Shown piece by piece: positions 1 through 64,000 of a DNA stretch of 64,000 nucleotides. The notes below the pieces were generated by a model. That model worked only from the letters and a program-made list of their open reading frames with translations. It was not told where the DNA came from and ran no database searches. The DNA is from Bacteroidota bacterium (lineage in GTDB: Bacteria > Bacteroidota > Bacteroidia > Chitinophagales > Saprospiraceae). Numbering within the stretch: position 1 is the first letter of the stretch; every line of letters starts with the position of its first letter. The translations under genes were made by a program, and so were the position numbers. Where the stretch lies: positions 186,001-250,000 of the forward strand of contig WGNL01000004.1 of assembly GCA_016124585.1 (NCBI GenBank), written 5' to 3'.

Positions 1-452
1 ATGCTTTTGGTGAGGTAGAGAGCAAATTTGATGAGTTTGTACGCCCAATTTTGCACCCCAACCTTTCAAATTTTTGCAAGCAATTGACTACTATTGACCA
101 AATCACCATCAATCGGGCTAGTACATTTCCAGATGTGGTGGAGGATTTCCAAGATTGGGCAGGGGTATTTGATGGTGAGGATTGTATGTTCTGTTCTTGG
201 GGTTCATTTGACAAAAGGATGCTTGTACAAGATTCCATACTTCACGAACTTGAAACTGATTGGATTGAGCCTTTTCATTTGAATATCAGGCGTCAGTACC
301 ATGAACTTAGGCGGTGGCACACATACAAGGGGCTTAAAAAAGTCGTTGAACTGGAAGGGTTTGAGTTCACGGGCACCTATCACCGAGCGATTTCTGATGC
401 TGAAAATTTGGCAAAAATTTTTGTCAAACATATTGACATTTGGCGGGTTTGA
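1..452 (+). CDS. DEDDh 3'-5' exonuclease, 5' end outside window
   Basis: The reading frame is open from base 3 to the TGA at 450-452, so the start and the first exonuclease motif (DxE) lie left of the window. What remains looks like an exonuclease of the RNase T / DNA polymerase III epsilon type. There is an Exo II-like stretch (CSWGSFDKRML, with the metal-binding Asp) and, near the C terminus, HRAISDAENLA, which fits the H-x4-D of Exo III in the DEDDh class. It ends shortly after Exo III, so it is probably a single-domain enzyme related to the KapD/ERI-1-like group. The family removes nucleotides from 3' ends of RNA or DNA; the substrate cannot be told here. The first ATG in view (base 51) is internal, because upstream residues (AFGEVESKFDEFVRPIL) still fit the family. 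Confidence 0.8.
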   Translation, partial: AFGEVESKFDEFVRPILHPNLSNFCKQLTTIDQITINRASTFPDVVEDFQDWAGVFDGEDCMFCSWGSFDKRMLVQDSILHELETDWIEPFHLNIRRQYHELRRWHTYKGLKKVVELEGFEFTGTYHRAISDAENLAKIFVKHIDIWRV

Positions 453-576
453 TGAATTGTTATTGGAAACAATCCTTGTGGATTTGATATGGATGCCAAC
501 TCTGATAGCACGACAGATTTACTTTTAAACAACCGTTCCGGCGTAACCGGGCAATTACACACATAAAATTCTTAAA

Positions 577-1278
577 ATGAAGAAAATCCTGAATCTAAGT
601 TTGCTAATGTTGGCCCTTTTTGCTTTTACTTCGGCTGCATTTGGTCAGAAGAAACTCAAAGAAGGGTTTGTAAAATTTGAATTGTCAACAGATGGGGCAG
701 AAGACTCTCCTGAAATGGCAATGCTCGGTGGCTCTACTTTGGACTTTTATTTTACCTCCGAAAAACAAAAAATGGATATGAGTATGATGGGTGGTATGAT
801 GAGGGTCCAAACGATAGTGCCTATTGGAAATCCAAAAGATGCAGCCATTTTGATGGATATGTTGGGTCAAAAAATCCAACTGATTGGCCTATCTGAGGAA
901 GACCTCTCTGGTAACTACAACATGATGAACATAGATGGCATCAAAGATGTCATATACGATGAAAATGACAAGAAAACAATCTTGGGTTATCCTTGCTATA
1001 AAGCCTCTGTGAAAATGGATAATAACATGAACATGACCTACTACATCACAGAAAAAATACAGCCACCGACAGGAATGAAAGGCAAAGCTCAGGCAGTTGG
1101 GCTTAAAGGATACCCACTGGAAATGATAATTGATACTGGGGAAGGCATGAAAATGGTTTTTAAGGCATCCGAAGTTTCAAAAGATCTTCCGAAGGATATC
1201 TTTTTGGTGCCGGACGGTTACCAAAAAATGACAATGGAGGAATTTACTGAAATGACTGGGGGTTTGATGGGCAAATAA
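577..1278 (+). CDS. Exported DUF4412-type protein
   Basis: A 233-residue protein with a clear Sec signal peptide (Lys-Lys, then a hydrophobic run, with likely cleavage after SAAFGQ near residue 24). The mature part is rich in Met and Gly around residues 65-80 (MSMMGGMM). Later comes a stretch typical of DUF4412 proteins: a conversion-type sentence such as TILGYPCYKASVKM, then YYITEKIQPP. The family is common in Bacteroidota and has no known biochemical function; it is predicted to be periplasmic or outer-membrane associated. It is a single gene that ends just before a strong bidirectional terminator facing ndk. The family name comes from pattern recognition, not a search. Confidence 0.7.
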   Translation: MKKILNLSLLMLALFAFTSAAFGQKKLKEGFVKFELSTDGAEDSPEMAMLGGSTLDFYFTSEKQKMDMSMMGGMMRVQTIVPIGNPKDAAILMDMLGQKIQLIGLSEEDLSGNYNMMNIDGIKDVIYDENDKKTILGYPCYKASVKMDNNMNMTYYITEKIQPPTGMKGKAQAVGLKGYPLEMIIDTGEGMKMVFKASEVSKDLPKDIFLVPDGYQKMTMEEFTEMTGGLMGK

Positions 1279-1292
1279 TACCTAATTGGAAT

Positions 1293-1340
1293 AAAAAGGA
1301 AAGCCTCCTGTGAAATATTTCACAGGAGGCTTTCCTTTTT
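1293..1340. terminator. Perfect 48-bp palindromic bidirectional terminator
   Basis: Bases 1293-1316 are the exact reverse complement of 1317-1340. The arms start with AAAAAGG and hold a GC-rich core (AAGCCTCCTGTGAAAT), so either strand gives a long hairpin followed by a U run. It sits between the convergent DUF4412 gene and ndk and should stop transcription from both. Confidence 0.92.
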
Positions 1341-1354
1341 GCATCTTTTTGAAA

Positions 1355-1774
1355 TTAGAACATTTCAACCCCTGCAAAATGGAATGCGCCCTCAATGGCT
1401 GCATTTTCGTCAGAATCAGAACCATGCACCGCATTCTCGCCCATGCTTTTTGCATATTTTGCACGAATAGTACCTGGCTCAGCATTGGCAGGATTTGTGG
1501 CGCCAATCAAAGTGCGGAAATCAGACACAGCATTTTCTTTCTCAAGAATTGCCGCTACAATTGGTCCTGAAGACATGAAATCTACCAATTCACCGTAAAA
1601 AGGGCGTTCGGCATGCACAGCGTAGAACTCACCAGCTTTTGCACGGGTAAGTTGGGTCATTTTCAAAGCAACGATTCGAAAACCTGCTGCTGTGATGTCG
1701 TTGAGGATAGCTCCAATGTGTCCGTCACGAACGCCATCGGGTTTAATCATGGTCAAAGTCTTATTTCCTGACAT
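1355..1774 (-). CDS. ndk: Nucleoside diphosphate kinase
   Basis: This 139-residue protein transfers the gamma-phosphate from ATP to other (d)NDPs through a phosphohistidine. Visible family marks are the N-terminal [10 protein letters not shown] strand with the nucleotide-contacting Lys, the [18 protein letters not shown] block, and the active-site motif NAVHGSDS with the catalytic His. The length matches typical bacterial Ndk. An in-frame ATG 51 bases further upstream (1825) would add 17 residues, including NTSSLLPAF, that do not fit the family, so I start at the ATG at 1774 (MSGNKTLTM). It is a monocistronic minus-strand gene, divergent from nrnA and ending at the shared terminator. Confidence 0.96.
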
Positions 1775-1908
1775 GGTAATATTTTTTGGATTGAAAGCGG
1801 GAAGCAAAGAGCTCGTATTCAACAATTCTTTAAGTCACGCTGCCAAACTTTGTTTTAAAACGGGCGCAAAAGTAAACTTTTTGGCCTTTTTGGGTTAAAT
1901 ACAGAGGT

Positions 1909-1916
1909 TAATTTTG
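1909..1916 (+). promoter_or_regulatory. Candidate -7 box (TAATTTTG) for nrnA
   Basis: TAATTTTG fits the Bacteroidota -7 consensus TAnnTTTG and lies 53 bases before the nrnA ATG. A TTTG occurs upstream at 1889-1892, but the 16-base spacing is shorter than the usual 19-21, so the -33 assignment is weak. Confidence 0.35.
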
Positions 1917-1969
1917 GAATAATTATATTTTTTGGGAACTTCGCCCGCCAAATTTTTGAGGTAAGACTA

Positions 1970-2983
1970 ATGGAAAACATCAACGAAGTAAAATCGCTGC
2001 TGGCAGTACCAAAAGACATCGTAATCACGACGCACCGCAACCCTGATGGAGACGCAATCGGTTCTTCACTTGGTTTGAAGCATTACCTCGAAATGTTGGG
2101 GCATTCTGTAAAAGTGGCTGTTCCATCTGAATCTCCCAATTTTTTGAATTGGATGCCGGGTTCTGACAAAATCATTATTTATGACTTGCATCAGGAGGAA
2201 GTCAAACGGGCTTTAGGCAAACCTGATATTGTTTTTTGTTTGGACTTCAACTCGTTGGAAAGGATTGACAAAATGGGGGAATTGATTGCTCCATTGAAGG
2301 CAAAAAAAATACTGATAGACCACCACCTCTATCCTGAACCGTTTTATGATTACGACCTGCACGACACAACAGCTAGTTCAACCAGTGAGCTAATTTTCGA
2401 TTTCATCAGTTTTTTGGGAGACAAGAGCAAGATAAATAAGACGATTGCCGAATGCCTTTTTACTGGCATCCTCACTGATACTGGCTCTTTCAAATACTCT
2501 ACCTCACCGAAACTTTTTAGGCTTGCAGCTGATTTGCTGGAGCTAGGGGTGGATGACAACCGTATTCAAAACCTCGTGTTTAATAGCATGGACGAAAAAC
2601 ATTTGCGTTTGATAGGGTTGGTTCTGAACGACAGAATGGAGGTGTTGGATGAGTACAGAACTGCTATCATAACTTTGACAAAACAAGATTATGAGAAATT
2701 CCAAATTAGCAGGGGCGATACAGAAGGGCTTGTCAATTTTCTACTTCAAATGAAAAATATCACGATGGCGGCTTTCATTCATGAACAACCAACCATCACA
2801 AAGATTTCACTGCGGTCAAAAGGCGATTTTTCGGTGCAGGATATTGCTCGTAAGCATTTCAAGGGCGGTGGCCACAAAAATGCTTCGGGTGGTTATTCCT
2901 ACATTGGCCTTCGGCCAACAGTGAGTAAGTTCAAACAAATTTTACCTGAATATCAGGAGGCGCTTTTAAACAATGACCTGTAA
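1970..2983 (+). CDS. nrnA: DHH/DHHA1 phosphoesterase, NrnA-type oligoribonuclease / PAP phosphatase
   Basis: A 337-residue DHH-family enzyme. The DHH domain has NPDGDAIG at residues 24-31 (metal-binding Asp residues), a DFN motif near 94, and the signature DHH in LIDHHL near 116-118. The C-terminal DHHA1 domain ends with the substrate-binding GGGHKNASGG near residue 299. Family members of this length (NrnA) degrade 2-5-mer RNA and hydrolyse 3'-phosphoadenosine-5'-phosphate to AMP. PAP is the by-product of PAPS-dependent sulfotransferases, two of which lie at the far right of this window, but that link is only inference. It is followed after 54 bases by the FKBP gene, probably in the same transcript. 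Confidence 0.9.
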   Translation: MENINEVKSLLAVPKDIVITTHRNPDGDAIGSSLGLKHYLEMLGHSVKVAVPSESPNFLNWMPGSDKIIIYDLHQEEVKRALGKPDIVFCLDFNSLERIDKMGELIAPLKAKKILIDHHLYPEPFYDYDLHDTTASSTSELIFDFISFLGDKSKINKTIAECLFTGILTDTGSFKYSTSPKLFRLAADLLELGVDDNRIQNLVFNSMDEKHLRLIGLVLNDRMEVLDEYRTAIITLTKQDYEKFQISRGDTEGLVNFLLQMKNITMAAFIHEQPTITKISLRSKGDFSVQDIARKHFKGGGHKNASGGYSYIGLRPTVSKFKQILPEYQEALLNNDL

Positions 2984-3037
2984 GGTTCGCCGTACCAGAA
3001 AATAAAAATGGAAGGCAGCCAAACAATTTTTCCAACA

Positions 3038-3943
3038 ATGAAAAAGATTTCATTTTTTCTGTTCGCAGCATCAGCTGCACTCATTTTCGCTTGCGGAGAC
3101 AATTATATGACTTCACCAAGTGGATACAAATACATCAAACACACCAATTCCACTGAGGGTGAGTCACCCAAAATTGGTGACTATGGTTTTGTCAACATTT
3201 CAGTTTACCAAGATGATTCCCTGGTGAACAGCACTTACCAAATGGGCCGCACGGTTCCCATTTCCGTTCCAGACCTATCTCAAATTCCCGCTGACCAGAA
3301 AGGTGTAGGTAAGGCAAATCCAGTTGCTGATGTACTTTCCTTAATGAAAGTTGGTGACAGCATCACCGTTGATGTTCCAATCGATTCTGCTATGCGTAAA
3401 TCCCCTGCATTAGCTAACGCAAAGAAATTGTCTTACGCAATTGTTTTGGAAGAGGTAAAAACCAAAGACCAGTACAACGAATACCTTGCAGAGCAACGCA
3501 AGGCTTCCGATGAAAAGGCTAATGAGATGAAAGCGCAAGAAGCAGCTGTAGCTGAGCAATTGGGTGCTATTGTTAAAGACTATGTAGCTGGTAAAAACAA
3601 AGACAAAATCAAATCCACCTCATCTGGATTAAAATACATGATTATCGAAGAGGGTACTGGCAAACAAGCTGAAGCTGGCAAATCAGTAGATGTTATGTAT
3701 TATGGGATGTTGCCAAGTGGCGAGGAGTTCGACAATTCGTACAAGCGCGGGCAAGAGTTCAGCTTTCCCCTTGGCCAAGGTCAAGTAATCAAGGGTTGGG
3801 ATGAGGGTATTGCTTTACTGAAAGAAGGTTCAAAAGCGGTACTTTTCATTCCATCTGACTTGGCATATGGAGACCAAGGAACTGGTAAAATTCCAGCAAA
3901 GTCAGAATTGATGTTCTATGTTGAACTCAAAAAAGTAAACTAA
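3038..3943 (+). CDS. Lipoprotein FKBP-type peptidyl-prolyl isomerase
   Basis: The protein has 301 residues from the chosen ATG. This start places a lipoprotein signal directly at the N terminus (MKK, hydrophobic core, lipobox IFAC-GDN). The earlier in-frame ATG at 3008 would put ten extra residues before it. Residues about 30-145 look like a degenerate FKBP-like domain. A linker rich in Ala, Glu and Lys (about 145-180) is probably helical. The C-terminal 105 residues are a regular FKBP domain (GTGKQAEAGKSVDVMYYG, GQVIKGWDEGI, IPSDLAYGDQGTGKIP). It is predicted to catalyse prolyl cis-trans isomerisation in outer-membrane protein folding, anchored on the periplasmic side or surface. Confidence 0.9.
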   Translation: MKKISFFLFAASAALIFACGDNYMTSPSGYKYIKHTNSTEGESPKIGDYGFVNISVYQDDSLVNSTYQMGRTVPISVPDLSQIPADQKGVGKANPVADVLSLMKVGDSITVDVPIDSAMRKSPALANAKKLSYAIVLEEVKTKDQYNEYLAEQRKASDEKANEMKAQEAAVAEQLGAIVKDYVAGKNKDKIKSTSSGLKYMIIEEGTGKQAEAGKSVDVMYYGMLPSGEEFDNSYKRGQEFSFPLGQGQVIKGWDEGIALLKEGSKAVLFIPSDLAYGDQGTGKIPAKSELMFYVELKKVN

Positions 3944-3958
3944 GATATTAGTGAATTA

Positions 3959-4000
3959 GATGCTGGGCATTTTTAATTATCAGGAAGATTGTCCAGCATC
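3959..4000 (+). terminator. Weak hairpin after the FKBP gene
   Basis: GATGCTGG (3959-3966) pairs with CCAGCATC (3993-4000) around a 26-base loop and is followed by an AT-rich stretch. It lies between the FKBP stop and prfB. The large loop and the lack of an immediate T run make a terminator role uncertain; it could be a 5' leader structure of prfB. Confidence 0.35.
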
Positions 4001-4042
4001 CAAATTTTCAAGATTTAATTTTTTTGTAAAATATTAAAAACT

Positions 4043-5147
4043 ATGACTAGTGAACAACTGATGACGCTCAAAGAGCGGTTGGGTCTTTTGAGGAGGTATC
4101 TTTGACGTCGCTAAACGACTTCAAGAGATAAAGGAAAAAGAAGAGCTGACCGGGGACCCCAGCTTCTGGGAGGACCCGACTAAAGCCCAAGCTGTTTTGA
4201 AAGTTATCAAGACAAACAAAAAATGGGTAGAGCAGTACACTGCCATTGAATCAGAAGTCGGTGACGCAGAGGTGCTGCTAGAGTTTCAAAAAGCTGGTGA
4301 GGCTTCAGAAGCGGAGGTTGATGCTCAGTATGCAAAAGCTCAGGCAGCACTTGATGAAATTGAATTTCGCTCCACACTTGACCAGCAAGAGGACGAACTA
4401 GGTGCCGTAATCGAAATAAATGCCGGGGCCGGGGGTACAGAAGCCTGTGATTGGACTTCTATGCTTGCACGTATGTACGTAATGTGGGCTGAAGCAAATG
4501 ATTACAAAACTTCACAACTTTGGCAAACTCCAGGTGATACTGCTGGTGTGAAATCCGTTGGGTTGGAAATTGATGGTGACTATGCCTATGGAATGTTGAA
4601 GGGAGAAAATGGCGTACATCGTTTGGTGCGAGTCAGCCCTTTCAATTCACAAGGCAAACGAATGACATCCTTCTCCTCAGTTTTTGTTCATCCAATGGTT
4701 GACGAACGTATTGAGATTGAAATCAATCCTGCTGACCTTGAATGGGATACTTTCCGTGCCAGTGGTGCGGGAGGTCAACACGTCAATAAAACTGAATCCG
4801 CAGTTAGGGTCAGGCATATTCCATCAGGTATTGTTTGCGAATGCCAGCAAGAACGCTCACAGATTCAAAACCGGGAAAAAGCCATGCAAATGCTGCGTTC
4901 TCGGTTGTATGAACAAGAGTTGGAAAAGCAAAAAGCAGAAAAAGATAAGATTGAAGCTGGAAAAATGAAAAATGAGTGGGGCAGTCAAATCCGCAGTTAT
5001 GTCTTGGACGATCGTCGGGTTAAAGACCACCGTACTGGTTTTCAAACTTCTCAGACAGATGCTGTACTTGATGGGGATATTGACGGTTTTCTCAAAGCTT
5101 TTTTGATGAATAAGACGACTGTTGGTGCTGAGGACGACGAAGATTGA
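4043..5147 (+). CDS. prfB: Peptide chain release factor 2, made by programmed +1 frameshift
   Basis: RF2 releases finished proteins at UGA and UAA. The gene starts at the ATG at 4043 and runs 20 codons to an in-frame TGA at 4103-4105. Slipping one base (CTT, then GAC at 4104) enters a frame that stays open to 5147, giving a 367-residue protein; E. coli RF2 has 365. The anticodon-like SPF specificity motif is at residues 198-200 and the catalytic GGQ at 243-245. Simple ORF calling yields only a fragment from a TTG at 4197 that lacks the N-terminal domain. The frameshift is the known autoregulation of RF2: little RF2 means slow stopping at UGA and more slippage. A convergent terminator separates it from lysC. 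Confidence 0.95.
4091..4106 (+). promoter_or_regulatory. prfB +1 recoding site
   Basis: AGGAGG TAT CTT TGA C: a Shine-Dalgarno-like AGGAGG sits three bases before the slippery CTT, followed by UGA and C. The arrangement and spacing equal the classical E. coli prfB site. The downstream reading frame resumes with GAC at 4104. Confidence 0.95.
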
Positions 5148-5167
5148 CCTTTTCAAAGTGTATAAAA

Positions 5168-5210
5168 GAAAAAGCCGATAGGAAAAGATTCCCATCGGCT
5201 TTCTTTTTTT
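5168..5210. terminator. Hairpin terminator between prfB and lysC
   Basis: AAAGCCGATAGG (5171-5182) pairs with CCCATCGGCTTT (5191-5202), with one mismatch near the loop, and is followed by a T run (5204-5210). The A run on the other side lets it work for the convergent lysC gene as well. Confidence 0.88.
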
Positions 5211-5229
5211 CAACTTGAAAATAGATGCA

Positions 5230-6528
5230 TCAATCTTTTCGCTTCAATTCAGGCACCACTTTCATCACCATTTGCACTGTGTTTTTGCTGCGCTCTTCTA
5301 CTAGAATTATTTTGCCACTCCGCAACATTTCAAGTGTTTGCGGAGTGTAATGTCTTACCGTTGTCAATTCTAACGCATCTGCATCAATTACCACTTTGAA
5401 GTCCTTATCAATGCTCTGTGCAAATTTCTGGACTCGGTCGTCCACATTGTTAACACAAACTGCAAAGCTGATAGCAGTGTTTTGCATTAGGTTCACTTGC
5501 AATCGAAATTCAGCAATTTTGGTAAAAATATGGCTCATGTGGTGCTCTGCGACAAATGAAAAGTCACGAGTACTGATGTTCAATAATACTTGGTTTTTTT
5601 CCAAAGCAACCATTGGCGGATAAAGATCATCTACATCTGGCCCAATAAAAGTTCCTGCTGCTTCAGGGTTAATAAATGACTTTACATAAAGCGGAATGCT
5701 CTTATTTTGCAATGGTTTTATCGTCTTTGGGTGAATAACTTTTGCACCATAGTAAGTCATTTCAATTGCCTCTTTGTAGCTCAGGCGGTCAAGTTTTGCC
5801 ACATTCTCAAAAATGCGTGGGTCAGCAGTTAACACACCTGGTACATCTTTCCAAATGGTCATGCTTTCAGCATCAAGACAATAGGAAAAAATAGCGGCTG
5901 TATAATCTGAGCCCTCTCGTCCCAAAGTTGTGGTAAAATTTTCGGTGGTACTACCAATAAAACCTTGAGTTAGTACAAAACCACCAGCCTCAACCATCGG
6001 CTTGGTAATTTTATTCGCATTTTCCACTGTTTCATCCCATTGCACCCATCCTTCCCTGTAAATATCATCTGTTAAGATAATGTCCCTTGCATCCAACCAT
6101 TGTGTTGGTAGACCAGCATGATTTAAATAAGCAGATAAGATTTTGGAAGAGACTAACTCTCCAACGCAAACGATTTGGTCATACAAGAAATCATAATTAG
6201 GGTGGGGGGCTTCCTCTAAAATCCATTCTACTGCTACAAAAGTGTCATTTACATCATCAAATGCAGGATGTTCCTTTCCAAACAGCTCCTCCATAATCAC
6301 ATAATGGGACTGCTTTAAATTTTCCAAAAGCTGGTGGGCCTCACCAGAATTATTGGCATGCGCAGCTACAATTCTTTCTAAGGCATCAGTTGTTTTACCC
6401 ATTGCCGACACAACCACCATAATTGGCTCTTCCTTGAATGATTGTAGGATAGAAGTCACATTTTTGATTCCTGATGCATCTTTTACTGATGCTCCACCAA
6501 ACTTGAATACTTTTAATTTTTTCTTCAT
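5230..6528 (-). CDS. lysC: Aspartate kinase (monofunctional)
   Basis: A 432-residue enzyme that phosphorylates L-aspartate, the first step to Lys, Thr, Met and diaminopimelate. The N terminus has the signature FKFGGASVKDASG. Further marks are VVSAMGKTT, the substrate loop TLGREGSDYTA, and MTIWKDVPGVLTADPR. The C-terminal 140 residues fit paired ACT regulatory domains (for example VLLNISTRDFSFVAEHHMSHIF), so feedback control by an end-product amino acid is expected. There is no fused homoserine dehydrogenase, because the protein ends after the ACT region. The ATG at 6528 gives the canonical KKKLKVFKFGG start. The gene appears monocistronic. Confidence 0.93.
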   Translation of the reverse strand: MKKKLKVFKFGGASVKDASGIKNVTSILQSFKEEPIMVVVSAMGKTTDALERIVAAHANNSGEAHQLLENLKQSHYVIMEELFGKEHPAFDDVNDTFVAVEWILEEAPHPNYDFLYDQIVCVGELVSSKILSAYLNHAGLPTQWLDARDIILTDDIYREGWVQWDETVENANKITKPMVEAGGFVLTQGFIGSTTENFTTTLGREGSDYTAAIFSYCLDAESMTIWKDVPGVLTADPRIFENVAKLDRLSYKEAIEMTYYGAKVIHPKTIKPLQNKSIPLYVKSFINPEAAGTFIGPDVDDLYPPMVALEKNQVLLNISTRDFSFVAEHHMSHIFTKIAEFRLQVNLMQNTAISFAVCVNNVDDRVQKFAQSIDKDFKVVIDADALELTTVRHYTPQTLEMLRSGKIILVEERSKNTVQMVMKVVPELKRKD

Positions 6529-6593
6529 TAAAATCGTTTGTTTTGAAAAATAGCGTCAAAGATAAATCATACCCCAAAATGGACCTGTTTAAT

Positions 6594-6640
6594 AAATAAA
6601 AAAGCGGCAACATTTACATGAAATGCCACCGCTTTTTATC
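6594..6640 (-). terminator. Terminator after the rpoD-like gene
   Basis: On the minus strand, AAAAGCGGTGGCATTT (6636-6621) pairs with AAATGTTGCCGCTTTT (6615-6600) with two mismatches and a five-base loop, then a T-rich tail. It lies 18 bases past the sigma factor stop. Confidence 0.82.
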
Positions 6641-6654
6641 CAACTAAACTTATA

Positions 6655-7521
6655 CTAGTTTAAGCTGAAATACAATCCATGGCGCTGCACCTTGGATTGA
6701 AGGCTTTTAAGCCCTTTGTATTTAATTTGACGTATCCGTTCTTTACCTACACCGAGAATTTCGCTTATTTCATCTAAGCTGTAAGCACGTTCACGTCCGA
6801 TTCCATAGAACATGGCCAAAACCTGAGCCTCATTCTCTGGAAGACTGCTCAATAACATTTCTACCTCTTTTTGCATGGATTCATGCTGAACAACTTTCGC
6901 ATCTGGGCGAGGAATTGCATCATCTTCAATGAAATAGGTCAGGTCAACATCTTCATCATCACCAAGAGGAGCGTCTAATGAACTACACCGACCGTTTGTT
7001 GACAAACATTTCTCAACAGAATCAGTTGTCATTTCTACAACCGCTGCTATTTCTTCAAGTGTTGGTTCACGTTCATAAATCTGCATCAAGTCGTCTCGAG
7101 TACGTGAAACCCTCATCAGGTTAGATTGATGGTTAAATGGAACCCGAATTTCTCTGGATTTTTCTCCAATTGCTTGAAGAATGCTTTGACGAATCCACCA
7201 AACAGCGTAGGAAATGAACTTGAAGCCTTTGGTTTCATCAAATCTTTCTGCTGCTTTGAGCAAACCAAGATTTCCCTCATTAATAAGATCTCCCAATGAT
7301 AGGCCACAATTTTGGTATTGCTTGGCTACAGAAATAACAAATTTGAGGTTGCAATTCACAATCCGTTGAAATGCGTCAAGGCTCCCTTCTTTGTATTTTC
7401 TAAACATGTCCACTTCCTGTTCAGGAGTGAGGACATCATAACGGGAAACCTCCGTCATGTATTTTTCAAGTGATTTTGCATCCCGGCGAGTAATCGACTG
7501 GGTAATGACTAAAGCTCTCAT
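6655..7521 (-). CDS. rpoD: Sigma-70 family RNA polymerase sigma factor, RpoD-like
   Basis: A 288-residue group 1/2 sigma factor. It starts MRALVITQSITRRDAKSLEKYM, the usual Bacteroidota start without region 1.1. Region 2 is strongly conserved (LINEGNLGLLKAAERFDETKGF and FISYAVWWIRQSILQAI). Region 3 follows, then region 4.2 with a helix-turn-helix (SLDEISEILGVGKERIRQIKYKG). In most Bacteroidota primary sigma factors, as I remember them, region 4.2 reads LTRERVRQIKEKAIRRLR; here it is GVGKERIRQIKYKGLKSLQ, and the C-terminal tail also differs. So this may be a paralogue of the primary sigma factor rather than the housekeeping one, and the symbol is used in the family sense. Confidence 0.82.
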   Translation of the reverse strand: MRALVITQSITRRDAKSLEKYMTEVSRYDVLTPEQEVDMFRKYKEGSLDAFQRIVNCNLKFVISVAKQYQNCGLSLGDLINEGNLGLLKAAERFDETKGFKFISYAVWWIRQSILQAIGEKSREIRVPFNHQSNLMRVSRTRDDLMQIYEREPTLEEIAAVVEMTTDSVEKCLSTNGRCSSLDAPLGDDEDVDLTYFIEDDAIPRPDAKVVQHESMQKEVEMLLSSLPENEAQVLAMFYGIGRERAYSLDEISEILGVGKERIRQIKYKGLKSLQSKVQRHGLYFSLN

Positions 7522-7942
7522 TGATTAAAATATATTTACCCTGATACCTTCAGGGATGGTCTTGGAAAGTGGCTTAACGCTTTGCGAATTTCTTAAAACA
7601 ATTTTTTATGTTTGTTTAACGGTAAACAGCCTTCCGGTATTAGAATTTTTGATAGATTTTTTTGCTTTTCACAAAAATAACACCTGAATTAACACAAGCC
7701 ATCAATAATAGTTCGCTCGTTTATGAACGATTTTTGGTATTATTTTTGCCAAATTTTCTGCGAATTTATTCCTTCTCAGCATATTCCTTGGTTTCTAATC
7801 CATTCAAATAAAAAAAACAGTGTTTTTTCACTATTTCAGTGTTAAAATGTACGATTTCAACATCAGGAATTGAACTGATGCTAATTGTACCAGATGCTTT
7901 TCCTTCAATAATTGAATAACTTTTCCCCCTGTTTTTAATTCT
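7522..7942. promoter_or_regulatory. Intergenic region with a candidate rpoD promoter
   Basis: This is a 421-base AT-rich stretch between divergent genes. On the minus strand TATTTTTG (7679-7672) is an exact TAnnTTTG box about 150 bases before the sigma factor ATG. On the plus strand another TATTTTTG (7741-7748) lies about 195 bases before the lipoprotein gene. Neither has a convincing TTTG at the usual spacing. A 66-codon minus-strand open frame (7766-7966) overlaps the lipoprotein start and is not called. Confidence 0.35.
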
Positions 7943-8743
7943 ATGCCTCCACGGTGTATCAATCAATTTATCTTCACTTTGTTCTGTTGGACATCATTAA
8001 CAATAATCTTGGGAATCCAAATTGTAGGGTGTAAAACTGAATCTTCTTCAAAAATTACCGATTCTTCCTTGGATTTTGACATGGATGGGGTTCCTGACCA
8101 GATTGATTTAGATGATGATAATGATGGAATTCCTGATTTGATTGAAACGAGTGCGGATATCGATGGTGACAATATTCCAAATTATCTTGACAGAGATAGT
8201 GATGGTGATGGAATTCCTGACTTGATAGAAGCAACTGGAGTGGATAAGGATGGAGATGGCATACTTGATGTTTGGGATGAATGGGAAGATGAAAACCATG
8301 ATGGCCTGAATGATGAATATGAAAACGAACCTTTGGTAGTTAAGTCCTTTTATGGAGGTTCAATTCATTGGAAAAGTATGCACCAATTTGGTGTCGCTTC
8401 GCCAGATCAAGACAATGATGGAATACCTAATTTTTGGGATACAGACAGTGACAATGATGGAATTAGTGATAGCGTTGAGGCCGGGACTGTGTTCTCAAAT
8501 TCACAAATAGTTGATGCCAATGGTGATGGGTTTGATGATAGACTTGTAGGAAACATTTATACTCAAGGTGACTTTGAAGGTCGAAGCGGCCATCCTGAAT
8601 TTGTAAGCCAAGAACTTAAGCAATACGAATCAGTGATGCCAGACGGAAGCTTTGGAAAGCTAAACGGGTTTTCTGATATTGATGACAATGGAAATGGAGT
8701 ACCAGATTTTTGGGAAAAAAACTTAGATACAATCAAGCATTAG
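7943..8743 (+). CDS. Lipoprotein with thrombospondin type 3-like calcium repeats
   Basis: A 266-residue exported lipoprotein. A hydrophobic signal (residues about 9-29) ends in a lipobox IVGC. From residue 42 on there are many Asp-rich repeats of the form DxDxDGxxD (for example DFDMDGVPD, DSDGDGIPD, DKDGDGILD), typical of thrombospondin type 3 / EF-hand-like calcium sites. Bacteroidota often use such repeats as linkers before outer-membrane anchors. Here they fill almost the whole protein, with a non-repeat insert around residues 130-150. No T9SS C-terminal signal was seen. The role is unknown; calcium-stabilised surface or periplasmic protein is the best guess. The next gene is convergent beyond a terminator. 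Confidence 0.75.
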   Translation: MPPRCINQFIFTLFCWTSLTIILGIQIVGCKTESSSKITDSSLDFDMDGVPDQIDLDDDNDGIPDLIETSADIDGDNIPNYLDRDSDGDGIPDLIEATGVDKDGDGILDVWDEWEDENHDGLNDEYENEPLVVKSFYGGSIHWKSMHQFGVASPDQDNDGIPNFWDTDSDNDGISDSVEAGTVFSNSQIVDANGDGFDDRLVGNIYTQGDFEGRSGHPEFVSQELKQYESVMPDGSFGKLNGFSDIDDNGNGVPDFWEKNLDTIKH

Positions 8744-8752
8744 TTTGAAATT

Positions 8753-8769
8753 TTGACCTGTGAGGTCAA
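8753..8769. repeat. Small perfect inverted repeat after the lipoprotein gene
   Basis: TTGACCT / GTG loop / AGGTCAA. The arms are 7 bp and perfect, but no T run follows. It lies 10 bases past the stop codon. It may be an mRNA 3' end structure; function unknown. Confidence 0.4.
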
Positions 8770-8962
8770 CATCATCCGTATTAAATTTTAAAAATTGAAA
8801 GCAAGATTTTATTTTTTAAAAGTTAATTAGACGCGTTAACATTTCAAATATTCACCTAACAAAAACATCATGAGACAGAAAATTACCCTAAAATTTTTCA
8901 TTCAAGTCTTTGAGGTTCCTTATGGTAAACCTCACCCGCCCTAACTTGAAAATGAATGAAAC

Positions 8963-8998
8963 AAAAAAAGGCCTGACTACAAAGTCAGGCCTTTTTTT
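8963..8998. terminator. Strong bidirectional terminator
   Basis: A seven-A run plus GGCCTGACT (8963-8978), ACAA loop, then AGTCAGGCC plus seven T (8983-8998), a perfect 16-bp stem. It lies between the convergent lipoprotein and acyltransferase genes. The rest of the 313-base gap (8744-9056) holds only the small inverted repeat and a 24-codon open frame that I do not call. Confidence 0.92.
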
Positions 8999-9056
8999 GT
9001 TCTATGAATTTCATTTTGGCATTCTTACTTTGATTGGATTGATAATTCAGCCTTTT

Positions 9057-10808
9057 CTATGCAGATTCAAGTGCTGCTTGCTCATTGACGGAACTCCAAT
9101 TATAAGATTTGTTTATTTTGTAATTATCAAGCCGGTTGTGGTAAAAACAAAGCAATTTAAAGTCTTGGCTAGCCAAATTGCCATTCTCAAAAATTAGTGG
9201 CTTCTCAATGTGGTACACACCAAGATTGCGAACACCATCTTTTAGCAGTTCCATCGGTTCAAAATAAATTTGGTTGGATAGCTTTATTTTACCACCCTTG
9301 TTCATTTCAATTAAAATGTTCTTGGTTTGAGAAACGACATCCAGCATCATTTCAAGCGGGAAAATAAAATCGTCAGTAGGCAAACGTAGAACCCCAAACA
9401 AATCGAGGTGATCATGCATTCTTCTTAAAATGTTAAAGGCAGCATATGCTACAACATGGCTAGTGAGCACGATATTTTCCTTGTGATAGCGTTCCACTAA
9501 ACGCTCTGCTAACATTATTGTGTACTCAGTTTCCCTTTGTAGGTTTTCCGTCACTTTTCCTTCCCCCATGAAATACTCCACTAGATTTACTTGATGTCCA
9601 AACCTGTCAAAACTATCGCCATTATCATCCACGAAATTACCCATTACGTCTAAGGGTTTACCGAAGGAAAGTGTGATTTCCGATGGTTGCGAAAAAAAAG
9701 TCCAGCCAAATTTTAATATTTTCCGAAGGCTGTAGAAATCATCTTTAGAACGTTGGTAACGTTCTTTACCAATGTAACTAAGGTGTTGTTCAATCAAATA
9801 TTTAGCTTCCAATACGAAATGGTAGCTTAACACCAATGGCACAATAAACACTTTGTCATCCTTACCATTTTGGTAAATTGTACGCTGCGCTTCAACAGCC
9901 GTACCCAGCAAACCCATCTTCAACTTATTTTCCAAAGCTCCGGAGCGGCTACGAGTACCACCTGGAAAAAATAAACTGTTGGTTCCCCGTTGAATACTCA
10001 AGTTGGACATGGCCTTGAGTGTCTCTAGATAGATCGGATTTTTCTTTCGACGATCTACCCGATAGGCGCCAAGCCGGTTCATAAAGTAAGCAGTGTAGCC
10101 AGTATTGTAAAGGTTTAAGCCAGCTCCGTAGCTAAAAGAAGGTATCCCAACTATCGTGTCCAACGCATAACCAATCAACATTGAATCCAAATTGGAGGAG
10201 TGGGTAGGTACAATTACTACCGTACCTTTTGTCATCAAAGTACGTAGTTTTTCAACCTCCCCTTTGGTTAGCAGGCGCTCATAAACCTTGTATTTGGTTC
10301 CAAATATCCGCTTCATGTTCCTGCCAGCGGCTGTGTTTAGTAGGCGATTGAAAAGTACGGTGAGAAATTTCCTGGCAAAAAGGAAAGTCGGTATGCGAAA
10401 AGTGCCAACGATTTCGTCGCTGTAGCGATGGATTATTCTCCTTAGTAGGTCTTCTTCCCTAGCTTTTTTTTCATCTTCAGTGATTTGCTCAACTGGCTTC
10501 CCAAATAATTTTTTGCTGATTTTTCGCCAAAATACCCTGTCTTGGGGTGGGTCCACTTTCCAGGGCTCCTCCTTCATGCGAATACGTTCTTGGTAAACCG
10601 TTTTGGCTATCACATCCTCTAAATCTTCGTTGTGTAGCTTCAGCACCCTGTCAAATGTGTATTCGTCTATCTCTTCGATGAAATTTTTGCGATCCTCCAA
10701 TAGCTTGTATATCGGCCACTGATCCATGTCCGGTATTACATGAGGGTATATTTTCGAGCCTTCGGTCATTGCTAGTTTAATAGTAGTCTGTTTTGGTATT
10801 TGGGTCAA
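9057..10808 (-). CDS. Glycerol-3-phosphate / lysophospholipid acyltransferase family protein
   Basis: A 583-residue protein with a PlsC/PlsB-type acyltransferase domain in its middle. It has the catalytic H-x4-D motif in PTHSSNLDSML (about residues 204-214), the substrate-binding FFPGGTRSRSG, and a following LKMGLLGTA and VPLVLSYHFVLEA block. The long N-terminal part (about 160 residues) and C-terminal extension resemble large membrane-associated PlsB-like enzymes more than short PlsC. The family esterifies glycerol-3-phosphate or lysophospholipid with a fatty acyl chain at the inner membrane. The start could also be the Met 13 residues downstream (10769). It is the last gene of the mrp - GNAT - nfu group, 18 bases after nfu. 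Confidence 0.85.
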   Translation of the reverse strand: MTQIPKQTTIKLAMTEGSKIYPHVIPDMDQWPIYKLLEDRKNFIEEIDEYTFDRVLKLHNEDLEDVIAKTVYQERIRMKEEPWKVDPPQDRVFWRKISKKLFGKPVEQITEDEKKAREEDLLRRIIHRYSDEIVGTFRIPTFLFARKFLTVLFNRLLNTAAGRNMKRIFGTKYKVYERLLTKGEVEKLRTLMTKGTVVIVPTHSSNLDSMLIGYALDTIVGIPSFSYGAGLNLYNTGYTAYFMNRLGAYRVDRRKKNPIYLETLKAMSNLSIQRGTNSLFFPGGTRSRSGALENKLKMGLLGTAVEAQRTIYQNGKDDKVFIVPLVLSYHFVLEAKYLIEQHLSYIGKERYQRSKDDFYSLRKILKFGWTFFSQPSEITLSFGKPLDVMGNFVDDNGDSFDRFGHQVNLVEYFMGEGKVTENLQRETEYTIMLAERLVERYHKENIVLTSHVVAYAAFNILRRMHDHLDLFGVLRLPTDDFIFPLEMMLDVVSQTKNILIEMNKGGKIKLSNQIYFEPMELLKDGVRNLGVYHIEKPLIFENGNLASQDFKLLCFYHNRLDNYKINKSYNWSSVNEQAALESA

Positions 10809-10826
10809 TTTGGAAAAGTAGGTCTT

Positions 10827-11087
10827 CTAGACTTCGGCGGGGTTGATGGCTTCAACATGAAGTATGCTTGGAACCTTGTTCTTAATGGCGGACTCTATCC
10901 CGGCACGCATGGTCATAGCCGACATATTGCAGTTTTGGCAATTGCCAAGCCATCTGACTTGAACGGTCATATCTTCCGTCACATCCACAACTTCAATATC
11001 ACCACCATCAGAAAGAAGATGCGGGCGTACATCGTCCAATGCAGTGTTGATTTTCGAAATCAAATCGGATTTATCCTGTGTCAACAT
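10827..11087 (-). CDS. nfu: NifU-like C-terminal domain Fe-S scaffold protein
   Basis: An 86-residue protein made only of the Nfu domain. The N-terminal part has LDDVRPHLLSDGGDIEVVDV, and the cluster-binding CxxC is in NCQNCNMSAMT. Nfu proteins carry a [4Fe-4S] cluster bridged between two subunits and pass it to target enzymes. The gene is transcribed after mrp, another Fe-S carrier, with a GNAT gene between, which supports a shared job in cluster delivery. Confidence 0.92.
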   Translation of the reverse strand: MLTQDKSDLISKINTALDDVRPHLLSDGGDIEVVDVTEDMTVQVRWLGNCQNCNMSAMTMRAGIESAIKNKVPSILHVEAINPAEV

Positions 11088-11104
11088 TTTTTGAATTTTT
11101 ATGC

Positions 11105-11554
11105 TTAAATCTTGAACATCACATGATTATGGTGTTCTATAAAACCATTATTTTTATAAAAACGGATGGCCTTTTCATTTGTAAGTACAGCCTCAAGCAT
11201 GAAAGCTACGGAATCATTTTCAAGGTTTGTCTGCAAAAATTGTAAAAATTGAGCACCGACACCATGACTCCGAAAATCACGTTTTACGTACAACTCATCA
11301 ATATACAAAATTTGACCAGAAAATTCATTGCTCCAAAACCTATTGACAATACTGTACCCAATTATTTGGTTCAATTTTTCGAAGATGAAAATCCCACCAT
11401 TGCTTGCTTTTGCTGTGAGTTTCCGAATGCTGAGCGAGACTTTTTCTTCGCTCATCTCCGTATTTTTTTCACCATCCTTGCTGTATAACCCTAGCACCAT
11501 TTGTACAAGGGGTTTGTAATCGGAAGGTCGGTATTTTCTAAAAATAGCTTCCAT
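11105..11554 (-). CDS. GNAT family N-acetyltransferase
   Basis: A 149-residue single-domain acetyltransferase. The acetyl-CoA pyrophosphate loop is RDFRSHGVGAQFL (R-x-x-G-x-G/A pattern). It is preceded by the beta-4 strand LYIDELYVKRD and followed by FMLEAVLTNEKAIRFYKNNGF, typical of the C-terminal GNAT half. The substrate cannot be predicted. It is packed tightly between mrp (3-base gap) and nfu (17-base gap), so it is in the same transcript. Confidence 0.88.
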   Translation of the reverse strand: MEAIFRKYRPSDYKPLVQMVLGLYSKDGEKNTEMSEEKVSLSIRKLTAKASNGGIFIFEKLNQIIGYSIVNRFWSNEFSGQILYIDELYVKRDFRSHGVGAQFLQFLQTNLENDSVAFMLEAVLTNEKAIRFYKNNGFIEHHNHVMFKI

Positions 11555-11557
11555 TAG

Positions 11558-12652
11558 TCAACCTGCTACATTCACGACTTTTGTCGGTTCAAGCGATTCA
11601 TTCCTAACTGCGATCTGCCTAGCTGTATTTTCTGCAATTTTCATAAAAGACTGACCAACAATTGATTGCGAGTCAGTGACAACTGGTTTTCCGCCATCTC
11701 CACCCTCCCTAATTCCTTGTACGATGGGAACCTGGCCCAGCAATACTGATTCACACATTTGCGCTAATCGCTTACCGCCACCTTCCCCAAAAAGATGGTA
11801 TTTCCGGTCTGGCAAATCATCCGGCGTGAACCAAGCCATGTTCTCCACAACGCCCAATATTGGAACGTTCACAGAAGGAAGCAAGAACATATTCATTGCT
11901 TTTACCGCATCTGCTACCGCAACTTCTTGCGGGGTCGTCACCATTACAGCTCCAGTGACAGGAACAGTTTGTACAAGGGTAAGTTGAATATCCCCTGTTC
12001 CCGGCGGCAGGTCAACAACTAGGTAATCAAGGTCAGGCCACACAACATCGTTGAAAAATTGTTTGATAATAGCGCCTAAGCGGGGACCTCTTAAAACCAC
12101 AGCCTGTTCTGGCTCGATTATAAAACCGATGGACATTACTGGCAAATCATAAGCCATCAGCGGAATTATTTTCGGCTGGCCATGCATCTCCTGAATGCGA
12201 GGTCGTTGACCTTGCAGTCCTAACATGGTCGGAATGGATGGGCCATACAAATCGGCATCGACCAAGCCCACTTTTGCCCCTAATCTTTTAAGCCCAAGCG
12301 CCAAATTGACGGAAACAGTAGATTTTCCTACACCACCTTTGCCTGAAGCTACAGCAATAATATTTTTGATATGGGGTACGGAGCTTGTGGATTCCTGTGA
12401 GCCAGCAGCTTTCGCAACAACATGAACATTTACATTGGCATCTGGGTAAACTTCCTTGACGGTTGCTACGCAATCAAAAATCAAATTGGATTTATGAGGG
12501 CTGTTCAGCGAGGGAAGTACTAGGTTGAAATTTACGTTGCTGCCGTCAGTGAGCAGGTTCTCCACCATTCTCGCTGCAATAATATCCTTGCCAGTCGCAG
12601 GGTCTTTTACTTTATAAAGTGCTTCAACAATCAGTTGCTTGTCAATTTCCAT
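11558..12652 (-). CDS. mrp: Mrp/NBP35-type P-loop Fe-S cluster carrier
   Basis: A 364-residue protein. Residues about 5-75 form the MIP18/DUF59 domain. The ATPase domain has the deviant Walker A GKGGVGKS (104-111), VGLVDADLYGPSIP and VVDLPPGTGD. ApbC/Mrp carriers usually have a CxxC for the cluster after VxENM; here the site reads VVENMAWFTPDDLPDRKYH and has no Cys pair. I believe this is common in Bacteroidota, so cluster binding may use other residues or need re-examination. It is the first gene of a minus-strand unit with GNAT, nfu and an acyltransferase, and is preceded by a TACCTTTG box. Confidence 0.92.
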   Translation of the reverse strand: MEIDKQLIVEALYKVKDPATGKDIIAARMVENLLTDGSNVNFNLVLPSLNSPHKSNLIFDCVATVKEVYPDANVNVHVVAKAAGSQESTSSVPHIKNIIAVASGKGGVGKSTVSVNLALGLKRLGAKVGLVDADLYGPSIPTMLGLQGQRPRIQEMHGQPKIIPLMAYDLPVMSIGFIIEPEQAVVLRGPRLGAIIKQFFNDVVWPDLDYLVVDLPPGTGDIQLTLVQTVPVTGAVMVTTPQEVAVADAVKAMNMFLLPSVNVPILGVVENMAWFTPDDLPDRKYHLFGEGGGKRLAQMCESVLLGQVPIVQGIREGGDGGKPVVTDSQSIVGQSFMKIAENTARQIAVRNESLEPTKVVNVAG

Positions 12653-12672
12653 TCATTAATTTTTTTGCTGGA

Positions 12673-12680
12673 CAAAGGTA
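12673..12680 (-). promoter_or_regulatory. -7 box (TACCTTTG) for mrp
   Basis: On the minus strand TACCTTTG exactly fits TAnnTTTG. It ends 20 bases before the mrp ATG, implying a short leader of about 14 bases. No clear TTTG is seen 19-21 bases upstream. Confidence 0.55.
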
Positions 12681-12790
12681 ATACGATTGATGATTTTAGA
12701 CGTTTATTGGCAAAATTGGAAAAGCTGATGAAATGACTTGTGTTTTGGATTTCAATTGGCTGTAATAATGTGTAAAAAAAGTACATCTCA

Positions 12791-12823
12791 AAATCGGCAA
12801 TCCGAAATCGGCAATCCGAAATC
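12791..12823. repeat. Heptad-based tandem repeat upstream of ribF
   Basis: The 14-base unit AAATCGGCAATCCG occurs twice (12791-12804, 12805-12818), followed by AAATC of a third copy. Each unit is two related 7-mers (AAATCGG and CAATCCG). It occupies the position where the -33 region of the ribF promoter would lie. Confidence 0.85.
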
Positions 12824-12827
12824 CTGT

Positions 12828-12835
12828 TACCTTTG
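12828..12835 (+). promoter_or_regulatory. -7 box (TACCTTTG) abutting the ribF start codon
   Basis: TACCTTTG fits TAnnTTTG and ends only five bases before the ATG at 12841. Transcription would start at or next to the ATG, giving a leaderless mRNA. It is divergent to the matching box of mrp. Confidence 0.55.
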
Positions 12836-12840
12836 CGGCT

Positions 12841-14838
12841 ATGAAATTGCATAAAGACCTCAACAACCTGCCTCAGTTCAGGAATGCGGTAATCACTATC
12901 GGCTCGTTCGATGGTGTGCATTGTGGTCATCGTAAGATTATCAAAAAAGTAAAGGACTTGGCGCTTGCCACAGGCGGTGAAAGTATCATCATCACTTTTC
13001 ATCCGCATCCCCGTCAGATCATTTACCCCAAGGACAATACCCTCAGACTTCTCACAACCACGGAAGAAAAAATCCGACTGCTCGAAAAAACTGGCATAGA
13101 CCACTTGGTCATTGTGCCATTCACCTTTGAGTTTTCCCAACTCAACGCTGATGAATACATTCAAAAGTTTTTGGTTGGAAAGTTCGAGCCCAAGCACATC
13201 GTAATTGGTTATGACCATCGTTTTGGCATGAACCGGCAAGGGGATATTAATTTTCTACGGTGGCATGAACGTAACTTAGGCTACAAAGTAGTTGAAATAA
13301 AAAAAGCGGAAATAGATGAATTGGCCGTTAGTTCCACCCGGATACGAGAGGCAGTGGAATCGAGTGATGTGGCCCGTGCCGCTCGTCTGCTCGGCAACTA
13401 CTTTACGTTGACAGGGAAAGTGGTGAAAGGCCAGCAGATAGGTGCCACAATTGGTTACCCGACGGCCAACTTAGAAATCAGGGAAGCTGCCAAACTTTTC
13501 CCCCCAGATGGTGTCTATGCTTGCTTCGTAAAACACGATGAGGAGCGAATGCCTGGCATGTTGTACATTGGCAAGCGTCCCACCTTAAAAAAATACCAAA
13601 ATCGCACCGTGGAGGTCAATATTTTTGACTTCAAAAAGTCCATTTACGAAGAAGAATTGGAGGTAGAATTGGTGCAGTTTATTCGACCTGATGAGGACTT
13701 AAAGGATTTGGATGCCCTAAAGGACCAAATTTCCAAAGACCAAGAAGCAGCAGCGTCAATTTTGCAAAAAGCAGAGAAACAGGTAGTTGAATGGCAAAAT
13801 TTGGAACGGCCTTCTGTGGCAGTAGTTATTTTGAACTACAATGGAAAAAATTTCTTAGAAAAACATTTGCCTTCTGTCCTGAAAACACGCTACGCCAACT
13901 GCCGTGTTTACGTAGCTGATAATGCAAGCAAAGATGACTCTGTAGCTTATCTTGAAAAGAATTTTCCCAAAACTAAAATTATTCATCTTGAACAAAACTT
14001 TGGATTCGCAAAAGGATACAATTTAGCACTTCAAGACCTTGACGAAGATTTTTTTGTACTGCTCAACTCGGATGTTGAGGTCCCTGACAATTGGCTGGAG
14101 CCGATGGTCAGTGTCATGGAAAAAGATACGTCCATAGCTGCCTTGCAACCCAAAATCAGGGCATTGGGGCAACCTGAATACTTCGAATATGCTGGCGCAG
14201 CAGGTGGATGGATTGATTCGTTGGGCTATCCATTTGCCAGAGGTCGCATTTTTGATACTGTGGAGAAAGATAATGGTCAGTACGACAACACGGTTGAAAT
14301 ATTTTGGGCCTCAGGTTGTTGCATGATGGTTCGTGGGCCGCTATTCAAAGGATTCGGAGGTTTTGACAACGATTTTTTTGCGCATTTGGAGGAAATTGAC
14401 CTTTGTTGGCGTTTCAAGCGTGCGGGCTACAAAGTTGTGTTTACGCCTAAATCCACTGTTTTCCATCTTGGTGGTGGCACCTTGGGCTACCATTCACCCT
14501 ACAAAACTTACCTCAATTTTCGAAACAGCTATTACACCTTGCTGAAAAATGAAGGTGTAATCAAATTAGCATTTTTGCTCCCACTAAGGCTGATGATGGA
14601 CACACTGGCTGCTTTCAATTTTTTGATGCAAGCAAAATGGCTTCATGCTCAAGCAGTAATAGCTTCGTTTTTTTCAGTGTTTCTTGCATTGGTGCTTTTC
14701 ATCAAGAAACGATTGGAATTGGAATTGCTGCTAGACAAAATCAGGATTTCACCACAATCAAATCGACATGGAATTTTGCCTGGGAGCATTGTCTTGAAAT
14801 ATTTCGTTCTAGGTAAAAAGTTTTTCAGCAAACTCTGA
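12841..14838 (+). CDS. ribF: RibF (riboflavin kinase/FAD synthetase) fused to a family 2 glycosyltransferase
   Basis: One uninterrupted 665-residue frame. Residues 1-310 are a complete RibF: the nucleotidyltransferase signature GSFDGVHCGH (21-30), SSTRIREA, then the riboflavin kinase domain with GATIGYPTANL, PPDGVYACFV and VNIFDF, which makes FMN and then FAD. After an Ala/Gln/Glu linker, residues about 324-560 are a GT2 domain: VAVVILNYNGK (327-337), the Asp motif LLNSDVEV near 406, and the HLEEIDLCWR acceptor motif near 514. Two hydrophobic segments near 575-625 would anchor the C terminus in the membrane. RibF is normally about 310 residues, so this is a true fusion or a lost stop codon. 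A TTG at 13801 (residue 321) could start the GT2 part separately. Confidence 0.9.
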   Translation: MKLHKDLNNLPQFRNAVITIGSFDGVHCGHRKIIKKVKDLALATGGESIIITFHPHPRQIIYPKDNTLRLLTTTEEKIRLLEKTGIDHLVIVPFTFEFSQLNADEYIQKFLVGKFEPKHIVIGYDHRFGMNRQGDINFLRWHERNLGYKVVEIKKAEIDELAVSSTRIREAVESSDVARAARLLGNYFTLTGKVVKGQQIGATIGYPTANLEIREAAKLFPPDGVYACFVKHDEERMPGMLYIGKRPTLKKYQNRTVEVNIFDFKKSIYEEELEVELVQFIRPDEDLKDLDALKDQISKDQEAAASILQKAEKQVVEWQNLERPSVAVVILNYNGKNFLEKHLPSVLKTRYANCRVYVADNASKDDSVAYLEKNFPKTKIIHLEQNFGFAKGYNLALQDLDEDFFVLLNSDVEVPDNWLEPMVSVMEKDTSIAALQPKIRALGQPEYFEYAGAAGGWIDSLGYPFARGRIFDTVEKDNGQYDNTVEIFWASGCCMMVRGPLFKGFGGFDNDFFAHLEEIDLCWRFKRAGYKVVFTPKSTVFHLGGGTLGYHSPYKTYLNFRNSYYTLLKNEGVIKLAFLLPLRLMMDTLAAFNFLMQAKWLHAQAVIASFFSVFLALVLFIKKRLELELLLDKIRISPQSNRHGILPGSIVLKYFVLGKKFFSKL

Positions 14839-14863
14839 TTCAATTCGTCATTCAGTATTTGGG

Positions 14864-14881
14864 TTTGCCAAATTTGGCAAA
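14864..14881. repeat. Perfect 18-bp palindrome upstream of the Kazal gene
   Basis: TTTGCCAAATTTGGCAAA is its own reverse complement. It lies 26 bases after the ribF-GT2 stop and 43 bases before the Kazal gene ATG. It could be an operator for a dimeric regulator or a small terminator hairpin followed by ATTTTG. Confidence 0.6.
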
Positions 14882-14923
14882 TTTTGAATTTAGGACTCCA
14901 CCTTCATATTTGGCACAACCGTT

Positions 14924-15769
14924 ATGAAAAAACTAAACTCCTTATTTCTGTTCTTCGCATGTGTGCTAATGTTGTCTAGTACTTGCGAAAAAGCCCAGAA
15001 AAACTCCTCGAACAAAGGTGAAATAACCAACAATGAAACATGCTTAGACCTTAAAAAAGCAGACCCAAAGCGAATCTGTACTGAAGAGTTGCAGCCAGTT
15101 TGCGGCTGTAATGGTGTCACTTACAACAACCAATGTGAGGCTGAACGGGCGGGCGTGAATTGGTACACAGCTGGCAAATGCGGTGAGTGCATTGACCCGA
15201 CAAAAATTAACCCAACTGCTATGTGTACAATGGAATACCGACCCGTTTGTGGCTGTAACAATGTTACATACAGTAATCCTTGTGCAGCCAGAAATGCAGG
15301 GGTAGTTACATTCAAAAACGGCGAGTGCAACGATTGCATTGACGTTAGCAAATTTGACCCAACCAAGGGCTGTCCCCGTGATTACAACCCAGTTTGCGGA
15401 TGTGATGGAAAGGTTTATCCCAATGCCTGTGAGGCTGAAAAGGCTGGGCTTAGAAGTTGGAAAGAAGGGGATTGTAGTGACTGTATTGACCCTAAAAAAA
15501 TCAGCAATGCAGGTTGCACCAAGGAGTATCGGCCCGTTTGTGGCTGTGATGGGAAAACATATGCTAATCAATGTATGGCTGAACGGGCCGGCTTGAAATC
15601 TTGGAAAGAGGGTGAGTGCAATTCTAGCTGTATTGACCCAAACCCCCAGAAAACAGCATGTGCTGATATTTATGAACCCGTTTGCGGCTGTGATGGGAAA
15701 ACCTACCCAAATGACTGTTCGGCAAAAAATGCAGGAGTGAAGCGGTTTACGAAAGGGCCTTGCAAATAG
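14924..15769 (+). CDS. Exported protein with five Kazal-type domains
   Basis: A 281-residue protein. The N-terminal signal (MKKLNSLFLFFACVLMLSSTC) probably directs export as a lipoprotein, though the lipobox SSTC is not perfect. Then come five Kazal-like domains, each with the core PVCGC[ND]G/N-x-TYxNxC followed by an Ala-Gly turn and a final Cys, at about residues 45-90, 92-138, 140-185, 187-232 and 235-281. At DNA level the core of copies 4 and 5 is nearly identical (GGCTGTGATGGGAAAAC), which suggests recent duplication. Kazal domains inhibit mainly serine proteases by a substrate-like loop. Targets may be host, prey or self proteases. The neighbouring large C25 protease is a cysteine protease, so a direct pairing is not implied. 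Confidence 0.88.
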   Translation: MKKLNSLFLFFACVLMLSSTCEKAQKNSSNKGEITNNETCLDLKKADPKRICTEELQPVCGCNGVTYNNQCEAERAGVNWYTAGKCGECIDPTKINPTAMCTMEYRPVCGCNNVTYSNPCAARNAGVVTFKNGECNDCIDVSKFDPTKGCPRDYNPVCGCDGKVYPNACEAEKAGLRSWKEGDCSDCIDPKKISNAGCTKEYRPVCGCDGKTYANQCMAERAGLKSWKEGECNSSCIDPNPQKTACADIYEPVCGCDGKTYPNDCSAKNAGVKRFTKGPCK

Positions 15770-15817
15770 GGTAGAAATTTTAGGAACTAAAGCTTTTGAA
15801 AACTTAAATTAAAAGTC

Positions 15818-16594
15818 ATGAAGAAATTTTACACATTAATCTCAGTTTTTTGCTTGATAAATAGCCTGGTGGTAGGTCAAAGCAGACACCGCCAAATTTA
15901 TGAGCAACCTCGCAGTAACGAAGGTTCCGTTCTGTTACTAAATTTCAGTTACGGAGGCATGGTGCCAGGTGTGGATATGGCAGAAAGGTTTGGAAAGAAT
16001 TTTTTAGCGGGCGTTTGTGCAGATTATTATACCAAGAACAACTGGATTTTAGGGATTCAGGGCGATTTCCTGTTTGGTAAGATTGTAAAGACGGATGTGC
16101 TGGCCAATCTTCGGGGAGAATCCGGATTTGTATATGCTGATGACGGCGGCATTGCGGATATTAAACTTCGGGAACGGGGAATTCAACTAAGTGGCCATGT
16201 GGGTAAGGTCTTTGCTTTTTCAGAAAAAAATAAACGATCAGGGCTTCGGGTCACGGTAGGTGGTGGATTTTTAGGCCATAAAATCAAGATTCAGGATGAG
16301 CCCCAAGTTTATGTTTCAAGTATTTCCAACGACTATAGTAAAGGTTATGACCGCCTTGCCAATGGTTTCTGTTTGACAGAATTTATAGGTTATCAGTTTA
16401 TTGCTAATAACCGATTGATTAATTTTTCCATTGGTACGGAATTTACACAAGGTTTTACAGAAGGACGCAGGAGCTTCAATTTTGATACCCGCAGCCCAGG
16501 TCTTGAGAAGCGCCTTGATTTACTTTACGGTTTTCGGTTGACTTGGACTTTACCACTTTTTATTGGTGAAAATCCAGACGAAATAAGTTATTAA
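15818..16594 (+). CDS. Predicted outer-membrane beta-barrel protein next to waaA
   Basis: A 258-residue protein with a signal peptide (cleavage probably after LVVGQ, residue 21). The mature part has alternating hydrophobic/aromatic strands separated by Gly-rich turns (SVLLLNFSYGG, NWILGIQGDFLFG, LRVTVGGGFLGH, FIGYQFI, NFSIGTEFTQGF), and the C-terminal strand LTWTLPLFIG. This is the pattern of a small porin-like barrel. Its stop codon directly abuts the start of waaA, so the two are one transcript. That suggests a role at the outer membrane related to lipopolysaccharide, but no specific function is recognised. Confidence 0.72.
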   Translation: MKKFYTLISVFCLINSLVVGQSRHRQIYEQPRSNEGSVLLLNFSYGGMVPGVDMAERFGKNFLAGVCADYYTKNNWILGIQGDFLFGKIVKTDVLANLRGESGFVYADDGGIADIKLRERGIQLSGHVGKVFAFSEKNKRSGLRVTVGGGFLGHKIKIQDEPQVYVSSISNDYSKGYDRLANGFCLTEFIGYQFIANNRLINFSIGTEFTQGFTEGRRSFNFDTRSPGLEKRLDLLYGFRLTWTLPLFIGENPDEISY

Positions 16595-17866
16595 TTGGTG
16601 AAAAATTTGAGGCTTTTATTCTATAATTTAATAACCCAAGCTTATTTTTTTGGTATTAGACTTGCCGCATTGCGAAGTGAAAAGGCACGGCGTTGGGTAA
16701 AGGGTAGGGTAGGATTGTTTGAAAAACTGGAGCAAGCATTTTCCACAAAAAGGTCTGATAATCAACGTGTTGTATGGATGCATTGTGCATCGTTGGGCGA
16801 ATTCGAACAGGGGAGGCCGGTCATTGAAACACTAAGGAATGAAAAACCAGAAGTCATAGTACTCCTTACCTTTTTCTCGCCATCTGGTTATGAAGTACGT
16901 AAAGAATACCCATTGGCTGATTGGGTGTTTTATCTTCCTTCAGATACAAAATTCAATGCACAGCGATTTTTGCAAACAGTCCAACCAGACTTGGCAATTT
17001 TCGTTAAATATGAGTTTTGGTATCATTTTCTATCCCAATTGAAGGAGAAAAAAGTGCCATCAGTTTTAATTTCAGCAGTATTTCGCCCATCTCATCCATT
17101 TTTTAAGTGGTATGGCGGCTTACATCGAGAAATGTTGAGAAGTTTCTCTAAAATTTTAGTTCAAGATAAAGCCTCGTTACAGCTTATTTCCACCTTTAAT
17201 TTTACTAACACCGAGGTCTATCAAACTGGAGACACTAGGGTAGATAGAGTTTTGGATATTGTGCTAAACCATAAATCATTGCCCTTAGTAGAAGACTTCT
17301 GTGGTGATTCAAATATCCTTATTTGCGGAAGTACATGGCCAGCCGATGAGGCAATGTTGTACTCTATTTTCTCCAACAAAATTTTCCAAGATTGGAAATT
17401 TATTCTTGCTCCACATGATGTGCAACTTGCTCATTTACAGGATATTGAGTCAAAAATTGCAGAACCTTTTATCAGATATTCTCAACTAATTTCAAACAAA
17501 CCTAATAATGCAAAAGTGCTACTCATTGATAATATCGGTCTGTTATCAACAATATATTCGTATGGTAAATTAGCATTTATTGGAGGTGGTTTTGGGAGTG
17601 GTATACATAATACTTTGGAGCCAGCGGCTTTCGGTTTGCCTGTAATTTTTGGGCCCAATTTTGAGAAATTTGAAGAAGCAGTTTGGTTTGTTAATTATGG
17701 GGGAGGATTTGTAGTAAAAGATGGCAGACAACTTGAAGAAATTTTGATAAAACTTAGCGATGATAATATGCGCAAGAAATCCTCCGGGACAGTTAAAACG
17801 TATATAGAGCAACAGGCAGGTGCCAGTCAAAAGGTCTTGAAACAATTGAATATGCTGCTAACCTGA
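16595..17866 (+). CDS. waaA: 3-deoxy-D-manno-octulosonic acid transferase
   Basis: A 423-residue GT30 enzyme that moves Kdo from CMP-Kdo to lipid A precursor at the inner-membrane face. The N-terminal hydrophobic anchor is followed by WMHCASLGEFEQGRP, holding the conserved catalytic Glu, then FFSPSGYEVRK, and in the C-terminal half GGGFGSGIHNTLEPAAFGLP, which binds the nucleotide sugar. The start is either the TTG at 16595 directly after the previous stop, or the GTG at 16598 (one residue shorter); there is no ATG nearby. Its presence shows that the organism makes lipopolysaccharide with Kdo. No waaA regulation is visible. Confidence 0.93.
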   Translation: MVKNLRLLFYNLITQAYFFGIRLAALRSEKARRWVKGRVGLFEKLEQAFSTKRSDNQRVVWMHCASLGEFEQGRPVIETLRNEKPEVIVLLTFFSPSGYEVRKEYPLADWVFYLPSDTKFNAQRFLQTVQPDLAIFVKYEFWYHFLSQLKEKKVPSVLISAVFRPSHPFFKWYGGLHREMLRSFSKILVQDKASLQLISTFNFTNTEVYQTGDTRVDRVLDIVLNHKSLPLVEDFCGDSNILICGSTWPADEAMLYSIFSNKIFQDWKFILAPHDVQLAHLQDIESKIAEPFIRYSQLISNKPNNAKVLLIDNIGLLSTIYSYGKLAFIGGGFGSGIHNTLEPAAFGLPVIFGPNFEKFEEAVWFVNYGGGFVVKDGRQLEEILIKLSDDNMRKKSSGTVKTYIEQQAGASQKVLKQLNMLLT

Positions 17867-17929
17867 TAACTTTTTGACAGCCTGAAAACAATGTTGTGAA
17901 TTTTTACAATGTGGTTATTTAAAATGCAG

Positions 17930-17937
17930 TATTTTTG
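17930..17937 (+). promoter_or_regulatory. Candidate -7 box (TATTTTTG) for the C25 protease gene
   Basis: An exact TAnnTTTG match 28 bases before the ATG at 17966. The upstream -33 element is not clear. It indicates separate transcription from the waaA unit. Confidence 0.45.
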
Positions 17938-17965
17938 AATAACTTTTGAAAACAAATGTTTCCCG

Positions 17966-20900
17966 ATGAAAAAGTCCATAGCCGCCTTCATTTTTTTTGT
18001 TTTTTGTGTTCAAGGAATTTCAGCCCAATATATAATCAGTGGTCAAGACACCTTACTTGGAAATGAATGGATAAATTTTAACCAAACTTATTTCAAAATT
18101 AAAGTAGCTGAGGACGGCATATACCGCATTGGTTATCAAACATTAGAGAATGCTGGAGTGCCAATTTCGCAGATTAATGGGGCTCAGTTTCAGCTATGGC
18201 ATAATGGTGAAGAAGCTCCTATTTCTACAAGCACAGAGGGAACATTTGGCACAAATGACTATATTGAATTTTTTGGCAAAAAAAACACTTCTGAGTTAGA
18301 TAAATACCTATATAAATTTCCGGATTCCATGATGATGAATCCGCTTTATAGTTTAATAACCGACACTGCCGCATATTTTCTTACGTATGTAAATGGTGGT
18401 GGAAATAGTAGGTTTCAGCTTGTTTCAAATGATTTGAATAATTTGCCAGCCAAAGAAGAATATTATATGGCAAGGCTGGTGAATAATAACTTTTCAAACA
18501 TCAGTAAATTTGCGACCTCAGATGGCATTAGCACATCAGACTACAGTCTTTCAGAAGGATTTGCTTCTAGTCTAAATACTACTAAAACTTATACCTTAGC
18601 TCCGACAGCTATATTTCAGGGTGGGGATTCACCTTCTATTTCTTTGAGATTTTCAGGCAATAGTGTACAACATCAGCAAATAGTAACTTTAAACGACCAG
18701 ACAATTTATACTGCTGAGTATTATGGTTTTGAGTTGCAAAGACCTTCTATTGATTTGACCGTCAACCAATTGACCAACTCTATGTCAATTAAGATTCAAG
18801 GACTTTTGACAAATGCTGATAAACACAGACTCTCAAATATTATATTGACATATCCTAGGCAATTTGACTTTGAAAATAAAAAGATTTATGCATTTGATAT
18901 TAAAGCTTCAAGTTCAAAAAAATATTTAGAAATTTCTAATTTTAATGTTTCAAGTGGTCAACCAGTTTTGTTCGATTTGACAAACAAACTTCAGATTGCT
19001 GGTATAGATGAGGGAGGTGTTACAAAAATAGCGCTGCCACCATCTAATCTTGATAGAAGTTTAATTTTAGTGAATGATGTCGGCGGTATTGTTGAAGTAA
19101 CCAATATTGAACCAATAAGCTTTGTTAATTATGAAACTTTAAACCATGATTTTATTATTGTTACAGGTGAAGGTTTATTAAATGATGGAAATGGCAATGA
19201 TAGGGTTCTAGAATATGCTGAATACCGAACATCTATATCTGGTGGGGCATATGACCCAATTATTGTCACTGCTGAAGAACTTTACGATCAGTTTAGTTGG
19301 GGGATTGAACGTCATCCATTTTCGATTAGGAATTTCGCATTATATATTAAAAAGCATTGGTCAAGTGCTAAATATTTTTTAATTATAGGCAAAGGAAGAG
19401 AGTATCCAGCACTAAGAACTTCAAGCGGTTTACAAAGTGCCTTGGATTTTGGGTTCTATGTGCCGACTTACAGTTTGCCAGGTTCAGATAATATGTTGAT
19501 AGTAGGAGATGATGGTTTTACGCCTGTATTATCTCTTGGACGAATTGCTGCCACTAATCCTAATGAATTAAAAACCTATTTAGATAAGATTAAGGAGTTT
19601 GAATCTAATATTAATTTGCCACAGACTATTGAGGAGAAATCTTGGATGAAAAAAGTCCTACATATGGGCGGTGGGCTAACTGCTTCTGAACAAAACGCAG
19701 TTCATGCAGGATTAGCCAATATGGAAACTATTCTGATGAATTCACAGTATGGAGCCAGTGTCAAATCCTTTTTCAAAACTAGTTCAGACCCAATACAAGT
19801 TTCACAAACAGAGCAAATTTTTGACTACATAAACAAAGGCACTTCCTTCATTACTTTTTTTGGGCATTCTGCTGTTGGTACTTTTGATTTTAGCATTGAC
19901 AACCCTGATAATTTTGAAAATAAGGGCAAATATCCTATGCTGGTTTCACTTGGATGCTATTCTGGAAATATTCATACTGGGTCGCAAGGCTTAAGTGAGC
20001 GTTTTTGCTTTTTTAAGGATAAAGGAGCCATTGCATTTGGTGGTACCTCTGGAGAAGGATATATATCTTCATTGTCAAATTTTGCTAGTAATTTGTATCA
20101 AAATATTGGAAACGAAGATTATGGCCGAGGCATAGGTGATGCTATTAAATCGACAATTTCAAATTTTCAAGGGAATGATTTTGGAATAAATCTGATTAGG
20201 CAGCAATTCAATTTTCATGGTGACCCATCATTAAGAATTAACACATTTGAAGGTCCTGATTTTCTAGTGGATGGTTCAACAGTTAAATTAACTCCTGAAA
20301 ATATAACTACGCAGCTTGAAAATTTTGAAGTAAAGTTTGATATTATTAATATAGGAAAAGCTGTAAACGATTCAATGCTCGTAAAGATAAAACGAGAATT
20401 ACCTGATGGTACTCAAATTGACGTTACTGAACTAAATGTAGAAACCCCATCATATAAAGGCTCTTATACTGTTACTGTACCTACGCTTGGAAAACTAGCG
20501 CAAGGATTTAACAAGATACTAGTAATTATTGACGATGGAAATAAAATTGACGAACGACCAAATCCATTTGCCGAACAAAACAATGAGTTAGTAATTGGTG
20601 GAACAAAAGGCCTCAATTTTTACATTTCTGACAATAGTGTAGTTTGTGTATATCCTACAAATTTCGCAATTGTTGGAAATTCTGATATAGAATTAATTGC
20701 CTCAACTTCAGAACCACTTCTGCCTGAAAGAAGTTACGTGTTTCAATTAGATACCACCGAGCTGTTCAATAGTCCTAAATTACAAACTCACAAAATATTG
20801 CAAACTGGTGGCGTTCTGAAATGGAAGCCATCTCCAAATTTTAATAATGAAGAGGTATATTATTGGCGAGTCAGTCCTGATAGTATTTCCCAAGTAGATA

Positions 20901-22960
20901 ACTTTATTTGGGACAATAGCTCATTTGTATACTTGGATGGCGTAAGTGGTGGTTGGAACCAATCACATTTTTACCAATGGAAGAAAGATGCTTTTGAAGA
21001 TATGGAGCTGAAATCACATGAAAATTTAAAATTTATCGATGACTTTAAAGATGTTTTTATTCGGAATGCGGTAAATTCTGTTAATAATATGGAATTACAA
21101 ATCAATAATGCATTTAGCGGAAGAATGTACCCAACTCCTCCCGGCATGTATGTTACCGTTTTCGACTCTACCAGTGCTAAACAATGGATTAACATACAAC
21201 CGTCTCAGTATGGCCTTTTAAACCCCAGTAATCATAATGTAGCAATGTATTTGTTCTCCACGCAAGATTTAGCTGGCCGTTCTCAGTTAATAGATTTCCT
21301 TCAACAAGTAGTGCCCAGTAAGAATTATGTCCTTGTTTTCACGAATCAGATATCATTGACAAGTGATTATAAACCAGAAGAATGGGAAAGTGATTCATCA
21401 GCATTAGGAACAGATTTATTTCAGGTTTTGGAATCACAGGGGGCAAATTTGATTCGAAACACGATTACCTCAGGGGCTTTACCATATGTATTTGCATATC
21501 GCAAAGATGTTGGACCAATCGTTGAAGAATTGGCTGATAGCTTAAAACAAGTTTTAAGAGTAAATTTTGGAATTCCAGGGTATTGGGACAGTGGTAATAT
21601 AACTTCAACCCCAATTGGACCGGCAACTAAATGGTCTAAACTAATTTGGGATAACAAATTATTACCTAATTCCCAATCCGACACTTTTTCTGTTGATTTA
21701 TTAGGGTATGACCCAACTACCTTAACAGACACAATGTTGATTTCAAAGTTAGAACCGGGTGATCATGATATAACTACTATTTCAGCTATTGATTACCCGT
21801 ATATTAAATTACGGTTTAATTCAAAGGATTCACTTAATCGGACTTCAGCTGAAATGTCTCATTGGAGGATATTTTACCAAGGAGTACCTGATTTCGCAGT
21901 AAACCCAAGTACAGCGTTTGTTTTTGATAGTGACACCTTACAACAGGGAAAACAATTTAATTTAAGATGTTTGGTTGAGAATCTCTCCGATTTCACGGGT
22001 GATAGTTTACTTGTGAAATTTAGCTTACGAAATAGTTCAAACCATGAAGAAGTATTTTTTAAAAGAGAGGCCAATATGTTGGCTCACGATACCCTGTATA
22101 CTGGAATTCAAATTGAGACCCAAAATCTAAATGGAAATTATGGGTTGACACTTGAATTAAATCCAAATGATGAGCAGCAAGAAATTACAAGGGTAAATAA
22201 TATACTTTCAAAAAACTTTGCAATTAGCAATGATTTGCGAAATCCATTATTAGATGTAACTTTTGATGGTTTGCATATAATTGATGGAGACTTAGTTTCA
22301 TCTAAACCTGATATAAAAATTTCATTGAAAGATGAGAACCCATACTTGTTGTTGAACGATACTTCACTTTTTAGAATATTTTTTATCTATCCTGACAGCG
22401 AGTCAGTACTCAGACGTGTTTATTTTAATAATCCTAATTTGGATTTTTCCCCTGCAAATACTTCGTCAGACAATAAAGCATTCATTGAACTTCGGCCAAA
22501 TTTCCTGCAAGATGGTATTTACAAACTAATAATTCAATCGCAAGATGTGGCTGGAAATCAAGCAGGAAGTAATGATTACAAGATTGCTTTTAAAGTAATC
22601 ACTAAATCTTCCATTTCAAATTTCTTAAATTATCCCAATCCTTTTACCACCTCGACACGCTTTGTCTACACTATGACTGGCGCCGAGCCTCCTGCAAATT
22701 ATAAGGTACAAATAATGACAAACTCTGGGCGTATTGTGCGAGAAATTACTCAAGCTGAGTTAGGGCCACTCAAAGTTGGTACTAATAAAACTGATTTTGC
22801 GTGGGACGGCACCGACCAATTTGGAGATAAACTAGCCAAAGGAATTTATCTTTACCGCATCTTGATACAAGATGTCAATGGAACAGATTGGGAGACTTAT
22901 ACAACTGACGCAGACAAATATTTTGCTAAGGGATTTGGGAAGATGGTGCTGCTACGCTAA
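17966..22960 (+). CDS. Peptidase C25 family, PorU2-like type IX secretion sortase
   Basis: A 1664-residue exported protein (signal peptide residues 1-20, cleavage after ISAQ). An N-terminal beta-rich part carries the gingipain-like prodomain. The C25 caspase-like fold spans about residues 400-770, with the catalytic His634 in FFGHSAVG and Cys664 in SLGCYSGN, spaced as in gingipains. Then follow CARDB/Ig-like modules (FEVKFDIINIGKAVNDS; FNLRCLVENLSDFTG). A C-terminal module (NYPNPFTTSTRF ... DGTDQFGDKLAKGIYLYRI) is FlgD/T9SS-CTD-like. PorU cleaves C-terminal signals of T9SS cargo and attaches it to surface A-LPS. This one is longer than the P. gingivalis PorU (about 1158 residues) and fits the larger PorU2-type proteins. 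Its stop overlaps the convergent next gene by 9 bases. Confidence 0.85.
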   Translation: MKKSIAAFIFFVFCVQGISAQYIISGQDTLLGNEWINFNQTYFKIKVAEDGIYRIGYQTLENAGVPISQINGAQFQLWHNGEEAPISTSTEGTFGTNDYIEFFGKKNTSELDKYLYKFPDSMMMNPLYSLITDTAAYFLTYVNGGGNSRFQLVSNDLNNLPAKEEYYMARLVNNNFSNISKFATSDGISTSDYSLSEGFASSLNTTKTYTLAPTAIFQGGDSPSISLRFSGNSVQHQQIVTLNDQTIYTAEYYGFELQRPSIDLTVNQLTNSMSIKIQGLLTNADKHRLSNIILTYPRQFDFENKKIYAFDIKASSSKKYLEISNFNVSSGQPVLFDLTNKLQIAGIDEGGVTKIALPPSNLDRSLILVNDVGGIVEVTNIEPISFVNYETLNHDFIIVTGEGLLNDGNGNDRVLEYAEYRTSISGGAYDPIIVTAEELYDQFSWGIERHPFSIRNFALYIKKHWSSAKYFLIIGKGREYPALRTSSGLQSALDFGFYVPTYSLPGSDNMLIVGDDGFTPVLSLGRIAATNPNELKTYLDKIKEFESNINLPQTIEEKSWMKKVLHMGGGLTASEQNAVHAGLANMETILMNSQYGASVKSFFKTSSDPIQVSQTEQIFDYINKGTSFITFFGHSAVGTFDFSIDNPDNFENKGKYPMLVSLGCYSGNIHTGSQGLSERFCFFKDKGAIAFGGTSGEGYISSLSNFASNLYQNIGNEDYGRGIGDAIKSTISNFQGNDFGINLIRQQFNFHGDPSLRINTFEGPDFLVDGSTVKLTPENITTQLENFEVKFDIINIGKAVNDSMLVKIKRELPDGTQIDVTELNVETPSYKGSYTVTVPTLGKLAQGFNKILVIIDDGNKIDERPNPFAEQNNELVIGGTKGLNFYISDNSVVCVYPTNFAIVGNSDIELIASTSEPLLPERSYVFQLDTTELFNSPKLQTHKILQTGGVLKWKPSPNFNNEEVYYWRVSPDSISQVDNFIWDNSSFVYLDGVSGGWNQSHFYQWKKDAFEDMELKSHENLKFIDDFKDVFIRNAVNSVNNMELQINNAFSGRMYPTPPGMYVTVFDSTSAKQWINIQPSQYGLLNPSNHNVAMYLFSTQDLAGRSQLIDFLQQVVPSKNYVLVFTNQISLTSDYKPEEWESDSSALGTDLFQVLESQGANLIRNTITSGALPYVFAYRKDVGPIVEELADSLKQVLRVNFGIPGYWDSGNITSTPIGPATKWSKLIWDNKLLPNSQSDTFSVDLLGYDPTTLTDTMLISKLEPGDHDITTISAIDYPYIKLRFNSKDSLNRTSAEMSHWRIFYQGVPDFAVNPSTAFVFDSDTLQQGKQFNLRCLVENLSDFTGDSLLVKFSLRNSSNHEEVFFKREANMLAHDTLYTGIQIETQNLNGNYGLTLELNPNDEQQEITRVNNILSKNFAISNDLRNPLLDVTFDGLHIIDGDLVSSKPDIKISLKDENPYLLLNDTSLFRIFFIYPDSESVLRRVYFNNPNLDFSPANTSSDNKAFIELRPNFLQDGIYKLIIQSQDVAGNQAGSNDYKIAFKVITKSSISNFLNYPNPFTTSTRFVYTMTGAEPPANYKVQIMTNSGRIVREITQAELGPLKVGTNKTDFAWDGTDQFGDKLAKGIYLYRILIQDVNGTDWETYTTDADKYFAKGFGKMVLLR

Positions 22961-23740
22961 TTTTTTTGCCAACGTAATACTTTCATCAAAAGGTATCTTT
23001 TCAAATATTTTTAGATTACCATTTACTGTAGCGTCAAATATTTTTCTGCCATGCTTTTCGTATGCTTTTCTAGCCATTAAATAGGAAATTTCTGAATTGT
23101 CTAGATCTGCTAGATGCCAATCTTGTCCTTTAAAGTAATTAGCGTCAAAATGATTAGTATCATTTTCATTTAAAAACTGTTTCTCTCCTGGGTTACCTGT
23201 TTGGTTAAACTTATGATCCACACCAACAAGAAATACATTCTTAAAACCCATATAAAAGGCAATTTGCAAAGCGACAAAAGTGACTGTATAACCATGGTGA
23301 ACCCCCGAGGTGATATCTCCATTAAATTTGTAATTAGAGGACATAAAAAGAAAATTATTATTGATATTATTTTTTAAGCTTCTGATTGAATGATGTGGTA
23401 AAAATTGCGGGCATTTTATCTTTCCTAAGTCTGATTTATTTTGTTCTACAACAAGCGGGTTCGTAGAAACATAATAGGAAAGATTCAAGTTGATTTTGTC
23501 AAAAATTAAATAAATTCTATTTAATCCAAAAGTATAATAATCGTTAAGTAGGTTTAGGTCAAACAAATTTAAAGATGGTCCATTTCCAATTATAAAACAA
23601 TCTTTGCCATAATGGATATTGTGGAATTTCATTAGATTATGGCTATTTTTATTATGCCATAAAAGAAATCTAATCTCTTTTAGTGTGTTTATTCTTATAT
23701 TTCGTAGTGTTCCGAAGATATTTTTATAACTGCTCATCAT
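22952..23740 (-). CDS. MptE-like / DUF115-type protein
   Basis: A 262-residue protein with FIIGNGPSLNLFDLNLL at residues 50-66, the GNGPS-type motif of the MptE-like (6-hydroxymethylpterin diphosphokinase-like) and CST-type sialyltransferase superfamily. Later come TFGLNRIYL and MGFKNVFLVGVDHKFN with a possible active-site Asp-His. Such proteins are common in polysaccharide and flagellar glycosylation loci and probably transfer or build an acidic sugar; the real substrate is not known. The start overlaps wzt by 17 bases, so it is translated in the exporter operon. A second Met directly follows the first. Confidence 0.65.
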   Translation of the reverse strand: MMSSYKNIFGTLRNIRINTLKEIRFLLWHNKNSHNLMKFHNIHYGKDCFIIGNGPSLNLFDLNLLNDYYTFGLNRIYLIFDKINLNLSYYVSTNPLVVEQNKSDLGKIKCPQFLPHHSIRSLKNNINNNFLFMSSNYKFNGDITSGVHHGYTVTFVALQIAFYMGFKNVFLVGVDHKFNQTGNPGEKQFLNENDTNHFDANYFKGQDWHLADLDNSEISYLMARKAYEKHGRKIFDATVNGNLKIFEKIPFDESITLAKKLA

Positions 23741-24986
23741 TTTTTGATTTAGTTTGCCAGTGCAAAGGCAATGCTATTATTCCACTTCTTTTTGATGCAT
23801 AAGACACTAAAGATTCATTCTGGCTTTCCAAAACTACTTCAAATTCTAAACAGTTCTCAAAATGCTCAATTTTAGTTACATTGGCAATTCCACACCCAAT
23901 TGAAATTGCATAGTTGCCAGGCTTTAGTCTTCCCCTAGGAATAGCAACTTGTGTTTTATATAATCCTATTTTCCTGTTATTGAGTAAGGTTTGATTTAGG
24001 TCAGTATCAAATGAAAGTGCTATTTGTTCGCCAAATCTAAATAATTCAAAGTTAATTACGCCTCCATTCGTTTCCTTATTCACCTGGTACTTAATTGATA
24101 GTATTACATCTTCAAATACATCAAATGTTGATTTAATTTTATTGTTTTCATCTATAATTTTAGCTTCAATAATTGAAATTGGCGTATCATCTTTTATTAG
24201 TTTGTTAGTAAAAATAGTTTTAACCGCTTCATTTGAACTAAGGTTTTCTAAATATTTATTTATAGTAGAATTTAAATCTCCTTTTTCTTGAATGGTTCCG
24301 TTCATAATTAATAGTCCAGAATTACATAAATTCTTAACAGCATTGATATTATGACTTACAAATATTACGGTTTTTCCGCTTTTGGCAATATCATCCATTT
24401 TCCCCATGCAACGCTTTTGAAATTCGGCATCTCCCACTGCTAAAACCTCATCGATCAATAAAATTTCAGGCTCAAGATGAGCTGCTACAGCAAAGGCTAA
24501 ACGAAGCTGCATTCCGCTTGAGAAATGCTTGAGAGGCGTCTCAAGGAATTTTTCAACGCCGCTGAACTCAACAATTTCATCATACTTTTTTTTAATTTCT
24601 TCTCTTGAAAGCCCTAAAATTGCACCATTTAAAAATATATTTTCACGACCAGTGAGTTCTGTATGAAATCCAGTGCCCACCTCTAATAAGCTTGCCATTC
24701 TACCACGAACAGTTATGCTTCCTTTAGTAGGTGGGGAGATTCTGCTCAGTATTTTTAGTAAGGTCGTTTTTCCTGCGCCATTTCTCCCAATTATTCCGAG
24801 AGTCTCTCCTGGGTAAACATTAAAATTAAGGTCTTTTAATGCCCAAAAGGTTTCTTTTTTTGATTGGAAACCATGTTTGGCAAAATTTGTCAAACTTTCT
24901 CGCATGCTGAGGTAGCGTTGATGTTGGGCGCCAATTTGAAAGGATTTCCATAAATTTTGAACTTCTAGAATTGGTTTCATTTTCAA
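23724..24986 (-). CDS. wzt: Polysaccharide ABC exporter ATPase with C-terminal Wzt-type domain
   Basis: A 420-residue ATPase. The nucleotide-binding domain has Walker A GRNGAGKTT (67-75), the signature FSSGMQLRLAFA, Walker B ILLIDEVLAVGD, and the H-loop VSHN. Residues about 255-420 form a beta-rich C-terminal domain resembling Wzt_C, which in characterised systems binds the capped end of the O-polysaccharide. With Wzm it exports a finished polysaccharide across the inner membrane on undecaprenyl diphosphate. It is separated by six bases from the wzm stop and overlaps the MptE-like gene. Confidence 0.93.
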   Translation of the reverse strand: MKMKPILEVQNLWKSFQIGAQHQRYLSMRESLTNFAKHGFQSKKETFWALKDLNFNVYPGETLGIIGRNGAGKTTLLKILSRISPPTKGSITVRGRMASLLEVGTGFHTELTGRENIFLNGAILGLSREEIKKKYDEIVEFSGVEKFLETPLKHFSSGMQLRLAFAVAAHLEPEILLIDEVLAVGDAEFQKRCMGKMDDIAKSGKTVIFVSHNINAVKNLCNSGLLIMNGTIQEKGDLNSTINKYLENLSSNEAVKTIFTNKLIKDDTPISIIEAKIIDENNKIKSTFDVFEDVILSIKYQVNKETNGGVINFELFRFGEQIALSFDTDLNQTLLNNRKIGLYKTQVAIPRGRLKPGNYAISIGCGIANVTKIEHFENCLEFEVVLESQNESLVSYASKRSGIIALPLHWQTKSKNDEQL

Positions 24987-24992
24987 TTTAAA

Positions 24993-25823
24993 CTATGCTA
25001 AATCGGCAAAATATTGTTCCATATTCCGAAAAATATAGACACCTGCGAGTAGCAATATTAATGAAGTTGTCAAACTAAATATTATCAGTTGCCAATCAAT
25101 CGCTAATCCCGAAAAGGCAGCCCTTGATAAATGAATTGGGCCGCACATTGGATTAAACTTTAGCAGAATTTCAAATCTTGTCCCTTTGAATTGATTCGAC
25201 TCATAGATTACAGGACTTAAAAAAAATAGTATTTGAATGAAAAATGGGATAGCATATTGAAAATCACGGTATTTTACATTCCAGGCTGAAAGCAAGAGGC
25301 TTAGGCCAGAAGTTGCCAATATTGCAAGGATTAGGCTAACGAATAATAAAAAAATGGTCTGAACAAAATGAACTGGTAGACCATAATAAATTGCCATTAA
25401 CACCAATATGGCCAGTGAAAAGAAATAATCGAATACGGCGGCTAATATGGCAGAGATTGGGATAATAATTCTTGGAAAATATATTTTTTGAATAATTTTT
25501 GAATTACTAAGTATGCTGTTGGCAGCGTTTGAAAGGCCACCAGAAAAAAGCTGCCAAATCGTTAAGCCACTTAGTACAAAAAGTTGATAAGGAAGTTGCC
25601 CGGATTGTAGCTTCAAACCTTTGCTAAAAACAAAAGTGAAAATCAACATTAATGACAATGGTTGTAAAATGGCCCAAATTATTCCCAAGGCCGTATGTTT
25701 GTACTTAACTTTTATATCACGCCAAGTGAAAAAATAGAATAGCTCACGGTACATCCAAAGTTCTTTCAGCTCAATCGTAAAATTGGACTTAGGCTTTATT
25801 TTGTACTCGATTTTTGTCTCCAT
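24993..25823 (-). CDS. wzm: Polysaccharide ABC exporter permease
   Basis: A 276-residue ABC-2 type permease. After a cytosolic N terminus it has LWMYRELFYFFTWRDIKVKYKHT, the typical amphipathic entry of Wzm proteins. About six membrane segments follow, for example LGIIWAILQPLSLMLIFTFV, LPYQLFVLSGLTIW, and the C-terminal IIFSLTTSLILLLAGVYIF. I choose the ATG at 25823 (METKIEYKIKP), because the longer frame to 25904 adds residues unlike the family and would run deep into the divergent GT4 gene. This start codon overlaps the GT4 start by two bases (CATG). Confidence 0.92.
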   Translation of the reverse strand: METKIEYKIKPKSNFTIELKELWMYRELFYFFTWRDIKVKYKHTALGIIWAILQPLSLMLIFTFVFSKGLKLQSGQLPYQLFVLSGLTIWQLFSGGLSNAANSILSNSKIIQKIYFPRIIIPISAILAAVFDYFFSLAILVLMAIYYGLPVHFVQTIFLLFVSLILAILATSGLSLLLSAWNVKYRDFQYAIPFFIQILFFLSPVIYESNQFKGTRFEILLKFNPMCGPIHLSRAAFSGLAIDWQLIIFSLTTSLILLLAGVYIFRNMEQYFADLA

Positions 25824-26967
25824 GAAAATTCTTTTCTGTGCAAATATTTTTGAAAGTAGTGTAGTTGGTCCAGCTCGCTTGGCAGAAAACTTGCTGAAAA
25901 TCAATGAATTGCACTCCGAAAAACACGAGCTGTATATTTTGACAGCTGATGCTAAATTGGGATATCACAATGTTTACGCTTTCAAATATTTTTGCCCAAA
26001 AGTATTTAGATTCTTGGACTTTTGGTTCCATGGGAGGGCTTATCACAAAAACATCAAAAAATTGTTGGAGACACATGAATTCGATGCAATTGTTTTTGGG
26101 AATGCGATTTATGGTTTGATTACAAAACTGTTTGGGATTAACTGTCCTATCATTGGAATGGTAAATGATGACCATGTTGCAGCAGTGAATTTCAAAAACT
26201 ATCGGAAAATGCCAGGTGGCTTGGGGCTTTTGTGGCTAAGAAACATTGAAAAGTTGGCCATTCTCAAACTCGATTTTGTTATCACCTGCTCAAATTACCT
26301 GACAAAATTTCTAGAAGCGGAATACCATTTAAATCTTCAAAATTCAATGGTCTTCTATCAAGGAATAGATGTTTTCAAAATTACTTTTAAACCAATAAGA
26401 TTCAAGAATTTGAATCAAATCAAGGTTTTGTTCATCAAACATCGAGCTGATATTGGTAGAATCGAAGACTTGGTGCTGGCATTAAAAAGATTAGGCCAAT
26501 TTAATTTCAAGCTTACCATCATAGGCCCACCAGAGGTGGCAGTGGGCCATGTTTTAACTTACGCAAAAGAGATTTTCAATTTGGAAATCAATTTTATTGG
26601 ACCAGCTCCACAATCCATTGTCCATCAACAACTTGGACAAAATGATATTCTTTGCATTCCTTCATCGCTTGAGGCACTTGGCCTGGCAAACGTAGAAGGA
26701 TTGGCGCATGGAATTCCTGTCGTAACGACAAACGTGGGAGGGATACCCGAGGTAATGAATTATGGACAAAATGGTTGGCTTTGTGAACCAGGAAATCCAT
26801 CAAGTCTGGCAGAGGCTCTAAAAAAATGTATCACGGCACTACCCGAAGAAAAGCTTGAAAAAAGCCAGAGAGGTAGGACTTTTGTTGAAGCGAATTTTAA
26901 TGCCCAGACGCTACTTTCAAAATTCTTAATGCAACTGGAAAAAATTGTAATGACGCCCAATGCCTAG
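25822..26967 (+). CDS. Family 4 glycosyltransferase
   Basis: A 381-residue GT-B enzyme. The N-terminal domain starts MKILFCANIFESSVVGPARLAENLL, with the GP-x-R loop of GT4 enzymes. The C-terminal nucleotide-sugar domain has LCIPSSLEALGLANVEGLAHGIPVV, with the E-x7-E motif, and VTTNVGGIPEVM. The donor sugar cannot be read from sequence. It is the first gene of a three-gene plus-strand operon (GT4 - C5-epimerase - GT4) with 4-8 base overlaps, so it most likely builds the uronate-containing part of the polysaccharide. The start at 25822 is the only good one near the conserved N terminus. Confidence 0.9.
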   Translation: MKILFCANIFESSVVGPARLAENLLKINELHSEKHELYILTADAKLGYHNVYAFKYFCPKVFRFLDFWFHGRAYHKNIKKLLETHEFDAIVFGNAIYGLITKLFGINCPIIGMVNDDHVAAVNFKNYRKMPGGLGLLWLRNIEKLAILKLDFVITCSNYLTKFLEAEYHLNLQNSMVFYQGIDVFKITFKPIRFKNLNQIKVLFIKHRADIGRIEDLVLALKRLGQFNFKLTIIGPPEVAVGHVLTYAKEIFNLEINFIGPAPQSIVHQQLGQNDILCIPSSLEALGLANVEGLAHGIPVVTTNVGGIPEVMNYGQNGWLCEPGNPSSLAEALKKCITALPEEKLEKSQRGRTFVEANFNAQTLLSKFLMQLEKIVMTPNA

Positions 26968-27988
26968 TCGTACCGTAAAATACTACCTAGATACCTTTCA
27001 ACTCAAAGCAGCGGCAATGCTTAGCTTTTATGCTGAAAAAATAGGTTTGTTGGAAGGTATTAAAAAACAGACAAGGATGGGAATGGCTGAATGGGCATTG
27101 TTCCCTACAATAGAACCTATTTGGCAAAATACCTACATGGCCTATGGGTTTATTGAAGAACCGAAGGTGCTCGCTAGATTGTTGGAGTTTGATGGGTCAG
27201 GTATACCCGTAGGCTGGAAACATGCTCACCCCAAAGCTCATAATCCACTGATGGTCAGTTATTTAGCATTGGTTTGGGCAAATCATTATTACTGTACACA
27301 AGATACAAACAGCAAAGTAGAGTTCATGAAGCTCGTAGATTTTTTGGCAGAATTTGGCAAAACCACTGACCAAGGATTTTTACTACCATATTTTGAATCG
27401 GTGCCTAAATTTGGACTAATAAGCCCGTGGTATTCTGGGATAGCACAGGCAGTTGGTAGTTCAGTTTTTATTCGAGCCTTTAAAATGACAGGAAACCCTT
27501 TATATCGTGAAATAGCTCAAAAACTATGTTCAACCCTGTTGCGGCCAGTTGAAATGGGAGGCTTCCTTGAACAATTGCCCGAAGGAGGTTTTTGGATTAG
27601 AGAATACCCAACTTTCAAAATTAGTAGGGTACTAAATGGTTTTTTGTTTTGCCTGATAGCTCTTTATGAATACAAGTTATCGGTAGCGTCGCCACCTGAA
27701 TTGGATAAAGTTTTGGATGACTGTGAAGCTACCCTTTTTCAAGAATTACCTAATTATATTTTCGGTAAATACACACGATATGCAGCCGGAAAGGCTAAAT
27801 TTAGCAATGTGGAGTACCAAGGGTTATATGTTTATCTCTTCCAGCACTTATTTCTGCTTTCTGGCAAAAATTCATATTTGCAATTATCAAAGCATTTTAA
27901 TAGACATACTGATTGGAAGGCATTTTCATTATTTTATGAATCTGACAAACCATTTAAATCTCCTGACATACTGTATAGTTTCAAATGA
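26960..27988 (+). CDS. D-glucuronyl C5-epimerase family protein
   Basis: A 342-residue protein without a signal peptide. The C-terminal two thirds match the alpha/alpha-barrel part of heparosan/alginate-unrelated glucuronyl C5-epimerases: SPWYSGIAQAVGSSVFIRAF (WYSxxAQ motif, about residues 153-172), a GGFWIREYP stretch, SRVLNGFLFCLIALYEY, and near the C terminus Tyr-rich KYTRY...EYQGLYVYL. The family inverts C5 of D-glucuronate within a polymer to L-iduronate. A cytosolic location fits export of a finished chain by Wzm/Wzt. Flanking GT4 genes overlap it at both ends (8 and 4 bases), so the unit acts together. The similarity is clear but distant; a related lyase-like role cannot be excluded. 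Confidence 0.75.
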   Translation: MPSRTVKYYLDTFQLKAAAMLSFYAEKIGLLEGIKKQTRMGMAEWALFPTIEPIWQNTYMAYGFIEEPKVLARLLEFDGSGIPVGWKHAHPKAHNPLMVSYLALVWANHYYCTQDTNSKVEFMKLVDFLAEFGKTTDQGFLLPYFESVPKFGLISPWYSGIAQAVGSSVFIRAFKMTGNPLYREIAQKLCSTLLRPVEMGGFLEQLPEGGFWIREYPTFKISRVLNGFLFCLIALYEYKLSVASPPELDKVLDDCEATLFQELPNYIFGKYTRYAAGKAKFSNVEYQGLYVYLFQHLFLLSGKNSYLQLSKHFNRHTDWKAFSLFYESDKPFKSPDILYSFK

Positions 27989-29136
27989 AAAAGCTCAAAA
28001 TCATATGGTTAGCAACTTGGTGGCCGCGACCTGATCACCCAGTACTTGGAACTTTTACAAAAAGAGAAGCCGAAGCTGTTGCGCCTCACTGTGAGCTAGT
28101 AATAATTCATGCTTTGCCAACTTCGAGCAAGCAACATAATATTGTAATTCAAAATGCGGAAGCAGGTTATCGGGAAGTTTTGGTTCATTGCCCCAAACGC
28201 AAGGGCATTTTTGGACAAATACTATTTCTACGAGGTTGGGAATTGGCGATGCAATCCGTTGTTGATGAGGGGTTTAAACCCGATATTGTACATCTGCATG
28301 TGCTTTCATTAGCTGGAATTGCAGCATTGAAGTTTCACCGGAAAAATCATGTGCCTGTGATATTATCTGAGCATTGGAGCGGGTATAGCTTGGATAAAAT
28401 TTCCTTAGGGATAATTAGAAAATGGCTTTACAAAAAAGTGGTTGCCACAGCGCATATAAATTTTGTAGTTACAGAAAATATGGAACAAGCCATGAAAAAA
28501 ATGGGATTGAAAGGAGCTTATAGTGTTGCACCAAATCTAGTAGATACTGCTTTTTTCATGCCAACAGACACTCCAGTTTCTTCAATTCCATTTCAATTTT
28601 TGCATGTTTCTAATTTAGATGATGAACATAAAAACATAAGCGGAATTCTAAGAGCATTCGCAAAAATTATAACTACATATTCGGCTCATTTAACGCTAAT
28701 TGGTGGTGATAATGGTATAGCGCATGTTCAGCATTTGATAAAAGAATTAAATCTGGAAAAATATGTGACAGTGAAAGGTGTTCAGCCTTCATTAATCGTG
28801 CGACAGCAAATGCAACTTAGTCATGCATTCGTAATGTTCAGCAATAGGGAAGGGTTGCCATGCGTGATGTTGGAAGCAATGGCGGTAGGCTTGCCCATAA
28901 TTTCAACAAGTATTCCTGGGCTTGAGGATTGGGTAACACCAGAAGTAGGCATGTTGGTGTCAAAGGGTGATGAAGTAGGGTTGAAAGTGGCTATGCGAGA
29001 AATGGTGGATAATTTCTCATCTTATAATAGAGCCAAAATCAGGGAAAGAGTAATGAAGGAGTGTAATCCAGATGTCGTGGCGCAAAGAATATTGACTGCC
29101 TATAAGGACGCGGCAACTGCGACAAAACGCTCGTAA
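27985..29136 (+). CDS. Family 4 glycosyltransferase
   Basis: A 383-residue GT-B enzyme. It starts MKKLKIIWLATWWPRPDHPVLGTF, a common GT4 start. Mid-protein is VPVILSEHWSGY, and the C-terminal domain has FQFLHVSNLDDEHKNISGILRA and SNREGLPCVMLEAMAVGLPII with the E-x7-E motif. The ATG overlaps the stop of the C5-epimerase gene (ATGA). The end overlaps the convergent deacetylase gene by 37 bases, so any change here would touch both proteins. Confidence 0.9.
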   Translation: MKKLKIIWLATWWPRPDHPVLGTFTKREAEAVAPHCELVIIHALPTSSKQHNIVIQNAEAGYREVLVHCPKRKGIFGQILFLRGWELAMQSVVDEGFKPDIVHLHVLSLAGIAALKFHRKNHVPVILSEHWSGYSLDKISLGIIRKWLYKKVVATAHINFVVTENMEQAMKKMGLKGAYSVAPNLVDTAFFMPTDTPVSSIPFQFLHVSNLDDEHKNISGILRAFAKIITTYSAHLTLIGGDNGIAHVQHLIKELNLEKYVTVKGVQPSLIVRQQMQLSHAFVMFSNREGLPCVMLEAMAVGLPIISTSIPGLEDWVTPEVGMLVSKGDEVGLKVAMREMVDNFSSYNRAKIRERVMKECNPDVVAQRILTAYKDAATATKRS

Positions 29137-30446
29137 ATTTGTTCATATGGCTGATATTCAGGAACTTGAAAAGAGGTATTATGCCAAAGGAGGGTGAATG
29201 TTCCGCCATATTTTTTTACGGTATGAAGCAAGTGCATCAATTCAGTTTCCATTTGTTCAGGTGTTGATTTTTGGTAAACCGCAAATGTTGTGTCCATCGC
29301 GATGAGCGGAAATTCCATGAGTTTCAACTGCCTTCTTTCAACAATATCGAAAACTAGGTATGGGGTGCAGGTTCCACATCTGAATCCAGATTTCTCCGGA
29401 AATCCAAGTGTGCTATCAACTTGAAGATTGTTTTTCTCCCAAAGGGGCCAGGTTTTACCTATCTCAAAACGCAAAAAATGCTGCCGCCCTTCTGCTATGA
29501 TTTGTGGTGAAACACTTTCGAATCTGCGAACTTCTTGATCAAATATTTGCCCATCAGTAGCCGAAAGATAACTGGGATGGATGCCTACAACATGACCACG
29601 TTCATGAATATGCTTCATAATGGGCTGAACATGGCTAAAATTTCGTTCCATGTCATTGTCATATTTTGTTTTTCCACCGGCTAAAAAATAGAAATGAGAA
29701 ATTAAACCATGCTGTTCTGATACATCCATCAAATAATCATAACTATCAAAAGGATCTCTACTCCTCTTAAACTTATGGTTGAAAAAACTATGTAGGTTGA
29801 ATTTAGCAGCTTTTAAATCACCTCGTTTCAGTAAGTCTCCAGTTGTTTTTTTCAAAAAGCTAAACCAATTTGGCCACAAATAAAGTGCATCGACATCATG
29901 GGTAAGCTTTAAGCGATAAGCGTTTGGCCTTGGTGGCAAACTAGCACCCAAATGGGCCAGTGAATTGCGGACTAATGCGGCCATTTCGTCCACAATTGGT
30001 CGATGAAGGAATCCCTGTTGAAAAGCAATGCTTGCTTGGGCTGGAAATCTTCCATGGCTGTCCTTGGTCTGGGTAATATGTTCTTCCCACCTGGTTAAAC
30101 TAAAGAAACTAGCAGTAAAAACATCAATTCCTATCCGAATTTTGCCAAATGAAACCTCACATTTATTATCCCCGAATATTATCGGCAAATCATTTTCTTC
30201 CAGGAATGATATTTCAGTTTTTGATGCCCAGCAAATAGATTTGGGAACATTCCGACTTCTTTCATTTAATAATAAAATATGAAAGCAATCATTAATAACT
30301 AATTGATGACCATTGAATAATGTAATTAATGTGTCCGACCTCTCCTCCCATTGAAGCTCAAAGTCAAATCTAAGCATAGTCTTCATTAAGCAGTTTACAG
30401 CATAGCTACGTTCAGGATGGTAATTATTTGGTAAACTGATTATCAA
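29100..30446 (-). CDS. Polysaccharide deacetylase family protein with DUF7033-type N-terminal half
   Basis: A 448-residue protein. Residues about 150-448 form a NodB-like deacetylase fold: RLKLTHDVDALY (about residues 184-195) holds the T-H-D-V-D metal motif, and HVVGIHPSYLSA holds the H-x3-S/H motif. The N-terminal half resembles the DUF7033 region found in front of such domains in Bacteroidota. The family removes N- or O-acetyl groups from sugar polymers; here it could free amino groups for sulfation. The start codon is TTG at 30446 and overlaps the stop of an upstream remnant (TTGA). It ends inside the convergent GT4 gene. Confidence 0.85.
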   Translation of the reverse strand: MIISLPNNYHPERSYAVNCLMKTMLRFDFELQWEERSDTLITLFNGHQLVINDCFHILLLNERSRNVPKSICWASKTEISFLEENDLPIIFGDNKCEVSFGKIRIGIDVFTASFFSLTRWEEHITQTKDSHGRFPAQASIAFQQGFLHRPIVDEMAALVRNSLAHLGASLPPRPNAYRLKLTHDVDALYLWPNWFSFLKKTTGDLLKRGDLKAAKFNLHSFFNHKFKRSRDPFDSYDYLMDVSEQHGLISHFYFLAGGKTKYDNDMERNFSHVQPIMKHIHERGHVVGIHPSYLSATDGQIFDQEVRRFESVSPQIIAEGRQHFLRFEIGKTWPLWEKNNLQVDSTLGFPEKSGFRCGTCTPYLVFDIVERRQLKLMEFPLIAMDTTFAVYQKSTPEQMETELMHLLHTVKKYGGTFTLLWHNTSFQVPEYQPYEQIYERFVAVAASL

Positions 30447-30622
30447 TGAAATTCAGTTATTTGAGACTTATTTTTTGGAAAAAACAAACTGAAAATTATA
30501 ACTAGTTCTGTAGTAGCCACCCAGAAAATAGATAAATGCAGCCGATCACCTTGAGCAAAACTAATACATATCGTTAAGACAGAATAGAGAGCATACAATA
30601 CCTGAATATATGGCACACAGAA
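30443..30622 (-). pseudogene. C-terminal remnant of a polytopic membrane protein
   Basis: In this 231-base gap the minus strand holds 59 codons open after a TAA at 30625-30623. The translation is strongly hydrophobic: YALYSVLTICISFAQGD, then RLHLSIFWVATTEL, then VIIFSLFFP, ending KNKSQITEFH. A transmembrane helix, a short FAQGDRLHL loop and a second helix are the pattern of the last helices of membrane glycosyltransferases or polymerases. The stop codon overlaps the TTG start of the deacetylase, as in intact operons. There is no ATG; a GTG at 30616 would give 57 residues. I read it as the decayed end of a gene, not a working small protein. Confidence 0.5.
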
Positions 30623-30677
30623 TTATTAAAGACTTTGTTTGAGTTTAATTTGACTGAGTTGTAATACACACTTCAAT

Positions 30678-31391
30678 CTATTTTCCTTGTACAAGTATTT
30701 TGGTTTGTTCAAGGCCATATCTAAACAATATGTCCAAAATCGTATTGCCGATAAATGGTTGATAGGTTTTATGTTGCTGCAATTTGAAATCTATATAACG
30801 CAATTCTATGGAGTATTGGCTGAAATCCGAAGGCATTTGATAATTACTTCCTCCTATGCCACTTAAATAACAAGTGCCGTTTAGCGCCCTTACAATTTCA
30901 ATATTTTTATTTTTTTCTGAATTTAGTATTTCCAAATTGGACGAACAGCACAAATTTCTTTCTATATCGAGCCATTCCATAATGGTAACTATAAGTATAA
31001 TATTTATTTCTGCTAAATGACTTGTCGATTTTACTGTCAAAAAAAGTTCTTCCAATTTTTCTATTATTTCTTTAAAATAAGGAGTTTTATTATATCGATT
31101 TACCAATATATTCAAATGTTTTGAACTCCAGTCTTGCTTTTTGTCAACCTCCAAATTCTTGATAAGCTCAAAATCACTATGTTTTTTAAGTGGAATTGTT
31201 AGCCATTCAAATGATTCGTCATTTGCAGCTTTGCGAATTCGGGTCCTACGGGTAGGATAGCGTTTAGAATGTTCGACGTTGTCGAGAAAAACGAAAGTAT
31301 CACAAGCATAAATTTTATGGAAATAACCCAGCCAAGGAAAGTAATTAGGCTGGTGGATGGCCACAGTTTTCTTATCAAATATATTGTCCAT
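30678..31391 (-). CDS. WbqC family protein
   Basis: A 237-residue protein with the typical WbqC start KTVAIHQPNYFPWLGYFHKI (about residues 8-27), followed by DTFVFLDNVEHSKR and RTRIRK. The C-terminal part has GTCYLSGIGGSNY and a final helical tail. WbqC-like proteins are found in O-antigen and capsule loci. They are thought to take part in making or attaching an amino sugar or amino-acid substituent, but the exact reaction is not established. The start overlaps the fkbM-type gene by 17 bases. Confidence 0.88.
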   Translation of the reverse strand: MDNIFDKKTVAIHQPNYFPWLGYFHKIYACDTFVFLDNVEHSKRYPTRRTRIRKAANDESFEWLTIPLKKHSDFELIKNLEVDKKQDWSSKHLNILVNRYNKTPYFKEIIEKLEELFLTVKSTSHLAEINIILIVTIMEWLDIERNLCCSSNLEILNSEKNKNIEIVRALNGTCYLSGIGGSNYQMPSDFSQYSIELRYIDFKLQQHKTYQPFIGNTILDILFRYGLEQTKILVQGK

Positions 31392-32247
31392 GGACCATGA
31401 TGGGCGAGGATATTTTTACACGACTTTCAACAAGTTTCAAGTTTCGTAAGTAGAGGTTATTCCCTGTCATTGGAGAATCAATAATGTGAATTGTTCTTGT
31501 AAATGGTTGGTAATCAAATAGTTGAAATCCAAGTTGACACAAATTTTGGTGAAGTTTATCTTCGTCAAAACCAAATTTGACTCCTAATCCCATTCGCTCT
31601 ACAATTAAGATATTTAAGGTAGGATTGGCTAAAGTCTTCGAGGCACCACCTACCACAGCGGTCTCATAACCCTCTACGTCTATTTTGATTAAAATCGGTG
31701 TCTTATCCTGACAGAAATCATCCAGTGGAGCTAGTTTGGTGGGGATTCCTGATACTTCTTTATGTGATAAGATATGATTTTGAATGCCCTTGTCAGAACT
31801 AAGATATGCCACTTGATTTTTTTCGCCGATACCTAATTCATGTATTTTTATCAGATGCCTCAGTTGATTTAAAATAGCATTTCGTTCTAGTATTTTAGCT
31901 GCAGATGGTTCTGGTTCAAAAGCCATAACATCAGAACCACTTACACCGGCAGCAAGCAGTGAATAAGCGCCTATATTTGCACCTACATCAACAAATAAGT
32001 CGGCTGGCCGTAAAAAATGCAGCAAAAAAGCCATACTTGTAAATTCTGGCAAGCCGAAATAATAGCATGAAGTACTAGCATGAAATCCCCTTTTTACATG
32101 AATTCTTAATTCATTTACCCAAGGTTGGACTTGTTCTCCATTGAAAATTCTTGAAGAGATTTGCCATTTTATATAACGAAAAACAGCTTCAGCTCTTTTT
32201 TTTCGAGTTAGGGGATGCTTTAAAATAGCTTGTATCGCCTTTTTCAA
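31375..32247 (-). CDS. FkbM family SAM-dependent methyltransferase
   Basis: A 290-residue protein with a Rossmann methyltransferase core: DLFVDVGANIGAYSLLAA (SAM motif I, near residue 87), VMAFEPEPSA (motif II, acidic end of strand 2), and ILIKIDVEGYETAVVGGA further on. FkbM enzymes O-methylate sugars or other hydroxyls. In this setting it most likely methylates a sugar of the polysaccharide. It follows the PIG-L gene after 3 bases and overlaps the WbqC gene. Confidence 0.88.
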   Translation of the reverse strand: MKKAIQAILKHPLTRKKRAEAVFRYIKWQISSRIFNGEQVQPWVNELRIHVKRGFHASTSCYYFGLPEFTSMAFLLHFLRPADLFVDVGANIGAYSLLAAGVSGSDVMAFEPEPSAAKILERNAILNQLRHLIKIHELGIGEKNQVAYLSSDKGIQNHILSHKEVSGIPTKLAPLDDFCQDKTPILIKIDVEGYETAVVGGASKTLANPTLNILIVERMGLGVKFGFDEDKLHQNLCQLGFQLFDYQPFTRTIHIIDSPMTGNNLYLRNLKLVESRVKISSPIMVHGQYI

Positions 32248-32250
32248 AAA

Positions 32251-32910
32251 TTATAAAATAGTACGGATATTCTCAAATGCTTCAGCTAAGGTTTTACCAC
32301 ATTGTACACCTCGAATCTCTGCTAAGCTTCGCAAAAATGAAGCTGACATATATGGCCTGCCTTCCTGGGTTTTATATGCAGCCAAAGCATTTATTTTTAA
32401 TTGAATGTGATTTTCATCTAACGAAATAAAAGTATTTGCCAAAAAAGAAAGATTATTCCATATCAATTCATAACCTAGCAGACTACAGTGTTTGAAAGCT
32501 CGCAATCCTTCTTCATATATGGTACGATGGTCTTGATGTATGTCATTTGATGCAGGAAGGAATACGAGGTCAGGCTTTATGATAGGTCTGAGCCTAATTA
32601 ATTCTTCAAGTATTTCCTGACGAGCATAGTTCAATTTTCGAACTTGGTATTTGAAAACCAACAAGTCTTCTGGCAGTATCCCAAGAATTTTGGTAGCTGC
32701 TCGCACCTCTATTTCAAGCTGGTTTTTGGGGAAATGACTTGGAACGCTTTCGTCGGCAGTTGAAAATGCTGCATAAAATACTTTTGAGCCCTGTTGAATC
32801 AACTTGGCAATCGACCCGCCACACCCCAATTCGCCATCATCAGTATGAGGCGCAAGAACAAGCACTCGTCTAGCATTTAGCATCCAAATATTCTTTAAGG
32901 ATTTTGGCAA
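32251..32910 (-). CDS. PIG-L family deacetylase
   Basis: A 219-residue LmbE/PIG-L enzyme. The zinc site motif is APHTDDGELGCGG (residues 20-32, P-H-x-D-D), and the second His motif is NDIHQDHRTIYEEG. The family removes acetyl groups from GlcNAc-type sugars on lipids or small molecules. A GlcNAc or ManNAc residue made with the neighbouring 2-epimerase is a possible substrate. The coding region overlaps wecB by 41 bases, so the two are tightly coupled. An internal start (residue 6 or later) would shorten the overlap but cut conserved sequence only slightly. Confidence 0.88.
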   Translation of the reverse strand: MPKSLKNIWMLNARRVLVLAPHTDDGELGCGGSIAKLIQQGSKVFYAAFSTADESVPSHFPKNQLEIEVRAATKILGILPEDLLVFKYQVRKLNYARQEILEELIRLRPIIKPDLVFLPASNDIHQDHRTIYEEGLRAFKHCSLLGYELIWNNLSFLANTFISLDENHIQLKINALAAYKTQEGRPYMSASFLRSLAEIRGVQCGKTLAEAFENIRTIL

Positions 32911-33955
32911 TTTGGGTGGAGGCTATTCCGTTGCCCAAACAGTTGGAATGGTCGGCCGGCTCCTGCCATTCTCTTGTATATTGAAGAATCTTTTGAGTGT
33001 CTGGACCGGAAATTCTGTTCCATCCTTCCGCTATTGTTTCCAGCCATTCAATTTGTCGATCAATGATTATGCCAGGTGTTTTGTGAAAATATGCTTCTTT
33101 CACTACGCCGCCCGAGTCAGTTATGGCCATTTTAGCGTAACGGATTAATGTCTGCGTTTCAAAAAAACCTAGGGGGGGCACTACCTGAACAAGCGGAAAT
33201 GTGGCAGGGTGGGGCAGTCCAAACTGTTCGATGGCTTTGGCTGTGCGTGGATGCATTGGGAAAATGACTGGCAAATCCAATTGGCGCAGTGCCTCTAGGA
33301 TGGAATGTAACGGCTCTCTGGAATCCGTATTATTGGCTCTATGGCAGGTGAAAAAATAATATCTGTCAGGTTCAACGTTGAATTTTTTTAATGTTGATTT
33401 ATTGTTCTCGATTTTTTCTAAGTTATTGTAAATCAAATCAATGCCTACATCGCCTACCAAATGTACATTTTCCCTAATTCCTATATTTTCGAGGTTTTTC
33501 ACCCCTGTCAAAGTAGGGCAAAAAAAGAGGTCAGTAATAGAGGTAGTGAGGAGTTTATTTACCTCTTCCGGTATTTTTTTGTCAAATTCACGGAGGCCAG
33601 CTTCTACGTGCGCTACTGGTAAATAGTTTTTGGCTGCTGCAATTGCACCTGCTGCGGTAGAGTTCGTGTCACCAAAAACAACGACAGCATTTGGCTTTTC
33701 AATGTCAATAACCTCGTCAATATTAGCTATCATTTCACCTAGCTGCCAAGCTTGCCTGCCTGAGCCAATACCAAGATTATATGACGGTTTTGGAATTTCT
33801 AGTTCAATAAATAAATTATCAGATAAATTGGCATCATAATGCTGCCCAGTATGCACCATTACTTCATTGAAACCCATTATGGCAAGCGCCTTTGTTACCG
33901 GAGCAGCCTTAATAAAATTGGGGCGAGCACCAACGATGGAAAGTATTTTATTCAA
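32870..33955 (-). CDS. wecB: UDP-N-acetylglucosamine 2-epimerase, non-hydrolysing
   Basis: A 361-residue GT-B-fold epimerase that makes UDP-ManNAc from UDP-GlcNAc. It starts MNKILSIVGARPNFIKAAPV. Typical motifs are VMVHTGQHYD, VFGDTNSTAAGA, HVEAGLR, ITDLFFCPT, TCHRANN, IFPMHPRT, and the ITDSGGVVKEA nucleotide-binding stretch. There is no UDP-ManNAc dehydrogenase in the window, so ManNAc itself or a later product may be used. Stop-start overlap (4 bases) with the upstream GT4 shows operon structure. A C7 run (33172-33178) lies in the coding strand at VPPLGF. Confidence 0.95.
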   Translation of the reverse strand: MNKILSIVGARPNFIKAAPVTKALAIMGFNEVMVHTGQHYDANLSDNLFIELEIPKPSYNLGIGSGRQAWQLGEMIANIDEVIDIEKPNAVVVFGDTNSTAAGAIAAAKNYLPVAHVEAGLREFDKKIPEEVNKLLTTSITDLFFCPTLTGVKNLENIGIRENVHLVGDVGIDLIYNNLEKIENNKSTLKKFNVEPDRYYFFTCHRANNTDSREPLHSILEALRQLDLPVIFPMHPRTAKAIEQFGLPHPATFPLVQVVPPLGFFETQTLIRYAKMAITDSGGVVKEAYFHKTPGIIIDRQIEWLETIAEGWNRISGPDTQKILQYTREWQEPADHSNCLGNGIASTQIAKILKEYLDAKC

Positions 33956-35256
33956 TGATTGGAATCTATTTTTTTATTGTTGAAAACATGATTGTCTAAA
34001 AAATCTTTTAACATATTTTCCCAACGATACTTTTCCAAAGCTTCTAGTGGAATTACGGGAACAACATTGCCTGTTTTTTCCCATTCTTGGTACTTTTCCA
34101 GTATAAAATCCTTGACTTTTTGTTTTTGATTTAAATTGCAATAAGCAATCAAGCCTGCATTAGTTTCTTCAAAGATTTCACTTAGTTCATCATCTTGACA
34201 TCCATTCACAAGCAATAGGATGGGTTGTCGAGCTGAAAGATATTCATATAATTTACCAGTGGCATTTCCCTTTAATTCTGGTGTGGAATAAGTCAATAGA
34301 AGATTAATATGCGATGCTGATTGTAGTTGAACTGCTTCAGGATGTGTTATACTGCCAAGCGATTCAAAAATATCCGGTATTCCATATTTGTCAATTAATG
34401 GAATCCAGGTTGAGGAATCTTTGCCCGCATATTTAATTTTTACCTTTTCCCTATTTATTTCACCTGCTGCAAATAGTTCTGACAAAGCTTCCAATAACAA
34501 ATCAGGTTTTCGCAAATCCCTAAACATGGAACCCGTGTATGTTATGGTAAAAAACTCGGCAGATTGCATGTGCTTGACTGCCCCAAAACGATTATCTGGC
34601 AGTCCAATACCATTTCTCAAGACGACAACATTGTTGTGGAATGGTTTCAAGTGCACGGCCAAACCTTTTGACACGGTTGTAACAATATCTGCTTTGGCAA
34701 GTATTTTACGATTGCACCATCTTTGAAATTTTGGAAAATAGGTTTCGTTAAGGGCGGGGTCTAGATGAAGGTCTCGGAAGTCGGCGACCCAATAAAGTTT
34801 TTGGGGCAATATCAATTTAACTATATATGCTATAGCATGATCGCTGTAAGGGCGAAATGTAGAAAAAAGTAATGCTTCATGGGTGCTTTTTAGAACCCTT
34901 AATCCAATAAAAGCACCATGAATAATATAAATCAGCCCTCCTTCTCCGAAGAGTAGGTTTAAAGGGAATGAGTTTAAAAGATTGTAAAATCTAAAATTAA
35001 GCTTCGATTTTGTTTCTTCAGTTTTATAATACTTATTTTTAGCGAAGATTGCCCTAACAGTCCTGTAGTCTAAAGTTTTAGCTGAATTGATATGTGAATC
35101 ATCAATGTGGGTTGATTTTATTTTTCTGTTCGAGGTCGTAATTATAGAGATTTTATCAAAATATTTTTTTAATTCTTTGTTTATATAAAAACTGCGAAGG
35201 GAATTTGACTTGTAAGGTGGGAATGAATAACTTATCAGAAGGGCAGCAGGTTTCAT
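33952..35256 (-). CDS. Family 4 glycosyltransferase
   Basis: A 434-residue GT-B enzyme. The N terminus MKPAALLISYSFPPYKSNSLRSFYI and WVADFRDLHLDP are typical of a GT4 subgroup whose acceptors are lipid-linked sugars. The C-terminal domain has ITYTGSMFRDLRKPDLLLEA and GNATGKLYEYLSARQPILLLV, with a shortened E-x7-E region. A DUF-free, single-domain enzyme of usual length. It overlaps wecB by four bases and the broken GT4 gene by four bases, so it lies in the same operon. Confidence 0.85.
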   Translation of the reverse strand: MKPAALLISYSFPPYKSNSLRSFYINKELKKYFDKISIITTSNRKIKSTHIDDSHINSAKTLDYRTVRAIFAKNKYYKTEETKSKLNFRFYNLLNSFPLNLLFGEGGLIYIIHGAFIGLRVLKSTHEALLFSTFRPYSDHAIAYIVKLILPQKLYWVADFRDLHLDPALNETYFPKFQRWCNRKILAKADIVTTVSKGLAVHLKPFHNNVVVLRNGIGLPDNRFGAVKHMQSAEFFTITYTGSMFRDLRKPDLLLEALSELFAAGEINREKVKIKYAGKDSSTWIPLIDKYGIPDIFESLGSITHPEAVQLQSASHINLLLTYSTPELKGNATGKLYEYLSARQPILLLVNGCQDDELSEIFEETNAGLIAYCNLNQKQKVKDFILEKYQEWEKTGNVVPVIPLEALEKYRWENMLKDFLDNHVFNNKKIDSNH

Positions 35257-36434
35257 ATATTGATTTCACTGTATAGGCCAGATTCAATTGAGAATTTTTT
35301 TGGTGAGAATATTTCGTTGAGTAATCTTACATAGGACATTGTAACTATTTCTTCATCAAAAAATTCCAATGCCATTTTTCTACTTTCTCTTCCCATTTCT
35401 TCAAGAACAAAAGGTACTGATTCTATCAATGTCGTCATTGCAAGGGCCAAAGCATCTTGATTTTTTACAGGAACTATGAATCCATTTTTTCCATGTACGA
35501 TTGTTTCTTTGCAACCAGCGGCATCTGTGCTGATAGTGGGTTTGCCCATTGCCAAGGCTTCTAGCATCACTCGAGGTATGCCTTCACGATATGAAGGCAA
35601 TACAACTACATCAGCGTTCCTAATAATTTTTCTAACATCTAAAACCCTGCCTAAGTATTGAATATCTTTATTGTTTATCCAATCTAATAGCTTTTCTTTG
35701 GAAATCCCTGCTGGATTAGCATCATTTAAATCCCCAGCTACCCAGAATACAGTATTTGGGAACATCTTCCGAACATATCTAGCGGCTTCTACATATTATT
35801 GCAATCCTTTGTCATATAATAATCTTCCTATAAAGAGAAAAATAAATTTTTGAGATATTTCTGTTTTAGGTAAAGCATTGAAATAATTTGTATTTACACC
35901 TGACCCTGGAATTATTAAGCATTTTTCTGCTGGCAAAATTTTCTTGGTGATAAATTCATTCTTGTCATCTGGGTTATAGACAATTAATCTTTGAATATTT
36001 TTTAAAGCAATTTTGTAAAACAAAGGAATTAATCGATTGAGCCCTTTTGGATGCAAAAAAGTATATCCTAACCCTGTTACTACAGAAATACTTTTTATCT
36101 TAAGAAACCTAGAGGCAAGTGATCCATAAAGGTTTGGCTTTATCGTAAAATGTAAAATAACATCAGGCTTTTCTTGACGATAAATGAGTAATAGATTTGA
36201 AAACAATAAAATATCTCTGAATGGATTTTTGCTTCTAGGCTGAAGGTGTTCCAAAGGTATATGCCGAATAGAAATAACCTGATGAATATAATGAATAAAT
36301 TCATCAATGGGGGAAGCTACAATTACTTCGTAGCCCTCAAGTTGAAGCTTTTTTACTAAGGGCAGCCTGAAATTGTAAATATTCCAGGATGAATTGTCAA
36401 CAATGAGTATTTTTTTTCTACTAATATTTTCCAC
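35253..36434 (-). pseudogene. Family 4 glycosyltransferase gene interrupted by an in-frame TAA
   Basis: The frame from the ATG at 36434 encodes the N-terminal GT4 domain (KILIVDNSSWNIYNFRLPLVKKL, like CapM/EpsD enzymes) and stops at TAA (35796-35798) after GRLLYDKGLQ. The very next codons, in the same frame, read YVEAARYVRKMFPN, the expected continuation (usually GLxEYVEAA). They go on through VLPSYREGIPRVMLEALAMGKP to the stop at 35253. Without the TAA it would be a normal 393-residue enzyme. A single GAA to TAA change explains it, although other one-base routes exist. So this is a nonsense mutation, a sequencing error, or a stop that is read through. Both halves are otherwise intact, which suggests a very recent event. 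Confidence 0.88.
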
Positions 36435-36465
36435 AACAACAAAGCTTTTTGCAAATATCGTGTTT

Positions 36466-37545
36466 TTAGGAAAAACTTCCGGGCCATTTTTTTTCTACTG
36501 CGGAGGTTACTTCTTTGATAGTCTGTTCCTTTAATTTTGGATAGATGAGTAGTACGTTGCCCTCGTCTACAATAATAAAATTATCAAGCCCATCAATGAC
36601 GGCTAATTTGCCTGTTGGTAACCTGACTAGACTGTTTTTTACGTTTGAAAGCATGGCTGTTGTAGTTTGGACGGTGTTCCCATGGCTATCCCGTTGGCTT
36701 TCTTCATGCAACGAAACCCATGTACCTAAGTCACTCCACCCCATTTCAGCAGGGATAGTGTAAACATTGTCTGATTTCTCTAAAATAGCAAAATCAATAC
36801 TGATATTTGGCGTTTTTGGGTAATTTTCTTCAATGAATTTAAGCTCATTCTCTGTATTGTATATACCAGGATTTGCTTGCAGAATTTCAAAAATAGCAGG
36901 TGCATAAGATTCGAAAGCAGCTAAAATTGTTTTTACCTGCCAAATAAAAATTCCTGCATTCCAAAGATAATCACCACTCTCAAGATAATTTTGAGCTGTT
37001 TCATGGTCTGGTTTTTCTTTAAACTCATAAACTTTGTGGACACCATTTGGGCTAGTTTTTTCAAAATGTATATAACCATACCCTGTATCCGGTCGTGTTG
37101 GAGTGATACCAAGTGTAATGAGTGCTTCTTTTTCTAAAGCAAATTCTTGTGCTAATTGCAGCTTTTCAATAAAGACATCTTCTTTCAAGATAACATGGTC
37201 GGAAGGGGCAACTACCAGAACTGCCTCTGGGCTTAAATCATACAATTTGAATGCCGTATAAGCTACGCAAGGCCCAGTATTGTTTCTGGATGGCTCACAA
37301 ATGACTTGATTTTCACTTAATTCTGGCAGATGCTCCAGCACTAAGTTTTTATACATTTGATGCGTAACTACAAAAATGTTTTCAGAAGGACAAAGTTTCA
37401 AAAACCTTTCATATGTTAGCCGAATCAATGACTTGCCCACACCTAATATATCAAGAAATTGTTTTGGATTTGCTGTGCGGCTAGCTGGCCAGAACCTACT
37501 TCCTATACCGCCCGCCATGATTGCCACATATGTTTTATTTTTCAT
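36466..37545 (-). CDS. manC: Mannose-1-phosphate guanylyltransferase
   Basis: A 359-residue nucleotidyltransferase that makes GDP-mannose from mannose-1-phosphate and GTP. The GTP-binding signature is VAIMAGGIGSRFWPASR (residues 8-24). Further marks are VVAPSDHVI, the sugar-binding FKEKPD, YLWNAGIF, and SIDFAILEKSDNV. It lacks the fused C-terminal phosphomannose isomerase found in bifunctional ManC. With gmd and fcl nearby it supplies GDP-L-fucose. Phosphomannomutase and isomerase are not in the window. Confidence 0.95.
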   Translation of the reverse strand: MKNKTYVAIMAGGIGSRFWPASRTANPKQFLDILGVGKSLIRLTYERFLKLCPSENIFVVTHQMYKNLVLEHLPELSENQVICEPSRNNTGPCVAYTAFKLYDLSPEAVLVVAPSDHVILKEDVFIEKLQLAQEFALEKEALITLGITPTRPDTGYGYIHFEKTSPNGVHKVYEFKEKPDHETAQNYLESGDYLWNAGIFIWQVKTILAAFESYAPAIFEILQANPGIYNTENELKFIEENYPKTPNISIDFAILEKSDNVYTIPAEMGWSDLGTWVSLHEESQRDSHGNTVQTTTAMLSNVKNSLVRLPTGKLAVIDGLDNFIIVDEGNVLLIYPKLKEQTIKEVTSAVEKKWPGSFS

Positions 37546-37593
37546 GCCAAATACTTAAATTATTAATCGTTCCAAAATGTTTACAGCCCAAGC

Positions 37594-39438
37594 TTAAAAA
37601 TCCATTTTTGTCATGGATGTGTTCCATCGAATACCCAAGCCAAAATAGGAATTGAGTTCATTTCTTTCCTTTAGACTGCTTTCTTTTTTTCTGTAAAAAT
37701 AATGAGCATCTAAATTTAGATTATGCCATATCTCATAGCTTATATCTATCCCAAAAAGATTTGTGGTAGTGCCAATGCCCTGGCCAATTTCATTTCCGAA
37801 GTCCATTTCCCTGGTATCATAATCGAGAAGAATATCCCCCCCCCAATTCTGGTTGGTGCCATCTTCCCCAAATTTTGCAGAAATGAATCTAGATTCAACA
37901 GTCCATTTTTTCAAAGGCTGATAACGGATAATGGATAGAACTTCCCTGAAATTTGCCCCCAATGGATGCGCCAAGGCTTGATTGTAGTGGGAATAATTTG
38001 CTCCTATCAAATCAGAATGAGAATAAGTGTAGGGTCTAGCAGCATTGTACTCTACCCTTAAATCAAGGTGGTCTATCCCAAATAAATCAATAGTTTGAGC
38101 GCCAAATTGAATGCCCCATTTATTACCCCACCAACCATCTCCAGCTTTTATTTCTTTAAATTTGAACTCATCCAAAATAAATTGACCATACAATCTAATT
38201 CGCCTGAATAAATTCCATTTAAAGTCAGTACCAATTAATACATTGTCTTCACTATCCAACAAATGTTCAACAGTTCTGTACAGTATGACAGGGTTTAAAT
38301 ATTGCAGCTCAAAACCATTGCCATTGCTGGTATCTCTTTTAAAAATAGTGTTTTCAAATACACCAACTGAAAAAGTCTCTGAAAACTTAAAACTTAAGTA
38401 GTGGGCTGCCATATATTTTCGTGGAATATAATTGTCACCCGGATTTGCTTGGGCGGATACGGCTGTCAATTCCGCAAACAAATTCTGATAATTGAAGCGT
38501 CCTAATTGCCAGTTGGCTTTTAAATAGAGATAATTATGCGAAAAATCGGACAAAAACATGGAGCGGTAGCCATTCCCCAGAAAATTCTTTCCGTGACCAA
38601 ACTCCAGTCTGATATGCGGCGTTATATGAAATCCAATATGTGCTTGGCCATTGATGAAATCCCGTGCCCCATCACTGTCAATATAGTCACTTTTATAGGA
38701 CTTGTAATAACCATTGCCAGGAATAGCCTTGAACTTCGAAATAAAATCATCTACATACCCTGCAAACCTGGCCTGGGTGTCTGAAAAATTAGTGTAAAAA
38801 TATAATTTGTCATCCACACCTCCTCTGATTTCAACACCTCTTTGGTTGTAAAAAAGAAGCTTCCCATTATTTGGTTTTGCCACACTAAAATTCAGCATTG
38901 GATTTATCCGTAGGTGGAAAGCTGGCTTATTGAATTCAAGCCAATTTGCGGGAGTTTGGTAAAAATAATGCCATATCGGTTTTTTGCAGCGTTCATATCT
39001 TTCGTCAGCTAGACAGGCTTCAATGATAGAGGGCGCAGCAAGCCTATAAATTCCCCCCAAGCTATCTTCCCCGGTTTTGATATATACGGCCTTTGTTCTC
39101 GACGCAATCGTTTTATTATTGGTAGGTGCTGCCACCCATTCATTGTTGTCCATGTAGATACTTTGAATATCAACGGAATCCAAAGGAGAGAGGTTTGAAA
39201 TTGAATCCACCGATTTGGCAAATTGAACGACTTCCCCACGGGTAAATGATTTCAATGCTGTATTGAAATCAGCCATTTTGCCAGATTTTATTTCTAACCG
39301 ATCAATTATTTGATAATTGGTGCTTCCCAATGGCAAACCTGAACCTTGGGCGTTGATTATATGCGGCAAAAAGATGCAGAACACAAATAGAAGTGGACAA
39401 TTTCTATACAAAATATTTTTATTGAAAATCAATACCAT
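37594..39438 (-). CDS. Wzi/RemB-like outer-membrane beta-barrel protein
   Basis: A 614-residue protein with a signal peptide (residues 1-30, ending IINAQ). The mature part has many short alternating strands, aromatic-rich, including the [19 protein letters not shown] motif near residue 270, shared with capsule assembly Wzi and the gliding-motility protein RemB. A barrel of about 18 strands is expected. Wzi anchors or orders the capsule at the cell surface, and RemB is a surface gliding component. In this locus a role in holding the polysaccharide fits best. A G9 run in the coding strand (37836-37844) makes it a candidate for on/off switching. It overlaps fcl by 10 bases. Confidence 0.75.
37836..37844. 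repeat. Poly-C/G tract of nine inside the wzi-like gene
   Basis: Nine C on the plus strand, nine G in the coding strand, spanning the codons for Trp-Gly-Gly of NWGGDI. Loss or gain of one base would shift the frame. It is the longest G/C homopolymer I noticed in the window. Confidence 0.9.
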
Positions 39439-40361
39439 GCCTCATTTATTAAGTCATGATAAACAGAGCGAATCCCTTCTTCGAGGCCAATCTTAGCTTT
39501 CCAACCTGCTTCTGAAAGCTTAGTGACATCCATCAATTTTCGGGGCGTTCCGTCAGGTTTACTTAAATCTTGAATAATATCGCCCTTAAATCCAACGATT
39601 TCCTTTACTAAAATTGCTAGGTCTTTGATGGAAATATCATGACCTACACCAATATTGACCAATCCTGGCTCGTTATATTTTTGCATCAAATATATACAAG
39701 CATCGGCTAGGTCGTCAACATGCAAAAACTCCCTTAGTGGAGAGCCTGTACCCCAGATAATAACTTCTTTTAAATTATTTTTTTTCGCTTCATGAAATTT
39801 ACGAATCATGGCCGGCAATACATGTGATTTCTCTAAATCATAATTGTCATTGGGGCCATAGAGATTAGTAGGCATGACGGAAATAAAATTGCAACCGTAT
39901 TGCGATCGGTATGCATCGCAAAGTTTAATACCTGCAATTTTAGCTATTGCATAAGGCTCATTGGTGTATTCCAATTCTCCTGTTAACAGGTATTCCTCCT
40001 TCAGAGGTTGTGGTGCCAATTTGGGATAAATACAAGACGAACCTAAAAACATGAGTTTAGTTACCTCTGAAAGATAGGCTGCGTTAATTATATTTGCCTC
40101 CATTATCAAGTTATCATACAAGAATTCTGCACGGTATGTATTATTAGCCAATATACCACCAACTTTAGCCGCTGCCAAAAATACATATTCCGGCTTTTCG
40201 TCATGAAAAAAAGCTTGGACTTCTGCTTGGTTTCTCAAATCCAATTCATTGGAACTACGATATACGAAATTAAAAAAGCCAGATTTCTCTAGCTTTCTTT
40301 TGATGGCTGACCCCACCATGCCATTATGTCCGGCAATGTAAATCTTGGATGATTGCAACAT
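39429..40361 (-). CDS. fcl: GDP-L-fucose synthase
   Basis: A 310-residue SDR enzyme that epimerises and reduces GDP-4-keto-6-deoxymannose to GDP-L-fucose with NADPH. The nucleotide-binding motif is [10 protein letters not shown] (residues 11-20). The conserved [16 protein letters not shown] and the catalytic [12 protein letters not shown] (Tyr and Lys) are clear, as is the LYGPNDNYD stretch. It lies next to gmd (58-base gap), the usual pairing. Confidence 0.96.
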
Positions 40362-40419
40362 GATTAAATTAATTCATTGTTGGTTGATTGCTATTCTCAT
40401 GTTTTTAAAACACATTTGC

Positions 40420-41523
40420 TCATTCATCGGTGTCTACTAAAGCATTGCGCAGTATGGCCTCTTTTTTTACCTGAACCATATCAGCGGCGACCATCTCGGC
40501 TACTAAGGTTTTGATATTGTATTTTGGTTTCCAGCCCAATTTTTTCATGGCATTTTCTGGATCACCTATCAAAATATCAACTTCTGTTGGACGGTAATAG
40601 CGAGGGTCAACTTCTACAACCGTAGCCCCTACTTGGACTGGAAAATCTGGATGGTAGGAGGCGGTGACAATCCCAATTTCTTCCTCGTCATTGCCATCAA
40701 ATGCCAACTCAACACCTACTTCTTCAAATGCCATGCGAACAAATTCCCGAACCGAATTTGTTTCACCGGTTGCTATGACAAAGTCTTCAGGTTTTTCCTG
40801 CTGCAGCATCAACCACATAGCCTCTACGTAGTCCTTGGCATGGCCCCAATCTCTCCTAGCATCCAAGTTTCCCAAATACAGTTTTTGCTGCAAACCTTGC
40901 GCAATATTGGCCACTGCCCTTGTGATCTTTCGGGTAACAAATGTTTCCCCACGTAATGGGGATTCGTGGTTAAACAATATGCCATTGCAAGCATACATAT
41001 CATACGCCTCCCGATAATTCACTGTAATCCAATATCCATAAATCTTGGCAGCGGCATAGGGTGACCGGGGATAAAATGGTGTTGTTTCCCTTTGTGGAAT
41101 TTCCTGCACTTTGCCATACAGTTCTGAGGTGGATGCCTGATAAATCCTGGTTTTTTTCGTCAGCCCCAATAACCTGACTGCCTCAAGTACCCGAAGAACA
41201 CCTAATGCATCCACATTAGCCGTATATTCTGGCGTCTCAAAACTAACTTGGACATGTGATTGCGCACCAAGATTATATATCTCATCAGGCTGAACCTCTT
41301 GAATAATTCGAATAATATTCGTAGAATCAGTTAAATCTCCATAATGCAGAACAAAATTACGATGGTCAATATGGGGGTCTTGGTATAGGTGGTCAATTCT
41401 ATCAGTGTTGAACAAGGAACTCCTACGCTTAATCCCGTGGACTTCGTAGCCTTTTTTCAATAAGAATTCTGATAGATAGGCTCCATCTTGCCCGGTAACT
41501 CCTGTGATTAATGCTTTTTTCAT
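40420..41523 (-). CDS. gmd: GDP-mannose 4,6-dehydratase
   Basis: A 367-residue extended SDR that turns GDP-D-mannose into GDP-4-keto-6-deoxymannose. Marks are [15 protein letters not shown] at the N terminus, HGIKRRSS, the dehydratase catalytic region [28 protein letters not shown] (Tyr and Lys), and [18 protein letters not shown]. The length is typical. Together with manC and fcl this gives the GDP-L-fucose branch. An 80-base gap to the sugar transferase gene contains no recognised signal. Confidence 0.97.
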
Positions 41524-41600
41524 GCTTGATTTAAACTATTAGTGTTTAGTTATTGGAATAATTGTTTGATGGTTTAATGGTGTTTTTCCTTTAATGGTTA

Positions 41601-42278
41601 CTACCTAATTTTCAATTCTTTTGGTCTGATGGGCAAATCTTTGAATATGCGGTACACCAGATTGCTTTCTGGAAAAAAAATTTGCCATGCTGTTAGGAAT
41701 ATAAGAATAATATCAGTGGAAAATGATATGTGCGTGCTGTACCATTTCTCAAGTGAGCCTTTATATGGAAATATATGAAGCTTGTAATATTGCTTAGGAT
41801 TCATGCCAGCATTAGTAACTAATTTCTCCTCGTCCCTAAAAATTAAGGAGCCGATACCCGTCAAGCCAGGTTTCATTTGGCTAACAATTTTTTGTATTTC
41901 AGGAGAATATTGGTTAAAGCTCACTATCATCAGTGGTCTAGGGCCCACAATGGACATATCTCCCTTCAGAATATTGATTATTTGGGGCAATTCATTGATT
42001 TTGGTAATTCTCAAATATTTTCCAAGTGGTGTGATCCTTGGGTCATTCCTTAGGGTAATTTCTCCTCCTTTCAGGTTAGGGCTGTCCTTGAGCATGGTGG
42101 CGAATTTCCAAATTTTGAAAATTTTCATGTTTTGCCCCATGCGTTCCTGTAGATAAAATATATATCCTTCTCCCGTAAACTTTTGGATGATACTAATCGG
42201 AATAAAAATCGGCAGCAATATCAAAAGCACCAATAAAGAGAAGATAAAATCAAATAGTCTTTTTATTTTTTTGTACAC
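41601..42278 (-). CDS. PglC-like undecaprenyl-phosphate sugar phosphotransferase
   Basis: A 225-residue small monotopic phosphoglycosyl transferase. One hydrophobic N-terminal re-entrant segment (FIFSLLVLLILLPIFIPIS) is followed by an ERMGQN box, KIWKFATMLKD, RNDPRITPLGKYLR, the ELPQIINILKGDMSIVGPRP motif and the PGLTGIG motif. It starts chains by putting a sugar-1-phosphate on undecaprenyl phosphate. With the neighbouring dehydratase and aminotransferase a diamino-sugar such as bacillosamine-type is a plausible substrate. It is a clear paralogue of the gene at 47913-48650. Confidence 0.92.
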   Translation of the reverse strand: MYKKIKRLFDFIFSLLVLLILLPIFIPISIIQKFTGEGYIFYLQERMGQNMKIFKIWKFATMLKDSPNLKGGEITLRNDPRITPLGKYLRITKINELPQIINILKGDMSIVGPRPLMIVSFNQYSPEIQKIVSQMKPGLTGIGSLIFRDEEKLVTNAGMNPKQYYKLHIFPYKGSLEKWYSTHISFSTDIILIFLTAWQIFFPESNLVYRIFKDLPIRPKELKIR

Positions 42279-42280
42279 GA

Positions 42281-43513
42281 CTACATTTTTTGGTCTAATC
42301 CTTTGCCTGTTTCAATATGCTCGAAATTTGGAATGAAAGTCCCCATCAAATCGACAATTTCATGCTTGGCAAGGTTATCTTGGTTAAATAATTCTTTGAG
42401 ACGTACAAACATTTGTTCAATTTCTGCCAAGTCTTGGCAGGGGGCATTTTTGATAACGCCTAACGCCTTGAACCGAACCATATCCAATTCTTCTTCTTCA
42501 GTATAAAACTCTTCAAAGGACTTTTCACCTGAAGTATCAGATTGGAAGAAGTACACAGGGTATTTTGGCCTATGGCTGTTGGCTGTTGGCTGTTGGCTGT
42601 TAGAGAAGAACGCTTTGGCTTCCGTTTCGCTTTGGCAGTGATGGGGTTCATAACCTAGTTCCCGGAGCAATGCCTCAGCAATGTCGGAAAACCGCCTCAT
42701 ATTTGCTTCGTTCAATTTGGGAAAGAAAATCTCACCAGGCTTTCCCAATACGCAAGCCAATAGACAAATTTGCCCAGATTCCTCGGGTGAAACGAAATAG
42801 CGCTTCACATCCGATGGGGCAGACAACGGTTGGCGTTTCATCAGCCTTTCCATAAAACCGGCTGGCAAACTTCCATTGCTAAAGGCCACATTGGCAAATC
42901 TAGCTGTTGTTATAGGAAACTGCCGGGAATAGGATAGGATAACCTCTTCCATCAATTTTTTACTGGCACCCATTATGTTGACCGGGTTGGCCGCCTTATC
43001 GGTGGATACACAGAAAAAATGGGAAGGTGGCTGTTCCATCAATAATTCCAATAAGTAGCCAGCTTTCAACACATTGTTTTCCACCATGGCCTCAATGGAA
43101 TACTGGTCTTTTTCTGAACGAACATGCTTGTGGGCCGCAAAATTGGCCACGATATCAAAAGGGCCTTCCCTGCGTAGTATTTTAGCAAACACGGCGTCCC
43201 CGAAATTGATAGGGTAGGTGAGGTACCGAGCTGGAACTGCCAATCCTTCTGTGCTTCGCAAATCTCTCGTCAATTCAGTCAAGCCATTTTCATTGATATC
43301 AACAACAATTAATCGGGCAGGATTAAATCGCAACAAGGACTTGATGAATGAACTTCCAATACTGCCAGCACCACCGATAACCAATGCCGATTTGCCTTGT
43401 ATCTGTTGTTTCAATTCAGTTTCATTGGCGAGGATATCCTCCTCAAACAGACTTGTTTCCCGTTGGGTTACATGGCGATAGATGAATTGAGCTAGGTCAA
43501 AATTAGTAATCAT
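42281..43513 (-). CDS. PglF/WbpM-type nucleotide-sugar 4,6-dehydratase (soluble), with repeat-bearing linker
   Basis: A 410-residue short form of the CapD/WbpM family, lacking the N-terminal membrane domain. It has VIGGAGSIGSSFIKSLL for NAD binding, IVVDINENGL, NFAAHKHVRSE, and the catalytic block FCVSTDKAANPVNIMGASKKLMEE (Met in place of the usual Tyr in YxxxK, as in PglF and WbpM). Such enzymes form UDP-4-keto-6-deoxy-GlcNAc. A four-copy 7-bp repeat codes for part of a linker (SNSQQPTANSHRPK) just before a conserved YPVYFFQSDTSGEK. A copy-number change would shift the frame. It overlaps the aminotransferase gene (ATGA). Confidence 0.87.
   Translation of the reverse strand: MITNFDLAQFIYRHVTQRETSLFEEDILANETELKQQIQGKSALVIGGAGSIGSSFIKSLLRFNPARLIVVDINENGLTELTRDLRSTEGLAVPARYLTYPINFGDAVFAKILRREGPFDIVANFAAHKHVRSEKDQYSIEAMVENNVLKAGYLLELLMEQPPSHFFCVSTDKAANPVNIMGASKKLMEEVILSYSRQFPITTARFANVAFSNGSLPAGFMERLMKRQPLSAPSDVKRYFVSPEESGQICLLACVLGKPGEIFFPKLNEANMRRFSDIAEALLRELGYEPHHCQSETEAKAFFSNSQQPTANSHRPKYPVYFFQSDTSGEKSFEEFYTEEEELDMVRFKALGVIKNAPCQDLAEIEQMFVRLKELFNQDNLAKHEIVDLMGTFIPNFEHIETGKGLDQKM
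42574..42601. repeat. Four tandem copies of GGCTGTT inside the dehydratase gene
   Basis: Exactly four 7-bp units, 28 bp, with no interruptions; the coding strand reads AACAGCC repeated. The unit length is not a multiple of three, so each copy change shifts the reading frame. It resembles the heptanucleotide STRR elements described in cyanobacteria, though I have not matched it to one. Confidence 0.95.
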
Positions 43514-44652
43514 AACAAAGATTTGATGGAGTTCGCTACGTAATCACGTTCATCATCAGTCATATTGGAACTGGAAGGCAGGCACAGACCGTTTTCGAAC
43601 AAACGCTCTGAAACGCCATTCAAATATGCTGGATAATGTTTGAATATAGGCTGTAAATGCATGGGTTTCCATAGTGGCCTCGTTTCAACTTGATTGGCCT
43701 CAAGGCCCAATCTTATATTTTCCCTATTTATTCCCCTTGTCTTTTCAGGGTGGACAAGCAAAGTCGTCAACCAATGGTTAGAGAAGAAATCAGCGGAGGG
43801 CTCTTGCAAAAACTCAATACCATCGAAGGAGGTAAAAGCACTTTTGTAGAAATCGAAATGTTCACGACGTTTAGTGACCCGTTCATCCAGCACTTCCATT
43901 TGTCCCCTGCCTATACCAGCGCTAATATTGCTCATACGGTAGTTGTAACCTATGTAGGAGTGCTGGTAATGTGGAGCGGAATCACGAGCCTGTGTTGCTA
44001 AAAAAAGTGCTTTTTGGCAATATTCCTTTTTGTAGGACACCAAGGCCCCGCCACCAGATGTGGTGATTATTTTATTGCCATTGAAGGAATATATCCCAAT
44101 TTCCCCAAAAGTTCCACAATGTCTGCCTTTATAAGTAGAGCCCAACGCTTCAGCAGCATCTTCGATTATCGGGATTTCAAACTCATTTGCGATGGCCACC
44201 AATTCATCCAACTTTGCAGGCATTCCATACAAATGCACCAAGATAATGGCCTTGGGTTTATTTCCAGTGTTATTTATACGGTTCTCTATTGCTACACGCA
44301 ATAGTTGCGGGTCCATGTTCCAGGTTTCTTCTTCAGAATCAACGAATACTGGAATTGCTTTTTCATAAACGATTGGGTTTGCAGAAGCTGAAAAAGTAAA
44401 GCTGGAGCAAATCACTTCATCCCCATGTTTAATTCCAAGGAGGATTAACGCTAAATGAATGGCTGCAGTACCTGAAGAGAGGCAAGTACAATTGTCAGTT
44501 CCTACATAATATTTAATGTCATTTTCAAGACCAGATACATTTGGGCCAAGAGGAAATACATGATTATTGCTAAATGCTTCTTCTATATATTTCATCTCTT
44601 TACCACTCATGTGAGGGGAGGAGAGCCAGATTTTTTCTTTTGTGTTTACCAT
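43510..44652 (-). CDS. DegT/DnrJ/EryC1 family PLP aminotransferase
   Basis: A 380-residue sugar aminotransferase. The PLP-binding region has CLSSGTAAIHLALILLG, then ICSSFTFSASANPI, IPIIEDAAEALGSTYKG (Asp that holds the pyridine N), and the Schiff-base Lys in SFNGNKIITTSGGGA. It resembles PglE/FdtB enzymes that aminate C4 of keto sugars. I start at the ATG at 44652 (MVNTKEKIWLSSPHMSG); the longer frame to 44712 adds 20 residues with no family match. It fits a dehydratase - aminotransferase - PglC-type priming module with the two genes downstream. Confidence 0.93.
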   Translation of the reverse strand: MVNTKEKIWLSSPHMSGKEMKYIEEAFSNNHVFPLGPNVSGLENDIKYYVGTDNCTCLSSGTAAIHLALILLGIKHGDEVICSSFTFSASANPIVYEKAIPVFVDSEEETWNMDPQLLRVAIENRINNTGNKPKAIILVHLYGMPAKLDELVAIANEFEIPIIEDAAEALGSTYKGRHCGTFGEIGIYSFNGNKIITTSGGGALVSYKKEYCQKALFLATQARDSAPHYQHSYIGYNYRMSNISAGIGRGQMEVLDERVTKRREHFDFYKSAFTSFDGIEFLQEPSADFFSNHWLTTLLVHPEKTRGINRENIRLGLEANQVETRPLWKPMHLQPIFKHYPAYLNGVSERLFENGLCLPSSSNMTDDERDYVANSIKSLL

Positions 44653-44681
44653 TTGTTGGATGAGTTTAAAAGAACAGTATC

Positions 44682-47078
44682 TTACTTCTTTGTATATAAT
44701 TTGGTAAACCAATTTATATCCCTAAAATGTTTCTTTTCAGGGGTTGAATATGAGGTTTCACTTTTGAAGTTTTTATTTTCAATACTCCTAATAATGTTAA
44801 AATACCAAGGAAATTTTTCAGTAGGAAGCATTTCTGCTATATCTGTTTTATCAGTTGCTATTCCCTTAATAATTGGAATTTTGTATTCTATTGACCAATA
44901 ATTGTCACCTTTATACACAAAAAAAATATTTGGATTAGTTACATTTGGTTTTAAATTTATATTTCCATTATTGATGGAAATATTTTTGTTGGCTCCAGAT
45001 TGTGTTATAATTAATATTTCAACTTTGTCACTCTCTTTTTCATATTCAGATGTATTCTTTAATAGTGCATGTTGATTATTTAAACATGTAATGCCAAAAT
45101 AGATTGCTTTATTTGTACGTCCAATCATAAAAGTAGTAAGTGCGTCAGAATTGTTTTTTTGTTTTAAGGTATAAATAGGCATGTGGATTTTGTCATTCCA
45201 AAAAGGATCATCCAACTTGCCATCAAAGGTAAGTTCATCTTCAGACTTAGGGTAAATTTTAATGCTATTTTTTTTATCATTAAAAATTAAATTCTTATTC
45301 TGTATGAACTGTAATGGTTTAATATATGCCAATATTAATTTTATTCTTTCGCCATAAATTGACTCTCCAGTTATTTTTTTCCCTTCTTCTGCAACTTTAA
45401 AAAGCTTCTCAATACTGGCTTTGTCCTGTTCCAAGGTATTCCAATTATTTTCAGCAATTTCAAAAAACTCTTTCATTTGCTTTGAAGCAGGACCAAAAAA
45501 TTTTTCATAGTAATCATTGAGTAAATCGTCGATGCTCTGGTCTACATCCCAATACATTCTTGCTGTTAAGTAGATGTTTAAATGACTTATTGCCAAGTCT
45601 TGAAAAGATTCCAATTTTGGTTTGATTTGTTTATATATTTCAACAAATTCACCTGTCGAATTACCTTTCAATTGCTTCAAGTCTTTTTCAATTATATGTG
45701 GAAAAACGACTGGCACTCCAAAATCATCACCCCGAAAATTATTACTTCTATAATGGTCTCTTATAATTATTTTATTGCTTGTTTTTTGGATCCAACCATT
45801 TTTTATGTCTGTGTAAAGTTGTTCATATTCTTTTTCTACTAAACTAGATCTTCTTTGGCTTATTCCAACTACAATATTTGGACTAAGCTTCGCTATTTTG
45901 TTTGGTGGCAAACGATATGGCCCATAAGCAATACATATTATTTTCCTATCAGGATGTGATTTGTATAATTCGGCACCTACTTTATTTACAAACTCCCATA
46001 CATAATCTGACATGCTACCATCATATCCTCTTTCAGGAGTATCTTTATCTTTACAAAGATTGCACTCACAAATCTTTACATAGCCGTCTGGTGGCATTAC
46101 TGAAACCATTGGCTCACCATAACTGTCAAAAATATTTTCTGCATATTTGATTGTCTTGTTCAATAATTCATTTGAAGACAAACAAGGCATTTCTCTATCT
46201 GTAGCCCTTTTACCCGCGTAGAGTGCATACATGTCCTTGTTTCTTTTTGAATCAGTTGTGGATAGTATATTGTGTAGTCCATGGCTCTTTTCACCTACAC
46301 CGTAATTTTTTTGTGCTGCGTTCAACCCCAAATGCAATTGCCACATTACCTCATCTTTGGAAGCGTCACCATAGGAAGCACCAATTATAAAAAACTTCCT
46401 ATAACTAAATTCCGGTTTGTAAGTGTGGTTTATTTTTGGTAAGTCAACTTTATTTTTTCTAGGTATTACAGTGCCAATATTTCCAGGCATATACCATCTT
46501 ACTCCTTGAATCCTGAGGAATTCGTTCACAGCATTGAACGAACCTTGTTTGTCAAATGACCAAATATCAAGTTCTCTATTATAATTGTTGTATAACCCCT
46601 CAAGTGGATTCTCCCATTTTTCTTTTTCTTTGGTTGTTTGCCTATTCTTAAGTGCTTGACTTTTTTTTGCATAAGAACTTAGCTTTTGAGGTGGTGTGTA
46701 TTCATCATCAGCACCAATCATTACCATCCAATTTTCTCCAGATTGAATTTTATACCCATCATCTTTTATATCTTTAATGTTTATACCCAAACTATCTGTG
46801 TATGCACTTCTCCCTATAAAAAGTTTATAGGGGATTTTTTTTTGAGTTATACTTGAAATTGGAATTTCTACACCTGTAATCTCTTTTAAATATAGTTGTA
46901 AGTCAATTGCTGCTAGTTCAACAGTTCGAGGTGATTTTGCATCAATAATAATTTCCGTATTTGATTTGCCATTTTCAATTATATATTTGCTGTCTAAATT
47001 TATTTTTGTCTTAATGCAACTTAAGAAGCTTAAGAATAGACAAAATATAGTAAAGAATATATATACTAAAGCTTTCAA
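44682..47078 (-). CDS. DUF4838 lipoprotein with C-terminal carbohydrate-binding-like domain
   Basis: A 798-residue exported lipoprotein (lipobox LSFLSC at residues 16-21). The N-terminal part (about 25-125) resembles the GH67/alpha-glucuronidase N-terminal sandwich that precedes DUF4838. The middle (about 180-500) carries the DUF4838 barrel with WMPGNIGTVIPRK, VSVMPPDGYVKICECNLC, and a metal-like Cys pair (CECNLC). The C-terminal 170 residues (LTFDGKLDDPFWNDK) look like a CBM9-like domain. DUF4838 enzymes are suspected glycoside hydrolases or related carbohydrate enzymes. In a uronate polysaccharide locus it may trim or turn over the polymer outside the cell. Function unproven. Confidence 0.82.
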   Translation of the reverse strand: MKALVYIFFTIFCLFLSFLSCIKTKINLDSKYIIENGKSNTEIIIDAKSPRTVELAAIDLQLYLKEITGVEIPISSITQKKIPYKLFIGRSAYTDSLGINIKDIKDDGYKIQSGENWMVMIGADDEYTPPQKLSSYAKKSQALKNRQTTKEKEKWENPLEGLYNNYNRELDIWSFDKQGSFNAVNEFLRIQGVRWYMPGNIGTVIPRKNKVDLPKINHTYKPEFSYRKFFIIGASYGDASKDEVMWQLHLGLNAAQKNYGVGEKSHGLHNILSTTDSKRNKDMYALYAGKRATDREMPCLSSNELLNKTIKYAENIFDSYGEPMVSVMPPDGYVKICECNLCKDKDTPERGYDGSMSDYVWEFVNKVGAELYKSHPDRKIICIAYGPYRLPPNKIAKLSPNIVVGISQRRSSLVEKEYEQLYTDIKNGWIQKTSNKIIIRDHYRSNNFRGDDFGVPVVFPHIIEKDLKQLKGNSTGEFVEIYKQIKPKLESFQDLAISHLNIYLTARMYWDVDQSIDDLLNDYYEKFFGPASKQMKEFFEIAENNWNTLEQDKASIEKLFKVAEEGKKITGESIYGERIKLILAYIKPLQFIQNKNLIFNDKKNSIKIYPKSEDELTFDGKLDDPFWNDKIHMPIYTLKQKNNSDALTTFMIGRTNKAIYFGITCLNNQHALLKNTSEYEKESDKVEILIITQSGANKNISINNGNINLKPNVTNPNIFFVYKGDNYWSIEYKIPIIKGIATDKTDIAEMLPTEKFPWYFNIIRSIENKNFKSETSYSTPEKKHFRDINWFTKLYTKK

Positions 47079-47138
47079 TTATGGATTATTTCACAAAGGA
47101 ATTTGAAATTAATAAACACATAATCACATAAACACCTG

Positions 47139-47894
47139 TCAACTATTTATTTCCATCCAAAATATGCCAAGAAATTCATGAAGCGCCTTACCCATTTTTT
47201 CGATGTTAGCAATGTTTGGAACTAATAAATAAGAGCGGTTAGATTTTTCTTCTTTTAATCTCGTATTAGTTGGGGCTGGAATAGGATTCAGCCCTTTAGC
47301 CCTGAACCGCATCATGGCCCTAGGCATATGAATAGCATCCGTGACTAAAATCAATGTATTGTCTGTACCATATGTTTGTCTAAAAAAATGTGCTTCATCT
47401 TCCGTATTGGTCGTTCTTGAAAGCGTGTCAATATCAACAGCATCAACTCCCAATTCAATTGCTACAAGACGAACTAAAGCGGCTTGGCTTTGGTTTTGGC
47501 TACCTTTGCTACCGGACGTGACCAGCCTACTATTTGGTATGGCTCGATAAATACGAAGCCCTTCCACTAACCTTGCCAACTCGGTTTCTGATAATTGGTT
47601 GTTTATTTGCAAATTGGGATTATACGTATGGCCTGCTCCCAAAACCATAATTAGGGTAGCTGATTTTTTCTGAACACTTTTAAAATTGGTCAATGGTTTA
47701 TATTGTCTTTCCAACAAACCAATTAAATAGTTTGGAACAAAGCCTGTACTGATAATGATAAGCCAGCCTAAAGCAATCTTGAAAAAAATGTCTGACAGCC
47801 GTTTTTTCCTCTTCCATTTCAGAAAACTCGAAAAAATTATGATTATCCAGAATAATGAAAATGGGTGAATGATAGACAATATAAACGTATGCAC
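47139..47894 (-). CDS. YdcF/ElyC-type DUF218 protein
   Basis: A 251-residue protein with two N-terminal hydrophobic segments (FILSIIHPFSLFWIIIIFSSF, then ALGWLIIISTGFVPNYLIG). A DUF218 domain follows (IMVLGAGHTYN, RLVTSGSKG, DTLSRTTNTEDEAHFFR, ILVTDAIHMPRAMMRF). ElyC and SanA in E. coli affect envelope and polysaccharide carrier-lipid balance; here a similar role at the inner membrane is plausible. It lies 18 bases after the second PglC-like gene. Confidence 0.85.
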   Translation of the reverse strand: MHTFILSIIHPFSLFWIIIIFSSFLKWKRKKRLSDIFFKIALGWLIIISTGFVPNYLIGLLERQYKPLTNFKSVQKKSATLIMVLGAGHTYNPNLQINNQLSETELARLVEGLRIYRAIPNSRLVTSGSKGSQNQSQAALVRLVAIELGVDAVDIDTLSRTTNTEDEAHFFRQTYGTDNTLILVTDAIHMPRAMMRFRAKGLNPIPAPTNTRLKEEKSNRSYLLVPNIANIEKMGKALHEFLGIFWMEINS

Positions 47895-47912
47895 TTCAGT
47901 CTTGATTCACAA

Positions 47913-48650
47913 TTACCCCATCTTCTTCAAATCAAAATCATCGTCGAGTGAAACGGACTTTAATCCTTTTACTGTCAGAATCTTATTTCTTTCTGGAAGC
48001 CCTTTTATTAGTTTAAAAGTCAAATTACTTTTTGGAAAGATAATTTGATAAAAAGTTAGACCTACTATCTTTACATCTAAAGCAAGCGAAATATTATCTT
48101 GATACCAAACTTCAAGTTCCCCCTTATAAGGATAAATAAACTTTGCATAATAGTCCAAAGGCTCATAACCTAAATTTCTGACTTCGGAAACAAGTTTTTC
48201 TTCATCCCGGAAAATTAGAGAACCAATCCCTGTAATCCCAGGTCGAGTTTGGTAAATTTTCGTTTGTACAGATTGGGAGTACTTCTTAAAACTATTGGGT
48301 ATCAAAGGCCGGGCACCTACTAGGCTCATATCACCTATCAGCACATTGATGATTTGTGGGAGTTCATTTATTTTGGTAATGCGTAAATACCTTCCAAATT
48401 TGGTAATTCTCGGGTCATTGCGGAGGGTGACGGTTTTACTGCCCATATTTATACTATCCTTCAGCATGGAAGAAAATTTGTAGATATGGAATTTCCTTTG
48501 CTTATAACCAACACGCTCTTGCAAATAAAAAATAGCTCCATCGCCTGTCACACTCAAGATGATACAAATAACTAAGAATATGGGAAGTAGAATTAACAAC
48601 CCAATCAAGGATGCACTAAAATCAACCCACCTTTTTACGGAAAGGTACAT
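47913..48650 (-). CDS. Second PglC-like sugar phosphotransferase
   Basis: A 245-residue paralogue of the 41601-42278 protein: hydrophobic segment LIGLLILLPIFLVICIILS, then ERVGYKQRKFHIYKFSSMLKD, RNDPRITKFGRYLR, ELPQIINVLIGDMSLVGARP and PGITGIG. Catalytic Asp-Glu dyad positions are kept. It has a longer C terminus. Two priming enzymes in one locus suggest two chains or two alternative first sugars. It directly follows the ATP-grasp gene (start codon base 48650, next to stop 48651). Confidence 0.92.
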   Translation of the reverse strand: MYLSVKRWVDFSASLIGLLILLPIFLVICIILSVTGDGAIFYLQERVGYKQRKFHIYKFSSMLKDSINMGSKTVTLRNDPRITKFGRYLRITKINELPQIINVLIGDMSLVGARPLIPNSFKKYSQSVQTKIYQTRPGITGIGSLIFRDEEKLVSEVRNLGYEPLDYYAKFIYPYKGELEVWYQDNISLALDVKIVGLTFYQIIFPKSNLTFKLIKGLPERNKILTVKGLKSVSLDDDFDLKKMG

Positions 48651-49724
48651 TTATAAAAGCTGGGATTCCTTCATTACGATTGGAGAACTATCAACATCCC
48701 TTAGGAAAATCAATCCTTCTTCAAATTTATATAACTTAAAACGCCGGTCAAAACTCTGGTCTTCATCCAATAAGCGGATGGTATCTTCGCAAAGGTTTGC
48801 ACCACCCGCTGCAAACGAAGAAGTAAATGCAACATGCCTTACATTTATCTCGGTAATGAAAGGCTTTCGATTGGCATCTTCCTTTAAATCCACCGTGAAA
48901 AAACCATGTTTAGCGGCTCCAGTATGTTCAAATACTTTTTCTATAGCAAGCTTTGAGATATCAAATACATGCTCATCATTAATTAGCCTGCCAAAAGATG
49001 TATTGCCTGTTATGCCTGAGGGTGATGTTTTCGCCATGATATAATTCACACGTTCCCCACACGCTGCCCTGACCAATTCCCCGTTGTGAAATAATAGTTT
49101 ACAGGCAAGGTTTCTACCGCTCAAAAACTCACTGGCAATGAAGTTGGCCACATCCGGATTAATGGTAACCCAATTGACCAAATCTTCGTAAGAATTTACC
49201 TTAAAAGAACCTAATCCACTCGACCCTGTGGCACTTCTCACCCAAAAAGGGAAATTCAGTGTTTTCTTGATTTTAGCTTCCAGCTCAATATCATTTGGGT
49301 CAATATCAAGTGATTTTGGAACTAAGCCATGAGGAGATAATATTTGTGTCAATTTGGATTTGTCTATCAAAACCTCAATAAGCTTATGTTCAGGTACTAA
49401 CGCCTTGCAAGGGAGTGTGCCACTTGCCTGTCTTTTACTCCATTCCAGAATCTCCGTTTCTGGCAGTATAACGGCCATTTCGATACCCTGTTCCTTGATT
49501 ATTCTTTCAGTAGCTTCCCAATACCCAGCCTGAGAAGACTTTGGTGTGATATAACTTTTTTCAAATAAGTCAGTTTGATACAAGCCGATAGCATATTTAT
49601 TAATATCGGTTCCATGTAGTTGATAGGGACGATAATGGCCAATTTGCTTGATGGCACGAGCAAAACTGCGGGGAGTTGGGCCGCCAACACCCGTGATTAG
49701 AATTTTCAGCATATTATCTGCCAT
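48651..49724 (-). CDS. ATP-grasp enzyme, carbamoyl-phosphate-synthase-like
   Basis: A 357-residue protein. It begins with a Rossmann-like pre-ATP-grasp domain (KILITGVGGPTPRSFARAIKQIG) and continues with the ATP-grasp fold (SKLTQILSPHGLVPKS, PFWVRSATGSSGLGSFKV, the metal-binding PFITEINVRHV). The family ligates carboxylates to amines using ATP. Here it may join an amino acid or amine to a sugar acid. The start overlaps the next ATP-grasp gene by 11 bases; a Met at residue 5 would leave a 1-base gap. Confidence 0.85.
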   Translation of the reverse strand: MADNMLKILITGVGGPTPRSFARAIKQIGHYRPYQLHGTDINKYAIGLYQTDLFEKSYITPKSSQAGYWEATERIIKEQGIEMAVILPETEILEWSKRQASGTLPCKALVPEHKLIEVLIDKSKLTQILSPHGLVPKSLDIDPNDIELEAKIKKTLNFPFWVRSATGSSGLGSFKVNSYEDLVNWVTINPDVANFIASEFLSGRNLACKLLFHNGELVRAACGERVNYIMAKTSPSGITGNTSFGRLINDEHVFDISKLAIEKVFEHTGAAKHGFFTVDLKEDANRKPFITEINVRHVAFTSSFAAGGANLCEDTIRLLDEDQSFDRRFKLYKFEEGLIFLRDVDSSPIVMKESQLL

Positions 49725-50745
49725 TGACTAGATGTTTTTCCAATTTGTTTTTTAATCCCTGTTTAACAGGCAATTGCCATAGTAATTTGCACCAATCATG
49801 GTTGCCTTCAATTAAACCAGGGCCTTTTTCCGTGATGACAATATCCCATCCAATCGAGCGGTTTTCTGGATGCGCCAATGCCGCCGCCTCTACCATTTCA
49901 ATAGTCTCCTTCCAAAACGGTACCTGAAAGCCTCGAATTGGAACCCCAGTGATGGGATGAGTTTCCTCGTCGCTTTTAGTAATGTCACTATAAACGCCGG
50001 GGCCATTCACTATCCCGGTATGGTCGTCGATGGGAGCAGCTAGGTTCCCCGCTGCCATGTTGTCAACCGGGGAATTGACTGAAATTCTTTGACGGCATCC
50101 AAGCAATTCAACTTCATTTTTTGCATTTAACTGTGTAAAAATCCTAACTGTGTTGACGGCTGAAGGTGATAGCTTATTGAGTTCAGGATGCTGCAATAGG
50201 AATGCTTCCACTAAATCATAGCCCTCTTTTGCCATAAAATCAAGCAAGGATTTTATGGCAAATTCTTTAGTAGGTTTTATCAATACCTGCGCCCCACATT
50301 TTCCATCCGCCACCTTGAACACCAGCTTTCCTGCTGGATTGGCTAATATCTTATCGGCTAAAGCTGGTTGTTTTTTTAAATCTTCCAGATCTGCGACATC
50401 GTGAACAAAAAAATCACGATAAGCTTTGTAGAATTTAGTCTTGTCGTCCAGTATATCCCTGCTGCTTTTAGGATTCATGATCAATTGATATTCATACATA
50501 TAGCCAGTACCTGCCCATTCTGATTTTTCATTTTCTTCTTTGTCAAAAAAGCGAAATTGAAAATACTCCAATAACGAAATATTGTACTTGAATACACTAT
50601 GGCTCATTCTTGCCCAAAGCAGTGGGGTAGGGGTTCCCTTGGTTTTATGCACATGCTCCATGAATTTGGTCAGCAAGGGCCAATTCATCTGCTTTAGATA
50701 ATATGCATAGTATAGGAACCGCTTAAGCATGGCTAGTTGATTCAA
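49714..50745 (-). CDS. Sugar-transfer-associated ATP-grasp protein
   Basis: A 343-residue protein matching the ATP-grasp group found in sugar-transfer loci. Recognisable are KLVFKVADGKCGAQVLIKP (ATP binding), LSPSAVNTVRIFTQL, VDNMAAGNLAAPID, ENRSIGWDIVITEKGPGLIEGNHD with the metal-binding acidic residues and Asn. Its biochemical reaction is not established. It is paired with the other ATP-grasp gene (11-base overlap) and with the deacetylase-like gene on the other side (23-base overlap). Confidence 0.87.
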   Translation of the reverse strand: MNQLAMLKRFLYYAYYLKQMNWPLLTKFMEHVHKTKGTPTPLLWARMSHSVFKYNISLLEYFQFRFFDKEENEKSEWAGTGYMYEYQLIMNPKSSRDILDDKTKFYKAYRDFFVHDVADLEDLKKQPALADKILANPAGKLVFKVADGKCGAQVLIKPTKEFAIKSLLDFMAKEGYDLVEAFLLQHPELNKLSPSAVNTVRIFTQLNAKNEVELLGCRQRISVNSPVDNMAAGNLAAPIDDHTGIVNGPGVYSDITKSDEETHPITGVPIRGFQVPFWKETIEMVEAAALAHPENRSIGWDIVITEKGPGLIEGNHDWCKLLWQLPVKQGLKNKLEKHLVNGR

Positions 50746-51868
50746 TTAATTGCCCCAATTCATGGGCAGCCATAAATTCCACATCAGGCCAACGTGATAC
50801 GATTTTTTTCAATAACTGCCTTAGGGCTTGGATGCCAATTTTGCGGTTGTTTTCGTTTATGTGGCCACAGAAATTGACACGATGAGAACTAATTATTGCT
50901 GGTTTATTCCATCTGAAGGCTGCCTCAATTTGTTGCAGTGCTTTTTCTATATGGTCTATATTTCCATCATTAGGCTCAAACACTACATTGCGAACTAAAA
51001 CATGAAGACCTATTTTATTATCCCATTTAGTACTATTAAATTCAGTCCTAAATCTACCATTTCCCAAGTGTCGTTTCCTATAGAAAGGTTTATCTAAATA
51101 CTTAATGCCATATTTAGGCAGTACACTCTCCAACCAACTAGGAAACTGATGTGCTGGTGGGGTGAAACTGGTAGCCCGATTTCCGAAAACTGATTCAAAT
51201 GCATCTGTTCCAGATTTTAGAATATACTCAAATTTTTCTGTGTCATCCTTAACATCAAAAGCAAATGCCGCTGTCCACCCTATCCGAGAATTAGGTAAAT
51301 TATTTATACTTGTATAAGACCTATTTTCTAGAGCACAAAGCAATTCACGGTCTTTTGTGGCTAGTTTTTTTTCAAAAATTTTTAAACTGAAATGCTCCCG
51401 ACCATGAAATTGAGGAGCCATCAAACCTTTATCAATACCATCTTTCCATAAATTCCAAGCCCCTTCATAGTTGATAGCATCTAAATCTTGAAGTTTTCTA
51501 AATGTATCAGGCAAAAGCTCGTAGACATATCCATTATGTCCGTTATTTACAATTGCTTCGAAGTCAATATTGCATGGTACGGCATAGGCCGTAAAAATAG
51601 CATGCCGTCCTTTTTTATCTTTTACTGATGATAACGCTCCATAAAGTGCATCTAAGTCCTGACGAGTCTCCAAGGTGTCATATGCATCAAAACGAGAGTT
51701 GATTTTTAGCCCAAGCTTATCCATATTCGATCTTGCATACCTTGATGCCAATCTAACATTGCCATAATCATCAATTGCAAAAACTACAACTTTTCTGGAT
51801 GTTTTCCAACCGAGAATATTTTTAGCACTATTTTGTAATGAATTTTTATTTAGCCGTGTAATAAACAT
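50723..51868 (-). CDS. Polysaccharide deacetylase-fold protein
   Basis: A 381-residue protein. It has VVFAIDDYGNVR (D-D metal motif), FTAYAVPCN, APQFHGREHFS (H-x-R-E-H), a TSFTPPAHQFPSWL loop, and IISSHRVNFCG (possible catalytic His). These fit a NodB/TIM-barrel deacetylase-like fold, more distant from classic members. It has no signal peptide, so would act in the cytosol on a lipid-linked intermediate. It lies three bases after the next deacetylase gene and overlaps the ATP-grasp gene, which ties the group together. Confidence 0.72.
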   Translation of the reverse strand: MFITRLNKNSLQNSAKNILGWKTSRKVVVFAIDDYGNVRLASRYARSNMDKLGLKINSRFDAYDTLETRQDLDALYGALSSVKDKKGRHAIFTAYAVPCNIDFEAIVNNGHNGYVYELLPDTFRKLQDLDAINYEGAWNLWKDGIDKGLMAPQFHGREHFSLKIFEKKLATKDRELLCALENRSYTSINNLPNSRIGWTAAFAFDVKDDTEKFEYILKSGTDAFESVFGNRATSFTPPAHQFPSWLESVLPKYGIKYLDKPFYRKRHLGNGRFRTEFNSTKWDNKIGLHVLVRNVVFEPNDGNIDHIEKALQQIEAAFRWNKPAIISSHRVNFCGHINENNRKIGIQALRQLLKKIVSRWPDVEFMAAHELGQLIESTSHA

Positions 51869-51871
51869 AAT

Positions 51872-52813
51872 TTATTTTAAAGAATTGTTCTCAAGCTGCT
51901 GTATGCTAAATATGGGAAAAACTTCCAGTTTGTTGTTATAATCGATTATGTCAATTAAATTGCTAAATCTAAATGTTTTCAACAAAAATTCAAGCTTATT
52001 TGCAGTTTGATTCCTATTTAGCCACATTGACCTCATCTTAAGTTGTGTCCGTATTGGTTTACTGTTTAACGCTTTGAAATAGTAATCTGGGTATCTTTCA
52101 GTATCCAATTCATAAGGATGTATATAAAGTATATTGCCTTTACCATAAATGTTATTTAATGAAAACAATTTTTTTAATAAAATTAATGGCATCAATCTTA
52201 AATATGAACCACCACTAAATGGAATTTTACCCCCCAAAAACTGGAAAGATTTTATCGGTGCTTCAATAATTTCATTACCAGATGTAGTTTTGATAACACA
52301 TAATTTTTCTGGAAAATTTGGCCACCCGTAACGCTCCGATTTGATAGGCATTATGCTGCTGTCATATTTAAAACCACATTCTACTAATATGTCAAAAGCC
52401 CAGCTAGTTTTAGGCGAAATGGAGAAAGCTGGTGCTCGATGGCCAATTACTGATTCACCTGTTAGGTCTTGTAAAATTGACTTTGCTGAGGTAAGTTCCT
52501 CCTTAGCTAACTGCGGTGTCATCCTATAAAACTGTAGATGATTGTATCCGTGTACGCCGATTTCATGACCCCCTTTCGAAATTGCCTTAACAAGGTTCGG
52601 AAAATCTTCGGCAACTTTTCCGAGTATAAAAAATGTTCCCTTGACATTATACTTTTCTAATAAGTCTAAGATGGCTGTTGTGCTTTGAACTACTCGATTG
52701 GTTTGTTGTGTTACAATTCCAAATGTATCCCTCATAGCGATGCTTATGCCATCTTCAACATCTACTGTGAAGGCACAAGTCAGACACTTACTTTCATTGA
52801 TGTAATTTTGCAT
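51872..52813 (-). CDS. Polysaccharide deacetylase, exosortase-locus (XrtA) type
   Basis: A 313-residue NodB-fold enzyme. Motif 1 is FTVDVEDG (D-V-E-D), motif 2 HEIGVHGYNHLQFYR (H-x3-H), motif 3 IGHRAPAFSI, motif 4 CGFKYDSSIMP, and motif 5 LYIHPYELD. This set matches the DUF3473-containing deacetylases often found with exopolysaccharide loci, although the C-terminal extension is short. It would remove N-acetyl groups from the polymer. It is transcribed before the deacetylase-like and ATP-grasp genes (gap 3 bases). A 150-base AT-rich gap upstream may hold the promoter. Confidence 0.9.
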   Translation of the reverse strand: MQNYINESKCLTCAFTVDVEDGISIAMRDTFGIVTQQTNRVVQSTTAILDLLEKYNVKGTFFILGKVAEDFPNLVKAISKGGHEIGVHGYNHLQFYRMTPQLAKEELTSAKSILQDLTGESVIGHRAPAFSISPKTSWAFDILVECGFKYDSSIMPIKSERYGWPNFPEKLCVIKTTSGNEIIEAPIKSFQFLGGKIPFSGGSYLRLMPLILLKKLFSLNNIYGKGNILYIHPYELDTERYPDYYFKALNSKPIRTQLKMRSMWLNRNQTANKLEFLLKTFRFSNLIDIIDYNNKLEVFPIFSIQQLENNSLK

Positions 52814-52963
52814 TAGCGGTTTAACCTGTTCTAAAACTTTATGAGGTTATTGAAAATAATTTTTAATTGGCATTAAAAATTGATGCTGGCTTTTAAAATC
52901 GCTGCTTTTGGGAATAATATTTTATTTTTTGCTATTCATGAATATTTTTTAGTTTCAAAAAAT

Positions 52964-53533
52964 TTATGTTAGACCTACAATTTTTCCATTCTTTATAATA
53001 CATACTTCTTCAGCTTTTTCAATTAGTGGTAAGTCTGAATAACTATCAGTATATATTTTATCTATTTTGGAATTATGAAACATTTTTTGAAAAGTGATTA
53101 ATTTTTCTTTGCCATACATGTTTTTCTCTAAGGACTTGACTCTTCCATTTTCGTATAGAAGCGAGGAACCAATTACTTTTTCACATTGGAATATTTCATT
53201 AAGATATTCTTCCAAAGATGCGGAAATTATTAATCTAGATTCCGGATTAGTGGTTAAATAGAAATTAGAATAAATTTCGTTCAATACAATTTTTTTTGCA
53301 TATTCTTTAGCCGCAGAGTGGATATATTGCTTGCTTTTACCTTTCAAGAATAATTTCACACCAATTATCTTAAGTTGTGTATTGCTTATTATCTTCATCT
53401 TATAAAGTACTGCACTAAAAATTTGAAGAAGTCTTTTTATTTGAAACAAGGGGTGCTTATTATCTATAATATAGTAAAAACCATACAAAGTGTCTTTGTT
53501 TGTTAATGTTTTATCAAAATCGAAAATTGTCAA
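52964..53533 (-). CDS. HAD-IB family phosphatase-like protein
   Basis: A 189-residue haloacid dehalogenase-like protein. Motif I is FDFDKTLTNKDTL (residues 4-16, catalytic Asp), motif II IISASLEEYL (Ser), and motif III/IV KIDKIYTDSYSDLPLIEKA with acidic residues that hold Mg. The HAD-IB subgroup includes phosphoserine phosphatase-like enzymes. It may dephosphorylate a precursor made by the adjacent ATP-grasp gene, from which it is separated by six bases. Substrate unknown. Confidence 0.85.
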   Translation of the reverse strand: MTIFDFDKTLTNKDTLYGFYYIIDNKHPLFQIKRLLQIFSAVLYKMKIISNTQLKIIGVKLFLKGKSKQYIHSAAKEYAKKIVLNEIYSNFYLTTNPESRLIISASLEEYLNEIFQCEKVIGSSLLYENGRVKSLEKNMYGKEKLITFQKMFHNSKIDKIYTDSYSDLPLIEKAEEVCIIKNGKIVGLT

Positions 53534-53539
53534 AATTCT

Positions 53540-54688
53540 TTAAAATAATTTCTTGATAAATCGATTAATTGATTTAAAATTGAATGTAAAATATAGAATA
53601 TAAGCAATGCTTCTGTAGCATGTGCTGTATGTGAAATTAATATAACATGTGTTTTTCAATCGAAGTTTTAATAATTCTGAGAAACTCAAATGTCCTTTAA
53701 AAAAATTCATTAATTCAAAAGGGTACCACCACCGGATGAAAACGTTAGTATTTATGGTAGTATTAAAGTATGGCAATTGGTTGGTAGATATGGAAATATA
53801 TTGCTTTAATATTTCTGAACCAGTGAAGGCTGAAAGTAGAATGGATCCCCAAATTCGAGGATTAAGTTCTATAATTTTCCACTTTTCTGCCTCCACATCA
53901 TACATAAATTCAATCATAGCCACTCCATCCCAAGCTAATTGATGTAAAAGCTTTGCGCCTTCTTCAAGCACTTCAGGAAGATTTGCAGCTTTAGAAAAAA
54001 CTGTAACCCCGCCATTTGTGGGAAAAGTTCGAATTCTTTGGTGGGCATACTTACATATTACATTACCATTTTGGCACAGAAAAAAAGCACCCGCCAATTG
54101 TCTATCGGAAATTATTTTTTCTTGAATTATGTAATTTTCAGGCTCTACTGAATCAAGTTTATCTAATTCATCTACTGAATCAATATGCTTTATACCAACA
54201 GAACCTTCTCCAGACCGGGGCTTAAGTATCAAAGGTTTTGAATATCCTTTCTTTGCATCAATAAATGAATAGGAGTTAGGTACTGGAAACAAATGCCGCT
54301 CACAAAATTTCTGAAACCTAAACTTATTACTTGTCATATCAAAGTTTTCCTTTGTTGGAAGTAAGTAGTGAAGGTTATGTGGTTTTCCTCGTAATGCAAT
54401 GTACTCGTACAATAACCGTGTAGGTTTTTCTGAAACTGGAAGGTAAACTAGATTTTCATTTTTATTTTCATGTAATAAAATGGACAAATCTGCTTCAAAG
54501 TTCAAATAAGATGAGCTTCTTAATAAATATACTTTTTGAAGATAAATAAGTGGCAATTGAACTTTGAAATCTCGGCTTGAGCAAAGTAAGCAATCAAAAC
54601 CATAATGCCTTTGCATGATGTTGACAACATCAAATCCTTTCCTAGAATCTACATCTGTTATAATAACTTTAGCTGTGCTCTGGAACAT
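53540..54688 (-). CDS. ATP-grasp domain protein
   Basis: A 382-residue protein with an ATP-grasp core: SNKFRFQKFCERHLFPVP, KPLILKPRSGEGSVGIKHI (phosphate-binding loop), ENYIIQEKII, and KWKIIELNPRIWGSILLS (metal-binding Glu-x-Asn). The N-terminal pre-ATP-grasp part starts KVIITDVDSRKGFDVV. The C terminus is hydrophobic (FTFNFKSINRF) and might touch the membrane. It is the third ATP-grasp protein in this region. It overlaps the following GT4 gene by 20 bases. Confidence 0.83.
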   Translation of the reverse strand: MFQSTAKVIITDVDSRKGFDVVNIMQRHYGFDCLLCSSRDFKVQLPLIYLQKVYLLRSSSYLNFEADLSILLHENKNENLVYLPVSEKPTRLLYEYIALRGKPHNLHYLLPTKENFDMTSNKFRFQKFCERHLFPVPNSYSFIDAKKGYSKPLILKPRSGEGSVGIKHIDSVDELDKLDSVEPENYIIQEKIISDRQLAGAFFLCQNGNVICKYAHQRIRTFPTNGGVTVFSKAANLPEVLEEGAKLLHQLAWDGVAMIEFMYDVEAEKWKIIELNPRIWGSILLSAFTGSEILKQYISISTNQLPYFNTTINTNVFIRWWYPFELMNFFKGHLSFSELLKLRLKNTCYINFTYSTCYRSIAYILYFTFNFKSINRFIKKLF

Positions 54689-55916
54689 TGAAATTGGAAG
54701 ATACTGTTTCTTCTAAAAAGGCAATAAGGTTTCTATAAACAGTTTTTGTATCCCCAAACTCCTTTGTGAATGCTAATACATTTTTCCTGTGAGAATTTAA
54801 AAGGCTTGGGTCATTCAAATAAGTTTCAATGTTCTCAATTAGTCCTTCAATGTCTTCTTCCATGTTATTAAGCCCCAATCCATGCTCAACTATCATTTCG
54901 GCCATTTCACTTTGAAGTGAATTTAACAATGGTAAGCCACAGCTCATGTAATTGAAGAATTTGTATGTAACTGTTTGAGTTAGGCTATTTTTGTGCTGAA
55001 TTAGCCCTAAATCTGCAAGGTGATACTGTTCTAAAAGTTCATTTTTACTCAACCAACCCAGATAGCTAATATTTGGAGACTTTTCGGCAGCTGATTCAAT
55101 TAGCTCCTTTTGAGGTCCTGTGCCTGTAATAACAAATTTTGTTTTTCTAGGATATTTTATTTCTAGAATTTTGGCAGCTTCCAGAATGGTTGGGATATCA
55201 TACGAGTTTGCCAAGCTCCCTGCATAAATAAGTCTTAAAATTGATGGGTCTTTTGCGGCAGCATGTTTTAAACTCGCTTGAAGTTCTTTTTGAATATCGG
55301 AAAGGTTGATTGCCAAAAAGAAAGGAGCTGTTTTTTTGGTTTTAGAATGAAAAGATGAAGCCCATTTTAGATAACCTTTGGATATAGCAGTAATAGCAGC
55401 ACTATTATTTAAGGAAAACTTTAATTTGTGATAAAAAGGCCAAAGAAATATTTTTGTCAGGGGTTTAAGAATTTTAGGGACATCTTTGATAAAAGAATCC
55501 GGCCAAGGATCAATTATATCTACGACAACAGGTACGTTCATTTTATTGCCCCATTTAACTACCTCATAAATTGTACTCAATGGTGGCATGCTTATGAAAA
55601 TAATATCAGGTTTCGGGTGTTTGCCCATTTCACTGACTAATTTCACAGCATAGTCCCTATGAGCAATGGATCTACGTATTGATAAGTTTCGATTATAGCC
55701 TAATGAATGGCTGAAAACTACTTTGTATTGGCTATTCTCAATATGAACAAAATTTTTTGTATCCCTGTGTTGTTTATTGGTATGCCTAAATGTGCTTGTG
55801 AAATGCGTTACAGAATGACCTGCTATATTGGCTGCCTTTGCAATTTCAATAAATCTTGGCGATATAGGGTTATCAATAGGTGTAGGATCGAATAGGGAAA
55901 TTAACCAGATATTCAT
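54669..55916 (-). CDS. Family 4 glycosyltransferase, WbuB-like
   Basis: A 415-residue GT-B enzyme. The N-terminal domain has NPISPRFIEIAKAANIAGHSVTH and VVVDIIDPWPDSF. The C-terminal domain has IYAGSLANSYDIPTILEAA, TGTGPQKELIE, LGWLSKNELLEQYH and FNYMSCGLPLLNS. The architecture is like WbuB, which adds 6-deoxy amino sugars to lipid-linked chains; that donor is plausible given the amino-sugar genes here but not proven. Confidence 0.87.
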   Translation of the reverse strand: MNIWLISLFDPTPIDNPISPRFIEIAKAANIAGHSVTHFTSTFRHTNKQHRDTKNFVHIENSQYKVVFSHSLGYNRNLSIRRSIAHRDYAVKLVSEMGKHPKPDIIFISMPPLSTIYEVVKWGNKMNVPVVVDIIDPWPDSFIKDVPKILKPLTKIFLWPFYHKLKFSLNNSAAITAISKGYLKWASSFHSKTKKTAPFFLAINLSDIQKELQASLKHAAAKDPSILRLIYAGSLANSYDIPTILEAAKILEIKYPRKTKFVITGTGPQKELIESAAEKSPNISYLGWLSKNELLEQYHLADLGLIQHKNSLTQTVTYKFFNYMSCGLPLLNSLQSEMAEMIVEHGLGLNNMEEDIEGLIENIETYLNDPSLLNSHRKNVLAFTKEFGDTKTVYRNLIAFLEETVSSNFNVPEHS

Positions 55917-55942
55917 TTAATAGAATTTTCAATAATTTTTTG

Positions 55943-57097
55943 TTATCCAAAAATGTTTAAAAAGCTATTTGCGAAATCGGCAATTCGCTTTTCCAATGGT
56001 TCATATAATGGTTGTTTGATGTTAATTTTGTAATTAGCAATCACATCTGCCATATTATCTTCATCGTTTGGATTAAAATATTGAGCCTTGTCCCCCAATT
56101 GTTCATAATGTACTGGTATGTTTGAGGCTATTACTGGTTTCTGTAACGTTTTAGCATCTTCTATTAAGGTACTCCACCCTTCAAATAAGCTCGGTTGAAT
56201 CACTGCTTCACAATTTTGCATTAAACATATTTGTTCAGCCCTTGGGATTACGCCCAAAATTTTCACATATTCTTGAAGTTGATTCTTTTCTAATACCTCA
56301 TTTATTTTATGCATATAAGCAGAATTATCGATATTGTTGAATTTATCTTTACCTGTTACAACCAAATGTTTTTTATTATTCCTTACTTTCAATTTGGCAA
56401 ATGCTTTTAAAAGCGCTAGCAAGTTTTTATGCTCCAGATGTTGGTTAGAAATCATAAAATAATTTTCTGGTATGTTGTATTTTTTTATTAAGTCATTAAA
56501 TTTAATATTCGGGTCAATATCGATGGAGGACACAAAACGAACAACATGGATTTTTAATGACTTTGGAATTTCAAAGAATTTTCTAAAATGGGACGCAACA
56601 TCTTCACTAGAAACAACTAAATCTGTACCATTTTTAAGTAAGAGCTTAATCTTCTCATCCCTAATAATGCGTCTTTTTTTGTCAAAGAATTGCGGGTAAA
56701 ATTTATGCTGCAAATCCGGAATCCAACTTACCACTTTCGATATCTTACTACTTTTAGCCTTGAAGCGAATTGGAAAATCATTGATAGGGTATAAACCATC
56801 TAGTTCATAATGCGATCCAATGCTTGAATCGAAACAATTTTTGCCGCTGAGCACTGAATTGATATACCCCTTTGCCTGTGAGGTGAATTTCCAGGGTATT
56901 TTTTCAATATTGGGATAGGTTATATTAGATGTAAATTCTATTAAACTAGGATGATAGAAAAGGTATATATAAGGCTTTCTGTCTTCATTTACATGCTCTA
57001 ATGAGTTAATAATATTAATAAGATAGTATATTCCACCCAACCAATTCTTTGGATAATTCAAAATTATACCAATTTTTTTTCTATCAGTCTTATCCAT
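55943..57097 (-). CDS. Family 4 glycosyltransferase
   Basis: A 384-residue GT-B enzyme with YFMISNQHLEHKNLLALLKAFAKL (start of the second domain) and CEAVIQPSLFEGWSTLIEDAKTLQKPVIAS (E-x-G-W-x-x-x-I-E region). The N-terminal domain begins KKIGIILNYPKNWLGGIYYLI. It overlaps the SDR gene by 34 bases, so the pair is translationally coupled. Donor and acceptor unknown. Confidence 0.87.
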   Translation of the reverse strand: MDKTDRKKIGIILNYPKNWLGGIYYLINIINSLEHVNEDRKPYIYLFYHPSLIEFTSNITYPNIEKIPWKFTSQAKGYINSVLSGKNCFDSSIGSHYELDGLYPINDFPIRFKAKSSKISKVVSWIPDLQHKFYPQFFDKKRRIIRDEKIKLLLKNGTDLVVSSEDVASHFRKFFEIPKSLKIHVVRFVSSIDIDPNIKFNDLIKKYNIPENYFMISNQHLEHKNLLALLKAFAKLKVRNNKKHLVVTGKDKFNNIDNSAYMHKINEVLEKNQLQEYVKILGVIPRAEQICLMQNCEAVIQPSLFEGWSTLIEDAKTLQKPVIASNIPVHYEQLGDKAQYFNPNDEDNMADVIANYKINIKQPLYEPLEKRIADFANSFLNIFG

Positions 57098-57978
57098 TCG
57101 TAATAATTTCTTAGGCCTTCTTCTAAGCTATATTTGGGCTGATAACCCAATTCTTTGAGTTTTGAGATGTCGGCCGCCCAATTATTTGGGTCGCCTTTAC
57201 GTGAATGTCCTGAGAATGAATAATTTATTTTTGTTTCAAATAATTGATAAAAAATATTGACGCAATCTTTAATAAGTATTTCTTTTCCATTTGCTACATT
57301 CAATGACTCACCATTGAATTCCGCCTTCTCTGCAACAATCAAAATTGCGTTAATCAAGTCACCAATGTATATAAAATCTCTGCTTTCCATTCCCGTTCCA
57401 TACAGAGATATTGTTGAATTCCCAACCACCTTGTGGTAAAGATCCCAGAACAATTGTTTCTTAAGTCCCTCGCCAAAGGCTGAAAAAATTCTAAGAGAAC
57501 AAGTTTTCAAGCCAAAGAATTGATGAAATTCCTTACATATTATCTCACTTAGTTTTTTATGAATACCATATGGAGAAATTGGAGCAGTTTTGGAATTTTC
57601 CATTACAGGAAGCTTGTCTGGATTGCCATATACCGCAGCACTTGACAAATTAACAAATTTACAGTTTGGTTGATAATTCCTAATAGACTCTAGAATTTTG
57701 AAAATATTAATCGTGTTCAAGCTAAAATCACGATAAGGAGATTTGATGGAATCTGGCACACTTGCTGCCCCAGAGCAATTAATACAGATATCAAATGTAG
57801 TTTTTTCGAAAATTTGATGAAAATCTGAATTAGTTGTGTCAATCAGAAAATATGATTCATCAGCTTGGTAATCAACAATTACATCTGCGCCCCACACATC
57901 ATAGCCTTTATTGTGCAAGAAATTGATTAGATTTTTTCCAATAAATCCTTTAGAACCTATGATTAAAAATTTTTTCAA
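57064..57978 (-). CDS. NAD-dependent epimerase/dehydratase (extended SDR)
   Basis: A 304-residue sugar-nucleotide SDR. It has FLIIGSKGFIGKNLINFL (NAD(P)-binding G-x-x-G-x-x-G), the Ser site LSSAAVYGNPDKLP, and the catalytic Tyr-Lys pair in ISPYGIHKKLSE. The C-terminal half holds MESRDFIYIGDLINAI, typical of NDP-sugar 4-epimerases and reductases. The exact sugar cannot be told. It is 38 bases from the SGNH gene. Confidence 0.88.
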   Translation of the reverse strand: MKKFLIIGSKGFIGKNLINFLHNKGYDVWGADVIVDYQADESYFLIDTTNSDFHQIFEKTTFDICINCSGAASVPDSIKSPYRDFSLNTINIFKILESIRNYQPNCKFVNLSSAAVYGNPDKLPVMENSKTAPISPYGIHKKLSEIICKEFHQFFGLKTCSLRIFSAFGEGLKKQLFWDLYHKVVGNSTISLYGTGMESRDFIYIGDLINAILIVAEKAEFNGESLNVANGKEILIKDCVNIFYQLFETKINYSFSGHSRKGDPNNWAADISKLKELGYQPKYSLEEGLRNYYEWIRLIEKKLV

Positions 57979-58016
57979 ATTGAAGTCAATATTAAAAATT
58001 TTGTTTTTAGCTTGCT

Positions 58017-58931
58017 TTATTTTCCATTTTCTAAAGATTCAATATAATCTTTTATGGCTTTTGCACAATTTTTTCTTCCATTTACATTCCAATGGCTGTC
58101 AAACCCACAATCCTTGGGGGTTAATATATGTTTAACTTCAACGGTAGGATTAGCTGTGCTGGAAATGAATTTTTCATTTAATTTCCCTTTTTCATATAGT
58201 ATAATAATGTCGCTATTTAATCTCGATAGCGCATCTTGATTAATTTTACCTTGGCTGTTCTGTGTTAACTTTTCATTTTTAGCTTTAGATTCTATTTGAC
58301 TTGAAACTGTAGGAAATCCTGAAAAAAGTTCAGTCAATTTCAACCCCAATCCATGATTTATGTTCAAATATCGTATTAGTGCAATGTTATTGTATAATTT
58401 TCTTATAAAAGATTCATTAAGTGGTTTTTTTACACCCATAAAACTTGGCTTATTTGCAATTAAATCTTTATCTGTAATTAACATAAAAGCGTAACCATAT
58501 TTTCCTCGTATGTATTTTTCATAAACTTGTACATAATCATTAATATTAGCCCCATCCCGCCCATATTCGTGAACTGTGACTTTATTATTCATTTGTAATT
58601 CTAATTGTCTTCCTATAGATTCTTCAACATTTGATTGAAACCCCTGTATGTATGAATCCCCAATTATTGCTACGTATATTTTATTTGAATCAATGTCAGA
58701 GTAATCTAATATGCTGTTCCATCCCTGGTCATTTATTTTGTAATGGCTGCGTATCTCGCCCAATCCACCACGCACCCAAATATTTTCGGTTCCTGGTTTC
58801 AAAAGTTTATCATTCTCAATTATTGCTGTTGGTACAGTATGTCCACTTAAGTGAAATACCTTCAAAATTAATTCTAATGATATACTAGTACTCAGCAGAA
58901 CAACTAATATGTAAAGTATAAATTTTTTCAT
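58017..58931 (-). CDS. SGNH-fold O-acyl transfer partner protein
   Basis: A 304-residue protein with an N-terminal membrane anchor (FILYILVVLLSTSISLELILKVF). The catalytic block I is VAIIGDSYIQGFQS (G-D-S, near residue 91), and the C-terminal block V is GFDSHWNVNGRKNCA with the Asp-His pair. This is the SGNH layout of AlgX/AlgJ/PatB-type proteins that place acetyl groups delivered by a MBOAT partner. Its start codon shares the base 58931 with the MBOAT stop, so the two genes are one translational unit. Confidence 0.78.
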   Translation of the reverse strand: MKKFILYILVVLLSTSISLELILKVFHLSGHTVPTAIIENDKLLKPGTENIWVRGGLGEIRSHYKINDQGWNSILDYSDIDSNKIYVAIIGDSYIQGFQSNVEESIGRQLELQMNNKVTVHEYGRDGANINDYVQVYEKYIRGKYGYAFMLITDKDLIANKPSFMGVKKPLNESFIRKLYNNIALIRYLNINHGLGLKLTELFSGFPTVSSQIESKAKNEKLTQNSQGKINQDALSRLNSDIIILYEKGKLNEKFISSTANPTVEVKHILTPKDCGFDSHWNVNGRKNCAKAIKDYIESLENGK

Positions 58932-60382
58932 TAAAATTGAAAATAAATAAAGGATAATGATTTGCTTACTGGAATATTTAATATAATTATTATTAGCAAA
59001 GACATGTCAACAAAAATGCTACTGAGAGTATTAGATGAAAAAAGGTTGATTTTTTTAGTCTCGATTAGGTATTCAACTATAATGAAAGTAATTAGATAAA
59101 AGAATTCCTTAAATAAAGGTTGATTGTCGTAAGGGTTTAAAAAAATTGCTGTTGAAGTTGAAAAATTAAATATTCCTGAAATATATTGGAATGCTTGATT
59201 GATGGATTCAGATCTGAAGAAAATCCAAGCAATAGTAACAGTTAGAAATGTCTTTACTACCAACATTGATTCATTTAAGTTTGGCAACCAATATTTGGTC
59301 TCTGAAAGTGCATCTAAATATTTTCGATTGGATTTCCTAACAAATGAGGTAATAAACAGAATTGCATGGATGCCGCCCCAAGCCACAAAGGTCCAATTTG
59401 CACCGTGCCATAGGCCTGATACCAAGAAAATGATAAAGATGTTGCGTATGTTTTTTTGTTTGCCAACTCTAGAACCTCCTAATGGGATGTATAGATAATC
59501 TCTGAACCAAGTTGAAAGGGATATATGCCATCTTCTCCAAAATTCAGCAATATTTCTTGAAAAGTAAGGAAAATTAAAATTAACCATCAATTCAAACCCA
59601 AACAGTTTTGCTAAGCCTCTTGCAATGTCTGAATAGCCACTAAAGTCACAGTATATTTGAAATGAAAAGAAGACAGCCCCCATAATTAGAGTAGGGGAGG
59701 AGTAGTCAGAAAAATGACCAAATATTTCGTTAACACTTGGGGATAACGCATCTGCAATTACAATTTTCTTGAAAAATCCCCAAAGCATTAAACGCATTCC
59801 TTGAACTGCTGTTTGAAAATCGAATTTTCGGCTTTTAAGTATTTGTGGTAGTAAATTTGTCGCTCTTTCAATTGGTCCTGCAACTAACTGAGGAAAGAAA
59901 CTTACAAATGCGGAAAATGCAATGAAATCCCTAGTTGGGGCCAAATCTCTTTTAAAAATATCAATGGTATAGCTCATCGTTTGAAACGTGTAAAAACTAA
60001 TACCAACTGGTAAAATTATATTTAGAGAATTGAATCCAGCACCAGTTTTGAGACTTGGGATTAATTCAAAAAGTGAATCCAAGAAAAAGTTATAATATTT
60101 AAAAAAACCTAAAAGACCAAGATTGATAATTACACTTACCCAGAGAAATATTTTTCTTTTTAAAATGTTTTCTTCATTTTCAAGTAATCTACCTATGGTA
60201 TAATCAACAATTGTGCTGAACAAGATGAGCGATAAAAAACGCCAGTCCCACCAACCATAGAATACATAGCTTGCAATTACAATTAATAAGTTTTGTGTTT
60301 TTAAATTGCGATTTGCAACAAACCAGTATAGAAAAAATACTACTGTTAGAAATATTAGAAATTCTATAGAGTTAAAAAACAT
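58931..60382 (-). CDS. MBOAT family O-acyltransferase, AlgI-like
   Basis: A 483-residue multi-pass membrane protein. Recognisable are the N-terminal MFFNSIEFLIFLTVVFFLYWFV, FQTMSYTIDIFKRD, FFPQLVAGPIERA, WRRWHISLSTWFRDYLYIPLGGSR, and LVSGLWHGANWTFVAWGG with the catalytic His near residue 322. AlgI-type proteins pass acetyl groups across the inner membrane for transfer to a polysaccharide. The SGNH protein encoded next is the likely acceptor of that group. Confidence 0.94.
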   Translation of the reverse strand: MFFNSIEFLIFLTVVFFLYWFVANRNLKTQNLLIVIASYVFYGWWDWRFLSLILFSTIVDYTIGRLLENEENILKRKIFLWVSVIINLGLLGFFKYYNFFLDSLFELIPSLKTGAGFNSLNIILPVGISFYTFQTMSYTIDIFKRDLAPTRDFIAFSAFVSFFPQLVAGPIERATNLLPQILKSRKFDFQTAVQGMRLMLWGFFKKIVIADALSPSVNEIFGHFSDYSSPTLIMGAVFFSFQIYCDFSGYSDIARGLAKLFGFELMVNFNFPYFSRNIAEFWRRWHISLSTWFRDYLYIPLGGSRVGKQKNIRNIFIIFLVSGLWHGANWTFVAWGGIHAILFITSFVRKSNRKYLDALSETKYWLPNLNESMLVVKTFLTVTIAWIFFRSESINQAFQYISGIFNFSTSTAIFLNPYDNQPLFKEFFYLITFIIVEYLIETKKINLFSSNTLSSIFVDMSLLIIIILNIPVSKSLSFIYFQF

Positions 60383-60384
60383 TT

Positions 60385-61512
60385 TTAACTATTGAAAACA
60401 GAATTAAAGACCTTCATTTGATAGTGTGGATTGTAAAATTCATCAATTATCGCATAGCAATTTTTCCGAATTTCTTCCCTATTCCTTCTCGAATGTATCC
60501 ATTGTTTTATTTTCTCTGCGAGATTTTTACTATTGTCTTTCAAGAATAAAGTTCCAGTTTTGCCTTCAACTACAGTCTCGGCTTCGGGCATTTGACAATT
60601 CATATCGCTGTGAGTACATACTGGAGTACCATAGCTCAAGGAATGGATTGCCGTTAATCCAACATTGCCGGGAGAAACACATAAATCAGCATTTGCGATA
60701 AGCTTACTCAGTAATTCTTCTTGATAACATTCCCCGAAAAAATAAATATTTTCTTGAATAGTGCTGGATTGGCTTTGAAGTGATTGTTGTGTAGGACCAT
60801 CACCGACGATCATAACATTAACCTTTGTTGTCGTCTCTTGATTAAGGTGCTTAGCAGCGTCCAACAATAAATTCAATTTTTTTTCTGTGGTTAGTCTGCC
60901 AACAAATAGAAGTATTGGCAGATTGGGGTTACTAAAGTACTGATGATAAAAAACTGGGTTAATAGCACCTTCTCTCCTTAGCTTGTGCTCATCGTATTCC
61001 AAGGAATTATAAATAACACTTAAATTTTTACTTTCAAACCCTTCTTGTGCCAATAATTTTTTCCCTCTCTCATTGTAAAGAAAATGGTGATGAGCTATTT
61101 TAAAAAACTGAATTCTAATAGCTTTTTTTATGCTATTCTCATTGTTATATAACCCATGGCTCCAAAAAAACACCTTTTTCCCCTTTATTCTGGCGATAAA
61201 TGCTCCTATCCAAGTTGAAAGAATATACATATCTCCTAAAAAAAGAGCAATATCATATTCATTTAGGAAGCATCTACGAATTACACCTTTTTGCCAAAAT
61301 AAAATCTTATTGATACGATAATTGGTCAATCTTGTATAGCTAACTTGACAATTTTTAAACAATTCAGATTTAAAATCAATCTCTTTTATGCTTTTTTTAA
61401 CGAGGTTTCCAAAAAAAAAGTGTATTTTGTAATCTGTTGAATCTGCCAAAAGACTCCAGATTTTGGAGCGATAATGTGGAGCAATATTGGTGAAATAGTA
61501 AACCTGTTTCAA
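60385..61512 (-). CDS. Family 4 glycosyltransferase
   Basis: A 375-residue GT-B enzyme. It starts MKQVYYFTNIAPHYRSKIW, a start seen in GT4 enzymes of capsule loci. Later blocks are VFFWSHGLYNNE, LPILLFVGRLTTEKKLNLLLDAA, MIVGDGPTQQSLQ, and a C-terminal VGLTAIHSLSYGTPVCT region where the usual E-x7-E is weak. It lies two bases before the MBOAT gene, so it is in the same transcript. Confidence 0.88.
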   Translation of the reverse strand: MKQVYYFTNIAPHYRSKIWSLLADSTDYKIHFFFGNLVKKSIKEIDFKSELFKNCQVSYTRLTNYRINKILFWQKGVIRRCFLNEYDIALFLGDMYILSTWIGAFIARIKGKKVFFWSHGLYNNENSIKKAIRIQFFKIAHHHFLYNERGKKLLAQEGFESKNLSVIYNSLEYDEHKLRREGAINPVFYHQYFSNPNLPILLFVGRLTTEKKLNLLLDAAKHLNQETTTKVNVMIVGDGPTQQSLQSQSSTIQENIYFFGECYQEELLSKLIANADLCVSPGNVGLTAIHSLSYGTPVCTHSDMNCQMPEAETVVEGKTGTLFLKDNSKNLAEKIKQWIHSRRNREEIRKNCYAIIDEFYNPHYQMKVFNSVFNS

Positions 61513-61620
61513 ATTTATTTGAACAATTTATTTGTCAAAATTTATTGTATATAAATACCTTTATTGTTAGAATATTGAGCGAATCTTAATTACTTTAATT
61601 TATTGTATGTCAACTTGCAT

Positions 61621-62295
61621 TTAATAGCCATATTTAAGCGCAAGCTTTTTTATTTTTTCAGTCAATGTTATATCTTCATTTTCTAAATCAGACCAAGATA
61701 ATGCGGTATGACTTCTTGTATTTATTTTATCTTCTTTGTTAAGAAGCCTTTGGTTTATATGTGTAGTTTTAATTGAAAGTGCATTCAAGACTGGAATTAT
61801 TTCAGTTTGAAAACACTCTGCTTTAACCCTGAACTCTGATTTAGATTCAGCCATTAAATTCCAATAATACCAATATTTCATCGCTTGTAAAATTTTAGAG
61901 TCTTTGATTAAATCAATTGGTATTTCCTTGCTAATGAACTCCCAGCTTATACCTCCAATCGTACCTTGAATAGACGATATAGCAGCTAAAGGTTCTCGTA
62001 CTTGATGGATTAAAGTAAATTCTAGATCTTTTATTTGATTAAATGTTGGCCCAAACGGTACACTATCATTATCAGATACTAAATACCAAGAGCTTATTCC
62101 ATTATATCGCAACCTTTCATGTCCAATATTAATTCCTAAATGTGAGAGATATATTGAAGAAAAAGTTGTACCACTCCTTCCGCAACCTATAATTACCATC
62201 CCCTTTGGTTTATTAAACTTAATTAAAATATAGAAATAATAGTATTCAAATTTTCTAATAAATTTGCTTAGATATTTTTTTATCATTAACTTCAT
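61621..62295 (-). CDS. PAPS-type sulfotransferase-like protein
   Basis: A 224-residue P-loop protein. VIIGCGRSGTTFSSIYL (residues 34-50) fits the 5'-phosphosulfate-binding loop (G-x-x-R-S-G-T-T), and LIHQVREPLAAISSIQG fits the 3'-phosphate-binding R-x-P-x6-S region. INIGHERLRYNGISSWYL is shared by a bacterial sulfotransferase-like group. It is smaller than most sulfotransferases (about 250-350 residues). If active it moves sulfate from PAPS to a sugar hydroxyl or amine. No signal peptide, so it acts in the cytosol. Confidence 0.7.
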   Translation of the reverse strand: MKLMIKKYLSKFIRKFEYYYFYILIKFNKPKGMVIIGCGRSGTTFSSIYLSHLGINIGHERLRYNGISSWYLVSDNDSVPFGPTFNQIKDLEFTLIHQVREPLAAISSIQGTIGGISWEFISKEIPIDLIKDSKILQAMKYWYYWNLMAESKSEFRVKAECFQTEIIPVLNALSIKTTHINQRLLNKEDKINTRSHTALSWSDLENEDITLTEKIKKLALKYGY

Positions 62296-62338
62296 TTATT
62301 TTGGCCAATTTATCCTTTACGAATTAGAATTACATGTT

Positions 62339-63352
62339 TTAATTTTTAGATGTATTTTTTTCGATTGTGTTGAGATATGAATTGATTATTTTGTGGATAT
62401 CAAATCTATCTTCAGCAACTTGTCTTGCAGATAAGGAAAAGGACTGCCAGTTATTTTTTACATTTAATATTGCGTCAACTAATGATTTTACATCTGGAAA
62501 TCCTAATTCCCATGGATCAGAACCGTAAGGCACAATAAATCCTGCATTTGGAGGAACTAATTCTTTGAGCGAGCCAGTGTCAAAACCAACAACTGGTGCG
62601 CCACATGCTAATGCTTCAATTACTGTATTTGGGCATGCAGGATTAACGTCAAGTGAAAGGTAAATTGCATTTTGATAAATCAATGGTAACTTTTCTCTTG
62701 AAACAACCCCCATGTACTTAATTTCTGGATTTAGTTTTTCCTTAGATAATTCATTTTCAAAATTACCGTACATAAAAATTTCAATAGTTCCTGATAATGT
62801 AAGCATTAATTGATTAAGTAACTCAAGTGAGTATGGTGAGTAATCAATTGCTCCTTCAACTATTAGCAATTTAACTTTTTCTGAAATTGAGGGAAATGGC
62901 TTAAATATATTTAAATTAACTCCGTTATAGATTACTGTATATGGTACCCTAGATTTAATTTTTATTTTTTTCCACCAATTTTCCACAAACTTACTTTGGA
63001 ATATTACAATATCAGCAAAAAAAGCGTATATTATAGTGCTTATTATATTTCTTGATTCTAATAATAAAATATTGCTGATACCTTTTTTTTTCTTCCAATG
63101 CAACCAATTTCGACCATCTAATCTGTATATTATAGGTATACCTTTAATCTTCAATTTTGATAACCAAAATAGTTTTTTTGTTCCGCCAATAATAAATACA
63201 ATTTCAGGATTAACTTTGTCATTTGGGTAAATAATTTGCCACCCTAATAATCTTAATTCACTTTCAAATCTTGTTTGAAAACTTCCAGGACCACCAGTCC
63301 CAGCTTTGTGAGGAAACCCAATAGTTCTTTTTTGATTCATTATCATAGCCAA
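62339..63352 (-). CDS. Family 4 glycosyltransferase
   Basis: A 337-residue GT-B enzyme. GFPHKAGTGGPGSFQTRFESEL forms the donor-side loop of the first domain, IPIIYRLDGRNWLHW is mid-domain, YTVIYNGVNLNIFKP begins the second, and ACPNTVIEALACGAPVVGFDTG carries the E-x7-E-type motif. It overlaps the terminal sulfotransferase gene by 10 bases. The first two Met residues (1 and 3) are both possible starts. Confidence 0.9.
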   Translation of the reverse strand: MAMIMNQKRTIGFPHKAGTGGPGSFQTRFESELRLLGWQIIYPNDKVNPEIVFIIGGTKKLFWLSKLKIKGIPIIYRLDGRNWLHWKKKKGISNILLLESRNIISTIIYAFFADIVIFQSKFVENWWKKIKIKSRVPYTVIYNGVNLNIFKPFPSISEKVKLLIVEGAIDYSPYSLELLNQLMLTLSGTIEIFMYGNFENELSKEKLNPEIKYMGVVSREKLPLIYQNAIYLSLDVNPACPNTVIEALACGAPVVGFDTGSLKELVPPNAGFIVPYGSDPWELGFPDVKSLVDAILNVKNNWQSFSLSARQVAEDRFDIHKIINSYLNTIEKNTSKN

Positions 63353-64000
63353 TAAGTTAATTTTTTTCCAATTCTCTCTTCTAAAAGTAAATTAAATGGT
63401 TTATAAAATGATTTTAATTTGTCTAGTTGTGAATTTGAAGGTAATTTATATTTATACTTTATTTTTTCACCAAAGTGTAAAAATCGTTTTAATCTTTTTG
63501 GTATGAATTTTGAAGTAATTGGATTATTAAATAGGTGCAAATAAAGCGGGTTGTTCCAAATCATAGAAGCATTTTTTGCCTCTGGCAATGTCAATAATCC
63601 ATTGTCCGGATTAATATTCAAAAAACCATACAGTTTTCTTAACTCAATTTCAGGCGATGCTATTAGTTCTTCTAATACTATTATGTGAATATTTTCTTTA
63701 AGGAAGTACCTCTCAAATTCATTAATATAATTAATGTAGGCACCCCTACTAAAATATCCTTTGCTTACTTTTCCGAATTCAGCACAAAGATACTTATCTA
63801 ATATTTCATGTTCTTTTAATGGTTCAGTTAAATGTCGTCTATTATCCCAATATTGTGAATAAGCTCTTTTAATAGGGTCACGGAGAATCATAATTATTTT
63901 TATTTGACCCAGTGTATCAAAAATTTTTTTTGCAACATTTGGAAAACACATATAGCCCGGGCTAGCTTCGCCTACAAGGTTCTGTTCATTAGTAACAGCT
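63343..64000 (-). CDS. Sulfotransferase, 5' end outside window
   Basis: At least 218 residues are encoded; the frame continues to the right edge beyond the first ATG in view (63951), with residues NEQNLVGEASPGY before it. GEASPGYM fits the family G-E-x-S-P-x-Y region. KIIMILRDPIKRAYSQYWDNRR is the 3'-phosphate PAPS-binding block (R-D-P-x-x-R-A-x-S). RGAYINYINEFERYF and IHIIVLEEL follow, as in heparan- and other glycan sulfotransferases. The C-terminal PSNSQLDKLKSFYKPFN...L-E-E-R is the usual tail. The 5' PAPS loop lies outside the window. Confidence 0.88.
   Translation of the reverse strand, partial: AVTNEQNLVGEASPGYMCFPNVAKKIFDTLGQIKIIMILRDPIKRAYSQYWDNRRHLTEPLKEHEILDKYLCAEFGKVSKGYFSRGAYINYINEFERYFLKENIHIIVLEELIASPEIELRKLYGFLNINPDNGLLTLPEAKNASMIWNNPLYLHLFNNPITSKFIPKRLKRFLHFGEKIKYKYKLPSNSQLDKLKSFYKPFNLLLEERIGKKLTYWL

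Follow-up and report, generated by a model that had tools for sequence, protein, structure and literature searches.

What would a bacterial relative of the heparan sulfate C5-epimerase act on, and does the locus that carries it build a heparan-like chain? These questions are raised by a gene cluster in a Saprospiraceae genome, which an earlier note read as making a sulfated, C5-epimerised uronic polysaccharide, a bacterial analogue of glycosaminoglycan modification. The epimerase belongs to the GLCE family, the enzyme that animals use in heparan sulfate synthesis. From the genes we regard sulfation and C5-epimerisation as each likely, but we find no support for a glycosaminoglycan backbone, and the chain is probably not heparan-like.

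A polysaccharide island and its PAPS genes

The cluster belongs to a surface-polysaccharide island (C35:208952-273345), whose 3' two thirds occupy positions 22952-64000 of the window, the whole 64,000-nucleotide stretch of DNA that was analysed; the island runs 23 kb further, to C35:273345. It contains a one-strand run of 54 ORFs over 58 kb, with four internal gaps of more than 100 bases, which may form one transcript and whose 5' end consists of a TviB/WbpA-type 6-dehydrogenase gene and an UpxY antiterminator gene. Past the window end lie more sulfotransferases, Wza/Wzc, WbpB/D/E, the PAPS genes CysN/D/C, UpxY and TviB/WbpA, a nucleotide-sugar 6-dehydrogenase. A GT2 fusion at 12841 falls outside the island. 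Pfam scans of the locus covered ORFs of at least 150 aa past the window and at least about 160 aa inside it. The features in the window are:

22952..23740, -, MptE-like protein beside Wzt (PF01973, 48.7 bits)
23724..24986, -, Wzt-like ABC ATPase with carbohydrate-binding C-terminal domain (PF00005, PF14524)
24993..25904, -, Wzm-like ABC-2 permease (PF01061, 61 bits)
25783..26967, +, GT4 glycosyltransferase upstream of the epimerase (PF00534, 82 bits)
26960..27988, +, GLCE-type D-glucuronyl C5-epimerase, 342 aa (PF06662, 101.1 bits; cut-off 23.3)
27985..29136, +, GT4 glycosyltransferase downstream of the epimerase, 4-base overlap (PF00534, 78 bits)
29100..30446, -, DUF7033 protein, NodB-like by eye, last gene of the one-strand run (PF23019, 95 bits)
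30678..31391, -, WbqC family protein (PF08889, 187 bits)
31375..32247, -, FkbM-type methyltransferase (PF05050, 64 bits)
32251..32910, -, PIG-L de-N-acetylase (PF02585, 67 bits)
32870..33955, -, WbpI-type UDP-GlcNAc3NAcA 2-epimerase (PDB 8sxv, 312 bits, versus 243 for the UDP-GlcNAc enzyme 4neq)
33952..35256, -, probable glycosyltransferase, conserved next to WbpI (synteny; weak GT4, E 0.06; no Pfam match at 1e-3)
35253..36434, -, GT4 gene in two pieces (in-frame TAA at 35796-35798)
36466..37545, -, mannose-1-phosphate guanylyltransferase-like, ManC (PF00483, 135 bits; named from nucleotidyl-transferase family and neighbours)
39429..40361, -, GDP-fucose synthase-like (GDP-L-fucose supply)
40420..41523, -, GDP-mannose 4,6-dehydratase (GDP-L-fucose supply)
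41601..42278, -, initiating sugar-phosphate transferase 1 (PF02397, 169 bits)
47913..48650, -, initiating sugar-phosphate transferase 2 (PF02397, 170 bits)
51872..52813, -, NodB-type deacetylase (PF01522, 77 bits; PF11959 (DUF3473), 93 bits)
58931..60382, -, MBOAT/AlgI-like O-acyltransferase (PF03062, 97 bits)
61621..62295, -, possible sulfotransferase, motif only (P-loop-like GCGRSGTTF by eye)
63343..64000 (full gene C35:249343-250173, L005:344-1174), -, heparan 3-OST-like sulfotransferase, 276 aa (PF00685, 58.7 bits)

Profiles bear out several of the genes first named here, including the epimerase between two GT4 genes, the PIG-L deacetylase and an ABC exporter, which is Wzm/Wzt at 23724-25904, mostly just left of the start claimed earlier (25822). 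Four other calls found no such backing. Three NodB-type proteins had been counted: that at 51872-52813 stands, while 50723-51868 has no Pfam match even at E 1 and 29100-30446, syntenic in G491, matches DUF7033 only. Half of a proposed AlgI/SGNH pair holds, the SGNH partner (58017-58931) having no profile match at E 0.01. The supposed second PAPS-like protein (61621-62295) finds no Pfam family to E 1 and no PDB relative and gives a poor structure model, which leaves the GRSGTT loop seen by eye.

The sulfotransferase cut by the window end (in-window ORF 63343-63951) had been called heparan-type, correctly at family level: among solved structures it comes closest to heparan sulfate 3-O-sulfotransferases (3-OST-1, PDB 1zrh, E 3e-22), with NDST1 further off (E about 1e-10). 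Four sulfotransferases exceed Pfam cut-offs in the one-strand run, the other three lying past the window end. A check of the genome for PAPS synthesis locates CysD (410.7 bits, cut-off 396.6) and ApsK (CysC; 237.3, cut-off 138.7), both by NCBIfam, together with CysN-type GTPase domains, all in the island past the window end. Because CysD, CysN, CysC and the four profile-confirmed sulfotransferases share one same-strand run, predicted sulfation by the locus is well supported, and more strongly than is visible from the window alone.

The island has the PAPS genes and sulfotransferases of a bacterial sulfated capsule locus in one polysaccharide cluster. In Vibrio sp. KMM 8419, a cluster for a sulfated capsule likewise joins cysC, cysN, cysD, sulfotransferases and transport genes, with UDP-Glc and dTDP-Rha supply and Kps-type export; no C5-epimerase is named in the accessible text of that report, whereas the present island has diacetamido-uronate, fucose, UpxY, Wza/Wzc and, alongside the PAPS genes, the GLCE-type epimerase (PMC11641403).

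The epimerase and its genomic partners

The epimerase gene is the single PF06662 member found in the genome; an NCBIfam search of its product returned no matching model, and no signal peptide or membrane helix is evident by eye. Its residues E215, Y216, N226, Y274 and Y286 fall in columns aligned to the human GLCE catalytic residues E499, Y500, N510, Y560 and Y578 (PMC13308652), so that the Glu/Tyr/Asn/Tyr/Tyr set is complete, including the catalytic tyrosines whose loss would, by the earlier note, have refuted its reading. In the same order, these positions are kept in 20, 20, 18, 17 and 20 of 20 strong clade members. The predicted structure has the GLCE fold at a mean pLDDT of only 58. Homologues of the flanking GT4 enzymes also lie beside the epimerase in relatives, the downstream one in G491 (48% identical) and the upstream one in G487 (31%).

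We surveyed 398 genomes from 112 genera, among which 20, from 8 genera, are strong epimerase carriers, and profiled PIG-L, WbpB and PF00685 sulfotransferases against epimerase presence. PIG-L is the one that tracks it, occurring in 19 of the 20 strong carriers versus 45 of 398 genomes overall (P 3e-19, ignoring relatedness). At genus level, all 8 carrier genera are among the 21 with PIG-L (P 4e-7), and within the own genus (n=14) just two genomes have either gene, each having both (P 0.01); 25 of the 45 PIG-L genomes are without this epimerase. Sulfotransferases are no commoner with the epimerase (15/20) than with PIG-L only (18/25) or with neither (25/35). WbpB is not associated either (10/20 strong carriers versus 210/398), and G491 and G378 keep an epimerase-WbpI-PIG-L block with no WbpB at E 1e-60. 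In eight strong carriers WbpI and PIG-L are no more than about 10 kb away from the epimerase; in the other 12 they are absent from the stretch seen around it. Across relatives, then, the epimerase goes with PIG-L/WbpI and not with sulfotransferases, and the placing of sulfation and C5-epimerisation on the same, heparan-like chain is unproven.

The island may in fact serve two glycans, with the epimerase, its GT4 partners, WbpI, PIG-L and WbqC making a Wzm/Wzt-exported glycan and CysDNC, the sulfotransferases, an EpsG-like protein and Wza/Wzc a separate sulfated polysaccharide, so that no chain would be both epimerised and sulfated. The presence of two initiating transferases and of two export systems can be read in this way, as can the missing genome-level link between epimerase and sulfotransferases. 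Wzm/Wzt directly adjoins the epimerase in four of the 20 strong carriers (the own genome, G491, G487 and G352), and in three further genomes of one genus (G234, G429, G471) the epimerase lies elsewhere while CysDNC, sulfotransferases, WbpI and PIG-L share one island. That last arrangement also speaks against such a division, as does the own genome, where WbpI/PIG-L and CysDNC/sulfotransferases lie on the same strand with few gaps; in G454 and G494, moreover, a sulfotransferase directly adjoins the epimerase. We regard two glycans as a real but lesser possibility.

Predicted sugar supply and the residue probably epimerised

The WbpI assignment is favoured by the PDB scores and by an E-W motif, EW being present in 20/20 distinct PIG-L-linked relatives and ER in 3/3 WecB-like proteins nearby; against it, the gene exceeds the NCBIfam wecB (UDP-GlcNAc) cut-off (243 versus 210). 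WbpB (PDB 3oa2, E 4e-120), WbpE (3nyu, E 3e-103) and the acetyltransferase WbpD (3mqg, E 1e-66) are matched, and a WbpA-type 6-dehydrogenase (L006:3545-4846) exceeds TIGR03026 (395.7 bits, cut-off 189.8), stays below the TviB cut-off (480 versus 592) and has the UDP-ManNAc-type dehydrogenase 4r16 as best PDB match. The uronic precursor most clearly encoded would be UDP-2,3-diacetamido-mannuronate. Counting the probable WbpI, all five enzyme types of the WbpA-B-E-D-I pathway to UDP-ManNAc3NAcA, described in Pseudomonas, Bordetella and Thermus, occur in the island, although here the genes are split between its two ends and share it with PAPS genes and a C5-epimerase (PMC10622841). The GDP-fucose gene pair (39429..41523) is conserved near PIG-L in several relatives.

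The chain first envisaged, with conversion of D-GlcA to L-IdoA and with N-deacetylation and sulfation of adjacent amino sugars, draws on real likenesses to heparan sulfate modification by GLCE, NDST and 3-OST: an epimerase of the GLCE family that shares all five catalytic residues, a sulfotransferase nearest to 3-OST-1 and related 3-OSTs and then NDST1, and PIG-L and NodB deacetylases. A TuaD-like UDP-glucose dehydrogenase on contig C41 passes TIGR03026 (464 bits, cut-off 190), if not the TuaD model (552, cut-off 700), and O-desulfated heparin is a substrate of the GLCE-type enzyme of Bermanella marisrubri, RED-C5epi (Raedts 2013), which acts on its GlcA (PMC13308652). However, the scanned locus ORFs include no heparosan or GAG synthase, as the earlier note had said of known heparosan synthases, and instead encode GT4, Bac_transf and unassigned GT-like proteins; nor does the locus hold a bifunctional N-deacetylase/N-sulfotransferase, the two functions falling to separate genes. 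The enzymes here are bacterial and probably cytosolic, those of heparan sulfate Golgi-located. It is because the precursors most clearly encoded are diacetamido-mannuronate and GDP-fucose, with no heparosan-synthase-type transferase in the scanned ORFs, that a glycosaminoglycan backbone is unsupported, and with WbpI/PIG-L as the conserved epimerase partner we consider this chain unlikely.

We lean, with modest confidence, towards one island making a sulfated, diacetamido-uronate/fucose surface glycan, with a cytosolic GLCE-type epimerase acting on a ManNAc3N(Ac)A-type residue. The island would supply PAPS (CysD, CysN, CysC), UDP-GlcNAc3NAcA and UDP-ManNAc3NAcA (WbpA, B, E, D, I) and GDP-fucose, with other uronates probably coming through two 4-epimerase-like enzymes. 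Assembly of a lipid-linked chain by the many GT4 enzymes would take place in the cytosol, and so would its modification by the PIG-L and NodB deacetylases, PAPS-dependent sulfotransferases and further enzymes; the chain would then be exported either through Wza/Wzc together with an MsbA-like ABC transporter or through Wzm/Wzt. By GLCE chemistry, the epimerase would abstract H5 of an in-glycan uronate residue and return a proton on the other face, most likely converting the ManNAc3N(Ac)A unit from the conserved WbpI/PIG-L module to its L-gulo form. What the sequences show directly is which genes are present, in what order, with which catalytic residues and in what company across genomes; the reactions, the compartment, the polymer, a single transcript and the sharing of a chain by epimerised and sulfated residues are inferences. 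Counting against this reading are the lack of association of PF00685 and WbpB with the epimerase, the wecB cut-off passed by the WbpI gene, the 12 strong carriers without nearby WbpI/PIG-L, the PIG-L genomes without the epimerase, the two initiating transferases and two export systems, which could mean two glycans, the split GT4, the lack of an NCBIfam match for the epimerase and the low pLDDT of its model.

That GT4, interrupted by its in-frame TAA, could also signal a locus decaying or silent in this strain, its glycan left incomplete, which would be compatible with any of the other readings. We find this improbable: the other 52 listed ORFs of the run are open, the stop may be an assembly error, and in G327 and G416 the equivalent GT4 is likewise split, so that it may be functional in this form or not be needed.

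A more specific idea, which we advance only tentatively and think rather doubtful, is that this GLCE-family enzyme acts not on glucuronate but on diamino-mannuronate (ManNAc3NAc/N-A), yielding the L-guluronate form in the sulfated glycan after or with PIG-L de-N-acetylation. It would then supply the missing enzyme type for bacterial glycans that contain L-gulo aminouronates, and a heparan-like order (deacetylate, epimerise, sulfate) would have evolved on a different backbone. Vibrio cholerae VPS, an acetylated, glycine-amidated exopolysaccharide, contains L-GulNAcA, an L-gulo aminouronate such as the one predicted for our island, and its authors suggested that this sugar derives from D-ManNAcA through inversion at C5; the accessible text on VPS names no epimerase gene and mentions no sulfation (PMC3901696).

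Bacterial relatives and possible producers

Within the bacterial GLCE-type group, the accessible literature assigns a reaction to one Bermanella enzyme only, and describes it as the only identified bacterial relative (PMC13308652, PMC12834895). Both it and ours are bacterial GLCE-type proteins, ours being a predicted enzyme tied to a WbpI/PIG-L module, and the co-occurrence of epimerase and PIG-L offers a concrete substrate hypothesis for this group. Pontiella resembles our organism in having a bacterial cluster of glycosyltransferases and a glycosaminoglycan-type sulfotransferase; there, an N-sulfated glycosaminoglycan-like exopolymer was measured, and the word epimerase is absent from the main text of that paper (PMC7356697). 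In granular sludge, sulfated, glycosaminoglycan-like polymers have been measured, with sulfotransferase matches in few of the abundant organisms mined (PMC10483923). With PAPS genes of its own, a GLCE-type epimerase and several sulfotransferases, the Saprospiraceae island points to one kind of possible producer that can be tested.

A probably sulfated polysaccharide island

The polysaccharide locus proposed in an earlier note is real and more complete than first described: that account ended with the window (G000:C35:186001-250000), and the minus-strand run continues to C35:273345, within the next 38 kb of the contig (fetched as records L005 and L006). The genome, from the family Saprospiraceae, measures 6.63 Mb, with a completeness of 100% by a tool's figure. 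Six ORFs scanned from 11558 on, within window 1-22960, are mostly housekeeping-looking; between 11558 and 22960 there are an Mrp-like ATPase, an FAD synthetase that also carries a GT2 domain, a Kdo transferase and one ORF without a match. The protein at 14924-15769 (+) carries five Kazal-type inhibitor repeats, and a C25-peptidase protein (17966-22960) lies not far off. The polysaccharide genes start at 22952.

Features of the island (C35:208952-273345) in window positions
from 22952 (-): MptE-like gene, Wzt, Wzm
25783-29136 (+): GT4, GLCE-type C5-epimerase (PF06662; 26960-27988), GT4; a long (-) run follows
32251-32910 (-): PIG-L de-N-acetylase
32870-33955 (-): WbpI-type 2-epimerase
35253-36434 (-): GT4 gene in two same-frame pieces, with an in-frame TAA (35796-35798) between them
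44682-47078 (-): DUF4838 protein of 798 aa, within the biosynthetic run

The homologue of the split GT4 is likewise in two pieces in two relatives (L158 in G327, L170 in G416). From the DUF7033 gene to the 6-dehydrogenase gene, the run comprises 54 ORFs over 58 kb in our own listing, the split GT4 counting as two, with four internal gaps of more than 100 bases (231, 150, 108 and 178 bases). Between the run and Wzm lies the GT4-epimerase-GT4 cassette. The island is poorer in G+C (0.356 for window 25700-64000, 0.358 for L005) than the DNA on its two sides (0.394 for window 1-22900, 0.430 to the right of the run). The run opens with a dehydrogenase of the TviB/WbpA type and an UpxY antiterminator (NF033644, 137.8 bits, cut-off 100), consistent with the single long transcript that we infer.

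Sulfation and sugar precursor genes

Genes for PAPS synthesis, whose presence remained to be checked, were found near the 5' end of the run (CysN, CysD and CysC). The joint presence of PAPS genes and sulfotransferases in one such cluster is described as a hallmark of loci that make sulfated polysaccharides (PMC11641403).

Sulfotransferases and candidates
L005:344-1174: PF00685, over the Pfam cut-off; full gene of the one at window 63343
L005:8182-9114: PF00685, over the Pfam cut-off
L005:4760-5464: PF17784, over the Pfam cut-off
L005:5454-6179: PF17784, over the Pfam cut-off
window 61621-62295: candidate by a P-loop-like motif, by eye
L005:6172-7245: candidate by a P-loop-like motif, by eye

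The heparan-type sulfotransferase at 63343 holds up at family level, its nearest solved structure being heparan sulfate 3-O-sulfotransferase 1 (E 3e-22; NDST1 about 1e-10). The second PAPS-like protein, at 61621-62295, is not confirmed: in the Pfam scan neither it nor L005:6172-7245 gained profile support, and a single-sequence model of the 61621 protein was useless (pLDDT 48).

The genome has a single strong APS kinase, in the island; a second match, on contig C41, is barely over the cut-off (23.9 bits). Its value as proof of dedicated sulfation is reduced by two CysH genes at other places in the genome that pass a PAPS-reductase model. The CC and CxxC cysteines of both resemble what we take to be the APS-reductase pattern, and therefore the island's PAPS may or may not also supply assimilation. 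The island APS kinase (L006:1967-2812) carries an N-terminal DUF2061 domain, for which the CysC proteins of G234, G429 and G471, three relatives of one genus, are too short (about 200 aa). Elsewhere in the genome, a sulfotransferase domain (L003, G000:C30:24589-25374) sits within a 4024-aa open frame, and similarly long frames with such a domain recur in the genus (G554, G491, G571, G519 and G540 among others).

After the PAPS genes come homologues of WbpB, WbpE and WbpD (E 4e-120, 3e-103 and 1e-66 against solved structures of the respective enzymes), and the island's 6-dehydrogenase belongs to the UDP-HexNAc type. The pathway to UDP-ManNAc3NAcA has been described in five steps (WbpA, B, E, D and I), and in the Thermus enzyme Trp307 contributes to holding the sugar (PMC10622841). 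The probable WbpI gene lies inside the window, although its product also passes the wecB cut-off, which counts against that assignment. By eye, the place matching Trp307 is Trp in this protein and in 20/20 distinct PIG-L-linked relatives; it is Arg in all three WecB-like proteins nearby in G341 and G361. GDP-fucose genes are also present, as are two more short-chain dehydrogenases resembling 4-epimerases, one nearest the TviC model, under its cut-off, and the other nearest PDB 5u4q (a dTDP-glucose 4,6-dehydratase according to its depositors). WbpB homologues occur in 210 of 398 Saprospiraceae genomes (E 1e-60); many members of the family may carry diamino-uronates on their surface.

Partners of the epimerase

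PF06662 matches occur in 46 of 298 genomes of the order, 32 of them over the cut-off; two weak matches that we inspected (L034, L035) resemble, by eye, sugar epimerases of another family. Among 398 Saprospiraceae genomes, a four-sequence profile identified 30 carriers at E 1e-10, of which 20 passed E 1e-40; this stricter threshold, which defines the strong carriers, was chosen after a score gap was seen. In the column of human GLCE R563, which presumably contacts the carboxylate, the window epimerase has G277, and the position is variable across the clade.

Of the 398 genomes, 45 have a PIG-L orthologue (E 1e-40), among them 19 of the 20 strong carriers. When the weak carriers are included, 20 of 30 have one, against 3.4 expected (P 2e-14; 3e-19 for strong carriers, both values ignoring relatedness). 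All eight genera of strong carriers fall among the 21 PIG-L genera of 112 (P 4e-7), whereas PIG-L gave no match in four of the five genera whose carriers are all weak. In the genome's own genus, epimerase or PIG-L occurs in this genome and G491 only, of 14 (P 0.01).

For each of the 20 strong carriers we viewed the flanks of the epimerase to about 10 kb per side at most (our own from the window); several contigs are short, such as those of G420 (3.5 kb), G394 (7.6 kb) and G494 (9.3 kb). WbpI and PIG-L lie near the epimerase in eight (this genome, G491, G487, G378, G438, G478, G532 and G311), and Wzm/Wzt beside it in four. G491 keeps the block GT4, GT, WbpI, PIG-L, FkbM, WbqC, 394-aa protein, DUF7033, GT4, epimerase, Wzm, Wzt, with identities of 68% (WbpI), 82% (PIG-L) and 51% (epimerase); the 394-aa protein is extra there. 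WbpI also occurs in 13 of 20 further PIG-L neighbourhoods, several on short contigs.

Sulfotransferases are not supported as the epimerase's partner, and WbpB is rejected in that role. PF00685 sulfotransferases occur in 15/20 strong carriers, 18/25 genomes with PIG-L only and 25/35 with neither (the controls being a non-random draw from the listed genomes); these counts speak against a link to sulfation. In a screen by motif and BLAST, which divergent sulfotransferases could escape, one adjoins the epimerase in only 2/20 (G454, G494), both confirmed by Pfam. WbpB, common in the family, is not enriched (10/20 strong carriers versus 210/398 overall), which also counts against a strict diacetamido link. 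CysD and CysN about 5 kb from the epimerase of G327 have CysH-like and siroheme-methylase-like neighbours, by eye, and look like sulfate assimilation. A PF00685 sulfotransferase lies about 3.4 kb from an APS kinase (G378:C65:1125-1745; G298:C65:5148-5594), if G298 and G378 are one assembly.

Of 13 other genomes in which further flanks were fetched, the three of one genus, G234, G429 and G471, each combine CysC-CysD-CysN, three PF00685 genes, ManC, GT4, WbpI, PIG-L and WbqC in one island, with the epimerase elsewhere in the genome; in G330, Wbp genes occur together with Wza, Wzc, two sulfotransferases and PIG-L, but the four-sequence profile gave no epimerase match at E 1e-10. Sulfation with the WbpI/PIG-L module is therefore a repeated combination, of which the epimerase is an optional partner.

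Nature of the glycan and proposed order of synthesis

The island is an unusual locus for an acidic, probably sulfated glycan and includes a GLCE-type epimerase. Of the heparan-like analogue first proposed, the sulfation genes and the epimerase stand, but the analogy is not supported for the backbone: no heparosan-type synthase turned up among the ORFs scanned in the locus, and we set a heparosan-like chain aside. No UDP-glucose dehydrogenase had been in view; the genome has a TuaD-like one on contig C41, and a supply of UDP-GlcA is therefore conceivable.

Bacterial GLCE-type activity is already known from Bermanella (PMC13308652, PMC12834895), as are sulfated capsule loci (PMC11641403) and N-sulfated GAG-like bacterial polymers (PMC7356697); among the matches listed from titles and abstracts of the open-licence literature, no report combined these with a WbpI/PIG-L module.

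Epimerisation and sulfation would likely precede export, because the island's precursor and PAPS enzymes are of cytosolic kinds. GLCE-type enzymes work on uronates within a chain (PMC13308652), and the co-occurrence favours, as the putative epimerised residue, the one made by WbpI/PIG-L. The VPS of V. cholerae contains L-GulNAcA, for which its authors suggest C5 inversion of D-ManNAcA (PMC3901696), and an L-gulo aminouronate is therefore chemically precedented.
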